Under the pieces are notes generated by a model. It had not been told where the DNA came from. It made no database searches and was given only the letters and a program-made list of their open reading frames with translations. Of a DNA stretch of 64,000 nucleotides, positions 1 through 64,000 are shown one piece after another. The DNA is from Aphrocallistes beatrix (taxonomy: Eukaryota > Porifera > Hexactinellida > Sceptrulophora > Aphrocallistidae). The translations under genes were made by a program, and so were the position numbers. Every line of letters starts with the position of its first letter. Position 1 is the first letter of the stretch. The stretch is from positions 1,426,001 to 1,490,000 of the forward strand of contig OY725502.1 in assembly GCA_963281255.1 (NCBI GenBank), read 5' to 3'.

Positions 1-344
1 AGTTTAACGAAAATATTCTTATTCTACAAGAATCATCTTGTATGATATAGAAAGTTGGTTCAATATATTTTCTAATATATTTTCTAGGGGAATTCGAATT
101 ATACAAATAGTATGTTTTGACAATACAGAAATTAATCAAATTCCTTGCTACGTCCTTCGCTTTCATTTGATGTGTACAAGTTTGCACTTAGTAAATCACT
201 TTTAATCAAACGACTACTTTCAATTCTAAATCACAAGTTTGTGGTTTCGACTTCTTTAAAGGATTTTGGTTGTTTTCTCCTTTGCTCTCATTTAGGGTTT
301 TAATTGAGCAAAATCTTGAGGTTAAAATTTGAAAATTTCCAAAA
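1..344. other. AT-rich sequence, no gene seen
   Basis: No coding signal is recognised. It is probably intron or upstream sequence of the GPCR gene whose last exon lies at 805-1745. The exons for its first three membrane helices are not visible here and may lie left of the window. Confidence 0.5.
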
Positions 345-746
345 AAAGAGAATGAGGTTGAAATTCCCAGTTCACCACCAAAAAACCCACTAAGTACCTT
401 TTGGAGGCTTTTTATGACCAAATGCTTAGCACAATAACTTTAATTTCAATTTTGACAAAATTCCCAAATCGAATCTTTGGATTATTCAAAAATATCAAAA
501 GTTACCCTAAAGCTGGACTTTTTAATATTTTGAAGCAGCATCATAACTACCTTAAAAGGCATTTACCAAAAATCAAACTAGTCAATTTGTAGAGATGACT
601 GGGCGTTTTTTGAACAGGGATATTTTTTTATTTTAGAATATCTTTTGAGTTATGCTGCTACCAAAGATTCGAGGTTGTGAATTTTGTCAAAATTTTAATT
701 GCAAAGTCGGTATTTTAGGTTAAAAAAAAGCCTCCAAAGGGTGCTA
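345..746. repeat. Palindromic (foldback) repeat, copy 1
   Basis: The left arm has gaatgaggttgaaattccc, then ccttttggaggctttt. The right arm holds the reverse complement of the inner part (aagcctccaaagggtg at about 729-744). The spacer carries the same cattttgt/gagctgacg-type core as the interrupted copy at 1876-3315, so the two belong to one family. It lies just before the GPCR exon, probably in an intron. Confidence 0.65.
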
Positions 747-804
747 AGTTACACTTCCAACACGTATGAGGGATTTATTACATACTTTATTATAATTGTT
801 CTAG

Positions 805-1745
805 ATGTCTTGGATACCAAGAGAAGAATCTGGGGATACTTGATGGTGTTAGGATGGGGATTTCCCTTACCATTCGTGATAACAGCATTAGCCCTGACTC
901 AGGGTGAGACTTATATCAGCGAGGAGAGTGACTACTGTTGGCTCTCAACTGATGAATGGATCATATGGTTGTTCTTAGGTCCCATATACTTTCTGATAAT
1001 CGTAAACACGTTTATCTTCATCTCGATAATATTTCGACTATGTCAGGTGAAACGAAACAAGAACAAAAAAACTAAGCAGAATGGGAAGATTTTGGTTATC
1101 AAAGAAACTTTAATCGAGTCTATTTTGATGACTTTTGTGTTGGGGTTACCTTGGGTGATAACCCTGGCTAAGATTCTCACTCACTTCTTCGAAGGAAACG
1201 ATACTTCATTCTATGCAGATAAGGTAATAGACTGGCTATTCATTATGATCAACTTCCCTGCAGGGATAGTGCTCCTCATTATTGTAGTATTGAAGTATAG
1301 AGGTATCAGTAGCAAGAAAGTTTCTTACATTTCTAACAATGCTCAGTCTGAATTAGAGAGTACAGTAGAAGCAGTGAAAAAAACTCTTCCTAGACCTAAA
1401 CCTAAATTGATTAATATTCCACAAGCATTGAGATTCTCCAAACAAGAGGCACCTAATGAAGCAAGGGCAAATTCATACTTAGGGTGGAAATTAAAACAAC
1501 TTGGAAATTCTTTATCTAGTAAGATTCATGCGAGTTTTGACAGAGATTATTCTATTGATGAAGTACATGAAAATCCAGGGATAGCAAAGAATCATGACCG
1601 AACTCTGAGTAACCTACATGTAGCTGAATCAGGAGCGGTCATAACAAGGGAATCTCCTGTACGTCTGCTTACAATTCCTCGTCAGTTCTCAACAAACTAC
1701 GTGGATAATCAAGAGGGAAAGGATGAGAAAATCTCTTCCTTATAA
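805..1745 (+). CDS. Adhesion-type GPCR, C-terminal exon (TM4-TM7 and tail)
   Basis: The exon starts after a good acceptor (ttataattgttctag, AG at 803-804) and ends at TAA 1743-1745. It encodes the second half of a class B2 (adhesion) seven-helix domain. TM4 contains GWGFPLPFVITALAL. Extracellular loop 2 has the conserved Cys-Trp pair (YCWLSTDEW). TM5 is GPIYFLIIVNTFIFISIIF. A basic loop (KRNKNKKTKQ) is followed by TM6 with LGLPWVI, matching the family LGLTW motif, and TM7 with INFPAGIVLLIIVVLKY. The cytoplasmic tail is about 130 residues, Ser/Thr and Lys rich, with no recognised domain. The GAIN/GPS region and TM1-3 are missing from the window, so the ligand and subfamily cannot be called. 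In-frame codons back to 699 are repeat and intron sequence. Confidence 0.8.
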
Positions 1746-2309
1746 GTACTAATTGGTGCTAGCCAGCTGATTTTGTGAACTATACGGATCTTGATAAGTT
1801 TGTATCAATTTTTTGTTAATACCTTGCTTTTACCTATTTGTATACAATATATTATATTATTAATAAGTCAATTCATAAAGGTAAATTACAGCGTAGAGGT
1901 CAAAATTGATCATTTGTAAAAAAAAGTAGACTTTCGGGTGGGAATGAGGTTGAAATTACCAGTTTACCACCAAAATCACTACCAAACACCCTTTGGGGGC
2001 TTTTTCTTTACCTAAAATGCCCGCTTAGCACTCCTATTTTGACAAAATTCCCAATCTCGAATCTTTGTAGCATAACTCAAAAGGTATTCATTATATAAAA
2101 AATATCCCCACTCCAAAATACGCCCCGTCAGCTCCTCTACAAAATGACTAGTTTGATTCTTGAAAAATGCCTTTTAAGGTAGTTATGATGCGTCAAAATA
2201 AAAAGCCCAGGTAATCGAAACCAGTCATTTTGTTGAGGAGCTGACGAGGCGTTTTTTGAGCAGAGATAATTTTTTATATAATGAATAACTTCTGAGTTAC
2301 ATTGCTAAG

Positions 2310-3105
2310 TAGGGTTTTTAATCCAGGTCTAAAATTCCAATCCCGGGATTTCGGGATTGACAAATTCTGAATCCCGGGATTAGTAATTCCCACAACTGAT
2401 TTAGGTAATGAGTGACCTAGAGCAGTAAGAGATTTTCTACGTAAGGTCGGGAGATGTAGTGAAGATGTTGAAGGAAAAGCCATCACAAGCTGTCATTCTA
2501 GCTAATACAGCAGATAGACTGGCGTCGTTCATGTAAATATCTAGTTTCCTATTAGCATTTGAGATGGGCACTTCAGAGTTAGAGACCTCCTCGCTTGTTT
2601 CTTTCGTATCAGTGCGTTTAGATAGGTCGATTTTGTGGATCGTTCTTAAATGAATGTGTAATCCTTTGGTCGATCCACCTTCGCACTTAAGCTGTTTACT
2701 ACATGAATTACACTGAGCTAATTTCCCACATAGGGAACGCTTGAAATATTTCCAAATGGGTGCACCTGCAAAATTTTGAAAAACGTTTTTCTCAGCCATC
2801 ATATAGATATTTGTAAATTTGAAGTGTAAGAGTCACATACAAACACTTTTTTAATACATCAGAAAGGTTCTTGCAAGTTCAATTTGACCATATTATTAGT
2901 ATCACAACTTTGTATATATTAATCAGTGTGTTATACGTATATATTGAATCACTATTTCATCCAATTATGGGAAACCCTGTATATACAAACCAATAGACAT
3001 TACAACAAATGTGTGATATATAAACTGCATTAATCATCAGTATCCCGGGATTGAAAAATGAATCCCGGGCTAAAACAAGCCGGGATCCCGGGATTAAAAA
3101 CCCTA
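2310..3105. mobile_element. hAT transposon (degenerate), inside the foldback
   Basis: The terminal inverted repeats are TAGGGTTTTTAATCC at 2310 and GGATTAAAAACCCTA ending at 3105. They are flanked by a near-perfect 8-bp target duplication, ttgctaag at 2302-2309 and ctgctaag at 3106-3113. Both ends carry subterminal atcccgggatt repeats. The 8-bp duplication and TAGGG start are typical of hAT. The element carries a broken BED-finger transposase fragment on the minus strand. Confidence 0.85.
2390..2802 (-). pseudogene. hAT transposase fragment with BED zinc finger, frameshifted
   Basis: The minus-strand reading from 2802 gives a BED finger: CNSC spacing, then a Cys/His end with HIHLRTIH. After a linker it has the hAT segment SAVLARMTACDGFSFN, which matches the family motif preceding the catalytic core. 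The frame then shifts: PDL in the first frame continues as RRKSLTALGHSLPKS in another. Only about 130 codons of N-terminal transposase remain and there is no catalytic domain, so it is a relic. Its position inside matched hAT ends agrees. Confidence 0.75.
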
Positions 3106-3315
3106 CTGCTAAGATTCGAGTTTGGGAGTTTTATCAAAATTTGATTTCAAAGTGAGTGTGCTAAGCGGGCATTTAGGTAAAGAAAAAGCCCCCCCTAAAG
3201 GGTGTTTATTGGATTTTTGGTGGTCAATTGTCAATTTCAACCTCGTTCCTAACCGAAAGTGGACTTTTTTAACAATCTTTCAATTTTGACGTCTACACCG
3301 TGATTTAACCTTTAA

Positions 3316-3996
3316 TTACATAATTTGTGTTTACATACTATACGCAGTACACTGTACAAGCATCCTGGAATTTACTTGTAGATACTATTTTAAAATTGAT
3401 GATCGGATACATTTGCTGCTATCATTAAACTATTAGGAAATCTATTCTGTATCTCGAACTGTCGATATCTATAATTATTGTCCTTATCAGATTGTTATCC
3501 AGAAGTGTGAGATGCCTTATCAGCTAAAAATACTTGTGATATAAGCCATATCAGAATATTGCCTAGCTTTGCTTATACTTGTAGATTAAAACGAGATCTT
3601 TGGAGAATGGAGATAATCTGACGATTATTTTGCAATAGAAAGTATGAAGACTATATTTAGGTTTTTTTGTAGGCTGATGGAATATTCTTATCTAAATGAG
3701 ATCTCATATGATAGGAAACTCTTAAAAGCTAAGATAAAGTAGTAAATACTTATCAATTAAGTAAATACGTCAATTGGTTTAAGTCATCATTGATGGTATG
3801 ATTAAATAAAATAATTCTGTAGTTGCAGAATCATCCCCGATTACAATGAATGTTCAAAATGTTCATGCAGGTATCATGTTAAGTAATTAAGCTTAAAGCA
3901 TCACTCTTATCCTATTCGATGAAACACTCAACAGTTTGCCATTGTTAAAATAATTATAGAATTCACTGGAAATGCATCTATGACAAATACGAGTAG
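3316..3996. other. Intergenic, upstream of glutathione synthetase
   Basis: AT-rich. No ORF, RNA gene or clear repeat recognised. Confidence 0.4.
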
Positions 3997-4004
3997 TATA
4001 AATA
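3997..4004 (+). promoter_or_regulatory. TATA box of the glutathione synthetase gene
   Basis: TATAAATA lies 44 nt before the ATG at 4041. If transcription starts about 30 nt downstream, the 5' UTR is only about 10-15 nt. Similar TATA elements precede several other intronless genes in this window. Confidence 0.55.
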
Positions 4005-4040
4005 GAGAAGAAACAATTCTAATCCATTCTACTACAGAAA

Positions 4041-5558
4041 ATGGAAATATCCAACTTATTTGGTTTAGATCAATTAACTGATTGGAAGTTTGAAGAATTT
4101 GTCAAACTTTCACGTTTTTATGCATGCAGTCCTGTTGGACTGATGATGCGAACGTTAAAGGAATCTGAATCGTTCTTAGCACAACCACTCCCCTTCACTC
4201 TCCTTCCAGCTCCATTTCCAAAACACCTTTTCCAAGAAGCTCTCCAGTTACAAATTCACTTTAACACTCTGATAGAAGAATGTACAAAAGATCATGAGTT
4301 CTTAGTGTCAGCACTAAAGGAACCAGCACAAAGTGATTCATTCATAGCCAAACTCTTGGAAATTCTCAAAGAAAATAGCAGTCCAAAGCGGATCACTCTC
4401 AATATGATTCGGTCTGACTATATGCTACACCCAATTCAGAGTTCTGAAGTCCACAGCCAGCAAAAATACCAATTGAAGCAGGTAGAAATCAATACGATAG
4501 CGGCAGGTTTTTTGAATGTGGGTCCAAGAGTGGCTGATCTGCATAAATTCACCCTCAGCTACCACCAGGAGCTAATGAAATCCAGTTCTCAAATGAAACA
4601 AGCAAGCAACACAGTGCATTACGACACACTCAACTACACTATTCCTGAGAACAAGGCCAGTGAGATGTCAGCACTCGCATTGGCTACAGCTTACAATAAG
4701 TACTGCGAGGTGTTTAAGAGCGCAAAACCTAACACAATAATCCTATTCGTTGTGGTCGCTGATGAGAATGAATACAATGTGTTCGATCAGCGACCGATAG
4801 AGATACGGTTATTCAAGGAGTATGGAATTATGGTCAGGAGAATGACAATAAAGGCTCTAGCTGATAAGGCATCGCTTGGAAGCAATAAAGAATTGATGGT
4901 AGACGGACAAGAAATTGCAGTTTCTTACTTTCGAACTGGATACAATGAAAAGTTCTATCCGACTGAGAGTGAATGGGAACTTCGAATTCGGATAGAACAG
5001 TCTCGAACTGTGAGTGTTCCAAGCGTGGCAGTTCATTTGGCAACTTTCAAGTCGATACAACAAAAACTGTATGAACCAGGCGTGGTGGAGAAGTACATCA
5101 AGAGTGCAAGCATTGCGAGAAAGATACGCGATACGTTCGCAGAGCAGATAGCACTTGATGATTCTAACAAAGCGAAAGAAGCATTGGCTTTAGTGCGTCA
5201 AGACCCAAAGTTGTACGTGCTGAAACCGAATAAAGAGGGAGGAGGAAATAATGTATTCGATGATGAAATCCCCCCAATGCTAAAGAAGCTAGAGAACACG
5301 TGCGAAATGAAGAATTACATTCTGATGGAACGACTCAACCCTCCAGAATTGCCTCTCTGCCTGGTGCATCCTACTCGAGAGGCTAAACTGACCTCAGGGA
5401 ACAGTGAGTTGGGAGTGTTTGGATACTTTGTTAGTGTGGATGGAGAAGTGGAAATGAACGTTGAAGGTGGTCACGTCTTAAGAAGCAAAGATAAGAATGA
5501 CAATGAATGTGGAGTCAGTTCCGGGATTGGTTATGTGGATAGCCCTCTACTATACTAG
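4041..5558 (+). CDS. GSS: Glutathione synthetase (eukaryotic type)
   Basis: 505 aa, intronless. It joins gamma-glutamylcysteine and glycine with ATP, the last step of glutathione synthesis in the cytosol. Hallmarks of the eukaryotic family are present: IRSDYMLH (about residues 122-129), QVEINTIAAGF, YFRTGY (about 295), the glycine-rich nucleotide loop VLKPNKEGGGNN (about 393-404), YILMERL, ELGVFGYFV, GGHVLRSK and a C-terminal SSGIGYVDSPLLY. It is about 30 residues longer than the human enzyme, mainly within the first third. The start is fixed by the TATA box 44 nt upstream and by N-terminal similarity in length. All expected motifs are intact, so it should be active. A single uninterrupted exon is unusual for an animal GSS gene and could reflect general intron loss. 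Confidence 0.95.
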   Translation: MEISNLFGLDQLTDWKFEEFVKLSRFYACSPVGLMMRTLKESESFLAQPLPFTLLPAPFPKHLFQEALQLQIHFNTLIEECTKDHEFLVSALKEPAQSDSFIAKLLEILKENSSPKRITLNMIRSDYMLHPIQSSEVHSQQKYQLKQVEINTIAAGFLNVGPRVADLHKFTLSYHQELMKSSSQMKQASNTVHYDTLNYTIPENKASEMSALALATAYNKYCEVFKSAKPNTIILFVVVADENEYNVFDQRPIEIRLFKEYGIMVRRMTIKALADKASLGSNKELMVDGQEIAVSYFRTGYNEKFYPTESEWELRIRIEQSRTVSVPSVAVHLATFKSIQQKLYEPGVVEKYIKSASIARKIRDTFAEQIALDDSNKAKEALALVRQDPKLYVLKPNKEGGGNNVFDDEIPPMLKKLENTCEMKNYILMERLNPPELPLCLVHPTREAKLTSGNSELGVFGYFVSVDGEVEMNVEGGHVLRSKDKNDNECGVSSGIGYVDSPLLY

Positions 5559-6337
5559 TTACATATATACACATATAGTGCATTGCATGTTATACGATAT
5601 ATCTATATATCTATATCTTCCCATTTGCTTAATATAATATATCTATAAATTCAGTCTTATTGTGCAACTGCCGAGGACAAATATGATATCCGAAAATCAC
5701 ATGAAAATATTTATGTCAAATTTCTACATAATTCGTTCGAAACGAATACTAAAAAATTTAATATTCTAATTTCAAAACGGTAATGTAGATATCCCACCAC
5801 AGAACTCTCAACGCTGGTCGAGCGAACCGTTCGCGACCTTCCTTCGTCTATTATAAACTCTACGCCGTTTGTTCTATCTGATGACTTGATTTCAAATAAA
5901 TAAGTCGATTGCATTTTATTTAATTATCAATAATACGTAGCCGGGTATTTCAGAGGTTCACCACTCTACAAAGTATGATCGGTAAACTCGTGAGCATTGG
6001 TAAATCAGCATTTCTTATATTTATGGTGAACATTTACGTGTTTATTGCATCGTTCAATTTTAAGGGTAGACTGAATAGATGCCGAATTGTCACACATCAT
6101 GACGCATCAATACGCAAAGCGCGCTTGTAAATATATTAGAACTTTATTGCTGTTAAGGTATGTATTTGGGAATATACGAATAAACAATTGTAAAATTGTA
6201 AAATTAATGGTTTCCGGGGTGATGATTGTATATTACATACTAGCACAGTAATTAGTTATGCTAGTCCCTAGAATTATGTGTACACGTATGGATTAGTTGA
6301 AAACTATACGTATGTAGAGTTACAAAAGTGTTCCCTC
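5559..6337. other. Intergenic between convergent genes
   Basis: This holds the 3' flanks of the GSS gene (+) and the TPR gene (-). It is AT-rich, with a tatatctatatatctatatc low-complexity stretch near 5590-5620. No gene is recognised. Confidence 0.4.
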
Positions 6338-9300
6338 TCACAACCAAGCTTTGAACTTGAAGAACTGAACCAATCCTGGGTCATCGACCTCTTTCCCATG
6401 CACACCTGCGTACACCTGCATCACTGCTTTAGTTTTGAACTTGTCCTCCAAAATCTTGACATACTTCTCAAGCATTGCTATGCCCATTATCTTTCCCAGC
6501 TGTATCATGTTGGGCACCAGTCTGCTATCATCGTACTGGCCCTCTTTCAAAAGAAGACGTACGACCTCGCCGTAGAGAAAGGCGTCATCAAAGGTTAGCG
6601 AGTCTGAGAAAGGGTACTTAACGTACACATCCACCGCCTCAAGGGGGCTATGCTGTAGCAGTAGGTCTGCTAGCTCTATGTACGCGTCGTGCAGGCCTGG
6701 AGCTAACTCGATGACCTGATTGTACAAGCTCTTGGCTTCCTGTAGTGATTCAGGTTTGTTCTGCCGACTCAGCACTCTAGCTAGTCCTAAAAACGCATGG
6801 TATGTCTTGACGTTAAGAGGAGATGCACTGTGTTCCTGCTTTATTTCTGCCTGGACTGAGTCTTTCTCTTTCTCTTGCTTGCTCTCATCGGACTGAGGAG
6901 CAGCGTTTACCTTGGTGGCCGGAGTCCCAGTACCTCCGGTCTTGAGCTGTCCCAAGGTAGCCACACTCTTGCCGGTTGCAGCCGGTTTAACTACAGATTG
7001 CTTCGCTCCGGCTCTCGCAGGGGCAGCAGGCCCCTTCGCTTGAGCAGGTGCCGGTTTCAATGGAGCTACAGACCCCGGTTTAGCTGTGGCAGGAGTGGTT
7101 CTAGCTGCCGGTCTAATTCCTGGTTTTGTTGCTGGTGCCTGTTGAGGCTTTCCCACTGCTGCTCCCCTACCAGTTCCCGGCTTAACTCCCCTACCGGTAG
7201 CGCCGGTGGGAGCGGGCTTGGCAGAGGCTTGTGGTACTTTCTCCGCTTGTCTACTTGCTTCCAGCTGCTGCCTCCGCTGTTGCCACCACTCCTGCTTATC
7301 CAGACTGGGAGGGGGCTGCTTGTTTCCAGACGGCTTCCCAATACAGTCAATAGCAGCTCTGAAGCTGAGCTCAGCTTGTGAGAGTAGCAACGCCTGCTTG
7401 TCTGGCTCGGAGTCAGACTTGGCCAGCTGAGCATCTCCTAACAGGTGCAGCATCTGGCTGCTGCAAGGACGAAGTACGACAGCTTGTTGACTCGTCTTCA
7501 GCTTCATGTCTGCTAGCGTAGGGCTAGCTTCCAAGCAGCAGACATTGAGTAGGCCTGTCAGCTGTTGACACCTGTCAAACACAGCTTCACTCCCCTGGCT
7601 GCTGTTAATCATAGAGGTAACCAGTGTGGAGTGAGTCTCTATCACTGTCCACATCATCCGAGTATAGGTCTCCTTACGTGAGAGAATGCGTTGCATCGCT
7701 CTGGAAGCGAGATGTGCCGCCCAGATGAGGTAGGTCTCCGAGTTTGCTGACTCAGGAGTATTGGTAGGAAACTGGGATGAATAAGCAGCCAGGTCGAGAC
7801 AGGAACGGACAAGCGTGGTGCTAGTGTGCCAACAGGGGAACACATCGGAGTGCAGAAATGGGGGCGCGAGGGGGAGCGGCAGTGGAGAGGAGCTCTTGTG
7901 CTCTGCATCCGACAGCAGGACTCGCGATATGCCCTCCTTCACCAGACGAGCAGCCTCCTTCTTCAGGTCAGGAGGCCCTGCTCTCAGCCAAGCTATGCCA
8001 AGACAGAACCTCGTCTCCGAGTGCGTGGGCTTAATCGAGAGAGCGGTCTGCAGGTGGGGGACTGCAGCCGCGGACTCTCCAATCTCTAGCAGGAGACGGC
8101 CCAATCTGAACCTGGCCCCGTGCTCCCCGGGAGCTAGGGAGACTGCGTCCGTGTACTTGCTTCTCGCTCTTCCCAGCGGTCCTTCCTGGGAGAGGGCGGC
8201 CCTGCTTCCTCCTCTCCCCAGGTTCTGCTTGCTCCTCCAGGCGTAGAGGGACTGCACGTACTCTGCTTGAGGCTGATTCCCCGCCTCTTTCAGGGCCTGG
8301 AACTCCTGTTCAACTGCCTTCAGTTGCAAGGCGAGCGGTGCTTCTGGTCCTACTCCCTTCTGTCTACAGAGAGCTTCGAACTCCTCCTGCTTCCCACTCT
8401 CTATCGCGGATCCGCCAGCTCCCTCCTGTCCCTCTTCAGCACCTTCCATATCCTCTGACCTGGCGCTCCTGTCCACCTTGAGACCGAACAGATCCCCCGC
8501 GTAGAAGCTCTCCTCCATCACGCGTCCTAACCCCAGGTGTCCTTCCCAGCTCTTGCGCTTACTAATCCTCACAGCTCCAGCGTAGAGAGAAGCTGCTCGT
8601 TTGAGCGTGTCGAGTGGACTGGTGCCTGGAGAGAACTTGAACGAGTCGTTGAATGCAGTCATCGTAGTGGGTAGTGCCTGTAGGTAGAGCTTCTCTTGCT
8701 GCTGTGCTTCTGATAGCAGCTCACAGATGTCGCTATCTGTGGCGACGGTACACAGCTGATTCTCCCAGTCTCGCTTCTCTACCTTATGTTCCAACTCAAT
8801 AGGTGGGAACTTGCTGCTACACAGGTGCGACTCATGTATAACTACATCCTGAGAAGGGACCTTTTTGCTGCAGGATTTGCATGTATCTGTCGGTTCTCCT
8901 TTATCTCCATGTACTCCCATCCAGGTGTCAGCAAGCGTTGACAAGACCACCGGCTGTGTGAGAGGGGCGATGGGAGACACCTTCATACCCCTCAACTTCT
9001 CCTCCACATCCAGACAATGATGCAACCAACCTCCCTCGAGCGGAGTCCCGTCTATCGGGTTCTCCTTGTTCGTGCGTGTGAGCAGTCTGATGCACTCGGC
9101 ACAGAAGAGAAAGGAGCTGCCAGCAGAGCTGGTCTTGTGGGGAGCGTGCACCAGGGATAGACAGAATGAGCAGCGGGGTAGAGGGGACGATTGGACAGCG
9201 GGAGCTGAGACAATAACTGGCAGCTCCTGTCTGGATACCACGATGCTGTACGTCATCTTGCTGGTACCATCTGGTGCCGTGCTTATGATTTCTATAGGTG

Positions 9301-9793
9301 TCAGTCCCATGTTCAGAGGGACGGGGGCGAGAGGCCCGGATGCTAGTCCGATTGTGGTTTTGGAATCTGGAGCTGTAGCTGAGAATTCTATCTGTTGGCA
9401 TGTGGCAGGCACGTGACACTCGTAGGACGTGAGATCAGGAGAGAAGCCAGGTAGGAGGGGGAACTCCCTCACAATGCTAATGCTAGAGAGACATGCGTCA
9501 CTGGTGGAAAGTCTTTTCAAGGAGACTACGTAGATCTTCTTTGTGGTGGCGTCATCTGCTACAACTTCCACACTCACTAGAGAAATGTGTCCTTCTTGCA
9601 AAGTGACCGATTTGCCTTCTGCCCCCTCCCCGCTGATGGAGTAGGAGGCATTTGTATCCCTCGTGAATAGAGATAGACTAACTTTGTCGGTCTCACTCCC
9701 CAAGACACACGAGTACTCCAGAACATCCTGGTGGAAGGGAGGGGAGAGGGAGCCCGGAGAGATGCTCAGCTTTTCTAAATTGCAATCGTCCAT
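6338..9793 (-). CDS. Cadherin-like beta-sandwich, zinc-motif and TPR protein
   Basis: 1151 aa, one intact exon, clearly richer in G+C than its flanks. Residues about 1-93 and 95-190 read as two cadherin-like beta-sandwich (PF12733-type) repeats: each runs L..LSIS or LSSISI, then a Tyr near a V/C strand, and ends KKIYVVSLKR or MTYSIVVSRQ. Next comes a Cys-rich part: CSFC and FCAEC at about 207-235, with CKSC about 100 residues later, possibly zinc-binding. TPR-like helices follow at about 540-620 (YTDAVSLAPGEHGARFRLG, HLQTALSIKPTHSETRFCLG). A Pro/Ala/Lys/Gly-rich disordered segment spans about 845-965. Another TPR block is at about 993-1050 (YNQVIELAPGLHDAYIELA). No signal peptide is seen, so it is probably a cytosolic scaffold. 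I do not recognise an orthologue; the domain calls rest on motif reading. A pogo-like transposon begins 34 bp upstream of the ATG. Confidence 0.75.
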   Translation of the reverse strand: MDDCNLEKLSISPGSLSPPFHQDVLEYSCVLGSETDKVSLSLFTRDTNASYSISGEGAEGKSVTLQEGHISLVSVEVVADDATTKKIYVVSLKRLSTSDACLSSISIVREFPLLPGFSPDLTSYECHVPATCQQIEFSATAPDSKTTIGLASGPLAPVPLNMGLTPIEIISTAPDGTSKMTYSIVVSRQELPVIVSAPAVQSSPLPRCSFCLSLVHAPHKTSSAGSSFLFCAECIRLLTRTNKENPIDGTPLEGGWLHHCLDVEEKLRGMKVSPIAPLTQPVVLSTLADTWMGVHGDKGEPTDTCKSCSKKVPSQDVVIHESHLCSSKFPPIELEHKVEKRDWENQLCTVATDSDICELLSEAQQQEKLYLQALPTTMTAFNDSFKFSPGTSPLDTLKRAASLYAGAVRISKRKSWEGHLGLGRVMEESFYAGDLFGLKVDRSARSEDMEGAEEGQEGAGGSAIESGKQEEFEALCRQKGVGPEAPLALQLKAVEQEFQALKEAGNQPQAEYVQSLYAWRSKQNLGRGGSRAALSQEGPLGRARSKYTDAVSLAPGEHGARFRLGRLLLEIGESAAAVPHLQTALSIKPTHSETRFCLGIAWLRAGPPDLKKEAARLVKEGISRVLLSDAEHKSSSPLPLPLAPPFLHSDVFPCWHTSTTLVRSCLDLAAYSSQFPTNTPESANSETYLIWAAHLASRAMQRILSRKETYTRMMWTVIETHSTLVTSMINSSQGSEAVFDRCQQLTGLLNVCCLEASPTLADMKLKTSQQAVVLRPCSSQMLHLLGDAQLAKSDSEPDKQALLLSQAELSFRAAIDCIGKPSGNKQPPPSLDKQEWWQQRRQQLEASRQAEKVPQASAKPAPTGATGRGVKPGTGRGAAVGKPQQAPATKPGIRPAARTTPATAKPGSVAPLKPAPAQAKGPAAPARAGAKQSVVKPAATGKSVATLGQLKTGGTGTPATKVNAAPQSDESKQEKEKDSVQAEIKQEHSASPLNVKTYHAFLGLARVLSRQNKPESLQEAKSLYNQVIELAPGLHDAYIELADLLLQHSPLEAVDVYVKYPFSDSLTFDDAFLYGEVVRLLLKEGQYDDSRLVPNMIQLGKIMGIAMLEKYVKILEDKFKTKAVMQVYAGVHGKEVDDPGLVQFFKFKAWL

Positions 9794-9827
9794 TTGCTAA
9801 GGTTTATTGTTGTTACGTAACAAATTA

Positions 9828-11265
9828 CAATAGAACGTCAGTTATCCGAACGTGATGGGACCAAATGGGTTTCGGATAACTGAAGTTCGAAAAACTGGAG
9901 TTCAGATAAGTAACGATCTACCAATCAATTATGTATAATCATAGCCTACTCTAATAATGCCTCACAGTAAAATAACCAAGGATGCGGTAATAGCCGAATG
10001 GATTAATACACGATTAGCCTAAAGTCGTCAACCATGTAGGATAGGCATTAAGAATGTATTACTAGCATATATAAACATGGCATCAAATAACATATATCCG
10101 TTGTCAAAATTTCGATTCGTTATCATATCATTCCGCAACAGGTCATTTTAAGCACGATTTTGGCAATTTTCTAAGCTGTTTTAACCCTATTTCTAAATGA
10201 TATTAAGGTGTGATTTTTGTGTAGAACCAAGATTAGTACGAGTTGATTTGAAAAGTTTAGAATTTTTCAATGGAATGTTGTTACATTCCTGCGTTGCTAT
10301 GGTAAAGCATTTTGGTCAGTTTGGGCCATATCCTGCAAACTGTAAGAACTAGGTCTTCAAATCTGATCGTATTTGATAGGCAATTAGCTACTTCCTATTA
10401 GGTAATAATACAATTTAAACTTCTAAATTCACAGACTATAGAGTTATGAGACAATTTAGTGTTTTAGCCACATTCTTAAATCAACCCATAACTCAAAACT
10501 CGTTGAATTTAGAAGTTCAAGTTGTATTATCACCTAATAGGAATTAGGCCATTGCCTATCAAACACGATCGAATTTGAAGATCTAGCTACTATAGTTTGC
10601 ACGAAATGGCCCAAACTGACCAAAATGCTTTACCATAGCAACGCAGGAATGTAACAACATTCCATTGAAAAATTAAAAAATTTTCAAATCAACTCGTACT
10701 AAGCTTGGTTCTGCACAAAAATCACACCTTAATACCATTTAGAAATAAGGTTAAAACAGCTTAGACAATCGCTAAAATTGTCCTTAGAATGACCTGTTGT
10801 GCAATGATATGATGACTAATCGAAATTTTTCCAACGGATATATGTACTTTGATGCCATGTTTATATATGCTGGTAATACATTCTTAATGGCTATTCTGCA
10901 TGGTTAACGATTTCAGGCTAATCGTGTATCAATCCATTCGGCTATTACTTCATCCCTAGTCCATGATTTTCAGTCTACTGTGAGGCATTATTAGAGTAGG
11001 CTATGGTATAATTTATGTTGAACTTGAAATAATTTATTTAATGTGGTTAGTAATACTTTTTAAAAGTGAAGAAGCGAATCAGGGATGTGGTGTGGTAAGT
11101 ATTTCTATGGAATACTTAATTTATTAGGGTCGATTAATAGCATATTTAGGTTAGAAATATGGTTTTTAATGCCTTCAATTGTCTTGGCTCAAGTAGGATA
11201 ATTTCAAAAATTTTACAAGTACTAGTTGGGTAAACCGAGGAGTTGGGATAACTGACGCTCTATTG
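9828..11265. mobile_element. pogo/Tc1-like element carrying a nested foldback
   Basis: The ends match as inverted repeats: CAATAGAACGTCAGTTATCC at 9828 and the complementary ggataactgacgctctattg ending at 11265. Both are flanked by TA (9826-9827 and 11266-11267). A second inner motif (ttcggataactgaag) repeats the end sequence. No transposase is present. Most of its length is the foldback at 9940-11005, so the original element was only about 370 bp. It lies directly upstream of the TPR gene. Confidence 0.75.
9940..11005. mobile_element. Galileo/P-like foldback, family A copy 1
   Basis: 1066 bp, almost entirely one inverted repeat. The ends are CATAGCCTACTCTAATAATG and its reverse complement. 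A perfect 7-bp target duplication GTATAAT flanks it (9933-9939 and 11006-11012). The arms stay complementary almost to the centre near 10470. No coding sequence is seen. Family A copy 2 is at 60671-61720. Confidence 0.85.
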
Positions 11266-11267
11266 TA

Positions 11268-11549
11268 TATCAATCGAAATTTTATTATATTAATATGTTT
11301 TAGTTTAAGTACACGGTCGTAATGGAAATTCAATTTTTTTACAAATTACGATTTATGTTGGCTAATTCTAATATTCCAGATAAATAATTGTTGGTTACAT
11401 ATATGAAGATTTGTTGTGCAATCACCACTAAAGGAGGGTATAATATCGTAGTTTGCCGTAGGGATGGGGATGTTGGATTTTAGGATTTCTGCGTTACGTA
11501 ACGTTTGAACGGTCGCACCCCCTTACGTATCGTGTGTGACGGCTCCAAG
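11268..11549. other. Intergenic, nothing recognised
   Basis: AT-rich sequence between the pogo-like element and the gypsy remnant. Confidence 0.4.
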
Positions 11550-12660
11550 CTTAATACACTGTATATCGATGGGTAACTGGATGTCTTCCGTAAGTCAGTT
11601 AATTTGGCGACAAATGCTGGATGTATTTGGCATGCAAATAAGAACTTGCTTCACTCAACAGTGACGGCCATGAACCCTTACTCAATTGGCGATCTAGCAT
11701 AAGTTACATAATCCCTTGTTCGATAAAGGCCACATTTCTCTCAGTCATACCATCATATGGGGATGGTATGGTGTGATGTGGCGTTTGTCAATCCCTAATG
11801 GACTATGAAATCTCCGGAATTCTCATCTATCAATTAGGATCCTTGATCGGTGACTAAACACCTCTGGGAGACCATGCCCCCGATAAACCCACCCTCGTTC
11901 GAATGCTGCTATCACACTCTCAGCCGACTGTTCATGAAGTGGCATCGATTCCAGAAGACACACAATCCCACTATTAATGAAAAATATTTGTATCCACCGT
12001 CTCCCCATGGGAATGTCCCAATATCGGCCCATATCGCGTCCCTGGGCAGTCCTTTCCGATTAATAAAGCTTCTATGTCTTTCGGTTTAGGATTTGAGTCC
12101 CTGGCATGATATATATAGCGGTAGCGCAATCAAAACCATGTCAGGTATATAACATCGATTGTTCTCAAAAAGCGTTGCAGTTCTTTAATGCAACCAAGTC
12201 TTGACAAAGCTTTCACTTCGCTCAAATACGATAACACTGGTCTTCTAATGGTGCAGGAAATGTGCTGAACAAGGAACTTGCACTCGGAATATGCAAGTTG
12301 GCGCTTTTCCTTCGTAACTGAATTTTAGTTCATCGGAGAAGTTTGAATAATTCCTGAAGGTGTCTCGGTCGTCCTTCCAATGAAAAATATAAGAATTTCA
12401 TTCAAGTAATTATCTGCATCGTCAATATCCTCCAATGATTTATCCATTAGGCCTTGGAGGGCGGCACATGAACTAACGATACAAAAAGGCACTACTAGCA
12501 TCTCGTATTACCCTCTCAGTGTATGAAATGAAGTATTCTGTGTATACATCTTCCTCCCTTATCGGGAAGCACCAATATACGTTCTCAGCATTCAGACGGG
12601 AAAAATAACAGCTTTCGGCAAGTTTATCGAGTATCGTTTATCGGTTAGGTAGACCATAAG
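11550..12660 (-). pseudogene. Ty3/gypsy retrotransposon pol remnant (RT and integrase)
   Basis: Read on the minus strand from about 12660, several frames together show the order of a Ty3/gypsy polyprotein. A reverse-transcriptase part has a substitute for the usual LVNAPATFQRLMDK segment (ALQGLMDKSLEDID) and the block before the YLDDIL-type active site (YLNEILIFF). A KELQRFL segment matching the RT thumb follows. Next is an integrase core piece at about 11823-12032 (ESVIAAFERGWVYRGHGLPEV), then HTIPSPYDGMTERNV, matching the YHPQSDGMVER motif. Stops and frameshifts are frequent and the active-site Asp pair is altered, so it is dead. No LTRs were identified. Confidence 0.7.
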
Positions 12661-14224
12661 CATCTCTTTTTGTGATGAATTCAATTGTTTTAGAGATTAA
12701 GTAGTAGTGGTGGTAGCTGTTACTTTAAAGTTTAATATAATAACTAGGAGCGCGTTCGCTTTCTCGCGCTACGTGGTTGCTTGACACTCCGTTTTTACAC
12801 TCGAATCTCGGCCTTTGGATTATTAACAATGTCATATTCGAAATCACCACTCCTGGGTACACCAGTAAACCTATTGAAACAATGTTTTTGACAATAATTT
12901 GAATTTTTTACTTATTTTTTTTGTGAACAACAGCAAATATTCAGCACAATTTATTTTAAAAATCATATTTGAATTCTAGATAACTGAATACATGTCCTAG
13001 TTAATCTTTGAAAGTTCATATCTAGCATTAATTTGAAAATTCTTGAAGAAAAGGTATAAAACATGTATATACTGTAAGGTATTAGAATAAGTTTCCACAA
13101 AATGTCTATGAAGTATTTTTAACTAATGTATTATATAGTAATATTTATTCCAACAATAAAATAAAGACAGTTCATCTACTTTTTGAAAGATGTGATCTCG
13201 AAATGTGTTGTAAGTTGTAACTGGCATGGTATTGAACATTTTCCAAATTGAAATTTTCCTTCTTTTATGTCACAGAAAAGGTGTATTAACTTCAAACACT
13301 TTCCAAACATGTTGTCGACAAATAAATACGACTAGTAACTTTCCTTGATGCCACATTTTAACTCAAATTCTGCATCTAGTGAACATCTTAACCAGCAGAG
13401 TATTTTAAAGGAACGCGCTCCTCACCTCTATAATTCGTATTGTAGCGAAGCTAAGTACAAATTATATAGGTAGCCACTCCTCTGACCAGAGGGTTGAAGA
13501 TTGAAACTTGAAGGTGCGTAGCACCTCGGAGATATGCACCTTGGTGTACAATTTTTTATTTTGTGTGCATGCATAAATTATTATGCAGGATTTTGTGACA
13601 CTTTTGTTTCGATTATATCTACAACTTCTTTTAACTTAGAATTCTCAAACTGATCTTTTGGAATGTTATTGGCTGTCAAAACTTATTTCATTTTCAGATC
13701 ATTAGAATAATCAACCATAGATTTAGAGCTGATTGAGTATTCTAATCAGTCATCATCTAATTAATTATTCACAAGTTGATGACTTAGTTTTTGATGACGT
13801 CATCAGACTCATCACACTGTCTCCCCGTTATCCTTATTTCGTTAGATCTTCAATGGGGGTTTCGGATTAGGGTGTACAGTACTCGTTAACCCGCGGTTGG
13901 CTAGGAATGTTGAAAGTGAAAATGAAAGTACATTGAAAGTGAAAATGAAAGTGGGGTTTTCTCTATTTATACTTTTGAGACGTAGCCAGGCGAGGGTTAA
14001 TAGCTTTACGATTCATAACAAATCAGTCATAAGAAAACAAATATATATAACAGTCTTATATAATATCCCATGTATACGTACCCACCGAGTTCTATTGTAT
14101 TATACAATAGATACTATACTTAATACGTTTTCATTCTAAGACGCATTAAGCAACTAGGGGAAAACGAAAGGACATAGGTTGTGCTACGCTGTCAATACCA
14201 ATAGGTTGTGCCAAGCTCTCCATG
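12661..14224. repeat. Repeat-rich intergenic DNA with a short inverted-end element
   Basis: Near 12746 the sequence taggagcgcgttcg is matched in reverse complement near 13410-13422 (gaacgcgctcct), suggesting a roughly 675-bp element with short inverted ends. A small hairpin (ggtgcgtagcacc) lies near 13514. A gtgaaaatgaaagt motif is duplicated at about 13915-13950. No gene is seen. Confidence 0.4.
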
Positions 14225-14232
14225 CCCTAAAG

Positions 14233-14610
14233 CAGTGGTTCCCAGCTCTACCGCCCCCCAGGGGGCGTTTGCTTGCCTCAGGGGGGCGCTGGAGAGGAAG
14301 GGGAGATTGTGGGGAACGTTGAGAAGGAGGCACCGGATGAGAATTTATTGTTACAAGTATATATGTAAATATAATTGTAACATTGTTGTGTTGCTCAATT
14401 ACAAGTTGTCCACAAGAAAATTTTTCATCAATCAGAATATAGCCAACATATTATGTCTCAGTTTTGGATCAACAGTTACAGATGGCTTCTTACCAAGGAA
14501 TTATAAAAAGGGATTATACTCTGACTTAATAAACAATGAAGTATGGGGGGCGTTCTGAAAGTTTCAAGCACTTTAGGGGGCGTTACAAAGAGAAAGGATG
14601 GGAAACACTG
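14233..14610. mobile_element. hAT-type MITE
   Basis: 378 bp. The ends are CAGTGGTTCCCA and TGGGAAACACTG. A perfect 8-bp target duplication CCCTAAAG lies at 14225-14232 and 14611-14618. Subterminal GGGGGCG motifs occur on both sides. An open frame across it is accidental. Confidence 0.9.
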
Positions 14611-14618
14611 CCCTAAAG

Positions 14619-15309
14619 GGAGCTGCACATAAAATCCTAGATTTAAAATTCTGACTAATTTTGTTGTCCTATTATATCATTTTTTGTATATTTTTATAGT
14701 AAACGATGATGTTCCAAGATCCAGTTATATTCAGTGAAATATAATCTGTCAGATAATTATTTGTGCGCTTTTAATTAAACTTCTTCCATTTTTTGATTTA
14801 TTGAAAGTAACTGAGTTATCTAAATGGATACTGCTGGCTAATTTACAATATATTGACCATTGAAGAACTCGAGGAGTTTAAAAGAAATAAAAAGTGATCG
14901 AAAGTGCACATATATTGCTCCAAATTCATCTTCGCGGGCCAAAAAAGTGAGCTTGCGGGCCGCATCCGGCCCGCGGAGCAGCAGTTTGAGACCGTTGAGC
15001 TAAATCACAAATGATGATATCATCTTGACTTTCGACAGATTATATTACTTTAGTTTACTAATATTTTGCCATTAGAATGCAACATAGTGATTGAATATTT
15101 CTATAAGAACTCAAAGACAATATATGTATGAGTTTCTACTCAGGGTTAAAGCAAACCAAATAATTAATGGGTATTTTAGTCATTTTCACTAATTTTTAGT
15201 TTATATAGGAGAGATATATGCTTTTTTGAGTTTGATATCCATTTTTCAAAAAATCTTCTGAAATATGTAAGCTGGAATAATTACTTATAGTCAGGTCAAT
15301 ATGATGTAT
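14619..15309. other. Intergenic with a hAT-like end fragment
   Basis: Near 14930-15000 there is a gcgggccgcatccggcccgc palindrome followed by agcagtttgagacc. It is like one end of the MITE at 22058-22355, but no partner end was found. Otherwise no feature. Confidence 0.4.
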
Positions 15310-15848
15310 GACCCCAAAATAATTGCAAGAAATTGTTTTATTGCATTTTTCCGTAGTATCATGTCTTAAGAGTGACATACTAAAAGTTTACCGAAATCGG
15401 ACTATCCGAAAGTGGATTGGTACGACTCCGTCGTTGACCCCGGACTATACAAATCGCCGGTTTTGAAAACGGATATTTAAACTTTCAAATGATTGCAGAT
15501 CATTTTAATTGTCATATTCGTACTCAGCATCAAATTTCCGACAATTTGATATATATATTGACTATATTTTGGGCAAATATTTTCTGGTCCTCCCTAGCAA
15601 CTGCCTGGAATGTGAAAATTCCGATCTCCAAATTTGGTAGAAACGAGTGACCCCTTGTTTTTCTCGGCTATGCTTGCTGAGTACGAATTTCTTAATATAA
15701 ATAGTCTAAGTGTTAGTTTTAAAATATTATTACTTACGGCTGGTGGCATAAGTGGATTTTTAATGGGAAAAACTCATAAATTTAACTCTTTTAACACCTA
15801 TGAAATTTTAAAATGGAAAATTAGATGGGATAGATTGTTAAATACATA

Positions 15849-16051
15849 CGACTCCGCTTAATAGGACCACATCTGTGAGAGGACATTTGGTCCGATTAAG
15901 CAGAGAATCCTATTCAAAATATATAGATATACGTGTCTATATTTTCCATTAGCTTCTATGTATGTGTGATAAATAATCCGGTCCTGACATAAGTGGTCTG
16001 ATTAAGCTGTCGGCCCGATTATCCTGTAGTCCTCTTAAGCAGAGTTGACTG
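15849..16051. mobile_element. pogo/Tigger-type MITE
   Basis: 203 bp. Related ends (cgactccgcttaatagga and cctcttaagcagagttgactg) are flanked by TA at 15847-15848 and 16052-16053. It matches the elements at 36604-36774 and 52977-53128. No coding capacity. Confidence 0.75.
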
Positions 16052-16079
16052 TAGATTGATAGATATGCTCGTATTTCAG

Positions 16080-16630
16080 TTTTATCTTCCGTTTCATCAT
16101 CCGATGCAATTCTTTCGCTCACATTGTCGCAGTTGTTTTCTTGGCATGTCCGCATGCTTGAGAGCTGTTTAGTCCTTGTTTCCTGCAGCTACATCTGAGA
16201 CTACTACAGCCAGTAGAACAGTTACAATAAATCATTTTCAGTAGTGCTTCGGATGCAGGGTTAGTGTCCATCATGACTGGGATTAGGCTGTTATCTTGAC
16301 AGTCCCATCCCCATTCGTGACCTCCATATCATCAGTCATGCCCTTCCACAACATCACCTGGAAGGAGCTCCTCAGAGAGTGAAATTTCGTGGCGGAGGCT
16401 GTAGGTAGCAGTCTTTCAGGTATCACGAAATTAACAACAGTACAAAGATATACTTCTACTCGGATAAAGGGAAACAAACCGTATTGTATGACATAAAGGT
16501 TATAAAGCAGGCGTTTGAGAACAACATCTATGACAGCCTGCCTTTTCAACATGCATTCGCTCGGTGTGAGAAGTCTGCTCTACACTGGTTGATGAAAGAG
16601 GATTCCGTCTTACAAAGCTGTGCTAGTGTT
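16080..16630 (-). pseudogene. CXC (tesmin/TSO1-like) domain transposon-associated remnant
   Basis: The minus strand from about 16630 reads LLPTASATKFHSLRSSFQV, then a short linker. In another frame it gives PASEALLKMIYCNCSTGC followed by SLRCSCRKQG, and in a third CQENNCDNVSE. That order is the C-terminal tail of a family of long uncharacterised proteins common in invertebrates, often in repeats, with a Cys-rich CXC module. At least two frame changes break it here. It lies between the arms of the inverted repeat at 15310-17157, so it may be that element's former gene. Confidence 0.55.
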
Positions 16631-17157
16631 TTCTGCAGCAATCCAAGACCCAGTTGAGATGGAAATCAAATTTTAAATTTTATTTGTTTGTTTTTCATTA
16701 ATAATACATTTATGCCACCAGCCGCAAGTAATAATATTTTAAAACTAACATTTAGACTATTTATATTAAGAAATTCGTACTCAGCAAGCATAGCCGAGAA
16801 AAACAAGGGGTCACTCGATATGGTTTCTACCAAATTTGGAGAGCGGAATTTTCACATTCCAGGCAGTTGCTAGGGAGGACCAGAAAATATTTGCCCAAAA
16901 TATAGTCAATATATATATCAAATTGTCGGAAATTTGATGCTGAGTACGAATATGACAATTAAAATGATCTGCAATCATTTGAAAGTTTAAATATCCGTTT
17001 TCAAAACCGGCGATTTGTATAGTCCGGGGTCAACGACGGAGTCGTACCAATCCACTTTCGGATAGTCCGATTTCGGTAAACTTTTAGTATGTCACTCTTA
17101 AGACATGATACTACGGAAAAATGCAATAAAACAATTTCTTGCAATTATTTTGGGGTT

Positions 17158-18469
17158 AGGACAATTTGCTTCCTATTTTGACCCGACTATTAACCAATGG
17201 ATGATTTGAAAAAAATTGATTCGGTCAGGAAGAATTGTCAAAATTTGCGTGCCGTAAAAATCAAATTGACAAACTTGTTAAAATGGAGATACGTACTACC
17301 AAATTTAGGGTAAATTATGGTCATCCTTATTTTATTTTAGAAATTCAATAATCTCTTTGAATAAAATCTAAACAAAATTTCTTAGATATGTGCCTGTTTT
17401 TTGAAACAAAACTTGCACACTTTTATGTTGCAGCCAATCAATGTGTTGCCAGACTATTTATTAAATGCAAACTTTTTCATAATTAAGACAACATTGCCAG
17501 ATGATAAATTGTCTTAAACACTATACTTTAAATGTTCGATGCAGATTGACTGAATTTATTCTCTAAGCGGTACAGTTTTAACGTTAGATCTATTTGAAAA
17601 TCCTACGTGTTTTTACACATTATTTTTTAATGTGCGACTGAATTATATTGTTTTTTGATGACATTCAAACTGTAATATCCATTTTATGAATTAGAACTAA
17701 ATCATAGTTTTTGTTCTTTCCTTAATTAAATCAAGATGTCCATATGAGTTGAATAATTAAAGGGTAAATCGTGATATCTCTTTAAAGTTTAATCTATACT
17801 TAGAACTTTACACTTCCCTTAATAAAACATTCTTCAAGAAGTAATCAGTCATATAAGATTACGGATAACCTAAAATGTAATGACTAGTTGTCATGCCCAG
17901 GTGTTGTGAGCCATCTAAATCAACGACAAAAAGGTGGGCATACTGAAGCAGGATTGACCCTTTGAATCATTAATTGTAACTAGATTCTAATCTCAAATTT
18001 AATTAGTCTTTAGAAAATGCAAGTGAACACATTCCACTATAGTACTATGTTGTTTACTCACAGAAACGCTATCTGTGAGATACCTTACAATATTTGATAC
18101 GAGGTACACAGCAAACACAAAATCCATTAAATTACATTAGAAAAACTTTTTTAATGAACAGTTATAAAATAATTCAAGTAAGTATTAGTTTACTATCCAC
18201 AAGTGATTTTCAAATTGGGTTTTGTAGAATCATTTTGAATATATGAAGTATGTTCTAGAAAAAAATATGGTTGTTAGAATGATTCAAAATAGTTTTAAAT
18301 TAGTACTTTATTTATCCCTGACGACGGATGCCAGTTAGTGAACTTTTAACGCGAGAAAGTTTATTTCCTAATAAAAAAATGAGAATCTACCTTAAAGAGA
18401 TCCAGAATTTCCATTTACTCCTCTAAAGAAGCGTTCCAATAAATTGGCTAATAATATACTTCAAGCCAA
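17158..18469. other. Intergenic, no gene recognised
   Basis: Strongly AT-rich. No conserved ORF, RNA gene or clear repeat ends were seen. Confidence 0.4.
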
Positions 18470-18475
18470 GGCAGG

Positions 18476-18823
18476 GCTGGGGTTGGTTAACCGATTTTAG
18501 GGCTCGGCTATTTTGGTTTCCTCTAGGGCGGTTAACCGGTTAACCGATGGTAATATTAATTAGTTGAAATATGGACTAATATTTAACCTGCTAGTGATTA
18601 ATTTGATAATTTTCAGTCGTCTCGAAATATACTATATGATTAAAAATAGAAACTATAATGTATTATTAATTTTTTAGAAGTAATATTCATGAATCTCTGT
18701 CGAAAAACAATGAAATTAGTGTAAATATTTAGAAAATAAAGCAGATCGGCTAGCCGATCTAAGATTTTCTTGACCGTTAACCGAGATCGACGTCGGTTAG
18801 CCGGTTAACCGAATCCAGCCTTG
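18476..18823. mobile_element. hAT-like MITE
   Basis: The ends are ccaaggcagggctgg and ccagccttg. A ttcaag match flanks it on both sides (18470-18475 and 18824-18829). Subterminal ggttaaccggttaacc palindromes lie near both ends. The target duplication is only 6 bp exact, so the class is tentative. Confidence 0.6.
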
Positions 18824-18829
18824 TTCAAG

Positions 18830-19271
18830 GTTTGGTGGACACAGAATCTAGTCTATATATTACCATATTCCAAAACATTCATTACACGCAATAATTTTTC
18901 ATTTCAACCTTTTAACTTATTGAACAACTTAAGGGATGAATTATATTTCCGAGATGAGTTCGTATTTTAGAAAAAGCATCTGATTTAGATGAATAACCTA
19001 AAATTCGAATAATTAGAAATGTGACTCAATAATCAACATTATATCACAAACCAAAAACACATATTTAAACCTACGTATATTTTTCACATGATAATTATAT
19101 TTACAAAACTAGAAGAATAAATCGTACCAAACCTACAAACATACATGCAGAATAAACTCTTGCCATAATATACAATATATTATACTATACTTATCGTACA
19201 TTAAGCATGCGAGCCAATGTAGAAAGTTCTAATCAACACTATACACGCTAAAAGTTTAATGTTCCGAGAGT
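18830..19271. other. Intergenic, 3' flank of the CaaX-box gene
   Basis: AT-rich, nothing recognised. Confidence 0.4.
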
Positions 19272-19769
19272 TTACAAAATGATGCAACCATCAGCCTTGC
19301 GTGTTGGCCTGGGTGGTGGCCTAGATTTTTTCCCAATTGAACAGAGTGGTTCAATGAAATTTGATTCGATCCAGCGCATCTTGAACAGCATAATCTTTTT
19401 TACTTTCTTACTTTGTCCACCAACAACGAATGATTCTGCCACAACAAACTTGGTGCTGACTTCACTTAACTGCAGAAAAGTATTAGTAGAACCTTCTATG
19501 TCTTCTGATGGGAAAAAGACAGATCCAATGAGTTTATCTGGAGAAATTGTCAGGCAAATTGCGAGCAATTGAGCCCTCTCATTGATGGTAAGGCTTTCAT
19601 AATTATTGAAATCTCGTAAACGGCGAAGGGTAGGAGTACTATCACCCTCAATACAAATACAGACACAATCAAAATAGTACATCAGTTTGGCTATATCATT
19701 GTTCGGGACGGTGCATTTTTCACCAGTTTTCTTCACTCTGATTTCGGTTTTTCCCAAGAAAGCTGCCAT
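19272..19769 (-). CDS. Small protein with C-terminal CaaX (prenylation) box, unknown family
   Basis: 165 aa from the ATG at 19769. The frame is open upstream to 19850, but that part reads as a run of hydrophobic residues and looks like an intron: it ends in ttttcattattctag two bases before the ATG. The start chosen here gives a soluble protein opening MAAFLGKTEIRVKKTGEKC. The C terminus is basic and Pro-rich, ending KKSRPPPRPTRKADGCIIL. CIIL fits a CaaX box with Leu last, which favours geranylgeranylation, and the adjacent Arg/Lys cluster would aid membrane binding, as in Rho/Rab tails. No GTPase P-loop (GxxxxGK) is present, so it is not a small GTPase. I do not recognise the fold. An alternative start at 19850 would make it a single-pass membrane protein instead. 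Confidence 0.6.
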   Translation of the reverse strand: MAAFLGKTEIRVKKTGEKCTVPNNDIAKLMYYFDCVCICIEGDSTPTLRRLRDFNNYESLTINERAQLLAICLTISPDKLIGSVFFPSEDIEGSTNTFLQLSEVSTKFVVAESFVVGGQSKKVKKIMLFKMRWIESNFIEPLCSIGKKSRPPPRPTRKADGCIIL

Positions 19770-22049
19770 AACTAGAATAATGAAAAATAATATCACAAAC
19801 AGATAACAAAGTAAGAAAAACTTAAAGAGAGAGATAGTGTGCTTCCCCATTTCCCTGATAAAACAACATAAATTTCCATTAAAACATTACCAAAATACAG
19901 TAAAGCGGATCTTTATTGCACAATGCGGGGAAATTAGGAATTTTGATCTTTGGATGTGCAAACTCGAAAATATCCAGAGAAGGTGAGAACCACCTTAGAG
20001 ATGTGCATATCGGTATAGAATTGTTTATAAAGTGGATATTTACATAATGACGCAGCATTTTTTGACATTAAACCCCCAAAATTTGTTTATGTAAAGATAT
20101 TGATTAGAGAAATCACTGTAATACTTAGGGTGTTTACTTATAAAGTTCGTAATTATGTCTAGAATTATAAATTATTAAGTAAGTAAAATAATTTCACCAC
20201 TCCATTTGGATTATTAATATTCTCACGATTCAACTCATGTACAACATTCCCATTTTAATATTGTATGCTTCTAACCGTCTTTCAATGTAGCATGTTTACG
20301 TATCTTTTTTTTTGTTTCACATTCCAACACTTAAATTTTATTGAGTAGTATGGGCACAGGATTTGTTTAAATATAAGTAATGAAATATCGCTCTTAATAC
20401 AACTACCTTAGTTCCACAGACAGTATGATATTAAACAAGAACAAGCATAATCCTTCAATATTCTATTTATCAATCAACATATGTAGTATACTTGTAGAAT
20501 GTAATTTAATATTCAATCAAGATTAAGTTTAATATTCGAACAAGGGCACAACATGTGATTGTCGTAAGTTTGAAATATGATCATTTATATTCCTCAAGAA
20601 TTTTAATTTAAATTCCAGATTTGCTTCTTCATTAAGACAATGGCATTAGGAGCGGATCAGTTTATTCATTGCGGGAACAAGAGCAAGCGGACCTAGCCAT
20701 AGTAAATGGGCGAGGTGGAGAATTTTTTGAATCTTGGATGCTGATATATTGATATACAGCTGTTCTTGCCACCCGGTCTTAATAACTTAATATATCTTAT
20801 CATTCATTCATTTGGAAAACAAAAAAATTTAGGGCACAAAATGCAAGTCTTCTAGTAGTACTAATCTGAGCAAACTTGGACCTGACATTTTCAATTCACA
20901 TAAGTTATTAAAAGAAATGGTTGTAAGACTAGAAAGTTGCTCTTCTCCTTTGGAATATAAACTAATCAATTTCAGATAGACAACGGTAAAAAACAAAAAG
21001 AAAATTTAAAACTCATAAATGGGCAGGCAAAAATTATATTGTCAGTCAGATCTGAACTTTGCATTAAATTAATCCACCACCCTTAGTCATCTCACTCACG
21101 TCTCGACTAAGGATTGAGTGGATATTTGACTAATGACAGGGGTGACTCCGGTAAAATCATGCCTTTAACGGAAATGGTAAAGAGTTGGTCGGCTTTTATC
21201 CAGCAAATCTTGCATCAGCCAAACCCCCTCGTACGCCTATATAATTTAAGAAGTTCAGGATCAAATGGGAGCCGTCTTCTATATTGTATACATTTTGGTC
21301 CATCCTGAACTTCATTGCATATACATAAAGAGGAAATTATACGAATGTATTATTAAACTGGACACCCTCTGCCTCAAAATCGTGGCGCCAATAATGCTCC
21401 CGGACAACCAAATTTAGGGGGAAATTGTGGAGTCAGACACCTAAACGCTTCAAAACTATTGTCAATATTACTACTACAAAGAGGAGACTATAAGTATAGA
21501 TTATCTACGATAAGAATTACAAAGTACTTTAACGTAATAGGATTGCTGTTCATTAAAATTCTACTCAACCTTTCTGTATCATCCCATATATTGTGCAAAG
21601 GAAATATATGTTTAATTAGTACATGCTCATGACAATCCGAATTTACAGAAGAAATTCGCATTGCAACTTCTCGAAAACTGAGCTAACGTAGAACTGTTTC
21701 ATCTACATATTGATATAAAAATATTACATCCCGAACCGGAAGTATTTAAGTTAATTCCGTTCCTCTAATAGCTATTAATGCATTACGTGTATCTGTTGTC
21801 TTATTAGAATTAGAAATGGATTGCGATCCCTCATCTCGAGTCTGCTTGCCATACCAGGCACTGTAGAATCAAGATATCCGTATCATTTTATGTGAACATT
21901 ATGGAGCAGATTGAAGTTATTAATACCCACATAATTATAGGATTTACTGGTAATAGCATGAGATGAAATCTGATGTGAAAGGAAATACGGTGTAAAAGGA
22001 TATACAAAGATAGCATTAGGACGTAACTTAATTACCCAACCTACCTATT
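19770..22049. other. Long intergenic region
   Basis: AT-rich. A short inverted pair (gaagttcaggatcaaa at about 21250 and tttggtccatcctgaacttc at about 21293) suggests a small element. No gene was recognised. Confidence 0.4.
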
Positions 22050-22057
22050 GTTTCATT

Positions 22058-22355
22058 CAGAGTTGCACGCGGGCCGAAATTTTAAACCGCGGCCCGCAAG
22101 AAGCCCGCATAAAAATTTTTGGCCCGCTTTGTAAGTTACTAACTATAGAGATACTTAGGGAATTCTTTTATGGGAGTGAGTTTCTGCAAAAACAAATAAG
22201 TGGAAACTAACAAAGTTTCATTTACGTAAGTATTCCTTAATTGGCGCCTCGTGACAATTAAAAACATCGTCTCGGTTGTCATCGCGGGGAGTCCAGCCAA
22301 GAATTCCGGCCTGCGGAGCCCGCAAACTATTATATTCGGCCCGCGTGTAGCTCTG
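22058..22355. mobile_element. hAT-type MITE
   Basis: 298 bp. Inverted ends CAGAGTTGCACGCGGGCCG and CGGCCCGCGTGTAGCTCTG. A perfect 8-bp target duplication GTTTCATT lies at 22050-22057 and 22356-22363. Confidence 0.9.
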
Positions 22356-22363
22356 GTTTCATT

Positions 22364-23580
22364 AGAGTTATTAGGTGGCTTAAACCCGAAATAAAACAGG
22401 AGAAATATTTACAGACTAACTGTATAACCTTCATGCTGGGTTAACAAGTTAAATCGGTTCTATAGATTTTACTACTATAATACACAAATGTTGTATTCCT
22501 ACTATTAATATAACTTTCTAGACTACTAAATTGGGCCGTGTCGGATTTTATCCGAATACAAAGCCTTCATTTTCAGTTATATTTAGATGGTGGGCGGAAT
22601 TCGGGCAAATTAAGGCGTAAAACATCATGCTCTACTATTTCTTCCTCAGTTATTACATTAGACGCGGTTCAGGCGCTAGATTCTTAACTGAAAAAGAAGA
22701 ATCACTCCTTAATTAAGATAATTTTTGACGTTTTCTAATTATTGGCTGACACTTATTCTTTCCTTTAACCTCTTTAGGATCGCTCATATTTTTATTTTCA
22801 CAGACCAATTTCTTGTAAACAAGAGGAATCGTAGTAGTTTCGAGTCTAGATAGCCACAATACCTTTTAGGGTTCTACGTTCATTCTTCATTACTGTATTC
22901 CTCTAAAGAATTCCTATTACGTTTATATAAGGGCCCTGAATATTATATTGGCACTTGGGTGACAAGCAAAGTTATATGCTTTTAACCTACTACGCGTACT
23001 TATACTAGTACGGGCAATTTAACAGGTAACTCCTTTATTTTATCCTGCACTTTCACGCGCTTAATTTTCCAAGTGGAATAGAGGAAATACTTTTTTTGTT
23101 AGAGTTTATCCAAAAGACGGTCTGAGACAAGGCACCCATAATGACTTGTGATTACTTCTCTTCCTCCTTTCCTATTTTTCTTTTAAGGTATAAAACTGAC
23201 TCGAAGTGTCTAGATCCATAATTGCTTCAATGAATTGATTAGTTTTAGATGCCATCTATGTCAAACCTTAAACAATCGAAAAGTTATAAATTGCATAATC
23301 AATATACATAGTAGTGAATATAAACAAATAACTTACCAACGAGAGATGGTTGAGAAAAGGAAAATCCAAGGAAAGAAATGGTCAATCGAGAAAGAAAATT
23401 GTTGACGAGATTCTTAGGCAATAGCCTCCTCTTGTAGTCATAGAAAACCAACGCTCTAAAACCTTTTCTTTCAATCTACATGGCAACATACATATTTATG
23501 TAAAAACTATTCATAATTGAGGTTGCACAAAATCCGTAAAACTATAGGTAGAGATTTGAAATTTGATCTGTAGTTATATA
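22364..23580. other. Intergenic, no gene recognised
   Basis: AT-rich; no supported ORF or repeat ends. Confidence 0.4.
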
Positions 23581-23582
23581 AT

Positions 23583-23680
23583 ACAAGCGCACTTCGCTTG
23601 CTTGCGCTGCGGGGCTGGCAGACACTTTGTGTCAGCCGGCCCCTTTGGCTTCGGGCGCCTGGGCTCACATTGATTAATTA
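23583..23680 (-). mobile_element. Helitron-like 3' end, inverted orientation
   Basis: On the minus strand it ends in the conserved hairpin module (gcgcaagcaagcgaag) and GCGCTTG, followed by host T. This is the same terminal module as at 31027, 29382, 49851 and 62124. A palindromic gacactttgtgtc and a gcgcc repeat precede it. Confidence 0.6.
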
Positions 23681-23914
23681 CAAGATAGATAACATCCTAA
23701 ATATGTCTGTCGATGTGAGGACTGAGGAATGACCAGATATATCAGTTATACAAAATTATAATACATGTACATAGATAATTCTTGACAAAAAATTATCAAA
23801 AAATTATAAAGATAAATCCAAGATATATGAGAGCTTGATCATCCAGTAATTAACTGATAATATGAATAAAATGTATCCATGCTTTGACTCCAACAGAAAC
23901 GCCCAATAAAATTG

Positions 23915-25780
23915 TTAAAAGCCGGCAACTACTTTGAAATGGACACCTGCTACAATCAGAATTTCATAAACAACCCAAGCAATAGGAATAGTTAATGACG
24001 TCTTGATGAGAACATCGTCACAACATCTGACAGCAGAGGTGGTGGTCTGGTTCATGGACATGAAGCTAGCTACAGTAAGGAAACAAACAGAGAGTGAGGC
24101 GACAGTAAATGTGGGACTTGGGACAGGTACACTTACAGGTAGAATTGCTGACGGAACAGTCAGTAAGATCTGGGGATCTAATCACGATAGCAATGAAGAT
24201 AGCGAGTAATGGTACCCACAATGCATTAGGGGACTCTATCTCTTTGATGGCACGCTTTGGACGGTCTAGCTTGGACAGAAGGTAGCAGCAAACTCTCTGA
24301 AATGACTCAGCCAAGGCGACAGCTCCATATGATGCGAGGAGTGGACGGATAGTGGGATCTTCACATTCATAAAATATAGCTACAAACATACATATTCAAT
24401 TCCATTCATTACTACGGATGATTTCAGAATGGAGAGAGAGGAGGGAGGATTATCCAATGATTTTTCACACACAAATGGTGAGCCATCTCCTTCCTCGATC
24501 CGTCAATGATCCTGTTGAAATAACAAGAATATCCAAGAAGAGTAGAACTCGGATGAACGTCCCAATAAGGGAATTTTAAAGTAAAGTAGGTTTATCAACC
24601 GAGTGTACGTCTTAAGCCGAGTACGTACTAACCGAGTTAATTCTATCAATCTGACCTATGAATATCGCTGCCCAGGGTGTAACAAGAAACATCACTGCAG
24701 TCCACAGTAGAAAAACTAGAAATAGAGATGTATTGCATGATAAGTGTGAATAAATGTACAGAATGTATAGACCAACTTAGAAATATGACTCCATTGATAA
24801 ATGGAGCGACTGGGCTATTCTTAACATCTTCGGGTTTTCGAAAAAAGTATAAAAAATGGCGATCTGTTGTCTTGCTCCATACCAAGTTATCAAAGTAGTA
24901 GCGTGTCTTTTTAGCTAAAGAAGATAAATAATAATTGTTGCAATGCAATGCTTCACTTCGGAGATGATGCGAAAGGAATTGATTTTACTCACAGTCCAGA
25001 TACATAAGCCTTTGGAAGCAGCCGATATCGGGTGAACAGCAGGTCAAGCTGCCACAATGTGGCACCAGGTTAGAGCAGTCGCAACTTGGACAAGTGAAGC
25101 GAATCACGAACTCTCTTTTCGGTTCCCGCTGAGGGGCTCCGGGGAGAGGGAGATCACGAGTCGCTGTAGGCCTGTTTGAATGTAAGAAAACTTTGAAATA
25201 GGATAAGAATAAGAATAATATTTTTTCGCATGATCTCTGATTCAGAATGACGGCTATAATAATTGTACACTAATAAAAGAACATTAAGCGCTCCTCAAGG
25301 TTCTCTCCCAACCCACATTTAATATTGATTAAAGTTAAAGCTAGTAAAACCTCTACTAAATCCCCCTCTGTGAGAAGGTGTATTATCTATCACTAGCTAT
25401 GGCTAACCTGTCATCTTCAGGGTCAAATCCTGGTCCTACGTTTGTAGCTCCATAGCCTGTATGAGGTCACAGTAATAGTTAGTAACTAGAAATAGCAATC
25501 ATTAATGTAGTATAAGCCTACCGGTAGCCTCCTGCTCCTTCGGATGTAGAGTAGCTGGTGTAAGTGGGTGCACTGCTTCAAACCCAAGAGGAGCAGGCAG
25601 AATCTCAGCTTGAGGTGGGACTGCGATAGGAGGAGCACTTGGTCTCGGTCCTGCTTCGGTTCCTTGCATAACTTCGTCGTACGCGGGTGGCAAACCATCT
25701 GTGTAAAGATAGTTTCTGATCAAATATCCAATCTTAGTAAAATCTAGTTTATAAATTTACTCACCTTCAAAAGATGTCAT
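23915..25780 (-). CDS. PPxY/PSAP multipass membrane protein, tandem copy A (8 exons)
   Basis: Exons (minus): 25765-25780, 25522-25698, 25408-25456, 24993-25171, 24777-24914, 24656-24694, 24137-24379, 23915-24069. All junctions are GT-AG and phases agree, giving 331 aa. The N terminus opens MTSFEDGLPPAYDEV, a PPxY motif for NEDD4-type WW domains. It is followed by PSAP within RPSAPP, a TSG101/ESCRT-I late-domain motif; the pairing recalls LITAF. Exon 4 encodes a Cys-rich module (FTCPSCDCSNLVPHC, then LTCCSPDIGC), possibly metal-binding. Exons 5-8 encode about four hydrophobic helices (FLMMFLVTPWAAIFIAIF, LLASYGAVALAESF, LWVPLLAIFIAIVI, IPIAWVVYEILIVAGV). The ECEDPTIRPLLASYG segment weakly resembles TMEM272-like proteins. 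An endosomal or plasma-membrane adaptor for ubiquitin ligase and ESCRT is an inference. Copy B is at 28515-31301. Confidence 0.75.
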
Positions 25781-25969
25781 CTTAAACTAAACAAAGCTAT
25801 ATATGCTGGTATCTCTCACAAAAGTTAAAATCGTAAATCAATTTTATGAATTTGTACAATGTACATAAGTATATGTCAAATTCATGAAGATGTACAATCC
25901 CATAACAATTCACATTCCTTATACTATATATAAAAAATAATATAAATATTATTTATTAATGCTTTTCAC

Positions 25970-26665
25970 ACCATCATATATATTTTTTATACATCTTGGC
26001 TAATTTTTTTAAATATCCTAGAGACGGGCATGCCCAATTTACGGGACGGGATGCCGTCCCGTCCCGTAAATTAGCATCTAGATTTTACGGGACTGTCCCG
26101 TCCCGTAAATTAGGCATGCCCCTAGAGACTAACTTTTAACGTTTAAACTAGGGTTTTTAGGGGTTTCGATTCCGAATATCATATTTTTGAAACTATAGAT
26201 ATTTTGATTGTTTTGGGCGACTCTACATTTCGTTATTCAAAACTTATAATTTCGGACAAAATATACGCAATAATCTTCCGATTTCGATATTTGAATCTAC
26301 CACCGGGATCGTTGCATTGTGAATTAATTTCCATTATGACTATGCTTTAATACAAAAATATATTTTTATCATAAAGTTTCAACCGATATAATTCGTTACG
26401 TAATTACCGCAACAATAAACATCCTCCCTTCTCTGTCACGTTTTGCTATAGCTATATACGGACTTGTTAACATGTCTCTAGGATATTTTCAGAATTTTGT
26501 TTTCTTCACGTATCCATTTGTAAGAACAAAAACAAACAAAATATGTCATACAGTTTCGAGAATGCGATATTCGGAATCGACACCCCTAAAGATTCTAGGT
26601 CAACCGTTGAGAGCTAGTCTCTAGCTCTAGTATATCAAAATTAGTCAAGAGGTGTGAAAATATGT
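25970..26665. repeat. Palindromic repeat with TTTTCACACC ends
   Basis: The left arm starts cttttcacaccatcatata and the right arm ends aggtgtgaaaatatgtg. Inner parts (ggggtttcgattccgaatat and atattcggaatcgacacccc) are also reverse complements. Related left ends occur at 49555 and 39100. It holds a small MITE at 26026-26121. Confidence 0.6.
26026..26121. mobile_element. Small MITE with 8-bp target duplication
   Basis: 96 bp of gggcatgcccaatttacggg-type sequence and its inverse, built on repeats of acgggacgg. A perfect 8-bp duplication CTAGAGAC flanks it (26018-26025, 26122-26129). Nested in the palindrome at 25970-26665. Confidence 0.8.
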
Positions 26666-27849
26666 GATAGTAATGTTGTGAAAAGTATGAAGTTAATTAA
26701 TACCAAAGGAATGAGGCTAATGATAGCTAATATTTGTGTAAAAACTTTAATGTCAAAAGCTTCATGCTTTTCATTTTTGGTACTAAAAATGCTCCTTGTC
26801 ATATATTTTACAATGCTTTTATTTTTAAGAATCGTTATGGTGGTGGCTAAAGTAACCACCAGCCATTTTTAATTTCGTCGAGTACTGCTGCATAGTAACC
26901 ACACAAATGTTCGCACGTTATAATGACGTAACCGGCTAGGCCACTGTTAATGGAAAAATTGTTTCAGCTCCAAAAAGACCTTCGGTGGGGATGCGGGCGA
27001 TATTTCGTTTCCAGAAGCCTTATTAGTGACGAAAAGCAGTCATACACTGACTAGCACCATCATCTCCCGAAAATGTTGCCCATTCGATAACATCTTCCAA
27101 TGGGAGCGCCTGCATTTGTTCGGTAACTTTTCGTCTATGTTGTCATTTGTCCGACAACTTTTCCTATATTTGCCATATTTCGGATGATTTCGAATCATAG
27201 CGGCTAAAAACAAATCCCATGATTACATTGTCATGATCCAAAATGCCATGATAATACGTGAATATTCTAATTGAGTTAATTCATAACTCAAAAGCCTCCT
27301 TTACACCTGGTTCAAGTTCCATTCCTCCTTTCAAATGCAATTCGGCCTTCGGCCCCTCAGCTTGTGTCCACATCTATAAGCAGTGTTAAGCACCCACTTC
27401 CTTCATTATTACACATTGTTAGGAAAAGTTGTCGGACAATGCAGCGTCCCTTCCATTCCAATAGCACACATCAACCATAACATACATACATACTAGTTTA
27501 ACCTTGCAAGTAAATGAATAGAATATTGAAAATATAAAATACTATCGGATTGGAAGAAGAAATTGAAAAGTTTTAATGATTAAGAACCAAAAGTTCATAC
27601 TCATTTATTTGTGCCACAACAACAAAAATGAAAGGAATTTTCGGATTTTGCATGATGTTACATTTGAAAGAACCCAAAAATCAGATAATTAACAAAAAGG
27701 TGAAAATGATGTAACTTTGATTCAATTTGGAAATTGTATTATTCTTCAGTTATTACTAAATTAGACAATTTTCAATCTCGAAACAAATGATGACGTTAAT
27801 GTTTATATTGACTAAGTACGTTAGGAATACTTTTGGACGTTAATGTTTA
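26666..27849. other. 5' flank of copy A with repeat fragments
   Basis: An inverted pair lies at about 27151 (tgtccgacaacttttcc) and 27420 (ggaaaagttgtcggaca). From about 27500 to 27700 the sequence aligns with the 5' flank of copy B at about 31610-31760 (both have aaccttgcaagtaaatgaat), so it belongs to the duplicated unit. Confidence 0.55.
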
Positions 27850-28375
27850 CCAATTATACAAGTACAATTATACAAGTACAATTATACAAGTAATTATACA
27901 AGTACAATTATACAAGTACAATTATACAAGTAATTATACAAGTACAATTATACAAGTACAATTATACAAGTACAATTATACAAGTAATTATACAAGTACA
28001 ATTATACAAGTACAATTATACAAGTAATTATACAAGTACAATTATACAAGTACAATTATACAAGTACAATTATACAAGTACAATTATACAAGTAATTATA
28101 CAAGTACAATTATACAAGTAATTATACAAGTACAATTATACAAGTACAATTATACAAGTAATTATACAAGTACAATTATACAAGTACAATTATACAAGTA
28201 CAATTATACAAGTAATTATACAAGTACAATTATACAAGTACAATTATACAAGTACAATTATACAAGTAATTATACAAGTACAATTATACAAGTACAATTA
28301 TACAAGTAATTATACAAGTACAATTATACAAGTACAATTATACAAGTACAATTATACAAGTAATTATACTAGTAC
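27850..28375. repeat. Tandem array of 14- and 12-bp units
   Basis: About 525 bp of near-perfect acaattatacaagt (14 bp) alternating irregularly with aattatacaagt (12 bp). It lies at the junction between the two duplicated units; the flank at 28376 onward matches the 3' flank of copy A near 23760. An open frame through it is a repeat artefact. Confidence 0.95.
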
Positions 28376-28514
28376 AAAATAATTATACATAGATATTTCG
28401 TGTCAATAAATTAAAAGAAAAATCTAAGATATATGAGCTTGATCATCCAATATGTAATTGAAAATATAAATAAAATGTATCAATGCTTGACTCCAACAAA
28501 AATAAATAAGATTA

Positions 28515-31301
28515 TTAAAAATCGAGAATTATCTTGAGAGAGACACCTGCTACAATCAGAATTTCATAAACAACCCAAGCAATAGGAATAGCTAATGATG
28601 CCGTGATGAGAACATTGTCACAACATCTGACAGCAGAGGTGGTGGTCTGGTTCATGGACATGAAGCTAGCTACAGTAAGGAAACAAACAGAGAGTGAGGT
28701 GACAGGAAATGTGGGACTTGGGACAGGTACACTTACAGGTAGAATTGCTGACGGAACAGTCAGTAAGATCTGGGGATCTAATCACGATAGCAATGAAGAT
28801 AGCGAGTAATGGTACCCACAATGCATTAGGGGACTCTATCTCTTTGATGGCACGCTTTGGACGGTCTAGCTTGGACAGAAGGTAGCAGCAAACCCTCTGA
28901 AATGACTCAGCCAAGGCGACAGCTCCATATGATGCGAGGAGTGGACGGATAGTGGGATCTTCACATTCATAAAATATAGCTACAAACATACATATTCAAT
29001 TCCATTCATTACTACGGATGATTTCAGAATGGAGAGAGAGGAGGGAGGATTATCCAATGATTTTTCACACACAAATGGGTGCCAAATAATGAAAATTGTC
29101 GGTCGACATACCGATAGTGCTGCACTAGTAAGTAAACAAATTACAAAAATAGGTTAGAGACTATCTTCCAACGGTTGACATGATGTTTTCAGGGGTGTAG
29201 AGTTCGAATATTATATTTTCAGATCAATATGATAAGTTATTTGTATACTTTTGTTTACAATATTATAAAGTAAACAAATTCCCAAAATAGGCTAGATTGA
29301 GTCACTCCAGGCGCCCGCATGGAGACTCTGCCGACACAAAGTGTCCGAAAGCCGCGCAGCGCAAGCAAGCGAAGTGCGCTTGTACTTATAGAAACAAGAA
29401 GTGATGAGAGTTTGCGAAAAAATATTGACGGTGCACACCTACACCAAAGAGATCCTACATAAGAACTTTGGTAAAAATCGGCTGTTAGATTCGCAATAGC
29501 GCGCGTACGTACATACATTTATTAACCGAGTTAATTCTATGTTTCTATCAATCTGACCTATGAATATCGCTGCCCAGGGTGTAACAAGAAACATCGCTGC
29601 AGTAAACAGTAGAAAAACTAGAAATAGAGATGTATTGCATGATAAGTGTGAATAAATGTACAGAATGTATAGACCAACTTAGAAATAAGATTCCATTGAT
29701 TAATTGAGCGACTGGGCTACTCTGAACATCTTCGGGTTTTCGAAAAAAGTGCAAAAAATGGCGATCTGTTGTCTTGCTCCATGTCAAGTTATCAAAGTAT
29801 TCCCCTTCCTTTTGAGCTAAAGAAAATAAGCATTTTTGCAATGAATAACAGAAACAACAGGTGCTGTAGATTGTTAGGAAATTAAAAACGTAATTTATTA
29901 GGGTTTTTAAGAGATACAACCAAGTCTTTTTGGACGAGAATATATTCTGATCGAATCGTATTTATCAAGCCCTATACTCTCTTCGGGCAGAACAAACAGT
30001 TTAGAAATTGTTTCAAGTATAAAAAGCTTCGTTTGAAATGAAGAAACAATATATTTCCCTTTAAATTGGAGCGAATAAAGTCAAATAATCTTTAAAAAAG
30101 CGATACAATAACTATTTCAAAAGATCAAATCTCCATTAGGTAATTCACTAATTACGTGAAGATGCGAAAGGAATTGATTTTACTTACAGTCCAGATACAT
30201 AAGCCTTTGGAAGCAGCCGATATCGGGAGAACAGCAGGTCAAGCTGCCACAATGTGGCACCAGGTTAGAGCAGTCGCAACTTGGACAAGTGAAGCGAATC
30301 ACGAACTCTCTTTTCGGTTCCCGCTGAGGGGCTCCAGGGAGAGGGAGATCACGAGTCGCTGTAGGCCTGTTTGAATGTAAGAACGCAACTTTGGAATAGG
30401 ATAAGAATAATAATAATTTTTTTTCGCATGATCTCTGATTCAGAATGACGGCAATAATAATTGTACTACTAATAAAAGAACATTAAGCGCTCCTCAAGGT
30501 TCTCTCCCAACCCACATTTAATATTGATTAAAATTAAAGCTAGTAAAACATCTACTAAATCCCCATTTGAGGTGTATCTATCACTAGCTATCGCTAACCT
30601 GTCATCTTCAGGGTCAAATCCTGGTCCTACGTTTGTAGCTCCATAGCCTGTGTGAGGGTAATTACAGTAATAGTAACTAGAAATAGCAATCATTAATCCT
30701 TACTCTTAAAACTCGATTAATGTTTGTTTGTATATATATATATTATGACGTCATTGTCACCGTTTTTATAATTAGAAATTTTAATAGAATGTGTATATTA
30801 ATATATCTCACATATAATACAACTATCATCAAAAAAATGATGACTCATCACTCTGTTATGACGTCATCATTACACTTTTTTTAAAAAAATTTTAAATTGA
30901 CAAATTTGGTGATTTTTCGTGCGATATCGATTATAACAGTAGGACAGACGTATTTAGAGATGTTATCCCCGTTATAATTAATCAATGTGACCTCAGCCGC
31001 GCAGCGCAAGCAAGCGAAGCGCGCTTGTGTAGTATAAGCCTACCGGTAGCCTCCTGCTCCTTCGGATGTAGAGTAGCTGGTGTAAGTGGGTGCACTGCTT
31101 CAAACCCAAGAGGAGCAGGCAGAATCTCAGCTTGAGGTGGGACTGCGATAGGAGGAGCACTTGGTCTCGGTCCTGCTTCGGTTCCTTGCACAACTTCGTC
31201 GTACGCGGGTGGCAAAGCATCTGTGTAAAGATAGTTTCTGATCAAATATCCAATCTTAGTAAATCTAGTTTATAAATTTACTCACCTTCAAAAGATGTCA
31301 T
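28515..31301 (-). CDS. PPxY/PSAP multipass membrane protein, tandem copy B (8 exons)
   Basis: Exons (minus): 31286-31301, 31044-31220, 30599-30647, 30188-30366, 29679-29816, 29558-29596, 28737-28979, 28515-28669. Every exon has the same length as in copy A, also 331 aa, and all junctions are intact. Most substitutions are mild (for example DALPPAYDEV for DGLPPAYDEV). The last nine codons diverge fully (VSLKIILDF against VHFKVVAGF), and the exon 5 start differs (SQKEGEYFDN against SKKTRYYFDN). The PPxY, PSAP, Cys module and four hydrophobic segments are kept, so both copies look functional. Its introns hold extra mobile DNA: a Helitron-like element at 30697-31027 and a related 3' end at 29160-29382. 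Its 5' end lies about 490 bp from the CCM2 stop codon, and the two genes are co-oriented. Confidence 0.75.
29160..29382 (+). mobile_element. Helitron-like 3' portion, second subfamily
   Basis: It shares ggttgacatg...attatattttcag and caaaataggctagattgag with 49635-49770, and ends with the common hairpin module and gcgcttg before host T. It lies in the intron between exons 6 and 7 of copy B and is absent from copy A. The true 5' end is not resolved; a gtcggtcgacataccgatag motif near 29099 also occurs near 38920. Confidence 0.55.
30697..31027 (+). mobile_element. Non-autonomous Helitron-like element with empty site in copy A
   Basis: 331 bp. It begins TCCTTACTCTTAAAACTCG and ends in the hairpin module plus GCGCGCTTG. 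Copy A of the gene keeps the unoccupied site: attaa-tgtagtat. Copy B reads attaa-[element]-tgtagtat, so insertion was exactly between A and T with no target duplication, as Helitrons do. The last four bases are CTTG rather than the canonical CTRR. No Rep/helicase is encoded. Confidence 0.8.
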
Positions 31302-31791
31302 CTTAAACTAAACAAAACTATATATGCTGATATCTATTACTCTCACTAAAGTTAATATTGAAAATTCACAAATAGTATAAATATAGAGCATATAGTGGAA
31401 ATGGTACAATGACTACATAGGGCCATCTAACAGTGTAAATAAAAAATAGTAAAATCAGTTAGCAATTGTACATGCAAAGTTGTGATGATATAAAATGAGG
31501 GCTGATCCATTAGAAGTGACCTATTTGCCGTAGATGCTAGGAGAACTCATCTCTGTATCATTCTAACGAATATATAAAATAAAATAAATGAAACAGTGTG
31601 TATACATACTATATAACCTTGCAAGTAAATGAATAAAGTATTGAAATTATAAAATTCTTTCAGATTTAAAAAAAGAAAAGTTTGAATGGTTAAGAACCAA
31701 AGATTCCTGCTCAGTTATTAGCGTCAACGAAAAAATGAAAAGAAGTTTAGGTTTTGTTTGAATCAGCAAATACATTTAAATAAAAAGGTGA

Positions 31792-34700
31792 TTAACCTCT
31801 AGATGCTCGCATGTTGCCTTGTCCACATTCCACTAAGAACGCTTCAAAGAAGGTCTTATCTTCCTCAGGAATAAAAGCTCTCATATCTATCGAATTGATC
31901 ATTTAAATAAAGTCAATAGCACATTCCAATGCATGTAGAGGTGTCTAAAAGCCCTTCAATCGTGACCTTCTTCTCTGTAAATTTATCAGGGTTGGGTTCA
32001 AGAACTTCTGAAAGTACAAGTACAAGTGAAATTTAAAGTACTTAAGTACAAGTACATTCAAAAGTACTTAAGAACAAGTACTTTTATTACCAATTTCAAT
32101 TTTATTATATTTTTTGTAAATTTAGATAATATACTATACTATTCATTACTTAATTTATTAATTAATATTCGCCAAGAAAATGCAAATTACTTTTGATGAC
32201 CAGTGCACAATGGAAGTACTTGAAAAGTACTTGAAATTTTAAGTATTTTAGCAAAGTATTTAAGTACAATTGTACTTGAACTCAACCCTGAAATGTATGT
32301 GTAATTATCACAGACATATGTATCTAGCAGTGACATTTGTCCTTTCTTACTCGATCAAAATAATAATTCACTCCTACTCAAGAACATTGATTAATTTAAG
32401 AAGGCATTGAATTTTGTGGACCATCGATTCAACCACTTCAAAATACGACCGCAGGCCATCAAAGCTGAAGACCCCTCTCTCTAAATTGAAACTGTGCTGA
32501 CATACCTGGCAGCAAGAAGTACCTCTTCTTGCCGTAGAGCGTAGTCAGCTTGTCACAGAACTCATTGACCTGCATTCCAGACCTGTACTGCCTCAGCAGC
32601 AGTGCGAACTGCATCAGTTCGTTCGGAGTCAGGAGAGTGTGGAGCTAGAAAACTTAATATCACACCGGTCCTTGGAAATAGATCTCCTAAAATTGAGAGT
32701 ACGAGTACATCAATAATTACGACGTCTTCTCTGAGGAAAGTTCAAAATTCAAATCTCAAAATACTATGTTTAAATAGTGCAATTCCGATGTGGAAAGAAA
32801 TACTCCCTCACCCGCTCCATGTATCTCTGTACTATCTCCTCTGCTACTACATTCAAGTCCGGCTGCTTCGAGTCGGGAGGTGGAGCTGGCTTATCTTCAG
32901 ACTTTGAGGGAGTATCAGCAGGAGGTGTCGGCAGGTGTTCCTCAGGACCTGGACTGATGGAAATAGAGATAGAGGTTAATGAAGAAGAAATTCGAGGGTA
33001 ATTCGATTAATTTGCGGCCTTCTCAATATACTATACAGTGCTCAGGCTAGATATTATAATATGAACTTCTAAACTACTAATATGCTCTGCTAAGCTTAGC
33101 TAAACGCACATATTAATTTCTACAATACCAAACAGATATGAGTTATAGTGGCTTGCAATAGTTATAATTAGAAAGAACTTTCTTCATAGTTGGAATGTCA
33201 TATTGGTCTAGACTTCGAAATGGTTTTGCTCTGATTACAGAAATTCTTAAAATAAATTAAAAAAGAAGAAAGTACAGAGAAAGACTAGAGCATACATTCC
33301 GAATTGATTTGTGTATAAATCAGTCTCTACCAGGTTAACATCTCGGTTCTCTCCATCCAGCTCTTCCATCACTAAATCAGTATTGCGATAAATTTTTTAT
33401 AGTACCACACCCAACCAATACAACACCTACGTACATGGCATGAGGTGTATCCCTTCCTCCCCCGCACCAATCGCATTGTCTAAATGAGCCATAGTAGCCT
33501 CCGTGTACACCAGCTGGAATATCTGGTCCAAGATGCTGCAGATTTCTTCTGCTTCGCTCTGGGAATCACAAAAGTTGAGAAACAGGAAAGTTGAATTAAT
33601 TAAAATAAATAAAACTTGCCATTTTTGTACAGTTAATAACGACCAATGTGCATTCTTTCTTCTTCGGATCACCTTGAACAAAAATGAACACATATAATTA
33701 TACTAGATGTTTGTCAAACCTATATTTCCAATAAAATATAAGATCCAATCTATGCACCTTATAAATGAGCATTGTATGCAGCTGTTTAATTAAAAAAGGC
33801 AGAGATCTAATTTTGAAAATGCAAAAAATGTCACTTTGGAACAACCTTGTTGAAATTAATAATTTTGTACTAAAACACACATTAAAACGTCCTGGGAGAC
33901 TTTTGGGTGAATTTAGTCGAAACTAGTTATTTCATCAAGTTTTTTGCCCAAAAATGTCCTTTTTCGCAATTTCAGAATTAGGTCCTCTTAATCTTCGCGA
34001 AAAGTCTGTCTTGACTCGCAGTGAAAACGAGAATCAGGGCCCAATGCTTTTCAAATTATCTTTCTAGAGTTTTCAAATTCTAGGACAAATTAGCTCTCAC
34101 ATTTTCCTCGAACACTCTAAATTTGTAGAAATATAGGACCGTTTAGATCAGTATATATTGAGAACCAATTGGATCAGATTTTTTGGTGATGTGAAAAAAA
34201 GTGCTATTTTGGGTGATTTTGCAAAATGTACCTAATTTGAACTAGTGAAAAAATAACTTTTTCGTTTCTGATAATGAATTCAATGGATTTGTGAAATATT
34301 TCCATGGTGAATGAAAGGTATCTGGTGCTAAATCGTCATGGAACATCGATTATAGAGACATTTTTTACAGAATAAGCAGTGGCCCTGATTCTCAATTTTC
34401 CCTGCGTGTCAGGACACATATTTTCTCCACAAAACTCACCATACAAAACACAGTTCCAGGTCTTAGACTCGAAAAATCTTTTAAAGTCATTGAGAATATT
34501 CGAATTACAATCTCTAAAGACCATAATAACTAAGATTGTTTGAGTATAAAAATTTTTATACCTAATGAAGCTTGGGACAGAATTTATAGGCCACCCTGTA
34601 TGTACATGTGAGTATATAACTAAATTGTGTCGATTTCATGTCAACAGGATTAGTTAAAGTGCATTAGCTCTGAGCATTTAAGGGAATATAAATTAAGATG

Positions 34701-37700
34701 TAGAGCCGTAGACAGTCTTGATTGCATGAAAAACTGCTTCCTCAGTTAACTTCACGTCATCAGGAGTCACACAGAAAGTTGGAGCAGCACGCAACACATT
34801 CTTCCCCAACCCCCCGGTTGTCATGATAACGCCCTTCTCACGTATTAAGCTGAGCAGTTTCTTAGCAGAGGCTGGATCTGGCTCTCGCGTGGCTGGATCC
34901 TTGACCACATCCAATGCCAGGAGGAGGCCTTGTGCCCGGACGTCTCCTATCACGCTAGGGTAGGCCTGCTGGATGCGAAGGAAGCTCTCTAGGAACAGAT
35001 CTGCTATCTTGCTCACGTGTGAGGCCATCTTGTCCTCTTTCAGTATCCGTAGTACCTCGGTAGCAGCAGCACAGGTGGCCGGGTTACCTCCGTAGGTTGA
35101 GAAGAAGGTCTTATGAGACATGGCCTCTGCAATCTCGCGTTTCATTAGCACAGCGCCTATTGGCAACCCATTGCTCAACCCTTTCCCAGTGATGATGATG
35201 TCAGGTTCTACACCGTGGAACTCACAGCACCAAAAGTTTGTGGCGGATCGCAAGGTACCAGTCTGCACCTCGTCCGAGATGATGAGTCCTCCTGCCTCCC
35301 TCGCGTACTCGCACGCTTCGGCTAGGTAGCCTTCCGGCAAGGGGTGCAGCCCGCCCACCATCAGCACCGGCTCAAAGATAAAGCCAGCGATCTTCCCGGG
35401 AGTCGAGAAGTGGATGACATCGTGGATATCTCGTGCGTACTTCTGCGGTGCTTTAGGGTCCCCAGCGAACACTCCACGGTACATGTCCGGGTTCAGGCAG
35501 TGTTTTATGCCAAACGTTCCAGGGATGTTCTGCTTACAAGTGCTGAGGCCCGTCAGTCCCATGGGTGTGGATATCAGTCCATGGTACGAGTTGCGCAGAG
35601 CGAGCACTTCATAGTTGTTAGTGTAGGCACGTGCGAGTAAGACAGCGAGGTCTACGGCCTCGCTACCTGATGAGACCAGGTGTACCAGCCATTCTCCTTT
35701 GCTGCGAGCCAGGGAGGGGACGGTAGCTACTAGCTCCTCGGCCAGAAGGACTGGCGCTTCGTTGTAGAACATAGTGGAGCAGTGGACAACAGAATCCATC
35801 TGGCGACTGACGGCCTCCAGCACCCTTGGGTGATTGTGCCCCACAGAGATGGCGGTGTTCTGTGAGGTCAGGTCGAGGTAAGGCCTATTCTTTTCATCGT
35901 AGAAGTACTGCATGCGAGCTCGAGTGAGGTACATGGGGTCATCAGCGAAGAAAAAGTAAGTTTGGAGTGAGGGCGAAAGAAACTTTAAGCGTTTCTCCTC
36001 TACTTCTTTGTATGAGTAGCCAGTGAAAGTGGGAATGATAGGGTAGCGTGATGTGGGACCGACTCTATGAGGTGCGTTCGAAAATTTCCGAGTACATGAG
36101 GAGAGAACTAGACTCCTGGGATTACTGATACGAAGCATTCAAGTAGAAAGGAAGTGTGATCGATGATTAGAGCTCAAACTCGGAAGATATTTATAGGAGA
36201 GTAGGTGTAGTGTTCACGGCATATTTTAGTGTTACACTTCTGATTACGTCTACCATTACTATCCTATAAATTATGATAGACAATGGTTATTTAAACATGT
36301 GACAAGTACTAGGTGCTATATATATATATGACAATTCATCACACCTATTATAAAACACTTCGCATGACGTTAATCAAGTGTGACATCATATATCACATCA
36401 TAAATTTGTTTGTATCATCATCCAAAGTGTAACACCCAATAAGGTAATATTGCGTTCGCCTTCAGAATAAATAGTTGCGGTATTTAGAAATATTGTGAAG
36501 GAATGAAATGTGATGTGCGAAAGCAACATATCTATACGTGTATACAAAATACTATTCGCTAGTTCACCTGTATTGAGTAATTTGAATCTGTAAAAACGAA
36601 GTACAGTCGACTCCGCTTAATAGGGTCACATCGGTCAGAGGACATTTGGCCACGATTAAGCGGAGAACCCTATTAACCGAAAATATTTTGTATTAGCTTC
36701 TATGTGTGAGAGCTATTTCTGTCTTGCCAAAAGTGGCCCGATTAAACAGTGACCCTATTAAGCGGAGTCGACTGTATTCGTATGCTGTATATTTATAATT
36801 TGTTGGACAAGTTCAAAGTTAAAGCTCAAAGCTCAATTGTATTGAAACCTTAATTATTTTAATTCTTATCTTCAATAAAGAAGACATAGTATTGATTAAT
36901 TAATAGCTGAAAAATTTCTAAACTGCGTCGATAAAATATTCTAAAATAAGATATACCTTTCTTGATAATAAGAATGTGCTCATCATCATCTCTAATGTAA
37001 CTCATCCCCGCTATCTCGTGAACTGCAGCTCTCATAAGGATTGCCTGTGACATGTACACAGTTAATCAGGTTAAGTTAGCACATTATAATAAGTAGTTAT
37101 AAGGAGTAGCCGGAATATGTTCGATAATACCGATTTGTTTCCTTTCTACGATTATTGATGTCAGGGCCGGATTAAGGTTGCGCGGGGCCCGTGGCATATT
37201 TTTTACGCGGGGCCCATATTACTGGTCCGGGTAACATCAATTTATCAAGATATCAAGATAACATCAATTTGATGTTATGATTCCAATTATTATTAGTCCC
37301 CTTTTTCTAATTTTTTAATAAATATTTACATCAGCAATGACACTTTTTGCAGCTTTTATATTACGGAATCTATTTTTATAATTCTGAATTTGAAAATCTG
37401 CTTCGGACACCCGATTCCAAAGAAAAACAAAATAAAACACTAAAAAATGCAAAAATTCCTAAAAATCCCCTAAAAACACCCTCAAAAGTCTCATTACACC
37501 CCACCCCCTATTATACCACTCCTCAACTGTGTAGGACATTTTCTGATATTTTCGTAGGACATATTCCGCTTTCCCGTTGTAAGTTCTATCACAGTGCAGT
37601 AACAGATTCAACAAATTGGGTGAAGAATCAACACTGAACATAAATATCAGTCCCATCCCGTCTGTGAGGAGCGTTTTTCCTAGTATTTTATGGGACTATC

Positions 37701-38851
37701 GATACCGATAGAGTAGTTTGGAGCAGTGTCCATTGTTAAGCCACTGGTTCCTTACCCCTTTTTGTGATATGAGTTTAATGTTATAGGCTGAGAGGCTGAT
37801 GCTAGCTCTGTGTTTGGCCTGAGTACGCCATGGAATCTTTTTATTTTTCTAAAAAATAATCAAACAATTAAATGACTGGCAAAAAAGATTTGGCTTGTTC
37901 GTTTCGCGGACTTGCTCATGGCCCTTCGAGGCTTGACCCACATACAGCAGTCCAGTGCATCTAAACATAACTTTCTCTCTGCACAGCAAGTTCCGCTTGC
38001 TTGTGCTGCCTGTGTACCACTTTGTGTCCGCCTAAGTCGTCCCTCGGGCGCTCCTTCATATCACATAATTTTGCTTGTTTTACAAGAATCAACATTTCGG
38101 CTAAATATTGTATAAATTCGATATTCGGAATCTGGGGTATATTGGAACATTCAAAAATTGTAGACAGACAAAAGTATGTTTATATAATTATGCAAACAAA
38201 TATTCATTGCTAGACAAGTAGCGTCACTTTGTCAGCAATTATCAACATTGATAAATACTGGAACCGTGAGTCATCTTAATTCGTAGAGAACAAGCAAAAA
38301 CTATGTGAATAGAAGAGATGCTCAAAAAGTAACTTAGGTGGACGCAAAGTTCCCATTGTATATTTGAAATTTCTTGACGAGTATCAATAAAAAATCTTAA
38401 ATAGGATACTCTAGTGTGAATGAATTTAAGAATTTAATTTAAAAAAAATCTACAAAATAACTATCATTCATTAAAACGTGTTGTTTTCAGGGCCAAATAC
38501 GCTACTTCCTCTTATGATTGGAGTAGCAGCTAACTCACCCTAGCCTCATCGATGATAGGGAGTATTGCCATGCGATTAGTGATATCGACTGAAATGGATA
38601 CTCCATGAATCTCTCCAAGCACGAACACACCTCTCTCCACATACCCCTCTAGCAGATACTCGGGCTCTGTCAGGATTATGCTAGCCCGCATCTGAGACTT
38701 CTGAATTGGGTTCACTGAGCGGGGGAACTGGAGGATAGGAGTGGAGATATTAGCATTATAGCATCATAACTTATGCCTTATGAAGTACCTAACACACTTA
38801 GAATATGTAACTCACTTTGTCGGACTGTTTCGCTTGAAGAGAACTAATCAT
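31792..38851 (-). CDS. CCM2: CCM2 (malcavernin) homologue, PTB plus harmonin-like domain, multi-exon
   Basis: Exons (minus): 38816-38851, 38539-38727, an unfound segment, 36957-37044, about 33616-33672, 33435-33548, 33296-33371, 32812-32953, 32506-32644, 31792-31886. CCM2 is a cytosolic scaffold linking KRIT1 to MEKK3. Residues from exons 1-6 form the PTB domain: EGYVERGVFVLGEI, LMRAAVHEIAGMSYIRDDDE (as human LRIPTHEIAAASYLQDD), ECTLVVIN and the C-terminal helix EICSILDQIFQLVYTEAT. A Pro-rich linker with a short helix (VVAEEIVQRYMER) leads into the harmonin-like helical domain (LLTPNELMQFALLLRQYRSG, KRYFLLPDMRAFIPEEDK). The protein ends soon after, lacking the human C-terminal tail. Phases agree from exon 4 on; the exon 5/6 junction is ambiguous (alternative acceptor at 33558). 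The strand between exons 2 and 4, about 35 residues in human, was not found. The AGXT2-like gene lies inside the intron between 33672 and 36957. Confidence 0.8.
31987..32290. mobile_element. hAT-type MITE in the last CCM2 intron
   Basis: 304 bp. Ends CAGGGTTGGGTTCAAG and CTTGAACTCAACCCTG. Target duplication aaatttat/aaatgtat (7 of 8). The interior is built of gtacttaagtac-like repeats. Confidence 0.8.
33890..34598. mobile_element. Tc1/mariner-like palindromic element, left end degraded
   Basis: The right end ccaccctg before TA (34599-34600), with cttgggacagaatttatagg inside it, fits a CAGGGTGG mariner-type terminus. Internal sequence (for example attagctctcacattttcct) matches the copy at 46930-47688. 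It lies in a CCM2 intron, just downstream of the AGXT2-like gene. Confidence 0.6.
34693..36138 (-). CDS. AGXT2: AGXT2-like class III aminotransferase, mitochondrial
   Basis: 481 aa, intronless. Class III PLP-dependent transaminase; the family moves amino groups from alanine, beta-aminoisobutyrate or dimethylarginine to glyoxylate or pyruvate in mitochondria. Motifs: LDLTSQNTAISVGHNHP near the N terminus, SSGSEAVDLAVLLARAYTNN for the cofactor phosphate, YHG, ISDEVQTG (Asp near 288 contacts the PLP ring), PDIIITGKGLSNGLP with the Schiff-base Lys near 318, and FSTYGGNPATCAAATEVL. The first 30 residues (MLRISNPRSLVLSSCTRKFS) are basic and Ser-rich, fitting a mitochondrial import signal. The usual DEVQTGFGR reads DEVQTGTLR, a variation near the active site. 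A TATA box lies 57 nt before the ATG. The whole gene lies inside a CCM2 intron on the same strand. A related alanine-glyoxylate or ornithine-type specificity cannot be excluded. Confidence 0.85.
   Translation of the reverse strand: MLRISNPRSLVLSSCTRKFSNAPHRVGPTSRYPIIPTFTGYSYKEVEEKRLKFLSPSLQTYFFFADDPMYLTRARMQYFYDEKNRPYLDLTSQNTAISVGHNHPRVLEAVSRQMDSVVHCSTMFYNEAPVLLAEELVATVPSLARSKGEWLVHLVSSGSEAVDLAVLLARAYTNNYEVLALRNSYHGLISTPMGLTGLSTCKQNIPGTFGIKHCLNPDMYRGVFAGDPKAPQKYARDIHDVIHFSTPGKIAGFIFEPVLMVGGLHPLPEGYLAEACEYAREAGGLIISDEVQTGTLRSATNFWCCEFHGVEPDIIITGKGLSNGLPIGAVLMKREIAEAMSHKTFFSTYGGNPATCAAATEVLRILKEDKMASHVSKIADLFLESFLRIQQAYPSVIGDVRAQGLLLALDVVKDPATREPDPASAKKLLSLIREKGVIMTTGGLGKNVLRAAPTFCVTPDDVKLTEEAVFHAIKTVYGSTS
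36188..36195 (-). promoter_or_regulatory. TATA box of the AGXT2-like gene
   Basis: On the minus strand it reads TATAAATA, 57 nt before the ATG at 36138. This supports the gene having its own promoter inside the CCM2 intron. Confidence 0.55.
36604..36774. mobile_element. pogo/Tigger-type MITE
   Basis: 171 bp. Perfect inverted ends CAGTCGACTCCGCTTAATAG, flanked by TA (36602-36603 and 36775-36776). In a CCM2 intron. Confidence 0.85.
37045..38538. other. CCM2 intronic region with repeat fragments
   Basis: A hAT-like end (cagggccggattaagg at about 37162, with gcggggccc repeats) has no clear partner. A degenerate Helitron-like 3' module lies near 37985-38035. A COMTD1 fragment is at 38213-38282. 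The missing CCM2 PTB exon was looked for here and not recognised. Confidence 0.45.
38213..38282 (-). pseudogene. Fragment of a COMTD1-like gene 3' end
   Basis: About 65 bp match the last codons of the gene at 42686-43462. The minus strand reads SMLIIADKVTLL, as SMLKIADGVTLL there, preceded by a DDPRF-like block broken by small changes. It is too short to be functional and lies in a CCM2 intron. It is either a relic of a duplicated COMTD1 gene or a fragment carried by a repeat. Confidence 0.65.
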
Positions 38852-39120
38852 GATGGAGAATCAGACTAAGCAAAAGAATAGATGTCATCTCAATATATAC
38901 TACATAGTAAAAAAATGTCGGTCGACAGACCGATAGTGCAGCTCCAGTAAGTGACTCGAATGTGAAATGTTAATTTCGGGATACATCGGGAAATACTCAT
39001 TTTAAAGCATTATAAGTGTGAAATTTCAAATGAACACATTGAAATACCCTATATTAACCGTTGAGAGCTCGCTTTTAGCTTAAAATAAGATTTTTTTCAA
39101 AAGGTGTGAAAATATGTATA

Positions 39121-39602
39121 CAGGTAAACCTCCCAAAGCGGCACCCATCGGGAGAATGATTTTGTGCCGCTTCTCGGAGGTTGCCGCTACTCGGAGGTTG
39201 CTCGCATACACCCTTAATATATTATTCAAAAGCTAAAATAGCATATATTGATACTAATACAGTTGTAATCGGTTATAAGAACATCTGTTATATGAATCTA
39301 AATTAATATAGATGATGTGTTATAAATATGTATGTATTTTAACTTCTTATTGAAACGTTCTTAAAGAATGGCATGTATATGAGTGATTGTTACATATACA
39401 TCTGATTGGTGCCGTATCTCGGAGGTAATTTTGTATTAAAAATTTCAATCGGGAGTTCACTTAACTGCCGTATGTCAGAGGTTGCCGTTACTCGGAGGTG
39501 CCGTTACTCAGAGGTTGAAGAAGTACTATTAGTATAGGAAAATCAATCGGTGGAATGGGATGATGCCGCTACTCGGAGGTGCCGCTTTGGGAGGTTTACC
39601 TG
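39121..39602. mobile_element. TA-flanked MITE
   Basis: 482 bp. Perfect ends CAGGTAAACCTCCCAAAGCG, flanked by TA (39119-39120 and 39603-39604). Internal ccgctactcggaggt repeats near both ends. Tc1/pogo type. Confidence 0.85.
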
Positions 39603-39705
39603 TATATTAATATGTCAATAACTCATAAAATATTATTACTTTCAAAGTGCGAAAATCGAAATACCCTACATTAGTCGTTGAGATCTAATTTATATCTTTA
39701 ATTAA

Positions 39706-39820
39706 CCGTAGAATGCCCAGAGGGGACAGTGTCCCCGATATCGCGGATGTCTCCCAGCCATTTGCTATGGCACTGAAGCCATAAAAGTGCGAAGCCATAT
39801 AAATGCTGGGCATTCTACAG
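39706..39820. mobile_element. piggyBac-type MITE
   Basis: 115 bp. Ends CCGTAGAATGCCCAG and CTGGGCATTCTACAG, flanked by TTAA (39702-39705 and 39821-39824), the piggyBac target. Confidence 0.8.
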
Positions 39821-40259
39821 TTAAACAAAGCTTTGCAGTGGAAGTGTTAAAATAGGAATATTCACTTAGAGAAACCGGAAGTGATGAGATTTTGCGAAAA
39901 AATATTGACGGTGCACATCTACGATATAAATAAATCTTACATGCGAAATGTGGTAAAAATCGGACCTTTATATTTCGCAGTAGCGCACGTACGGACATAC
40001 ATACATATGGACGGACGAGATACTCTGTCCATGCCATAAGCGCATCTCCCTACAGGAGCTGCACTAAAAAGCTGTGTGAAATGTGAAAGAACAAAATTTG
40101 TACATGGCTATTCATTTCAAATCTAAAATAGCTACGAAAAATCTCATGCGCTATTCCTCTAGTTAGCTAGAAGAAAAATGTGGCTTACAGCTCAATTTTG
40201 AGACAATTGAATAAATATAACTCAGTCTCTTTGACATGATAGCATCAAGACTGTATAGG

Positions 40260-42297
40260 CTACTTCTTCTTGTTGAAAGTTTGTCCAGCACTGGGTCCGA
40301 CTAGTTTAACACGGAGCGCCCGCTCCAATTTCGATACAATGTGTGGATTCGGCACTGCCCTTCCAGCCTCGTACTCCACAACGATGTTGGATTTCTCGTT
40401 TATTTTGGAAGCCAGGTCCTTCTGAGTGAGACCTTTCTCCATCCTGGTCTTTTGCAACAACTGTCCGAATTCTAGACCGAGTCGGTCGTGCTTTAGCTCA
40501 TCACTCTCCTTTTTAAGGACCGACTCACTTTTAGTAGAAAAGGTTTGTTTGTTTGAGGACAATTCCCGCATCATTGGTGTCAGGCCCTCCACATCGACAA
40601 TAAGGTCTGAAGGCGGTGCACTGAAGATCTATTAAACAGAGGCAGGTTAGTTAGAAGTTAGGATGGACAGTGGACTAATGGATTATTCGAATGTTTAAAG
40701 CTACGAATCCAGTATATTTACGTACTAAAGGGGTCCGAATAAACGGGGCCCTCGCTCTTATTCCAAAGTTCGTAAATTGACTTTGAAAGTTTTATCCAAA
40801 GGCAGCTTTTCATCGTACGTATTCATCAATTATCTTCTTTCTTAATTCTATGGAATATTTTATTTTTATTCTAGATAATATGATACGTATTATTATGCAA
40901 TACATCAATTTATTTCAATTCAATTCCCCGTATAATCCAACCACCTCGTTTATTAAATCCTCAAAATTTCCAATCCCCCGTTTATTCGGATCCCTGACTA
41001 CCTAATTCCTAATAAGTACCATATATAGTAATCCTCCCTTCACTTTCCTTCATTTCTACCAAAACAGGACTCTCCACTCCAAACCAGCGAGAATTCGAAA
41101 TCATGAGATTTGAATCCTCACGATTATGCCGTGAAACACTATATTATCTCGCAACTATGTGATGCGACATTATCGTGTGAGAATATGTACACTACAGCGT
41201 TCTCAGCAGGATAGAATCTCAAATCGTGAAATTTGATAGATGTGTCGCGATATTTTGAAATATATTCTGGGGTTTGGGGCTGTCGAGAGATCGAGATATC
41301 TACCAGAAACCGCGTGAGTTGAGAGAACGGTACCAATCCCGAATATCTCAGTGTCAAATTACGGAATTAGGCAGTACGGGATTCCAGAACTTTGACGCCT
41401 AATATCCGAAATATTCAGAAATTAGACGATTAAATTTCGGAATAAATTTGTTCTGGAAGTTAGGTAGCCATAATTCCTCGAACTGGACCGCCTAATTCCT
41501 TAATTGAGGAGAGTTCACTTTCGAAAACCGGGACACCTCGGGACCTGAGATGGGCGCTCCGGTTTGGGAGTGGCCAATACTGCATCGTTATCGAGTGAGT
41601 ATAGCTCATGAGTCATGAAAAAAATTAAGATGAATAATCTTAGGTCTGAGGGAAACTAGTTTTCAATCATATGCTCTGTAAGACCACTCCAAATAGTACG
41701 GCGCTCGCAGTATCTGCCGAGCATATTTCCCGCCCTTGTATAGAATAGATGCACGTATGTACACACCAGTCCATATACTATGCATTACATTGATTACAGT
41801 TAAAAGGTGTACTTTGACCCAAATCCTTGGTGGTACCCACACCAGTAAAGGCTGTAACAACTCTTCACGCGTCACACATACTCAAATTAAACATCTGACA
41901 CAAATAAACGAAATTTCAGAAAGAAAAATATCATTCAAACGCGCCCGGATTTGAGAGGCATTTGAATTCTCGGAATGAATCCGGGCAGGGAGACAGTACA
42001 ATGCAGTATGGTTACCTCTGGATGGTTAGCTTGGAGGAACCGGATTGCCTGCTCAGCAGCATCAGTCTTAGCTCCTTTCTTTGTTTGACTCCTCCCATGA
42101 AAGTTAACATAATCATCTGCTGGATTATTACCATAGTAAACCTTCACATCACAGCCGAACATGTTATAAGTCCCGTCTGCATCAGAGTACTCGGGGAGCT
42201 TGTAATGGTGGGTTGCTGACACTTCCTGTAGCAAAGAGATCGGGTTCTTGGATGTCGGTATTACTACCTCATCTATCTCAATAGAAATCCCGGCCAT
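40260..42297 (-). CDS. dsRNA-binding domain fused to MBF1/EDF1-type helix-turn-helix (predicted)
   Basis: Exon 1 42016-42297, intron 1387 bp, exon 2 40260-40628; both ends are phase 0 (donor gag|gtaacc, acceptor tttaatag), giving 216 aa. Exon 1 encodes MAGISIEIDEVV and then a dsRBD: NPISLLQEVSATHHYKLPEY, a G/F strand, and the end KKGAKTDAAEQAIRFLQ with the RNA-binding Lys-Lys. Exon 2 opens IFSAPPSDLIVDVEGL and carries the C-terminal half of multiprotein bridging factor 1: HDRLGLEFGQLLQKTRMEKG, LTQKDLASKINEK, EYEAGRAVPNP, a Cro/C1-type HTH. The usual MBF1 N terminus (MSDWDTV-like) is absent from the whole region, so the dsRBD seems to replace it. If true this couples dsRNA binding to a transcriptional coactivator. 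Alternatively exon 2 belongs to a separate gene with an unseen first exon. A MITE lies in the intron. Confidence 0.6.
40725..40998. mobile_element. Tigger-like MITE in the dsRBD-MBF1 intron
   Basis: 274 bp. Inner ends ggggtccgaataaacgggg and ccccgtttattcggatccc are inverted repeats, flanked by TA (40723-40724, 40999-41000). Confidence 0.75.
41505..41560. mobile_element. Single end of a pogo-like MITE
   Basis: agttcactttcgaaaaccgg matches the end of the element at 59159-59589. No partner end is seen. Confidence 0.4.
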
Positions 42298-42685
42298 ATT
42301 CTACTCGGTAAAGTGGGAAATATACACATGTACTCACACAATGCAGACGAACTGAAAATTAATATGCGTACATACGTATGATATAAACTTTATTGAATAA
42401 TAATGTGTATAAACATGGATCTGTCTATATAAGATTTTTAAGTTAACAATAACCCAACATTTTTTTGGATAGTCCGTGTCAGGAACATAACTGGAATCAG
42501 GAGGCAGATGTCTCAACGGTTCCCGGAGACGACTGCCAGAAATAGCGAGGAAGACAACTGCCTCCTCTGCCTCAATGGTAGTTACGCCCCTGCGTGTTAA
42601 CTATATTGGTCATCGGACATAACTAATATTCGAATATTTGCTTATTGACAGATAGGTTCTTATAATTTCAAGGCATTCCTATTTA
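42298..42685. other. Short intergenic stretch
   Basis: 3' flank of the COMTD1-like gene and upstream region of the dsRBD-MBF1 gene. Nothing else recognised. Confidence 0.4.
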
Positions 42686-43462
42686 CTAAATCTTCATAAG
42701 CAGTGTCACTCCGTCAGCAATTTTCAGCATTGATAACAGGAACCGTGGGTCGTCTGAAAGCTTCCTGTTCAACTCTCTGATAGCAACAGTACAGCTGTCA
42801 GTCACACTGGGGTCAGCGACCAAACCGCTCCAGAGCACGTTGTCTATCACTACCACTCCACCCTTACGCAACAACTGATAACACAGGTCCACGTAAGTCG
42901 AATAATTCTCTTTGTCCGCGTCGATAAACGCCATATCATAGGTCTCCGCTTCCCCGGTCCTAATCAGTCCCTCGAGAGTCTCAACGGCCGGCTGTATCTT
43001 GAGGTCAATCTTCCCAAGGACGCCAGCTCTCTCCCAAAATGGTTTCCCAATGTTCACATACTCCTCACTAACATCACACGCCACCAGCTTCCCGTCTTCT
43101 GGAAGAGCCAATGACACAGCAAGGGCACTCAGCCCAGTGAACACTCCGATGTCGATTGTTTTCTTAGCTCCGATCAGTGTGGTTAGGAAGTTGAGGAATT
43201 GTGTCTGTTCGGGAGGGGTGGACATTCTGTTATCTGGATGCTGTAGTGTTACTTGTCGCAGTTGTGACAAGTGATGATTCTCTCGCGGCTTGATTGAGTT
43301 CTCATATACATACAAATTGACTGGATGATTTCGATTCGTTTTCCATCCACTCAAGGATTGGGATTGAAATGGAAATTTACGCGCCAATGTATAGACAAGA
43401 GCACCGCCAAGTAATAGAGCTCCTGAGGCTATTGAAACATACAAAGTTGTTCTATCACTCAT
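42686..43462 (-). CDS. COMTD1: COMTD1-like O-methyltransferase, membrane-anchored
   Basis: 258 aa, intronless, close to the human length of 262. An N-terminal hydrophobic helix (about residues 7-26, YVSIASGALLLGGALVYTLA) anchors it as in COMTD1, which is mitochondrial in mammals. The rest is a class I SAM-dependent O-methyltransferase (Methyltransf_3): the substrate lid RMSTPPEQTQFLNFL, motif I TIDIGVFTGLSALAVSLALP (SAM binding), acidic VACDVSEEY, the catalytic-metal segment FIDADKENYSTYVDLC (about 174-189), GGVVVIDNVLWSG with the second Asp-Asn metal ligands, and the end IADGVTLLMKI. All metal and SAM residues seem present. A fragment of its 3' end lies at 38213-38282 in CCM2. A weak TATAAT-like box lies about 46-50 nt upstream. 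Confidence 0.9.
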   Translation of the reverse strand: MSDRTTLYVSIASGALLLGGALVYTLARKFPFQSQSLSGWKTNRNHPVNLYVYENSIKPRENHHLSQLRQVTLQHPDNRMSTPPEQTQFLNFLTTLIGAKKTIDIGVFTGLSALAVSLALPEDGKLVACDVSEEYVNIGKPFWERAGVLGKIDLKIQPAVETLEGLIRTGEAETYDMAFIDADKENYSTYVDLCYQLLRKGGVVVIDNVLWSGLVADPSVTDSCTVAIRELNRKLSDDPRFLLSMLKIADGVTLLMKI

Positions 43463-43632
43463 CTTGAAGAATATGATGTGCTAACTGCGTGAACAAATAG
43501 AATGCTTCATTATAATTACTCAAGGTGATCTACCGCTACGCACTTGCCAACTCCTTTAGAATATTTCCCTGGATTTCGGGAACTGAAATCCTGGGATTTT
43601 CAACGATTTTATATAGATTCGAAAATGTGATA
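43463..43632. other. Upstream flank of the COMTD1-like gene
   Basis: No feature other than a weak attataat box near 43508-43515. Confidence 0.35.
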
Positions 43633-43702
43633 CAGTACACCCTCGCTAATCCGAACAAGTATGTGCCAAAGGTCAAAAAAATCGTTCGGATTAGTGAATT
43701 TG

Positions 43703-45004
43703 ATACATGCCAACCTGAGCCATGATAAGAGCGGGACTCAGCGTTGAATTTGGCGGGACCATGGCCTACTTAATATACGGCTATACATGTCACCGAGAAG
43801 GCCATAAAACGAAGAGGCCAGTTTTAACAAAGTCAAAATTTAATTAGACCGATAAATCAAAAACCGCTTCCGATAGACATTTGAAATGTATTATTACCAT
43901 ATACAAACATTATATCAGAGTATCCAATTCCGCTGTCAAATATTTGATATGTCATCATGTGATTGCGCAATAGGCTCTTTTTAGAGCGGAAAATGTTGCT
44001 GTTCTAGCTCATATTAAACATCGTTATCTGCATTTCTATTACTTGATTTTTTGATAGAGCAACAATAGGAAGACCTCAAGCCAAAAAATCTGAAAATTTT
44101 AGTTAGAATGTCTATGCATTCCTCAGTTGCTATGGAAACAAAAAATTACATGTTTAAGCCATAACTCGAAAAGTATAGATCATAGACACTAAGAAATTAT
44201 ATCATTTAATCCGTAAACTAATACTTCCTATATGAGAATAATACTATTCACATGTCTATTTCTGAGTTATCTAGGATTTTGTTATATCATTACTTCTCTA
44301 TAGATCGTGATAAAATCCTAGATAACTCAGAACTTATTGAAAATAGACATGTGAATAGTATTATTCTCATATAGGAAGTAATAGTTTACGGATTAAATGG
44401 TATAATTTCTTAGTGTCTATGATCTATACTTTTCGAGTTATGGCTTAAACATGTAATGTTTTGTTTCCATAGCAACTGAAGAATGCATAGACATTCTAAC
44501 TAAAATTTTCATATTTTTTGGCTTGAGGTCTTCCTATTGTTGCTCTATCAAAAAATCAAGCATTAGAAATGCAGATAACGATGTTTAATATGAGCTGGAA
44601 CAGCAACATTTTCCGCTCTAAAAAGAGCCTATTGCGCAATCACATGATGACATATCAAATATTTGACAGCGGAATTGGATACTCTGATATAATGTTTGTA
44701 TATGGTAATAATACATTTCAAATGTCTATCGGAAGCGGTTTTTGATTTATCGGTCTAATTAAATTTTGACTTTGTTAAAACTGGCCTCCTCGTTTTATGG
44801 CCTTCTCGGTGACATATATAGCCGTATATTAAGTAGGCCATGGCGGGACGCAATAGAAATGTAAAAAAAACTATACATAGAATTTAAAAAGCGGGACATA
44901 ATGGGGAAATTTCATGCAAAAGCGGGACACTCGTAAAAATTAGCTCAATAGAAGAGTGAAAAAAGCGGGACGTCCCGCAAAAAACGGGACAGTTGGCAAG
45001 TATG
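43703..45004. mobile_element. hAT-like MITE interrupted by a foldback
   Basis: Ends atacatgccaacctgag and agttggcaagtatg, with a GAATTTG duplication (43696-43702 and 45005-45011). The same family without an insertion lies at 51380-51573. Its body is a series of agcgggac repeats. It sits in the Tigger-like element and holds the foldback at 43760-44842. Confidence 0.75.
43760..44842. mobile_element. Galileo/P-like foldback, family B copy 1
   Basis: 1083 bp, one long palindrome. Both ends read CATGGCCTACTTAATATACG on opposite strands. A 7-bp duplication GCGGGAC flanks it (43753-43759 and 44843-44849). The centre is near 44290. No coding sequence. Confidence 0.85.
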
Positions 45005-45180
45005 GAATTTGTTCCGATTAGCGAAATAGCACTAATTCAATGGATATTAACTAGAAGAATAAAAAGGATATTATTTTGTTATGATTGTCTTTTTAAGTTT
45101 CTCAATCTTACTAAAATATACGATTATAGATGTTGATTCGAAGAATAGCGGCGACTAAGATTATATTTTGAGTGTTCGGA

Positions 45181-45669
45181 ATAGCGACCGTCCGGTTGGT
45201 ACGGTTTTACCGGACCACTTTTCAAAAGTGGTCCGGTTGGTTCGGTGAAAACCTGACCACTAAAACCATGGCGCCGTCGCTGTATTGTAGTGTCGTACAA
45301 TGTATGAATACTTTTCTCAATAAATTTATGGCGATTATAATTTATTGAGAAAGGTATTCATACAAGCAGGCATATATAAATACATGTAGAAAAGTATTCG
45401 TACATCGCAATGTTTTCCATCCAAATTGTTATAATACTAGTCCATTTATGAAGTCAAAAACATTTAATCAGTAACATATACACTTAATCTGGCTTAAAGT
45501 TTGTTTTCTTTACAGTCAAATACTCACTTTATAAGCTTTCGACCTAATTACTCTCCATCAAGAATAATTATTTCTGCATTTGCTACCCTATGGCATTGGT
45601 GGTACGAAGTGGTACAGTTTGAAAATTTTCAACCTTATGGGAGAGTATGTTGAATATTATAAAGTGAGT
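45181..45669. other. Intergenic with small hairpins
   Basis: ggaccacttttcaaaagtggtcc is a perfect 23-bp palindrome at 45214-45236, shown here only to its inner part. A second hairpin pairs gtatgaatacttttctcaat (45302-) with its inverse near 45345. No gene. Confidence 0.45.
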
Positions 45670-46902
45670 CATAGCATTCTATACACTAAGGCTAAGCAAT
45701 GGCACTCCCTAATTTTTTTGGACCAGGGAATGGTTAGTATATTCAGACTTATTCACATCACTCGCAATATTTCTCCCCCTGTGTAAGATCATCGACAATT
45801 TATTACCGGCATATATAAACAATATATACAAGTGCTAAAATCAGCTATCAAAATTTCATTGGAATGTATACACATTCCTGCGTTGCCAGGGAAACGTAAT
45901 CTGGCTACTTGGGTTATATCTCAATAACAGTAAGTGCTAGACGCTAATAAATGATTTTATAGTATGATAGGTACATGTAATAGGCGACTTCCTATTCACT
46001 AATAAATAATTTATTCATCTAAATATTATAGTTTTATAGTTATGGGTCAATATATTTTGCCAATACAATGGCATATTGGCTCAGAACTGTATAACTATAA
46101 TATTTAAGCGAATAAATTTTAATAGTAGTGAATAGGAACTTAGGAAGTCACCTATTACCTACCTATAAAATCGTTTATTAGCGTCTAGGACTTACTGTTA
46201 TTGAGATATAGCCAAGTTAGTCAGATTACGTTTCCCTGGTAACGCAGGAATGCGTACATTCCAATTAAAACGTCCACATATTTTCAACAACTGGTCCAAA
46301 GTGAGATTTCCTATGCTAAATAAACTTTAATACTGTTATTAATACTGCGGAAAGCATGCAAGAAAATTGGTTAAATTTGTCGTAATCAGTGTTCCCTCTA
46401 AGGCCGGCCGATATTTTTTTTTACTTTGACCATGAAAACATGTTTCTTTCACAAATTTGGTTGAGAAAAATGTATCAAGGAAAAATGTTCGATTCCTTAA
46501 ACAAGAGCCCCTCCAGACATGCCATTGATCAAATGACGTACATTGGGGCTGAACCTAGTTACGCCCCTGCATTTGTCGGCCGATATAATTTGTTTTTGAA
46601 AACGGTGTGGCCGATGCCCTGCCGGCGCCAGCCGGTCGGCCCGAAATTTTTGGATCCTTAGAGGGAACCCTGGTCGTAATTATAGCATGTTGCGCAATAT
46701 AATGATGATTACATACTTTTTGATTACTGATTTAACACCTGTATACATTGTTTATATATGCTGGTAATAAATTGTCAATGATCTTACACAGGAGGAGAAA
46801 TACTGTGAGTGATGTGAATAAGTCTGAATATGCTTGTACTAACCAATCTCTGGAGGCAAAAAAATTAGGGAGTACCATTGCCTTAGTGTATAGAATGGTA
46901 TG
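45670..46902. mobile_element. Galileo/P-like foldback, family C, split by a hAT MITE
   Basis: Ends CATAGCATTCTATACACTAA and the inverse of CATACCATTCTATACACTAA. A 7-bp duplication AGTGAGT flanks it (45663-45669 and 46903-46909). Without the inserted MITE (46387-46672 plus its 8-bp duplication) it is about 940 bp. It shares with families A and B a core like acattcctgcgttgc and catatataaac near similar positions. Confidence 0.85.
46387..46672. mobile_element. hAT-type MITE inside foldback C
   Basis: 286 bp. Ends CAGTGTTCCCTCTAAGG and CCTTAGAGGGAACCCTG. A perfect 8-bp duplication GTCGTAAT (46379-46386, 46673-46680). An open frame across it is accidental. Confidence 0.9.
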
Positions 46903-46929
46903 AGTGAGTAATTCGAATGTGGATAATTA

Positions 46930-47688
46930 CAGGGTGGCTTTTAAGTTCTTTCCCAAGCTTGATTAGGTATAAAATTTCTTATGCTCAAACAATCTTAGTT
47001 ATTATGGTCTTTAGAGATTGTAATTCAAATATTCTCAATGATTTTAAAAGATTTTTCGAGTCTAAGACCTAGAACTGTGTTTTGTTGGTCAGTTTTGTGG
47101 AGAAAATATGTGTCCTGGCGCGCAGAGAAATTCGAGAATCAGAGCCAACTGCTTTTCAAATTATCATTCTAGAGTCTTCAAATTCTAGGACAAATTAGCT
47201 CTCACATTTTCCTCGAACACTCTAAATTTGTAGAAATATAGGATGTTTAGATCAGTATATATTGAGAAACATTTGGATCAGATTTTTGGTGATGTGAAAA
47301 AAAGTGCCATTTTGGGTGATTTTGCAAAATATACCTAATTTGAACACGTGAAATAATAACTTTATCTCGTTTCTGATAATGAATTCAATGGATTTGTGAA
47401 ATATTTCCATGGTGAATGAAAGGTATCTGGTGCTAAATCGTCATGGAACATTGATTTTAGAGACATTTTTTACAGAAGCAGTGGCCCTAATTCTCGAATT
47501 TCGCTGCGCGCCAGGACACATATTTTCTCCACAAAACCCACCATACAAAACACAGTTCTAGGTCTTAGACTCGAAAAATCTTTTAAAATCATTGAGAATA
47601 TTTGAATTACAATCTCTAAAGACCATAATAACTAAGATTGTTTGAGTATAAGAAATTTTATACCTAATCAAGCTTGGGAAAGAACTTA
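46930..47688. mobile_element. Tc1/mariner-like palindromic element
   Basis: It starts CAGGGTGGCTTTTAAG after TA (46928-46929). The arms are inverted: tttcccaagcttgattagg at 46949 and cctaatcaagcttgggaaa near 47663. The right terminal bases are lost. Related copy at 33890-34598. No transposase. Confidence 0.7.
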
Positions 47689-47820
47689 AATCTCCTTCAA
47701 ATTAAATGTCCTTGACTCGCTAAATAGATTAGTATTAAAACTATTTGTATAGAAAGTTTTGGGGTGTACGAATACTTTCGTCCAGGCAATGTATAAGTAT
47801 CTTATATACAAATATTAAAG

Positions 47821-48132
47821 CCTAAGTTGACTAATTCATTAAAAAATGGCAAAGAATTATGAATTATTCGTATAATTCATAATTCAAGCATGAATTAGTC
47901 AATCATAAGCTAAGTTGACAAATTCATGAATTAGTGAATAATTCATAATTCAGGAATTATGAATTATTCCAATAATTCTAATCCTCAATTATGAATTATT
48001 CGAAAAATTCATTCATATAATTCATGATATTTTCTTGTAAAAAACTTTCAATTTTGAATAATTCTTCTCAAGCTTGATTAATTATGAATTATTCGAATTA
48101 TTCATTAATTCATGAATTAGTCAACTTAGATT
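47821..48132. repeat. AT-rich palindromic repeat
   Basis: Left ctaagttgactaattcat and right atgaattagtcaacttag are inverted. The inside is many variants of gaattattcgaataattc. Confidence 0.7.
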
Positions 48133-48421
48133 AAAACGCTAGGATTTTTTGTTTGTTTGTTTGTTTATCTGAATTGATTGGAGAATTGGCAAGTCGTAGA
48201 GATAGGAAAATTGGTATGTAGGTGTCAAATGATGAATCTACGATTAAGTTCGAAGATCTAAGCGAAATTTCACACCTCTGCAAAAAATGGAAAACAATGT
48301 TTCACACCTTTTCTATACAATACTATGTATGGCTTCACTCTCACAATAGAGTTCATTGTACGACACTATTTTAGGCTGTTATTGTTGCTAATACTTCAAA
48401 GCAATAACTTATATAGATGTC

Positions 48422-49509
48422 CATGGCCTACTTAATATGCTATATATGTCACCGAGAAGGCCATAAAACGAAGAGGCCAGTATTAACACAGTCAAAATTT
48501 AATTAGACCGATAAATCAAAAACCGCTTCCGATAAACATTTGAAATGTATTATTACCATATACAAACATTATATCAGAGTATCCAACTCCGCTGCAAAAA
48601 TTTGATATGTCATCATGTGATTCCGCAATAGGCTCTTTTTAGTGCGAAAAATGTTGATGTTCTAGCTCATATTGAACATCATTATCTGCATTTTTAATAC
48701 TTGATTTTTTTTGATAGAGCAACAATAGGAAGATCTCAATACAAAAAATCTGAAAATTTTAGTTGGAATGTCTATGCATTCCTCAGTTGCTATGGAAACA
48801 AAAAATTTCATGTTAAAGCCATAACTCGAAAAGTATAGATCGTAGACACTAAGAAATTATACCATTTAATCTGTCAACTATTACTTCCTATATACGAATG
48901 ATACTATTCACATGTCTATTTTCAATATTTTCTGAGTTATCTAGGATTTTGTCATATCTCATTACTTCTCTATATATCGTGATAAAATCCTAGATAACTC
49001 AGAACATATTGAAAGTAAACATGTAAATAGTATTATTCTTTATAGGAAGTAGTAGTTTGTGGATTAAGGTATAATTGCTTAGTGTCTACGATCTATACTT
49101 TTCGAGTTCTGGCTTAAACATGAAATTTTTTGTTTCCATAGCAACTGAGGAATGCATAGACATTCCAACTAAAATTTTCAGATTTTTTGTATTGAGATCT
49201 TCCTATTGTTGCTCTATCAAAAAATCAAGTATTAGAAATGCAGATAACATGTTTAATATGAGCTAGAACATCAACATTTTTCGCTCTAAAAAGAGCCTAT
49301 TGCGGAATCACATGATGACATATCAAATTTTTGCAGCGGAGTTGGATACTCTGATATAATGTTTGTATATGGTAATAATACATATCAAATGTCTATCGGA
49401 AGCAGTTTTTGATTTATTGGTCAAATTGAATTTTGACTGTGTTAAAACTGGCCTCTTCGTTTTATGACCTTCTCGGTGACATATATAGCCGTATATTAAG
49501 TAGGCCATG
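48422..49509. mobile_element. Galileo/P-like foldback, family B copy 2
   Basis: 1088 bp palindrome closely matching 43760-44842. Ends catggcctacttaatatgc and ...ttaagtaggccatg. A perfect 7-bp duplication AGATGTC flanks it (48415-48421, 49510-49516). Confidence 0.88.
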
Positions 49510-49554
49510 AGATGTCTAAATTATATTATAGTGTATAGCAATAAAAAAGGTTTT

Positions 49555-49851
49555 GTATATATTTTCACACCTTCATATGCATATTTTAACACCATTTAAT
49601 AAATTTTAAAAAAATGACTAGAGATCAGCTTCCAACGGTTGACATGGGTTTTTTAGGGGTTTAGATTTCGAATATTATATTTTCAGGTCTATATGATAAA
49701 TTATTTGTATACTTTTGTTTACAATATTTAAATAAAGCAAACAAATTCCCAAAATAGGCTAGATTGAGCAACTCCAGGCACCCGCAGGGAGACTCTGCGG
49801 ACACAAAGTGTCCGCAAGTCGCGCAGCGCAAGCCTGCGACGCGCGCTTGTA
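49555..49851 (+). mobile_element. Helitron-like 3' portion, second subfamily
   Basis: It shares tattttcacacc, ttccaacggttgacatg and caaaataggctagattgag with other repeats. It ends in the hairpin module gcgcagcgcaagcctgcg and gcgcgcttg before host T. The 5' end is not defined. Confidence 0.55.
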
Positions 49852-49957
49852 ATAAATAACTAGACTTTTAAATCAATTTAAATGACATTATTTACTTTAT
49901 TTAGCATGAACCATATTACAACAAGCTCTTCAGTTAGTTAAACATTCAAAACATAAA

Positions 49958-51040
49958 TTAAAATCTGTTTTTGTAGGCAACAATGAGTGGCCGAGTTAGT
50001 TGGTTAACATTCCTGAACCTTCGCCTCCACCTGACAATCTTGATGAAGATATCCATGCAGACCAAGAGATAGCTGAGCACTAGAATTAGTTGGAGAAGAC
50101 CCACAAATATCACCTCAATAATTGACGCATAACTCCCTAGCCTTGACACGGTAGAGAGAGGAATTATACTAGAAAGATTCAAATTAGGAAACAGACCAAA
50201 ATACATATAACTCCATACACAAGAGTTAACGGAAGAAACATAAACCAATTTCGATATGAAATCAACCAGACCATATGTAAGAAGCAATATTAACATTGAT
50301 ATTGTGACTACTTGACTGTAGAAAAATCTATTCACTATGTTATTTTTGTCCACAAAATCTTTACGAGTTGAATGCCAACGTGCTTCATCTCTTCTGCCCT
50401 TCAAGAGAAGATAGAAACTCCGACATACACGGAAATAAATGCAAATGTCTACCAATCCAAGTGGAAAGTAAGCAAACCCTGCTATGTAATAAGTTCTTAT
50501 GAAAGATGAGAAAACTAGAGAAGCAAGAAATCTACTCAATAAGTATATGCTATAGCCAAAAATCCAATTATTGTATGGAAGGTTTAAGTAAGCACGTCTA
50601 AGGACAATTAGAAAAAGACACATCACAGTACCTATTAGGCCGAAAACGATTGTAGAAACATTGAGAATGAAAAGAGGGATGTAGAAAGACTCATAGATTA
50701 GAAAGATGGAGTAGGGTTCGAATCGCATAACACATGTATCAGTGATGTTGATTGATTCAAGAAGCGAGGAATGAAAGGCAGCCTCGTTAAATTTATACAC
50801 ACCCCACAGCGAGGTAGAAATCAACTCCATCAGAAGGAGAGCAAGAATGAAATTGTAGGTCATGGATTGGATTTGTAGATTCTTCCTCTTTTTATTCAAA
50901 TCGATTGGGTACACAGGTGACAGTGATATATTACGGAGTTTCCTGATCTTATACTTCTCATGTAGGATGTAGGCAAGCACAACAGATACAATGAGGAGGT
51001 AAGGAATGACCAGTAAAGAGATGAATTTTTTGATAATCAT
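49958..51040 (-). CDS. Multipass (about 8 TM) membrane protein, unknown family
   Basis: 360 aa from the ATG at 51040, intronless. Hydrophobic segments in order: FISLLVIPYLLIVSVVLAYI, FILALLLMELISTSLWGVY, IFLIYESFYIPLFILNVSTI with VFGLIGTVMCLFLIVL, WIFGYSIYLLSRFLASLVF, YYIAGFAYFPLGLVDICIYF, VVTISMLILLLTYGLVDFI, then after a loop IIEVIFVGLLQLILVLSYLL. The topology is close to a seven-helix receptor, but no class A, B or C signature (DRY, NPxxY, CW) is visible. Loops are Arg/Lys rich (KGRRDEARWHS; VRWRRRFRN near the C terminus), suggesting cytosolic sides. I do not recognise the family. A TATA box (TATAAATA, minus strand, 51090-51097) lies 57 nt upstream and supports this start over an upstream non-ATG frame. 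Confidence 0.7.
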   Translation of the reverse strand: MIIKKFISLLVIPYLLIVSVVLAYILHEKYKIRKLRNISLSPVYPIDLNKKRKNLQIQSMTYNFILALLLMELISTSLWGVYKFNEAAFHSSLLESINITDTCVMRFEPYSIFLIYESFYIPLFILNVSTIVFGLIGTVMCLFLIVLRRAYLNLPYNNWIFGYSIYLLSRFLASLVFSSFIRTYYIAGFAYFPLGLVDICIYFRVCRSFYLLLKGRRDEARWHSTRKDFVDKNNIVNRFFYSQVVTISMLILLLTYGLVDFISKLVYVSSVNSCVWSYMYFGLFPNLNLSSIIPLSTVSRLGSYASIIEVIFVGLLQLILVLSYLLVCMDIFIKIVRWRRRFRNVNQLTRPLIVAYKNRF

Positions 51041-51089
51041 AGTAAAGGATTGTAAATAAATCCAGTTTGGTGAAAAGCGATACAATACC

Positions 51090-51097
51090 TATTTATA
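51090..51097 (-). promoter_or_regulatory. TATA box of the multipass membrane gene
   Basis: TATAAATA on the minus strand, 57 nt before the ATG at 51040. Confidence 0.5.
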
Positions 51098-51379
51098 TTC
51101 GAATATTGTGCATTGTATAAATATAGTTCATTACTATGTACTCTCATTAATTTTGCAGATACGTCTTACATACTCGAACCCTATTTTTAGATAAACATTT
51201 TATTTTACAAATATGACATTATGTCAGTGGTACTCAATAGTAAACCTATTGGATTGAAGAAAGATTTAAATTTATAATTAATTTAATTAAAAAAATACCA
51301 GTAACCTGCTGATCTAATCATAAAATCGTAGGTAAACTTCTCAAACAATTAATTACGTACATGGGGACGTACTCTTGTG

Positions 51380-51573
51380 CATACATGCCAACCTGAGTCA
51401 TGATAAAAGCGGGACGCAGCGTTGAATTTCGCGGGACATGGCGGGAAGCAATAGAAAAGTATTATACATATCAAAAAAGCGGGACATTATGGGGAAATTT
51501 CATGTAAAAGCGGGACACTCGAGAAAATTAGGTCAATAAAAGAGTGACAAAAACGGGACAATTGGCAAGTATG
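51380..51573. mobile_element. hAT-like MITE, uninterrupted copy
   Basis: 194 bp. Ends catacatgccaacctgag and attggcaagtatg; cttgtg repeated on both sides. The same family as 43703-45004. Confidence 0.75.
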
Positions 51574-51609
51574 CTTGTGTTCCAATTCAACAGTTTCATT
51601 CAAAACTCA

Positions 51610-52050
51610 TCTTTACTATTAAAACTCGATTAATGTATAAAATTGATTGAAGAAACTGCCAGGCTGAGAAAGCTGATTTTTGGCATGTGAGAGTCTTTTG
51701 GCTATGGCTCCACTAAGTTCTGACCTCAGACGAAAATGTCGACTCATCATAGAATTATGACGTCATTGTCACCTTTTTTAGAATTAGAAATTTCAGTTTT
51801 TCGACTATAACTCAGCCATTTTAGGTGATAGAAGGCTGAAATTTTAATAGAATGTGTATATTAATATACCTCACATATGATGCAACTATCATCAAAAAAT
51901 GATGACTCATCACTCTGTTATGACGTCATCATTACGCATCAAAAATTTGACAAATTGACCAAAATTTTGTGATTTTTCGAGTGATATCGATTATAGCAGT
52001 AAGACATACGTGTTTAGAGATGTTATCTACCTTATAATTAATCAATGTGA
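51610..52050 (+). mobile_element. Helitron-like copy with intact 5' end
   Basis: It starts TCTTTACTATTAAAACTCG after host A and aligns with 30697-31027 through tgatgactcatcactctg and gatatcgattatagcag. The terminal hairpin module is missing, so the 3' end is truncated. It also has an extra block (about 51650-51850) absent from the shorter copy. Confidence 0.6.
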
Positions 52051-52206
52051 GCCTAGGCATTGTTGCCTTTAGTCAGTAAATAATTAGAATATACTAACGA
52101 TCCAAATTCAAAATATGATCAATACGTAAGGGCACATTATCCATAAGCTATAGCAGTTCATATTCCAATGATGCATGGTTTGTCTATTGTCTGGTTCTAT
52201 ACAGAC

Positions 52207-52363
52207 CATGGCCGGCGCCATGTTTTATTGGCAGTGGGTGTCCTAAGAGGGATTCCTCTGAAGCTGGGTGTCCATTTATGAAGGGATACATACTGTATAA
52301 TTAGATAAAATAGGAGGCAGTGGGTGTCGGATACCCAGGACACCCCCGGTGGAGCTGGCCCTG
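52207..52363. mobile_element. hAT-like MITE
   Basis: Ends catggccggcgcc and ctggccctg (inverse cagggccagc). cagac is repeated on both sides (52202-52206, 52364-52368). Internal gacacccactgcc repeats. Confidence 0.55.
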
Positions 52364-52492
52364 CAGACAATACCCCAATCTCAAAGCTTGGAGTTAGGAA
52401 ATGTTCGTATAGAACATAGAGGTCTTCCCGTTGAAATTCTGTATGGCTTGCGCTGTCATAAGCGCTGAGTCTGGAAACCAAACCATTCCAGC
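52364..52492 (-). other. Possible exon or exon relic, broken by a MITE
   Basis: After an acceptor-like ttcaacag the minus strand reads GWNGLVSRLSAYDSASHTEF and onward without stop until the MITE at 52363. No family is recognised and no partner exon is seen. It could be chance. Confidence 0.25.
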
Positions 52493-52976
52493 CTGTTGAA
52501 CTAGCTATATTGAATCAGGTGGGTGAAATAAAAGCAAACTGGTTTGATCAGATTAAAATCTACATGATTATATATTCTAATGATTTGGCCTAAGTTTAGT
52601 GGTGTCTGGTTTCAGGTCAATTAGTAAATCAGTGATTCGAAGGAAAGGAAGTCTGTAAGCATAAAGTCTGCTTACAACATGGAAGTATGTACCACTACCA
52701 TGTACCACTAACCATATAAACCAAGAAAATCATGCGGATAATTCGTCAAATATAAAGAAATATCGAGAGCCAATATCATTTTCTGACCATCAAGCAATTT
52801 CAACCATACTAGACGATTGTAAGATCACGCTCTGAATTGTGAAGTTTACTGTTAATATAATCGTATTGTATACTCTTAAAAGCCTCGCACAAAGGTTAAT
52901 TCATTTTACAGAATGAGGAAATAAAGTCTACTTTCATGCAGTGCACCTGCCACTTTATTGTAAAATATTATTATTA
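52493..52976. other. Intergenic, nothing recognised
   Basis: AT-rich, no supported feature. Confidence 0.4.
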
Positions 52977-53128
52977 CAAACCCCGCTTAATCGCGACAAG
53001 TCTCCAGGAACGGAATGGTTCCCATACTAGAAGCTAATACTAAATTTCATCGGTTAATTGGGAACTCAGCTTAATCGGGACAAAATATCAGGGCCGAAGT
53101 GTCCCGATTAATTAAGCAGAGTCTCCTG
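52977..53128. mobile_element. pogo/Tigger-type MITE
   Basis: 152 bp. caaaccccgcttaatcg and attaagcagagtctcctg, flanked by TA (52975-52976, 53129-53130). Degenerate relative of 36604-36774. Confidence 0.7.
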
Positions 53129-53235
53129 TATATATTATGAGCTGTAGTTACAATCACGTTCATTCAGCATCATTTCAACGATATAAAATACTTGGATGCA
53201 TATACACAAATAGTAAATGTAAATATCGCTACATA

Positions 53236-53682
53236 CTATATTGCATATTTTTTAGTCCAATCCGCTGCATTTCTATTATACATCTCTCGATCTGTTACAT
53301 ATAGTTTCGCGATATCGGGGGCCATTGGATCATCTGGATTCGGATTTGCCAGCAATGATCGTATTCCGAGAAGAACATCTTCAATTGTGATTGCTGGGGC
53401 CCATGCATCCCTTAATATATCAAGAGAAATAGAGCCACTCCTGCTGACGTTAGGATGGTACACAGGTGTTGAGAACTTAACTTTAGGCGGGTTAAATGGG
53501 TAATCATATGGGAGTACGATGTTAAGGGAGAACACGCCTGCCTCGAAAGGAGAGTCTTTAGGACCATTGATGGTTCCTACCCACTCGAATAGGTTTTCAT
53601 CCTCCAAAGGCTGAGCTGTAAAGGCATCGGAATGGTCCTTTAATATCCGTTCAAATTCTTTTTTTAATCGCTTTAACGTCAT
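53236..53682 (-). CDS. UBE2D-like ubiquitin-conjugating fold with Ser in place of catalytic Cys
   Basis: 148 aa from ATG 53682, the normal UBE2D start (MTLKRLKKEFERIL) and length. Intronless. The UBC fold is complete: GTINGPKDSPFEAGVFSLNI, the VLPYDYPFNPPKVKF loop, YHPNV with the oxyanion Asn, LRDAWAPAITIEDVLLGIRS, LLANPNPDDPMAPDIA and the C-terminal DREMYNRNAADWTKKYAI. The active-site position, in the segment SGSISLDIL (Ser86; SNGSICLDIL in UBE2D), is TCT, not TGT or TGC. A Cys-free E2 cannot form a thioester, so it is either a non-catalytic ubiquitin/E3-binding variant (as UEV proteins) or a retrocopy in early decay; the intact frame favours the first. Codons upstream of the ATG stay open but are not part of the family. 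Confidence 0.85.
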   Translation of the reverse strand: MTLKRLKKEFERILKDHSDAFTAQPLEDENLFEWVGTINGPKDSPFEAGVFSLNIVLPYDYPFNPPKVKFSTPVYHPNVSRSGSISLDILRDAWAPAITIEDVLLGIRSLLANPNPDDPMAPDIAKLYVTDREMYNRNAADWTKKYAI

Positions 53683-54630
53683 CGCTATGTAACATGTACA
53701 GGTCATATAACTCAATAAGAAGGATACAACAATATCGAGTAATCCGTTCTTATTTAACGTGTCTCTATATTCCGATTGATAATCTGAGATCTCCCTCGCC
53801 AGAATAAGTTCATTTTTTGTCACAACTGATATTAGGAGAGCCTTTATGGCATGGATGGTGCACCACCAGCGGCGTAGATTTCAAATTATGGGGAGGAGGG
53901 GAGAGGGGGGAATGAAGCATTGAGGACTTAGGAAACTCATATTTAAATAAGGATTCCGAACTTCTATCATATTCCCCTAATTTAGAAATTAAAATCTAAT
54001 CAAATCTGTGCCACTGATTACGAAAGGAGATTTTGACAAGAGAAAATAGATAACAATGTCTATTCGAGTGTAAAGTCAGCATAGGTAATTAATCTACGAT
54101 TTTCAGGGAAATGTAGTACAACCATTTGCGAGCTCGCAGGGCGCTGAAATTTTCTTGCTAATATCCTAAAAACCAGCAGAGTTTCTGGAAGAAAAAGTTA
54201 GATTTGTCGATTCCGGTTGGCCGAACCGATAAAAATTTGCCCCGCTGGGCCTGATACAGTAAGACATATGAAAAAGCTGGAGGAGTTGAGAAAATAGATA
54301 GCGTACATCTACACCATAAAGGGATCCTGCATGCGAAATTAGTGAAATCGGACTGCTATATTTCGCAGGATCGCACGTACGGATATACATAATTGCGTAA
54401 TTAATAAACGAAAATAGTATATACCTTATGCTAGTTACGTAGTTACATAAAAAATACCTTTTCAAATTATTTTCTTAAATTCTTGTCCGGAGAGGAGATA
54501 CGAAAGGACTGATACTAACATTCATTTCAGAACTCGGCATCTATTCTATTATATTGACTTAACCAATATAATAGTGTAGGATATGAAATATCAATATATT
54601 AATTTTAATAATAGAAAATATAAAAGTGAT
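53683..54630. other. Intergenic with dispersed repeat
   Basis: About 54280-54390 holds the dispersed block seen at 39890 and 29400 (gcgtacatctacaccataaa, then tttcgcaggatcgcacgtac). Near 53864-53915 a ccagcggcgtagat and ggggaggaggggagaggggg stretch looks like a MITE end. No gene. Confidence 0.45.
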
Positions 54631-57123
54631 TTAAATAAGGAATCTCTTCAGGCCTACAAGTGATCTGGGCGAGTAGAGCAGATACTTGGCTAACTGGTCA
54701 GTCCATGCTGAGTAAGAGAGCTCGTTAAACGCTACAACATATTTAATTTCCAATAGAGTTTCAATCTTAAACAAGAAATGCTTCTGCCCTTTCAAATCAT
54801 TGAGACACTTCTCCCGCTCTTCTCTTGAGGTCTCTACTGAAACTTCCTTGAGTGGAGAAGTCTGATAGTTGTCATTGAAGTAACTCTTCTTGTCTCTGCC
54901 CCAACACAGCCTAGCCGTAGATATATCCAGCCACATGTACACCCGATGCACTCCTCCCTGCATTCCGAACTCGTACGCCCCCATGATGCACCCATAAGCT
55001 AGCACCTCTAGCTCCCGTATGGCCGTGTAGGCGCGGGAGGGAGGGGGAAGGGGGCGGGCAGAGGCAGAGGATCGGAGGAGGGACCTGGAGCTACTGCTGA
55101 CTGTGCCCTGCGTGAAGAGAGAGGCGCGGCTAGGGGCGTGAGACAGGAGACTGATAGAGTCGTCCTGTAAGAGAGAGCGACTGAGATCGAACACAGAGGT
55201 CTCGTGGCAGGTGAACAGAGCTACTGTGTAGTTGTGCCCCTTCATCAGAGCATAGTCCAGGGGAGTCTTATCGTTGTTGTCCGTCTGACTCGAATCAGCC
55301 CCCCTATCGATCAGGTACTTGCACGCCTCCACCTGATCGCACACCGCGGCCCAGTGCAGAGGGGTGCGTCCCTGTTTGTCCGTGTCAGCTACAGAGTCAC
55401 TCCGCACAGCCAGGACCGCCTTCAGCGAGGAGATGGAGCCCTTCTCCGCTGCTTGATGCAGGATCGTCTTCCCCAGGTGGTCCTTGAAGAAGGTGGCCTC
55501 CAGTCGCAGCAACCGCCTCAGACACTTGGAGCTTCCAGGATGTACCGCCCAATGGAGCGCCGTCTTTCCCTCGATGTCCTTCTCTTCCACCTCAGCTCCC
55601 AGCGAGAGCAGCAGTGAGACGCAGGAGATCTGGTCATGGAAGGCTGCCCACATGAGCGGCGTCATGTTAGCATCGTCTGTGGCATTCACCATCCTCGCGT
55701 ACCTGCCGGCTATGCACTGGATTGACTTGGGATTGGAGGGGTGTGTCGCCCAGTGTATGGGGAGTCTGCCTTCGCCGTCAGTGATCCTCGGATCTGAGCC
55801 TTTGGAGATCAGATACTCCACAAGATGATAGTGGCCCAAGTAGCAAGCCATGTGCAGCGCAGTGGCGCCATCAGTCACCTGCTGGTTAAGAAAGGAGCTG
55901 TCGTTGACCAGCGTCTGTACACAGTCCATGTGCACATGCTGTTCATTGAAAGCGAGCATGAGAGGAATCCGACCGTGTCTGTCTACTGCGTTCACATCGG
56001 CGCCTGTACTGATCAGCACATGTATCTGATGCAGTTGCCCCTGTCTGGCTGCCAGGTGTAGCGGTGTGAGTCCGTCCTCGATTATCTCCTTCTGGAGCAG
56101 CTCACCAGGTGTGAACACCTGCTCCTGAGATTGTAGCATTTCCACTCTGTAGTCAGGACAAGGAAGGGTGTACATCCTGTGAGGAAACTGGCTGGCGTAA
56201 GGGAGTGGTGGCCTATCGGGAAGAGAGATTCGTTTGAAAATCGCGTCTAAATCAAATTTCTTCTTAAAATTTGGAGGCTGGTGGAGCTGGAGAGGACGAA
56301 GTGTGAGTAGCCTAGTCTTCAGAATGGAAAGTTCGTCTGCTTTTGATTCTCCCTCTAAGTCTCGCTCAGTGGAGGAATGCGTTGTATTCTGATATACCTC
56401 ACAATCAGGTTTCTCCTCATCTGAGTCTACTGTGAGAATATCAGCCTCCTCTATATTATGCGTTACGTCTATCTCCTCTGTCTCATCGGCATTCTTGTTA
56501 GTAGCAGCAGAATCCTGATTGAGAACTGGGAGGCCAGTCTTCTCGGTTTCGAATGGTAGGACCTCCGTTTTCTTATATTTGGTTTTCTTTCGCTTGGGTT
56601 TGCGCTGCTCTCCATTCCACGCAACCTGAGGAACTGGTAAGGCTGTCCTCACAGCTCTATCTTCACTCATGACGTCATTACGCACTGAGCTATTACTATC
56701 CATGATAGCATTGAGCTTTGCTCCGTCTTCAATAGTTGTATCGGGCTCAGTACAGAGCACAGCGTCACTTTGTATTGTGTGGGTGCAATGCATAGGACTT
56801 AGGTTGCCAACATTTTCAATTACTTCAGACTCTAGCGTCAATTCCTCAATATCCGAGTCTTGAAATTCCTGTAGAATCTCAATCGTGGAGGCGTTGATCT
56901 GCGCGAAGAGATCCACTCTCTCGAAGTCTCCCTCCCAGGCCGTCTTGCAGGCTGTGCGTGTGAGTCCGGAAGGACCTGCATCCGGGCCGTGGGAAGGGGG
57001 AAGTACCGGCTGTATTCTGTTTTGCTTCTTTGGGTTGAGCACGACGATATTCCTCAGTCGCCGTTTCTTTGCGAAACTCTGATCAAGAAAAGGAAGTGGG
57101 ATCACTCTCCCAGGCTCCGTCAT
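54631..57123 (-). CDS. Ankyrin-repeat protein with C-terminal PH-like domain
   Basis: 830 aa, intronless. The first 340 residues are acidic and disordered, with a basic patch near residue 180 (KPKRKKTKYKK) that may be a nuclear signal. Residues about 345-640 hold roughly eight ankyrin repeats: DGLTPLHLAARQGQ, DGATALHMACYLGHYHLV, ANMTPLMWAAFHDQISC, EGKTALHWAVHPGS, GKTILHQAAEKGS, GRTPLHWAAVCDQVEACKYL. They resemble the inversin/ANKRD55 type. A Ser-rich linker follows, then about residues 700-820 fit a PH domain: start YGCIMGAYEF, an internal VYMWLDISTARLCW, KHFLFKIET, and the helix LSYSAWTDQLAKYLL with the near-invariant Trp. ANK followed by PH is known in ORP1-type proteins, but no OSBP domain is present and I recognise no direct orthologue. 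A membrane- or centrosome-linked scaffold is possible. Confidence 0.8.
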   Translation of the reverse strand: MTEPGRVIPLPFLDQSFAKKRRLRNIVVLNPKKQNRIQPVLPPSHGPDAGPSGLTRTACKTAWEGDFERVDLFAQINASTIEILQEFQDSDIEELTLESEVIENVGNLSPMHCTHTIQSDAVLCTEPDTTIEDGAKLNAIMDSNSSVRNDVMSEDRAVRTALPVPQVAWNGEQRKPKRKKTKYKKTEVLPFETEKTGLPVLNQDSAATNKNADETEEIDVTHNIEEADILTVDSDEEKPDCEVYQNTTHSSTERDLEGESKADELSILKTRLLTLRPLQLHQPPNFKKKFDLDAIFKRISLPDRPPLPYASQFPHRMYTLPCPDYRVEMLQSQEQVFTPGELLQKEIIEDGLTPLHLAARQGQLHQIHVLISTGADVNAVDRHGRIPLMLAFNEQHVHMDCVQTLVNDSSFLNQQVTDGATALHMACYLGHYHLVEYLISKGSDPRITDGEGRLPIHWATHPSNPKSIQCIAGRYARMVNATDDANMTPLMWAAFHDQISCVSLLLSLGAEVEEKDIEGKTALHWAVHPGSSKCLRRLLRLEATFFKDHLGKTILHQAAEKGSISSLKAVLAVRSDSVADTDKQGRTPLHWAAVCDQVEACKYLIDRGADSSQTDNNDKTPLDYALMKGHNYTVALFTCHETSVFDLSRSLLQDDSISLLSHAPSRASLFTQGTVSSSSRSLLRSSASARPLPPPSRAYTAIRELEVLAYGCIMGAYEFGMQGGVHRVYMWLDISTARLCWGRDKKSYFNDNYQTSPLKEVSVETSREEREKCLNDLKGQKHFLFKIETLLEIKYVVAFNELSYSAWTDQLAKYLLYSPRSLVGLKRFLI

Positions 57124-57714
57124 CCCTCCTTTGAGAACAAAACACCATTCAGGTATGAATCATTAACAATTTTAGCTAGAAACCACATAGCTACTCTGAT
57201 ACGCAATATCAGAGTAGTGGGTTGAGATTACTCACCATTTTCCAGTCGAGCAATTAGAATTAGATATATCCACACTCCCTATTATTTACTGGCTAAAATG
57301 AACACTATAAAGGGGTCCTAAATACCAAATTCGATCTGCAGTATCGTGCAGACGGACAGTAGTGTAGTAGATCCATCCATGCCATGTCACCACCATATGG
57401 AATAACCCATTAAAAATCAATTCCCTATTGAGGGAGAAATAGTTCATTAAAATTTAGCCTATATTCTCTACCTGGCCCCTAGCAATACATATTCGCTAAT
57501 CCTAGATACGACACTCAATGGTAGATCCCTGGTAGCCTCCATAACTTACCTGAGTCGTGGGAGGTATTCATAGTATTGATTTGATCATTTTATTAGAAAA
57601 AAAAATAGATTGTTCTAGAAATAACAACCTATGTGTGCATTCGAAATGATCACAATCTATAATGTTCTCAGTGCCATTCTACTAGAGGGGACAGGTGGCA
57701 ACGCCTGTCATGCC
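57124..57714. other. Intergenic between two minus-strand genes
   Basis: 5' flank of the ankyrin gene and 3' flank of the RRM gene. A remnant of the dispersed block (cagtatcgtgcagacggaca) lies near 57341-57360. Confidence 0.4.
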
Positions 57715-58719
57715 TCAATAGTAGCCGCCGCTTGAATTCGATGCACGACTCTGGCTGTTGTTGCTGCTTCCGTTCTTCCCACGAGAGAAGCCACCCCCTC
57801 CATTGGTGGTCTGTCCCATGTCCCCTTGGATCGGGTAGTAGCCCTGGTACCCGGAGTGCTGTTGGCTTCCAGTGCTGGGATAAGCGCTCTGCGCGAAGTA
57901 ACTGTTGAAATTTCTCTGACTCCCGTCCTGATTCAGTCCGTAGTACTCTCCAGTTGAATAGTTATACCCGTAGCTAGAGGAGTAGGGAAAGTACTGTCCG
58001 TACGGGAACGTCTGGCTCCCGTAGCAGTATGCGTACGCGTAGTAGTAGGCGGGGTCCGTGTACGAGGAGTAGCCGGGGGGGTAGGTGCTCATCAAGTTGG
58101 GAGAAGTGAGGTCTTGTCCACTGGGCGGGTCCTGCGCTAGCTTACACTCCACCTGCTTCCCGTTGATGCGGAAGAAATGGTCTTTGCAGATCTTCTCCAC
58201 GCTCTTGTCATCATCCAGTGTCAGGAATCCGAACCCGCGGGGCCGGTTCGACTCCTTGTCCAGTTTTATCTCTACCTTCACCACATTCCCGTACGACACG
58301 AAGTGCTTCTTCAGCTCGTCCTCAGTCGTCCCCGGGGGGATGCCACCGACGAATATCTTACGAGTTTGGACGGTAGGCTGGGGGAAGAGGTTGGGAGGTG
58401 ACTGGCTTTGGTTGAGACTGGAAGGGGTCCCTCGCTTTTCAGCAATCTTCGGGTCCACGTGCTTACCATCAATTTTGTGTTCCTTTTTCCCTAACACTGA
58501 ACCGACAGAGCAGGCCTTCTTGAAAGTGACAAATCCGAACCCACGAGGCTTTCCACTCCCATCCTTCATTATGACAGAATCGGTAATCTCTCCGTAAGTC
58601 TTGAAATAGTCCGTGAAGGTTTCCAGCGTCGTCTCCCAGCTAAGCCCCCCAACAAACATCTTCGTATTTTCCGGTTGCGACATGTCGGTGGCTAGAGAAG
58701 CATTTTTCAATTCACTCAT
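57715..58719 (-). CDS. Two-RRM RNA-binding protein, Musashi/DAZAP1/hnRNP-D type
   Basis: 334 aa from ATG 58719 (MSELKNASLATD), intronless; an upstream in-frame GTG is not a start. RRM1 (about residues 20-95): RNP2 MFVGGLSW and RNP1 RGFGFVTF. RRM2 (about 118-192): IFVGGIPPG and RGFGFLTL, with PRGFGF repeats typical of the Musashi/DAZAP1/HNRNPAB group. The sequence KMFVGGLSWETTLETFTDYF favours that group over ELAV or TIA. The tail (about 205-334) is prion-like: Tyr/Ser/Gly/Gln-rich (YYYAYAYCYG, YGYNYSTGEYYG) with a GGGGFSRG box, suggesting condensate formation and RGG-type RNA contact. The role is likely translational or splicing control of mRNAs. Musashi or DAZAP1 orthology cannot be settled by eye. 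Confidence 0.88.
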   Translation of the reverse strand: MSELKNASLATDMSQPENTKMFVGGLSWETTLETFTDYFKTYGEITDSVIMKDGSGKPRGFGFVTFKKACSVGSVLGKKEHKIDGKHVDPKIAEKRGTPSSLNQSQSPPNLFPQPTVQTRKIFVGGIPPGTTEDELKKHFVSYGNVVKVEIKLDKESNRPRGFGFLTLDDDKSVEKICKDHFFRINGKQVECKLAQDPPSGQDLTSPNLMSTYPPGYSSYTDPAYYYAYAYCYGSQTFPYGQYFPYSSSYGYNYSTGEYYGLNQDGSQRNFNSYFAQSAYPSTGSQQHSGYQGYYPIQGDMGQTTNGGGGFSRGKNGSSNNSQSRASNSSGGYY

Positions 58720-59158
58720 AACGAACACTTATACAAACAATATATCACTACACTTATTCGATAAATTTATAAAATTTATATATTCACACTTTGAGAATTA
58801 AAACTTGTTGTGGCAATGTTCTCAGTGAGCCTTAGTCACTGAAATCAAGGTTATAGAAATGAGGTCGAGTTATAAGAATTGAGTTCGGTCTATACCTACT
58901 AGGCAAGCATAGAGAAAAGTTTCCCACAGGTTACACTTTCATTTCGACTTGACACAGAGATGAGTTCAAAATAGCATGTCCTATTGATTATTAGGGTCAA
59001 AATGAGATGCGAACATGCATAAATTTCATTATAATAACTTTAGGAAGATGGATGGAATTACATAAGCATTCTAACTTGGAGAAGGGGGAGATTGAGTACT
59101 TGGAAATAGTACTATGCATTATGTAACAAAAATGTTCAGTATGGATGTCTCTACAATA
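58720..59158. other. Upstream flank of the RRM gene
   Basis: Several TATA-like stretches (aatttataaaatttatatat near 58764-58783). No gene. Confidence 0.4.
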
Positions 59159-59589
59159 CAGTCCACTTCCGAAAACCGGGACACTTGTTCGGAAACTGGA
59201 GCGCGTTTGGATGATAATTTTCTAAAATTATTTTTCTAGTTTAAAATATTTCATTTGTGTATGCTTAATGTGTGAAGAGTTGTTACACAGCATTTATGGG
59301 TTTGGGTGCCACGATGAATTGAGTCAAAGTACAAATTTTTACTGTAATCAATGTAATACCTATGAGACAGACTGACACTATACAAGGGCGGAACAATTCG
59401 GCGGGTATGCGAGAGTCGTACCATTTTTGTAGATTACATAATGATTGAGGATGCTAGTTCACCCCGACCTAAGATTATTCTCTTAAAACGCTTTGTTTTT
59501 GTCACGAGCTATTCTAACCTTATACAGTACCCACTCGATAACCGGGACGCCCAGCTCTGGTTCCGAGGTGCCCGGGTTTTCGTGCACTG
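59159..59589. mobile_element. pogo-like MITE
   Basis: Ends cagtccacttccgaaaaccg and cccgggttttcgtgcactg are inverted. TA precedes the left end (59157-59158); the right flank is ca. Internal acagtacccactcgataacc is a second end-like motif. Confidence 0.65.
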
Positions 59590-59610
59590 CATTATGTTAA
59601 CATCATCTTG

Positions 59611-59655
59611 ATGACTCAGCAAAACAATAACAACAACAACCAGATGAACATGATG
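59611..59655 (+). CDS. Possible first exon, Asn/Gln-rich, uncertain
   Basis: ATG opens MTQQNNNNNNQMNMM, followed directly by a consensus donor (gtatgt). No downstream exon is recognised. A TATAAATA at 59739-59746 (+) may be a separate promoter. It could be chance. Confidence 0.2.
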
Positions 59656-60486
59656 GTATGTTATCTATAATTTCAGCTGGAAACTTAACTTAAGTAATAA
59701 CTAAGTAATAACTAAGGTAAGTAATATCTATCGCCATGTATAAATAGACCAAACACAAACAAAACATCGCTCGGGACGACAGCCCCATTGCCTCCCTCTC
59801 GGTACGTCCCTGATAACATGAGTAACTGTCCATATCCACCTACGCACTATGCGGTCCGATTCCAGTACTAAATTTTTTTGAGACAACAAAAGCTGTCTGA
59901 AGGATTTGGGGTTGCAGTTCTCTTCTCTCACGATACTTAGATGATTCACATTTTGTGAATGGTATATCACTTGCAGAAGGATCGTTTCTTGTCACATCAA
60001 AAATTTTCTGAGATTGCTTTGGGAACATTAGGAAATTGATTTGCACTATTTTAAGCTCATTAACGCGTCTGCGTTATACTCCGTATTACTATTGTTATGT
60101 TGACCAAATGGATTTAGTTTGTATCTGGGTTTGTTTTGCACTTGCTCTTAATTTCAAAGATTTAAAAAAGACGCAACGGAGATAGATATAGTTTCGTCTT
60201 TTTCTAATATTTGTAATTTTCATTTGATATATTTAGTGGTTAAAATGTTCCCTCTTACTGCGTTTATATTCTTGCACAGTGAATCCATGTGTCTTAGATT
60301 GCTTTGTGAAATTTCGGTAGAACACTGATTTCACAACATACCCAATCGCAGGACTGGAATCCTGGAATGCGTAGTCAGAACCAGATTTAAGGTATTTTTT
60401 CTAAAATGCTCGCTTGGTCCAATAACGTGAAGTGGAATTTTAACCATCCGTATATATTTAAGTTTAATGAAATTTTAGTTCGAGAG
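59656..60486. other. Intergenic, no gene recognised
   Basis: No conserved coding signal on either strand apart from the TATAAATA at 59739. Confidence 0.4.
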
Positions 60487-60513
60487 GCTAGGCTAGGCTA
60501 GGCTAGGCTAGCT
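60487..60513. repeat. GGCTA microsatellite
   Basis: About five tandem copies of aggct/ggcta. Confidence 0.9.
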
Positions 60514-60670
60514 AAATCTATGAATCACTGTATACAAAAGGTAACTAGGTACCTGACTATGGCAGTTCACCATAGGCGCCAAGTGTGGGTATTGTTAACT
60601 AAGGAACTGTAATTATTTTAATTACCCATACTATGTTGGATTATATCCAGCGTTAGGAAATAGGCTAGAT

Positions 60671-61720
60671 CATAGCCTACTCTAATAATGCCTCACAGTA
60701 AAATAACCAAGGATGCGGTAATAGCCGAATGGATTAATACACGAAAAGCCTAAAATCGTTAACCATGTAGGGTAGACTTTAAGAATGTATTGCCAGCATA
60801 TATAAACATGGCATCAAAGTACATATATCCGTTGGAAAAATTTCGATTAGTCATCATATCATTGCGCAACAGGTCATTATAAGCACTATTTTGGCAATTT
60901 TCCAAGCTGTTTTAAGGCTACTTCTAAATGTTATTAAGGTAGATTTTTTTTGTAGAACTAAGATTAGCACGAGTTGATTTGAAAAATTTAGAATTTTTCA
61001 ATGGAATGTTGCTACATTCCTACGTTGCTATGGTAAAGCATTTTGGTCAGTTTGGCTCATTTCGTGCAAACTGTAGTAACTAGGTCTTCAAATTTGATCG
61101 TGTTTGATAGGCAATGGACTACTTCCTACTAGGTAATAATACAATTTAAACTTCTAAATTCACAGACTATAGAGTTATGCGACGATTTAGTGTTTTGGTC
61201 ACATTCTTAAAATCAACCCATAACTCAAAACTCGTTGAATTTAGAAGTTCAAGTTGTATTATCACCTAATAGGAAGTAGTCCATTGCCTATCAAACACGA
61301 TCAAATTTGAAGACCTAGTTACTACAGTTTGCACGAAATGGCCCAAACTGACCAAAATGCTGGAATGTAACAACATTCTATTGAAAAATTCTAAATTTTT
61401 CAAATCAACTTGTACTAATCTTGGTTCAACACAAAAATCATACCTTAATACCATTTAGAAATAGGGTTAAAACAGCTTAGAAAATCGCTAAATTGTCTTT
61501 AGAATGACCTGTTGCGCAATGATATGATGACTAATCGAAATTTTTCCAACGGATATATGTACTTTGATACCATGTTTATATATGCTGGTAATACATTCTT
61601 AATGCCTATTCTGCATGATTAACGATTTTGGGCTAATCGTGTATTAATCCATTCGGCTACTACTTCATCCCTAGTCCATGATTTTCAGTCTACTGTGAGG
61701 CATTATTAGAGTAGGCTATG
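60671..61720. mobile_element. Galileo/P-like foldback, family A copy 2
   Basis: 1050 bp palindrome matching 9940-11005 with the same CATAGCCTACTCTAATAATG ends. No target duplication: the left flank is ggctagat and the right flank acatatt, suggesting rearrangement on one side after insertion. Confidence 0.82.
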
Positions 61721-61746
61721 ACATATTCTATTAAAATAGTAAGGAT

Positions 61747-61769
61747 TCCTTACTATTAAAACTCGATTA

Positions 61770-61805
<36 letters not shown>

Positions 61806-62124
61806 TAATCGAGTTTTAATAGTAAGGAATCCTTACTATTTTAATAGAATATGTATATTAATATACCTCATATATGATGTAACTATTATCAAAAAATGAT
61901 AACTCATCACTCTGTTATGACGCCATCATTACGCATCAAAATTTTAAAAATTGACAAATTTGGTGATTTTTCGTGCGATATCGATTATAGCAGTAGGACA
62001 GACGTATTTAGAGATGTTATCTCACATATAATTTATCAATGGTGACCACAGGCGCCCAAAAGGCGCCTCCGGCGGACACAAAGTGTCCGCCAACTCCGCA
62101 GCGCAAGCAAGCGAAGCGCGCTTG
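61747..62124 (+). mobile_element. Helitron-like element with internal palindrome
   Basis: It starts TCCTTACTATTAAAACTCG and ends with the hairpin module and GCGCGCTTG before host T. Between 61741 and 61850 the 5' end is present in both orientations around a (TA)n core, a secondary inversion. The rest aligns with 30697-31027 (gatatcgattatagcagtag). Confidence 0.65.
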
Positions 62125-62144
62125 TAATAAATGAATTCTGGTTC

Positions 62145-62245
62145 AATGAGTACGTACTAAGCCGTGAGTACGTACTGAGTACGTACTAAGCCGTGAGTAC
62201 GTACTGAGTACGTACTAAGCCGAAGTACGTTGTATCCCGAGTACG
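62145..62245. repeat. Short tandem repeat gagtacgtactaagccgt
   Basis: About three units of gagtacgtactaagccgt. A related stretch (gtacgtcttaagccgagtac) lies in an intron of copy A near 24606-24630. Confidence 0.8.
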
Positions 62246-62713
62246 TACTAACCGAGTTTTAATAGTAAGAATACGTAGCATTCTGTTTATAAACATTCAA
62301 TATATAGTATCCAAAATGATCTATGCATTTGATGGGACCCATCGATAGATTCGATACGTGCTGTCCCGGGCCTTTTTAATTTTCTCGACGGCCCTGCATA
62401 TATGTATGCGTTTATTTTTCACACGACAGAATCAATAATGATCATGTCCAATAGAAAGGTTTCCAAGAATATTATCATTTTTGGAATCCTTCTAAATGGC
62501 GAGAATCGAAAATGATTCTATCGACAGTTGACAAAATTCTAACTAGTGACAACTTTGAAATTCCAACTAATGCAGGCACATTAAACAAGCTACAGTACAT
62601 TCTCGCAAATGTGAACTACTCTGTACCAATGGTCGAAAAATCTATTTAATTATAAACGTTTATATGCTAGAAAAAAGAAATAAAACGAATAATAAAACTA
62701 TCGCATCTAACGA
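62246..62713. other. 3' flank of the METTL27-like gene
   Basis: A Tigger-like end fragment (tacattctcgcaaatgtgaac) lies near 62597. Otherwise nothing recognised. Confidence 0.4.
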
Positions 62714-63394
62714 TTAGATAATTTGTAGTACAAGGAGATAGCAGTTCTCTCCGAGTTCCTTGTGATACGATATCACTTTTTTGTCCAAAAGTTTCCAAAC
62801 CTTTCTTTCCTCTAACTCATCAACTTGTCTCGCGAACCCTGATTCCTGCTTCTCCCAAGTGATATCTCGCACACTCAGACACACCAATCCCCCTGGCCTT
62901 ACAAAAGTAGCAAGTTTCTCCATAATCTCAGGCTTTAGCTGCCCGGCTGTGAATGTCCCAATGCTAATGGCAGCATCGTACTGCTGAGTATAAGGTGACA
63001 TGTCTCCTGAGTACATGTCCAGTTGATGTAATTGCTGATAGACTCCCTTTTTGCTAGCTTCTTCCAACATCTGTTCTGCTAAGTCCACTCCTACCAAGTT
63101 CTTATAGCCTAGTTTGCACAATTGCACTCCCACTAATCCTGTCCCCACGCCCACATCGATAATATTACACATCTTTCCGATGGCTAATTCCGTCAGAAAC
63201 TTATCTAACATATAAGCGCCGTGCACCGAAGCTTCCCAACCAGTTTTCTTATAGAAATCATCGTATAGAGAGGCAGAAACATTATTTATTTCCTTCACTT
63301 CCTCAACTGTTATTCCATAATGTGTATCAACTGTCCAGGAGTACAATACTGAATTCTTATCCTCTTTTGAGAGAATTTCCTTTTTCTGTGCCAT
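62714..63394 (-). CDS. METTL27-like SAM-dependent methyltransferase
   Basis: 226 aa, intronless. Class I Rossmann methyltransferase. N-terminal helices (LYDDFYKKTGWEASVHG) precede motif I, NIIDVGVGTGLVGVQLCKLG (about residues 77-96), with the acidic partner VGVDLAEQMLEEA following. The post-I segment DAAISIGTFTAGQLKPEIME matches the human METTL27 DAVLIVGALSDGQV stretch, and RPGGLVCLSVR matches KPGGLVCLTTR. That supports METTL27 (WBSCR27) similarity; the substrate of that family is not established. The end EERKVWKLLDKKVISYHKEL closes the fold. A TATA box (TATATAAA, minus strand, 63440-63447) lies 53 nt before the ATG. Confidence 0.85.
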   Translation of the reverse strand: MAQKKEILSKEDKNSVLYSWTVDTHYGITVEEVKEINNVSASLYDDFYKKTGWEASVHGAYMLDKFLTELAIGKMCNIIDVGVGTGLVGVQLCKLGYKNLVGVDLAEQMLEEASKKGVYQQLHQLDMYSGDMSPYTQQYDAAISIGTFTAGQLKPEIMEKLATFVRPGGLVCLSVRDITWEKQESGFARQVDELEERKVWKLLDKKVISYHKELGENCYLLVLQII

Positions 63395-63439
63395 TAATAT
63401 GGTGAATATTCTAGTTATTCATGATAGGGATAGTTTAAG

Positions 63440-63447
63440 TTTATATA
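63440..63447 (-). promoter_or_regulatory. TATA box of the METTL27-like gene
   Basis: TATATAAA on the minus strand, 53 nt before the ATG at 63394. Confidence 0.5.
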
Positions 63448-63668
63448 CTGTGTTATCAGTGAACTGCATAGACACCAAGTTTTGGAAAATCAAATCAAAT
63501 CTGGGGTGGGCCAGGGGCGAGCGACGGTAAGGGGGCTTGCCCCCCAGAAATTTTTTATACCTTAGACGCTAAAATATCGATATACAGCTATTGTTGTTAC
63601 CTAGGGAAAAAGAAAATCTCGGACTATAGTGGAATAAAAAGGTAATAGTAGGGATATATATCACATAT

Positions 63669-63708
63669 ATTAAAAAGTCCATTGTGCATGCGCAATGGAC
63701 TTTTTAAT
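63669..63708. repeat. Perfect 16-bp hairpin
   Basis: attaaaaagtccattg and caatggactttttaat pair perfectly around an 8-base loop (tgcatgcg). Flanking atatat bases extend the stem loosely. Probably the centre of a small palindromic repeat. Confidence 0.75.
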
Positions 63709-64000
63709 ACCTCATATATAGACTCAATTAACATAATTTTGGGGTTTAGTTGTAACCTATAAGTTTGTGTGAAGTCCTGTCATACCACAGCTTCCTCCAC
63801 TGCTCCACTGCTCCCCACAGGCTCCAAACCTGGGTGGGCCCGCCTCCCCAGGTACTGTTATGATTTCGTCTGTCTAATTATAACTATATCTGCGAATGTA
63901 TACGTAGTGTAATGACAATAGAAATAACATGATGAGAACTGCTGTCGCATACAATGTCATGATCTAGCTTATTTCCTAACGCTAGATCTAATCCAACTAC
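63709..64000. other. Window end, no gene
   Basis: Holds only the right arm of the inverted repeat noted at 60630. Confidence 0.4.

What the first reader, a model, noticed from the sequence alone, without database searches (positions are those of the whole stretch)
9940..61720. Five about 1-kb fully palindromic elements with CATRG ends and 7-bp target duplications: Galileo/P-like foldbacks
Seen directly: A1 9940-11005, B1 43760-44842, C 45670-46902, B2 48422-49509 and A2 60671-61720 are each close to complete inverted repeats. All start CATAG or CATGG. Four have 7-bp duplications: GTATAAT, GCGGGAC, AGTGAGT, AGATGTC. The three sequence families differ but share a core (gaatgt...acattcctgcgttgc) and a catatataaac box at similar positions. 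Known: Drosophila Galileo is a foldback P-superfamily transposon with long inverted repeats and 7-bp duplications, and the P element begins CATG. Inference: this is a related, perhaps undescribed, group in an early animal, moved by a P-type transposase elsewhere in the genome. Transcripts through a copy would make about 500-bp dsRNA, a possible source of small RNAs.
Basis: partly seen in the sequence, partly recalled or inferred. Interest (0 to 1): 0.82.

Follow-up and report, generated by a model that had tools for sequence, protein, structure and literature searches.

The report
P-element foldbacks in a glass sponge
Five hairpin-shaped DNA segments in this window are jumping genes of the fruit-fly P-element kind, living in what is probably a glass sponge, whose genome also holds their moving enzyme and dozens of small scars that look like places such elements have left.

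Summary
The five elements are real and lie where stated. A1, B1, B2 and A2 are near-complete inverted repeats; C is only partly palindromic and carries a nested 286-bp insert. Four of five have exact 7-bp duplications.

The stated refutation test was run and passed. The genome has 131 P-transposase-core matches (150 of 177 candidates scored). Six P-transposase elements were followed to both ends: all have CATRG ends and five have exact 7-bp duplications; one has an unbroken 990-codon THAP plus P-transposase frame. Each foldback family shares its tips with a different transposase lineage. Over 40 tabulated elements, 27 have an exact 7-bp duplication and 34 at most one mismatch.

New: 44 fused double ends (24-48 bp, median 34), all that two pattern searches found. 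38 of 44 have the 7-bp duplication with at most one mismatch. They look like P excision scars left by a roughly 17-nt staggered cut.

The host mitochondrion fits a glass sponge. These are P-superfamily foldback MITEs. They work like Galileo, but Galileo-clade membership was not testable. Transposition, the cut and small RNAs were not assayed.

The parts
9940..11005 (.). A1: family A foldback, 1066 bp; arms 9975-10458 / 10477-10960 (88%)
9933..9939 (.). 7-bp target duplication GTATAAT left of A1; right copy at 11006-11012
9974..9988 (+). A1 box AACCAAGGATGCGGT, related to the GACCAGGGATGCGG box about 45 bp from the tips of A-tipped coding elements; proposed THAP binding site (inferred)
43760..44842 (.). 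B1: family B foldback, 1083 bp; arms 43759-44261 / 44341-44843 (98%) as the repeat finder extends them
43753..43759 (.). 7-bp duplication GCGGGAC left of B1; right copy at 44843-44849
45670..46902 (.). C: family C element, 1233 bp (939 bp without the nested insert and its extra 8-bp duplication); outer arms 184 bp at 85%, inner palindrome 185-600 at 78%
45663..45669 (.). 7-bp duplication AGTGAGT left of C; right copy at 46903-46909
45721..45735 (+). C box GACCAGGGAATGGTT, proposed THAP binding site (inferred)
46387..46672 (.). 286-bp element with CAGTGTTCCC... ends and 8-bp duplication GTCGTAAT, nested in C; hAT-like by recall
48422..49509 (.). B2: family B foldback, 1088 bp; arms in pieces 48439-48679/49249-49489, 48707-48863/49068-49224, 48896-48954/48980-49038
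48415..48421 (.). 7-bp duplication AGATGTC left of B2; right copy at 49510-49516
60671..61720 (.). A2: family A foldback, 1050 bp, no target duplication

Best explanation
The five elements are non-autonomous foldback MITEs of the P superfamily. They are moved in trans by THAP-domain P transposases encoded by roughly 3.5-kb elements elsewhere in the same genome (probably a glass sponge). Shown from sequence: matching tips, 7-bp duplications on foldbacks and coding elements alike, THAP and P-transposase domains with acidic motifs aligned to those of the solved P transposase, and dozens of fused double ends. Inferred: the transposase recognises the CATRG tip plus a box about 45 bp in, cuts with a roughly 17-nt stagger, inserts into a palindromic target with 7-bp spacing, and the empty site is often closed by end joining that leaves about 16-18 nt of each end. 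Three families pair with three transposase lineages.
For: PF21787: 131 matches in the own genome, 150 of 177 candidates scored. Of six coding elements followed to both ends, five have an exact 7-bp duplication: CCCGAAG, AGGTATC, AATTAGC, GTATAAC, GTTGATT. L025 frame: THAP 6.9e-14, P RNase H domain 1.4e-13; 6p5a E 6e-5 with DE, D and DxxE motifs aligned. Tips over the first 45 bp: B1 vs E29 43/45 (score 41.0, best of 300 shuffles 14.5); C vs E31 36/39 (27.0 vs 13.0); A1 vs E9 36/41 (25.5 vs 12.5) and vs C1:3358201 37/44 (26.0 vs 12.5). Duplications: 27 exact and 34 with at most 1 mismatch of 40 rows; one of the six misses is exact when paired rightly (L092). Double-end scars: 27 exact and 38 with at most 1 mismatch of 44; cross-pair control 11 of 1190 for the 35. 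The same scar anatomy is tabulated for Drosophila P in PMC2895639 Table 1 (section 7); the 17-nt stagger is in PMC7776569 (passages).
Against: A2 and E_L029, the only B-tipped coding element found, lack a target duplication. Beyond the outer 33-82 bp the arms match no coding element examined, apart from foldbacks nested in or around those loci, so the arms' origin is unknown. 21 of 30 transposase loci showed no tip of their own in the 1.5 kb held on each side. Six of 44 double ends lack the 7-bp duplication. No expression or activity data. No GTP-binding-domain family was reported. The search for double ends of 53-82 bp, a control for the length peak, did not complete.
Confidence: 0.93

Rival explanations
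1. Foldbacks of another superfamily (Mutator-like, hAT-like or the Drosophila FB type) that resemble P elements by chance.
For: Long inverted repeats occur in several superfamilies (PMC3688188, highlight seen among the passages).
Against: 7-bp duplications (the usual lengths in Mutator and hAT elements, longer, are recalled); tips shared with P-transposase copies; double ends of P-scar type.
Confidence: 0.02
2. The families are members of the Galileo clade itself (vertical or horizontal kin of Drosophila Galileo).
For: 7-bp duplications and a palindromic target motif, as in Galileo (PMC4168063 passages); long inverted repeats.
Against: Coding elements have TIRs of 68 bp (E_L025) and 193 bp (E_L009) and no long repetitive TIR was seen. 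The target motif centre differs (GTTNAAC here, GTANTAC in Galileo).
Confidence: 0.1
3. The 24-48-bp double ends are not excision scars but very small elements that transpose as such, or deletion products of palindrome instability during replication.
For: Foldbacks of 177 and 213 bp with exact 7-bp duplications also exist, so sizes grade downwards, and the 53-82-bp range was not counted. Long palindromes are deletion-prone (recalled).
Against: Many end near 16-18 nt from each tip with short overlaps or fillers, as in Drosophila P excision joints. Their flanks differ between places except for one set of three.
Confidence: 0.12
4. Assembly artefact: inverted read chimeras produce false palindromes.
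For: A 200-N gap lies inside one nested foldback; foldback read artefacts exist (PMC12870357, search listing only).
Against: Arms differ by 1-18% within copies, and in family A same-side arms of different copies are more alike on average than the two arms of one copy; exact 7-bp duplications flank most copies.
Confidence: 0.01

Closest known systems
Galileo (P superfamily foldback, Drosophila)
   Same: 7-bp target duplication, palindromic target motif, long inverted repeats, THAP-P transposase, many copies without a gene (PMC4168063 and PMC3688188, passages)
   Different: Here the coding elements measured have TIRs of 68 and 193 bp and the full palindromes are non-coding; other host phylum (inferred); target centre GTTNAAC instead of GTANTAC
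P-MITEs of Anopheles gambiae
   Same: Non-autonomous P derivatives sharing only the outer ends with coding P lineages in the same genome, families tied to particular lineages (PMC1562414, passages)
   Different: Anopheles P-MITEs have 8-bp duplications and no word beginning 'palindrom' occurs in that paper's main text; here 7 bp and near-complete palindromes
Drosophila melanogaster P element
   Same: THAP plus RNase H-like transposase; CAT... tip; THAP site at bp 41-51 and 53-63 (as stated in PMC3688188) against a box at about 45-59 here; excision joints of the same anatomy (PMC2895639 section 7)
   Different: 8-bp duplications, 31-bp TIR, unequal spacing of transposase sites at the two ends (PMC7776569 passages)
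Zebrafish Pdre2 / THAP9
   Same: CATA... tips, P-type transposase outside insects (PMC10983969 passages)
   Different: 8-bp duplications, 13-bp TIR, distant 12-bp subterminal repeats

Membership tests
P superfamily | Transposase with THAP DNA-binding domain and P-type RNase H-like core | tested here: met
   L025 frame PF05485 6.9e-14, PF21787 1.4e-13; L009 frame 2e-13 and 1.9e-16; L029 frame core only; 131 core matches in the genome
P superfamily | Catalytic D, D, E | tested here: met
   phmmer alignment to 6p5a: FDEMKV/MDEIHV, SDLGTGN/TDNYPLN, DIVEHFFG/DPLEHHFG; which residues are catalytic is recalled
P superfamily | GTP-binding domain inserted in the RNase H fold | tested here: inconclusive
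   No such family reported at 1e-3; the 6p5a alignment spans residues 168-553 of that chain; structure prediction never ran
P superfamily | 7-8-bp target duplication | tested here: met
   27 exact and 34 with at most 1 mismatch of 40 rows
P superfamily | About 17-nt staggered cleavage | tested here: inconclusive
   Indirect: 44 double ends with median 34 bp, commonest lengths 32 (9) and 34 (7); the cut was not assayed and the longer-range control did not complete
Galileo | 7-bp duplication and palindromic target | tested here: met
   62 target sites: T at -3 in 48, A at -2 in 40, T at +2 in 37, A at +3 in 45
Galileo | Long, internally repetitive TIRs on coding copies | tested here: not met
   TIRs of 68 and 193 bp in E_L025 and E_L009; the full TIR length of E31 and C1:3358201 was not measured
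Galileo | Transposase groups with Galileo in a tree | not testable with these tools
P-MITE | Only outer ends shared with a coding P lineage, internal sequence unrelated | tested here: met
   Matches between foldbacks and the coding elements' own tips stop after 33-82 bp

The most novel reading that the evidence does not exclude
The sponge genome keeps a readable fossil record of P transposase chemistry: about 42 independent excision scars (44 minus two copies of one duplicated place) whose lengths, junction overlaps and fillers resemble Drosophila P excision joints. The roughly 17-nt staggered cut, and repair of its ends by a theta-like end-joining pathway, would then be ancestral to P elements across animals, while the duplication length (7 or 8 bp) varied between lineages. 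Three transposase lineages would each have their own palindromic dependants, defined by tip plus an inner box.
Probability: 0.7. Interest if true: 0.68.

Novelty: new variant of a known kind. Interest (0 to 1): 0.58.

Why it matters
P elements are best known from insects and vertebrates (recalled). A compact, probably glass-sponge genome with 131 P-transposase-core matches, palindromic dependants and dozens of likely natural excision scars lets the unusual long-stagger cut be tested for deep conservation from sequence alone. It also gives a system in which tip and transposase lineage appear to have diverged together. Over three thousand P-type ends in a 100-Mb genome make ectopic exchange between them plausible; a glass-sponge genome was reported as considerably rearranged (PMC10232365, passages), though no link was tested here.

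Tried and rejected
Inverted flanks at C12:3754538 (L101/L102) and around the element nested in E31 first looked like foldback-driven inverted duplication. Reading wider showed a 3.3-kb palindrome with 99.7% arms that holds C pieces in both arms (L154), and a separate 2.3-kb foldback with other ends inserted in the transposase gene; idea dropped. L011 first looked like the coding partner of B because a B arm abuts its gene. It is a different P element (8-bp duplication GCATTTCT) inside a B foldback. My first terminus pattern missed the exact family A terminus by a misreading (put right). Arm homogenisation: B arms are more alike within a copy (0.971) than between copies (0.949, 0.950), A arms less (0.891 against 0.932 and 0.916); with 6 and 13 copies this stays undecided. 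An A-tipped transposase element with the exact 25-mer was looked for by eye among the listed places only (the lists are capped); none was seen.

Rows and pairings: L103/L104 was left out because only one C end was recognised, and loci with a single end were left out. Two rows of the 40 are wrong pairings of mine and count as misses: L101/L102 and L092, whose true element 52-1026 has the exact duplication GTGTATA. The 40 rows are a convenience set: all five window elements, and loci that the tools happened to cut.
Full report
1. What is in the window. Five elements lie at 9940-11005 (A1), 43760-44842 (B1), 45670-46902 (C), 48422-49509 (B2) and 60671-61720 (A2). A1, A2, B1 and B2 align to their own reverse complement over nearly their whole length at 86, 84, 95 and 92%. 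Four of five have exact 7-bp duplications; A2 has none. C is a weaker case: it has 184-bp outer arms, a separate inner palindrome and a nested 286-bp element with an 8-bp duplication GTCGTAAT. In the window, CATRGCCTACT with up to one mismatch occurs 9 times against 1.39 expected in shuffles; the 8 exact matches are the ends of A1, B1, B2 and A2. The five elements cover 8.6% of the window.

2. How common they are. The genome holding the window has 100.5 Mb in 28 contigs. CATRGCCTACT occurs 1689 + 1669 times against 16 + 15 for the reversed pattern. The exact 25-bp family A terminus occurs 325 + 314 times, control 0. The B head gave 40 matches, 40 of 412 candidates being scored, and the C head 41 places, 40 of 187 scored. 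Foldbacks of 177, 213, 456, 485 and 867-1304 bp are among the 40 rows.

3. The transposase. The P-transposase RNase H family PF21787 has 131 matches at E <= 0.001, 150 of 177 candidates being scored. Of the 30 loci cut around the best matches (1.5 kb each side), 6 show A-type tips (L009, L014, L017, L020, L024, L025), 1 a B-type tip (L029) and 2 C-type tips (L031, L036). The other 21 show no tip of their own; among them L011 has a B tip that belongs to the foldback it sits in, and L026 and L035 have weak C-pattern matches that I set aside. Six coding elements were followed to both ends. E_L025: 3591 bp, duplication CCCGAAG, TIR 68 bp. E_L024: 3577 bp, AGGTATC. E_L009: 3642 bp, AATTAGC, TIR 193 bp. 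E31: 6229 bp including a nested foldback, its two outer 40-bp tips identical, GTATAAC. C1:3358201-3361837: 3637 bp, GTTGATT, only its tips read, with a core match inside. E_L029: 3546 bp, B-type tips, no duplication. The L025 locus has one open frame of 990 codons, stop to stop, with THAP (6.9e-14) and P core (1.4e-13) domains. It matches the solved P transposase 6p5a at E 6e-5 with the acidic motifs aligned (which residues are catalytic is recalled). L024's frame is near-identical but broken, pointing to recent activity.

4. Pairing of families with transposases. Over the first 45 bp, B1 matches E29 at 43/45, C matches E31 at 36/39, and A1 matches E9 at 36/41 and C1:3358201 at 37/44, with scores of 25.5-41. 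A1 with E25, also A-tipped, scores 17.5, and the eight cross-family pairings tried score 4.5-12.5, about the best that shuffles reach. The protein lineages differ in step: against L025, the frames of A-tipped loci are 58-76% identical, L031 and L036 (C-tipped) 42 and 41%, L029 (B-tipped) 27%. A box GACCAGGGATGCGG (up to three substitutions) begins 44-45 bp in from the tip in all six A-tipped loci; three loci without a recognised A tip (L012, L019, L035) have it too. Relatives are seen in A, C and E31 but not in B or E29 (by eye). The Drosophila P and Galileo THAP sites lie at bp 41-63 and about 70 (PMC3688188, passages), so this box is the proposed THAP site; that is inference.

5. Duplications and target. 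Of 40 tabulated rows (5 window, 24 other foldback, 5 C-family, 6 coding), 27 have an exact 7-bp duplication and 34 at most one mismatch. Two of the six misses were my wrong pairings: L101/L102 and L092, whose correctly paired element has exact GTGTATA. From 62 sites (foldbacks, coding elements and double ends together) the target reads T A n [G T T n A A C] n T A: T at -3 in 48, A at -2 in 40, G at first in 28, C at seventh in 32, T at +2 in 37, A at +3 in 45 of 62. Galileo's reported motif is GTANTAC inside a 15-bp palindrome (PMC4168063, passages).

6. Excision scars. CATAGCCTACT joined to its own inverse within 30 bp occurs at 34 places, control 0; the CATGG form at 10, control 0. All 44 were read with flanks: 27 have an exact 7-bp duplication and 38 at most one mismatch. 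The six others differ at 3-6 of 7 bases; one of them has an 8-bp duplication instead (L133). For the 35 read first the control of mismatched pairs was 11 of 1190. L123-L125 share their flanks and are three copies of one place, leaving 42 independent (26 exact, 36 with at most one mismatch, by subtraction). Lengths are 24-48, median 34, commonest 32 (9) and 34 (7). Against six known tips, about 16-19 nt of an end often remain, with overlaps or short fillers, but many ends match for only 11-14 nt, perhaps because their parent family is not among the six. Drosophila P transposase cuts 17 nt inside the end on one strand (PMC7776569, passages), and its end-joined sites have the same anatomy: duplication, up to 17 nt of one end, overlap or filler, up to 17 nt of the other end, duplication (PMC2895639, section 7 with Table 1). 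In that table one of the two largest classes (14 isolates each) keeps only about 8 nt in all; such joints my pattern cannot see. The pattern only admits scars keeping 11 nt of each end and up to 52 bp in all, and the search for 53-82 bp did not complete, so the upper side of the peak is not controlled beyond 52 bp.

7. Host. Contig C28 carries a mitochondrial cox1. It reads TGA as a sense codon (11 in the matched stretch; 14 in the frame), uses no TGG, and favours ATA (42 of 70 Ile codons); the stretch is 70.8% A+T with AT skew +0.13 and GC skew -0.27. Compared by eye with the best PDB chain (8ugh), its 16 AGA codons fall at Ser in 6 (33, 100, 261, 321, 453, 482), Ala in 4, Gly in 3, Asn in 2, Lys in 1 and Arg in none, while 7 of 9 CGN codons fall at Arg. 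Glass sponges read AGR as Ser, avoid UGG, favour AUA and have such skews (PMC2267718, passages); that paper notes AGR as Ser also in some bilaterians. Compact genomes are reported for the group: 80 and 61 Mb (PMC10282587, passages); another was estimated at 141 Mb (PMC10232365, passages). The species was not identified.

8. What it is. Best reading: P-superfamily foldback MITEs moved in trans by co-resident THAP-P transposases. Known relatives are Galileo in Drosophila and P-MITEs in Anopheles (PMC1562414, passages: 8-bp duplications, MITE families tied to P lineages). I saw no paper describing P foldbacks or P excision scars in sponges in the listings. The Oopsacas paper reports 15.44% DNA transposons and its main text does not contain 'P element'; nor does the Aphrocallistes paper's. 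The library lacks most subscription journals, and Repbase was not searched.

9. Limits. No expression, cutting or transposition data; no transposase tree with named P lineages; no structure model; origin of the arms beyond the outer tips unknown; small-RNA idea untested.

Noticed in passing
window 46387-46672: 286-bp element with CAGTGTTCCC.../...GGGAACCCTG ends and 8-bp duplication GTCGTAAT nested in C; hAT-like by recall.
   Followed up: partly
window 61721-61854: Perfect 134-bp palindrome (67-bp arms, 100%) directly abutting the right end of A2, which itself lacks a duplication.
   Followed up: partly
L086 + L011 (G000:C4, about 3074680-3080458): A different P-type transposase element (ends CATATACTCC / CATAGACTCC) inserted in a B foldback with an 8-bp duplication GCATTTCT; 7- and 8-bp P lineages may share one genome.
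   Followed up: partly
L154 29-3356 (G000:C12): 3.3-kb palindrome with 996-bp arms at 99.7% identity carrying C-family pieces in both arms.
   Followed up: partly
L031/L090 (G000:C1, about 4495560-4497890): 2.3-kb foldback with non-CATRG ends inserted in a P transposase gene, with a 200-N gap and a CATAG foldback at its centre.
   Followed up: partly
L105 (G000:C28): Mitochondrial cox1 with AGA at conserved Ser positions and no TGG: glass-sponge traits.
   Followed up: yes
window, arms of A, B and C (cattgcgcaacagg in A2, gattgcgcaatagg in B1, gttgcgcaatat in C): A TTGCGCAA-type palindrome near an ATGATGAC/TCATCAT box recurs in all three families roughly 190-215 bp from an end (read by eye; ATGATGAC positions); role unknown.
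   Followed up: no
L123, L124, L125 (G000:C9): One double-end scar present in three copies in both orientations, so it lies in a duplicated sequence.
   Followed up: partly
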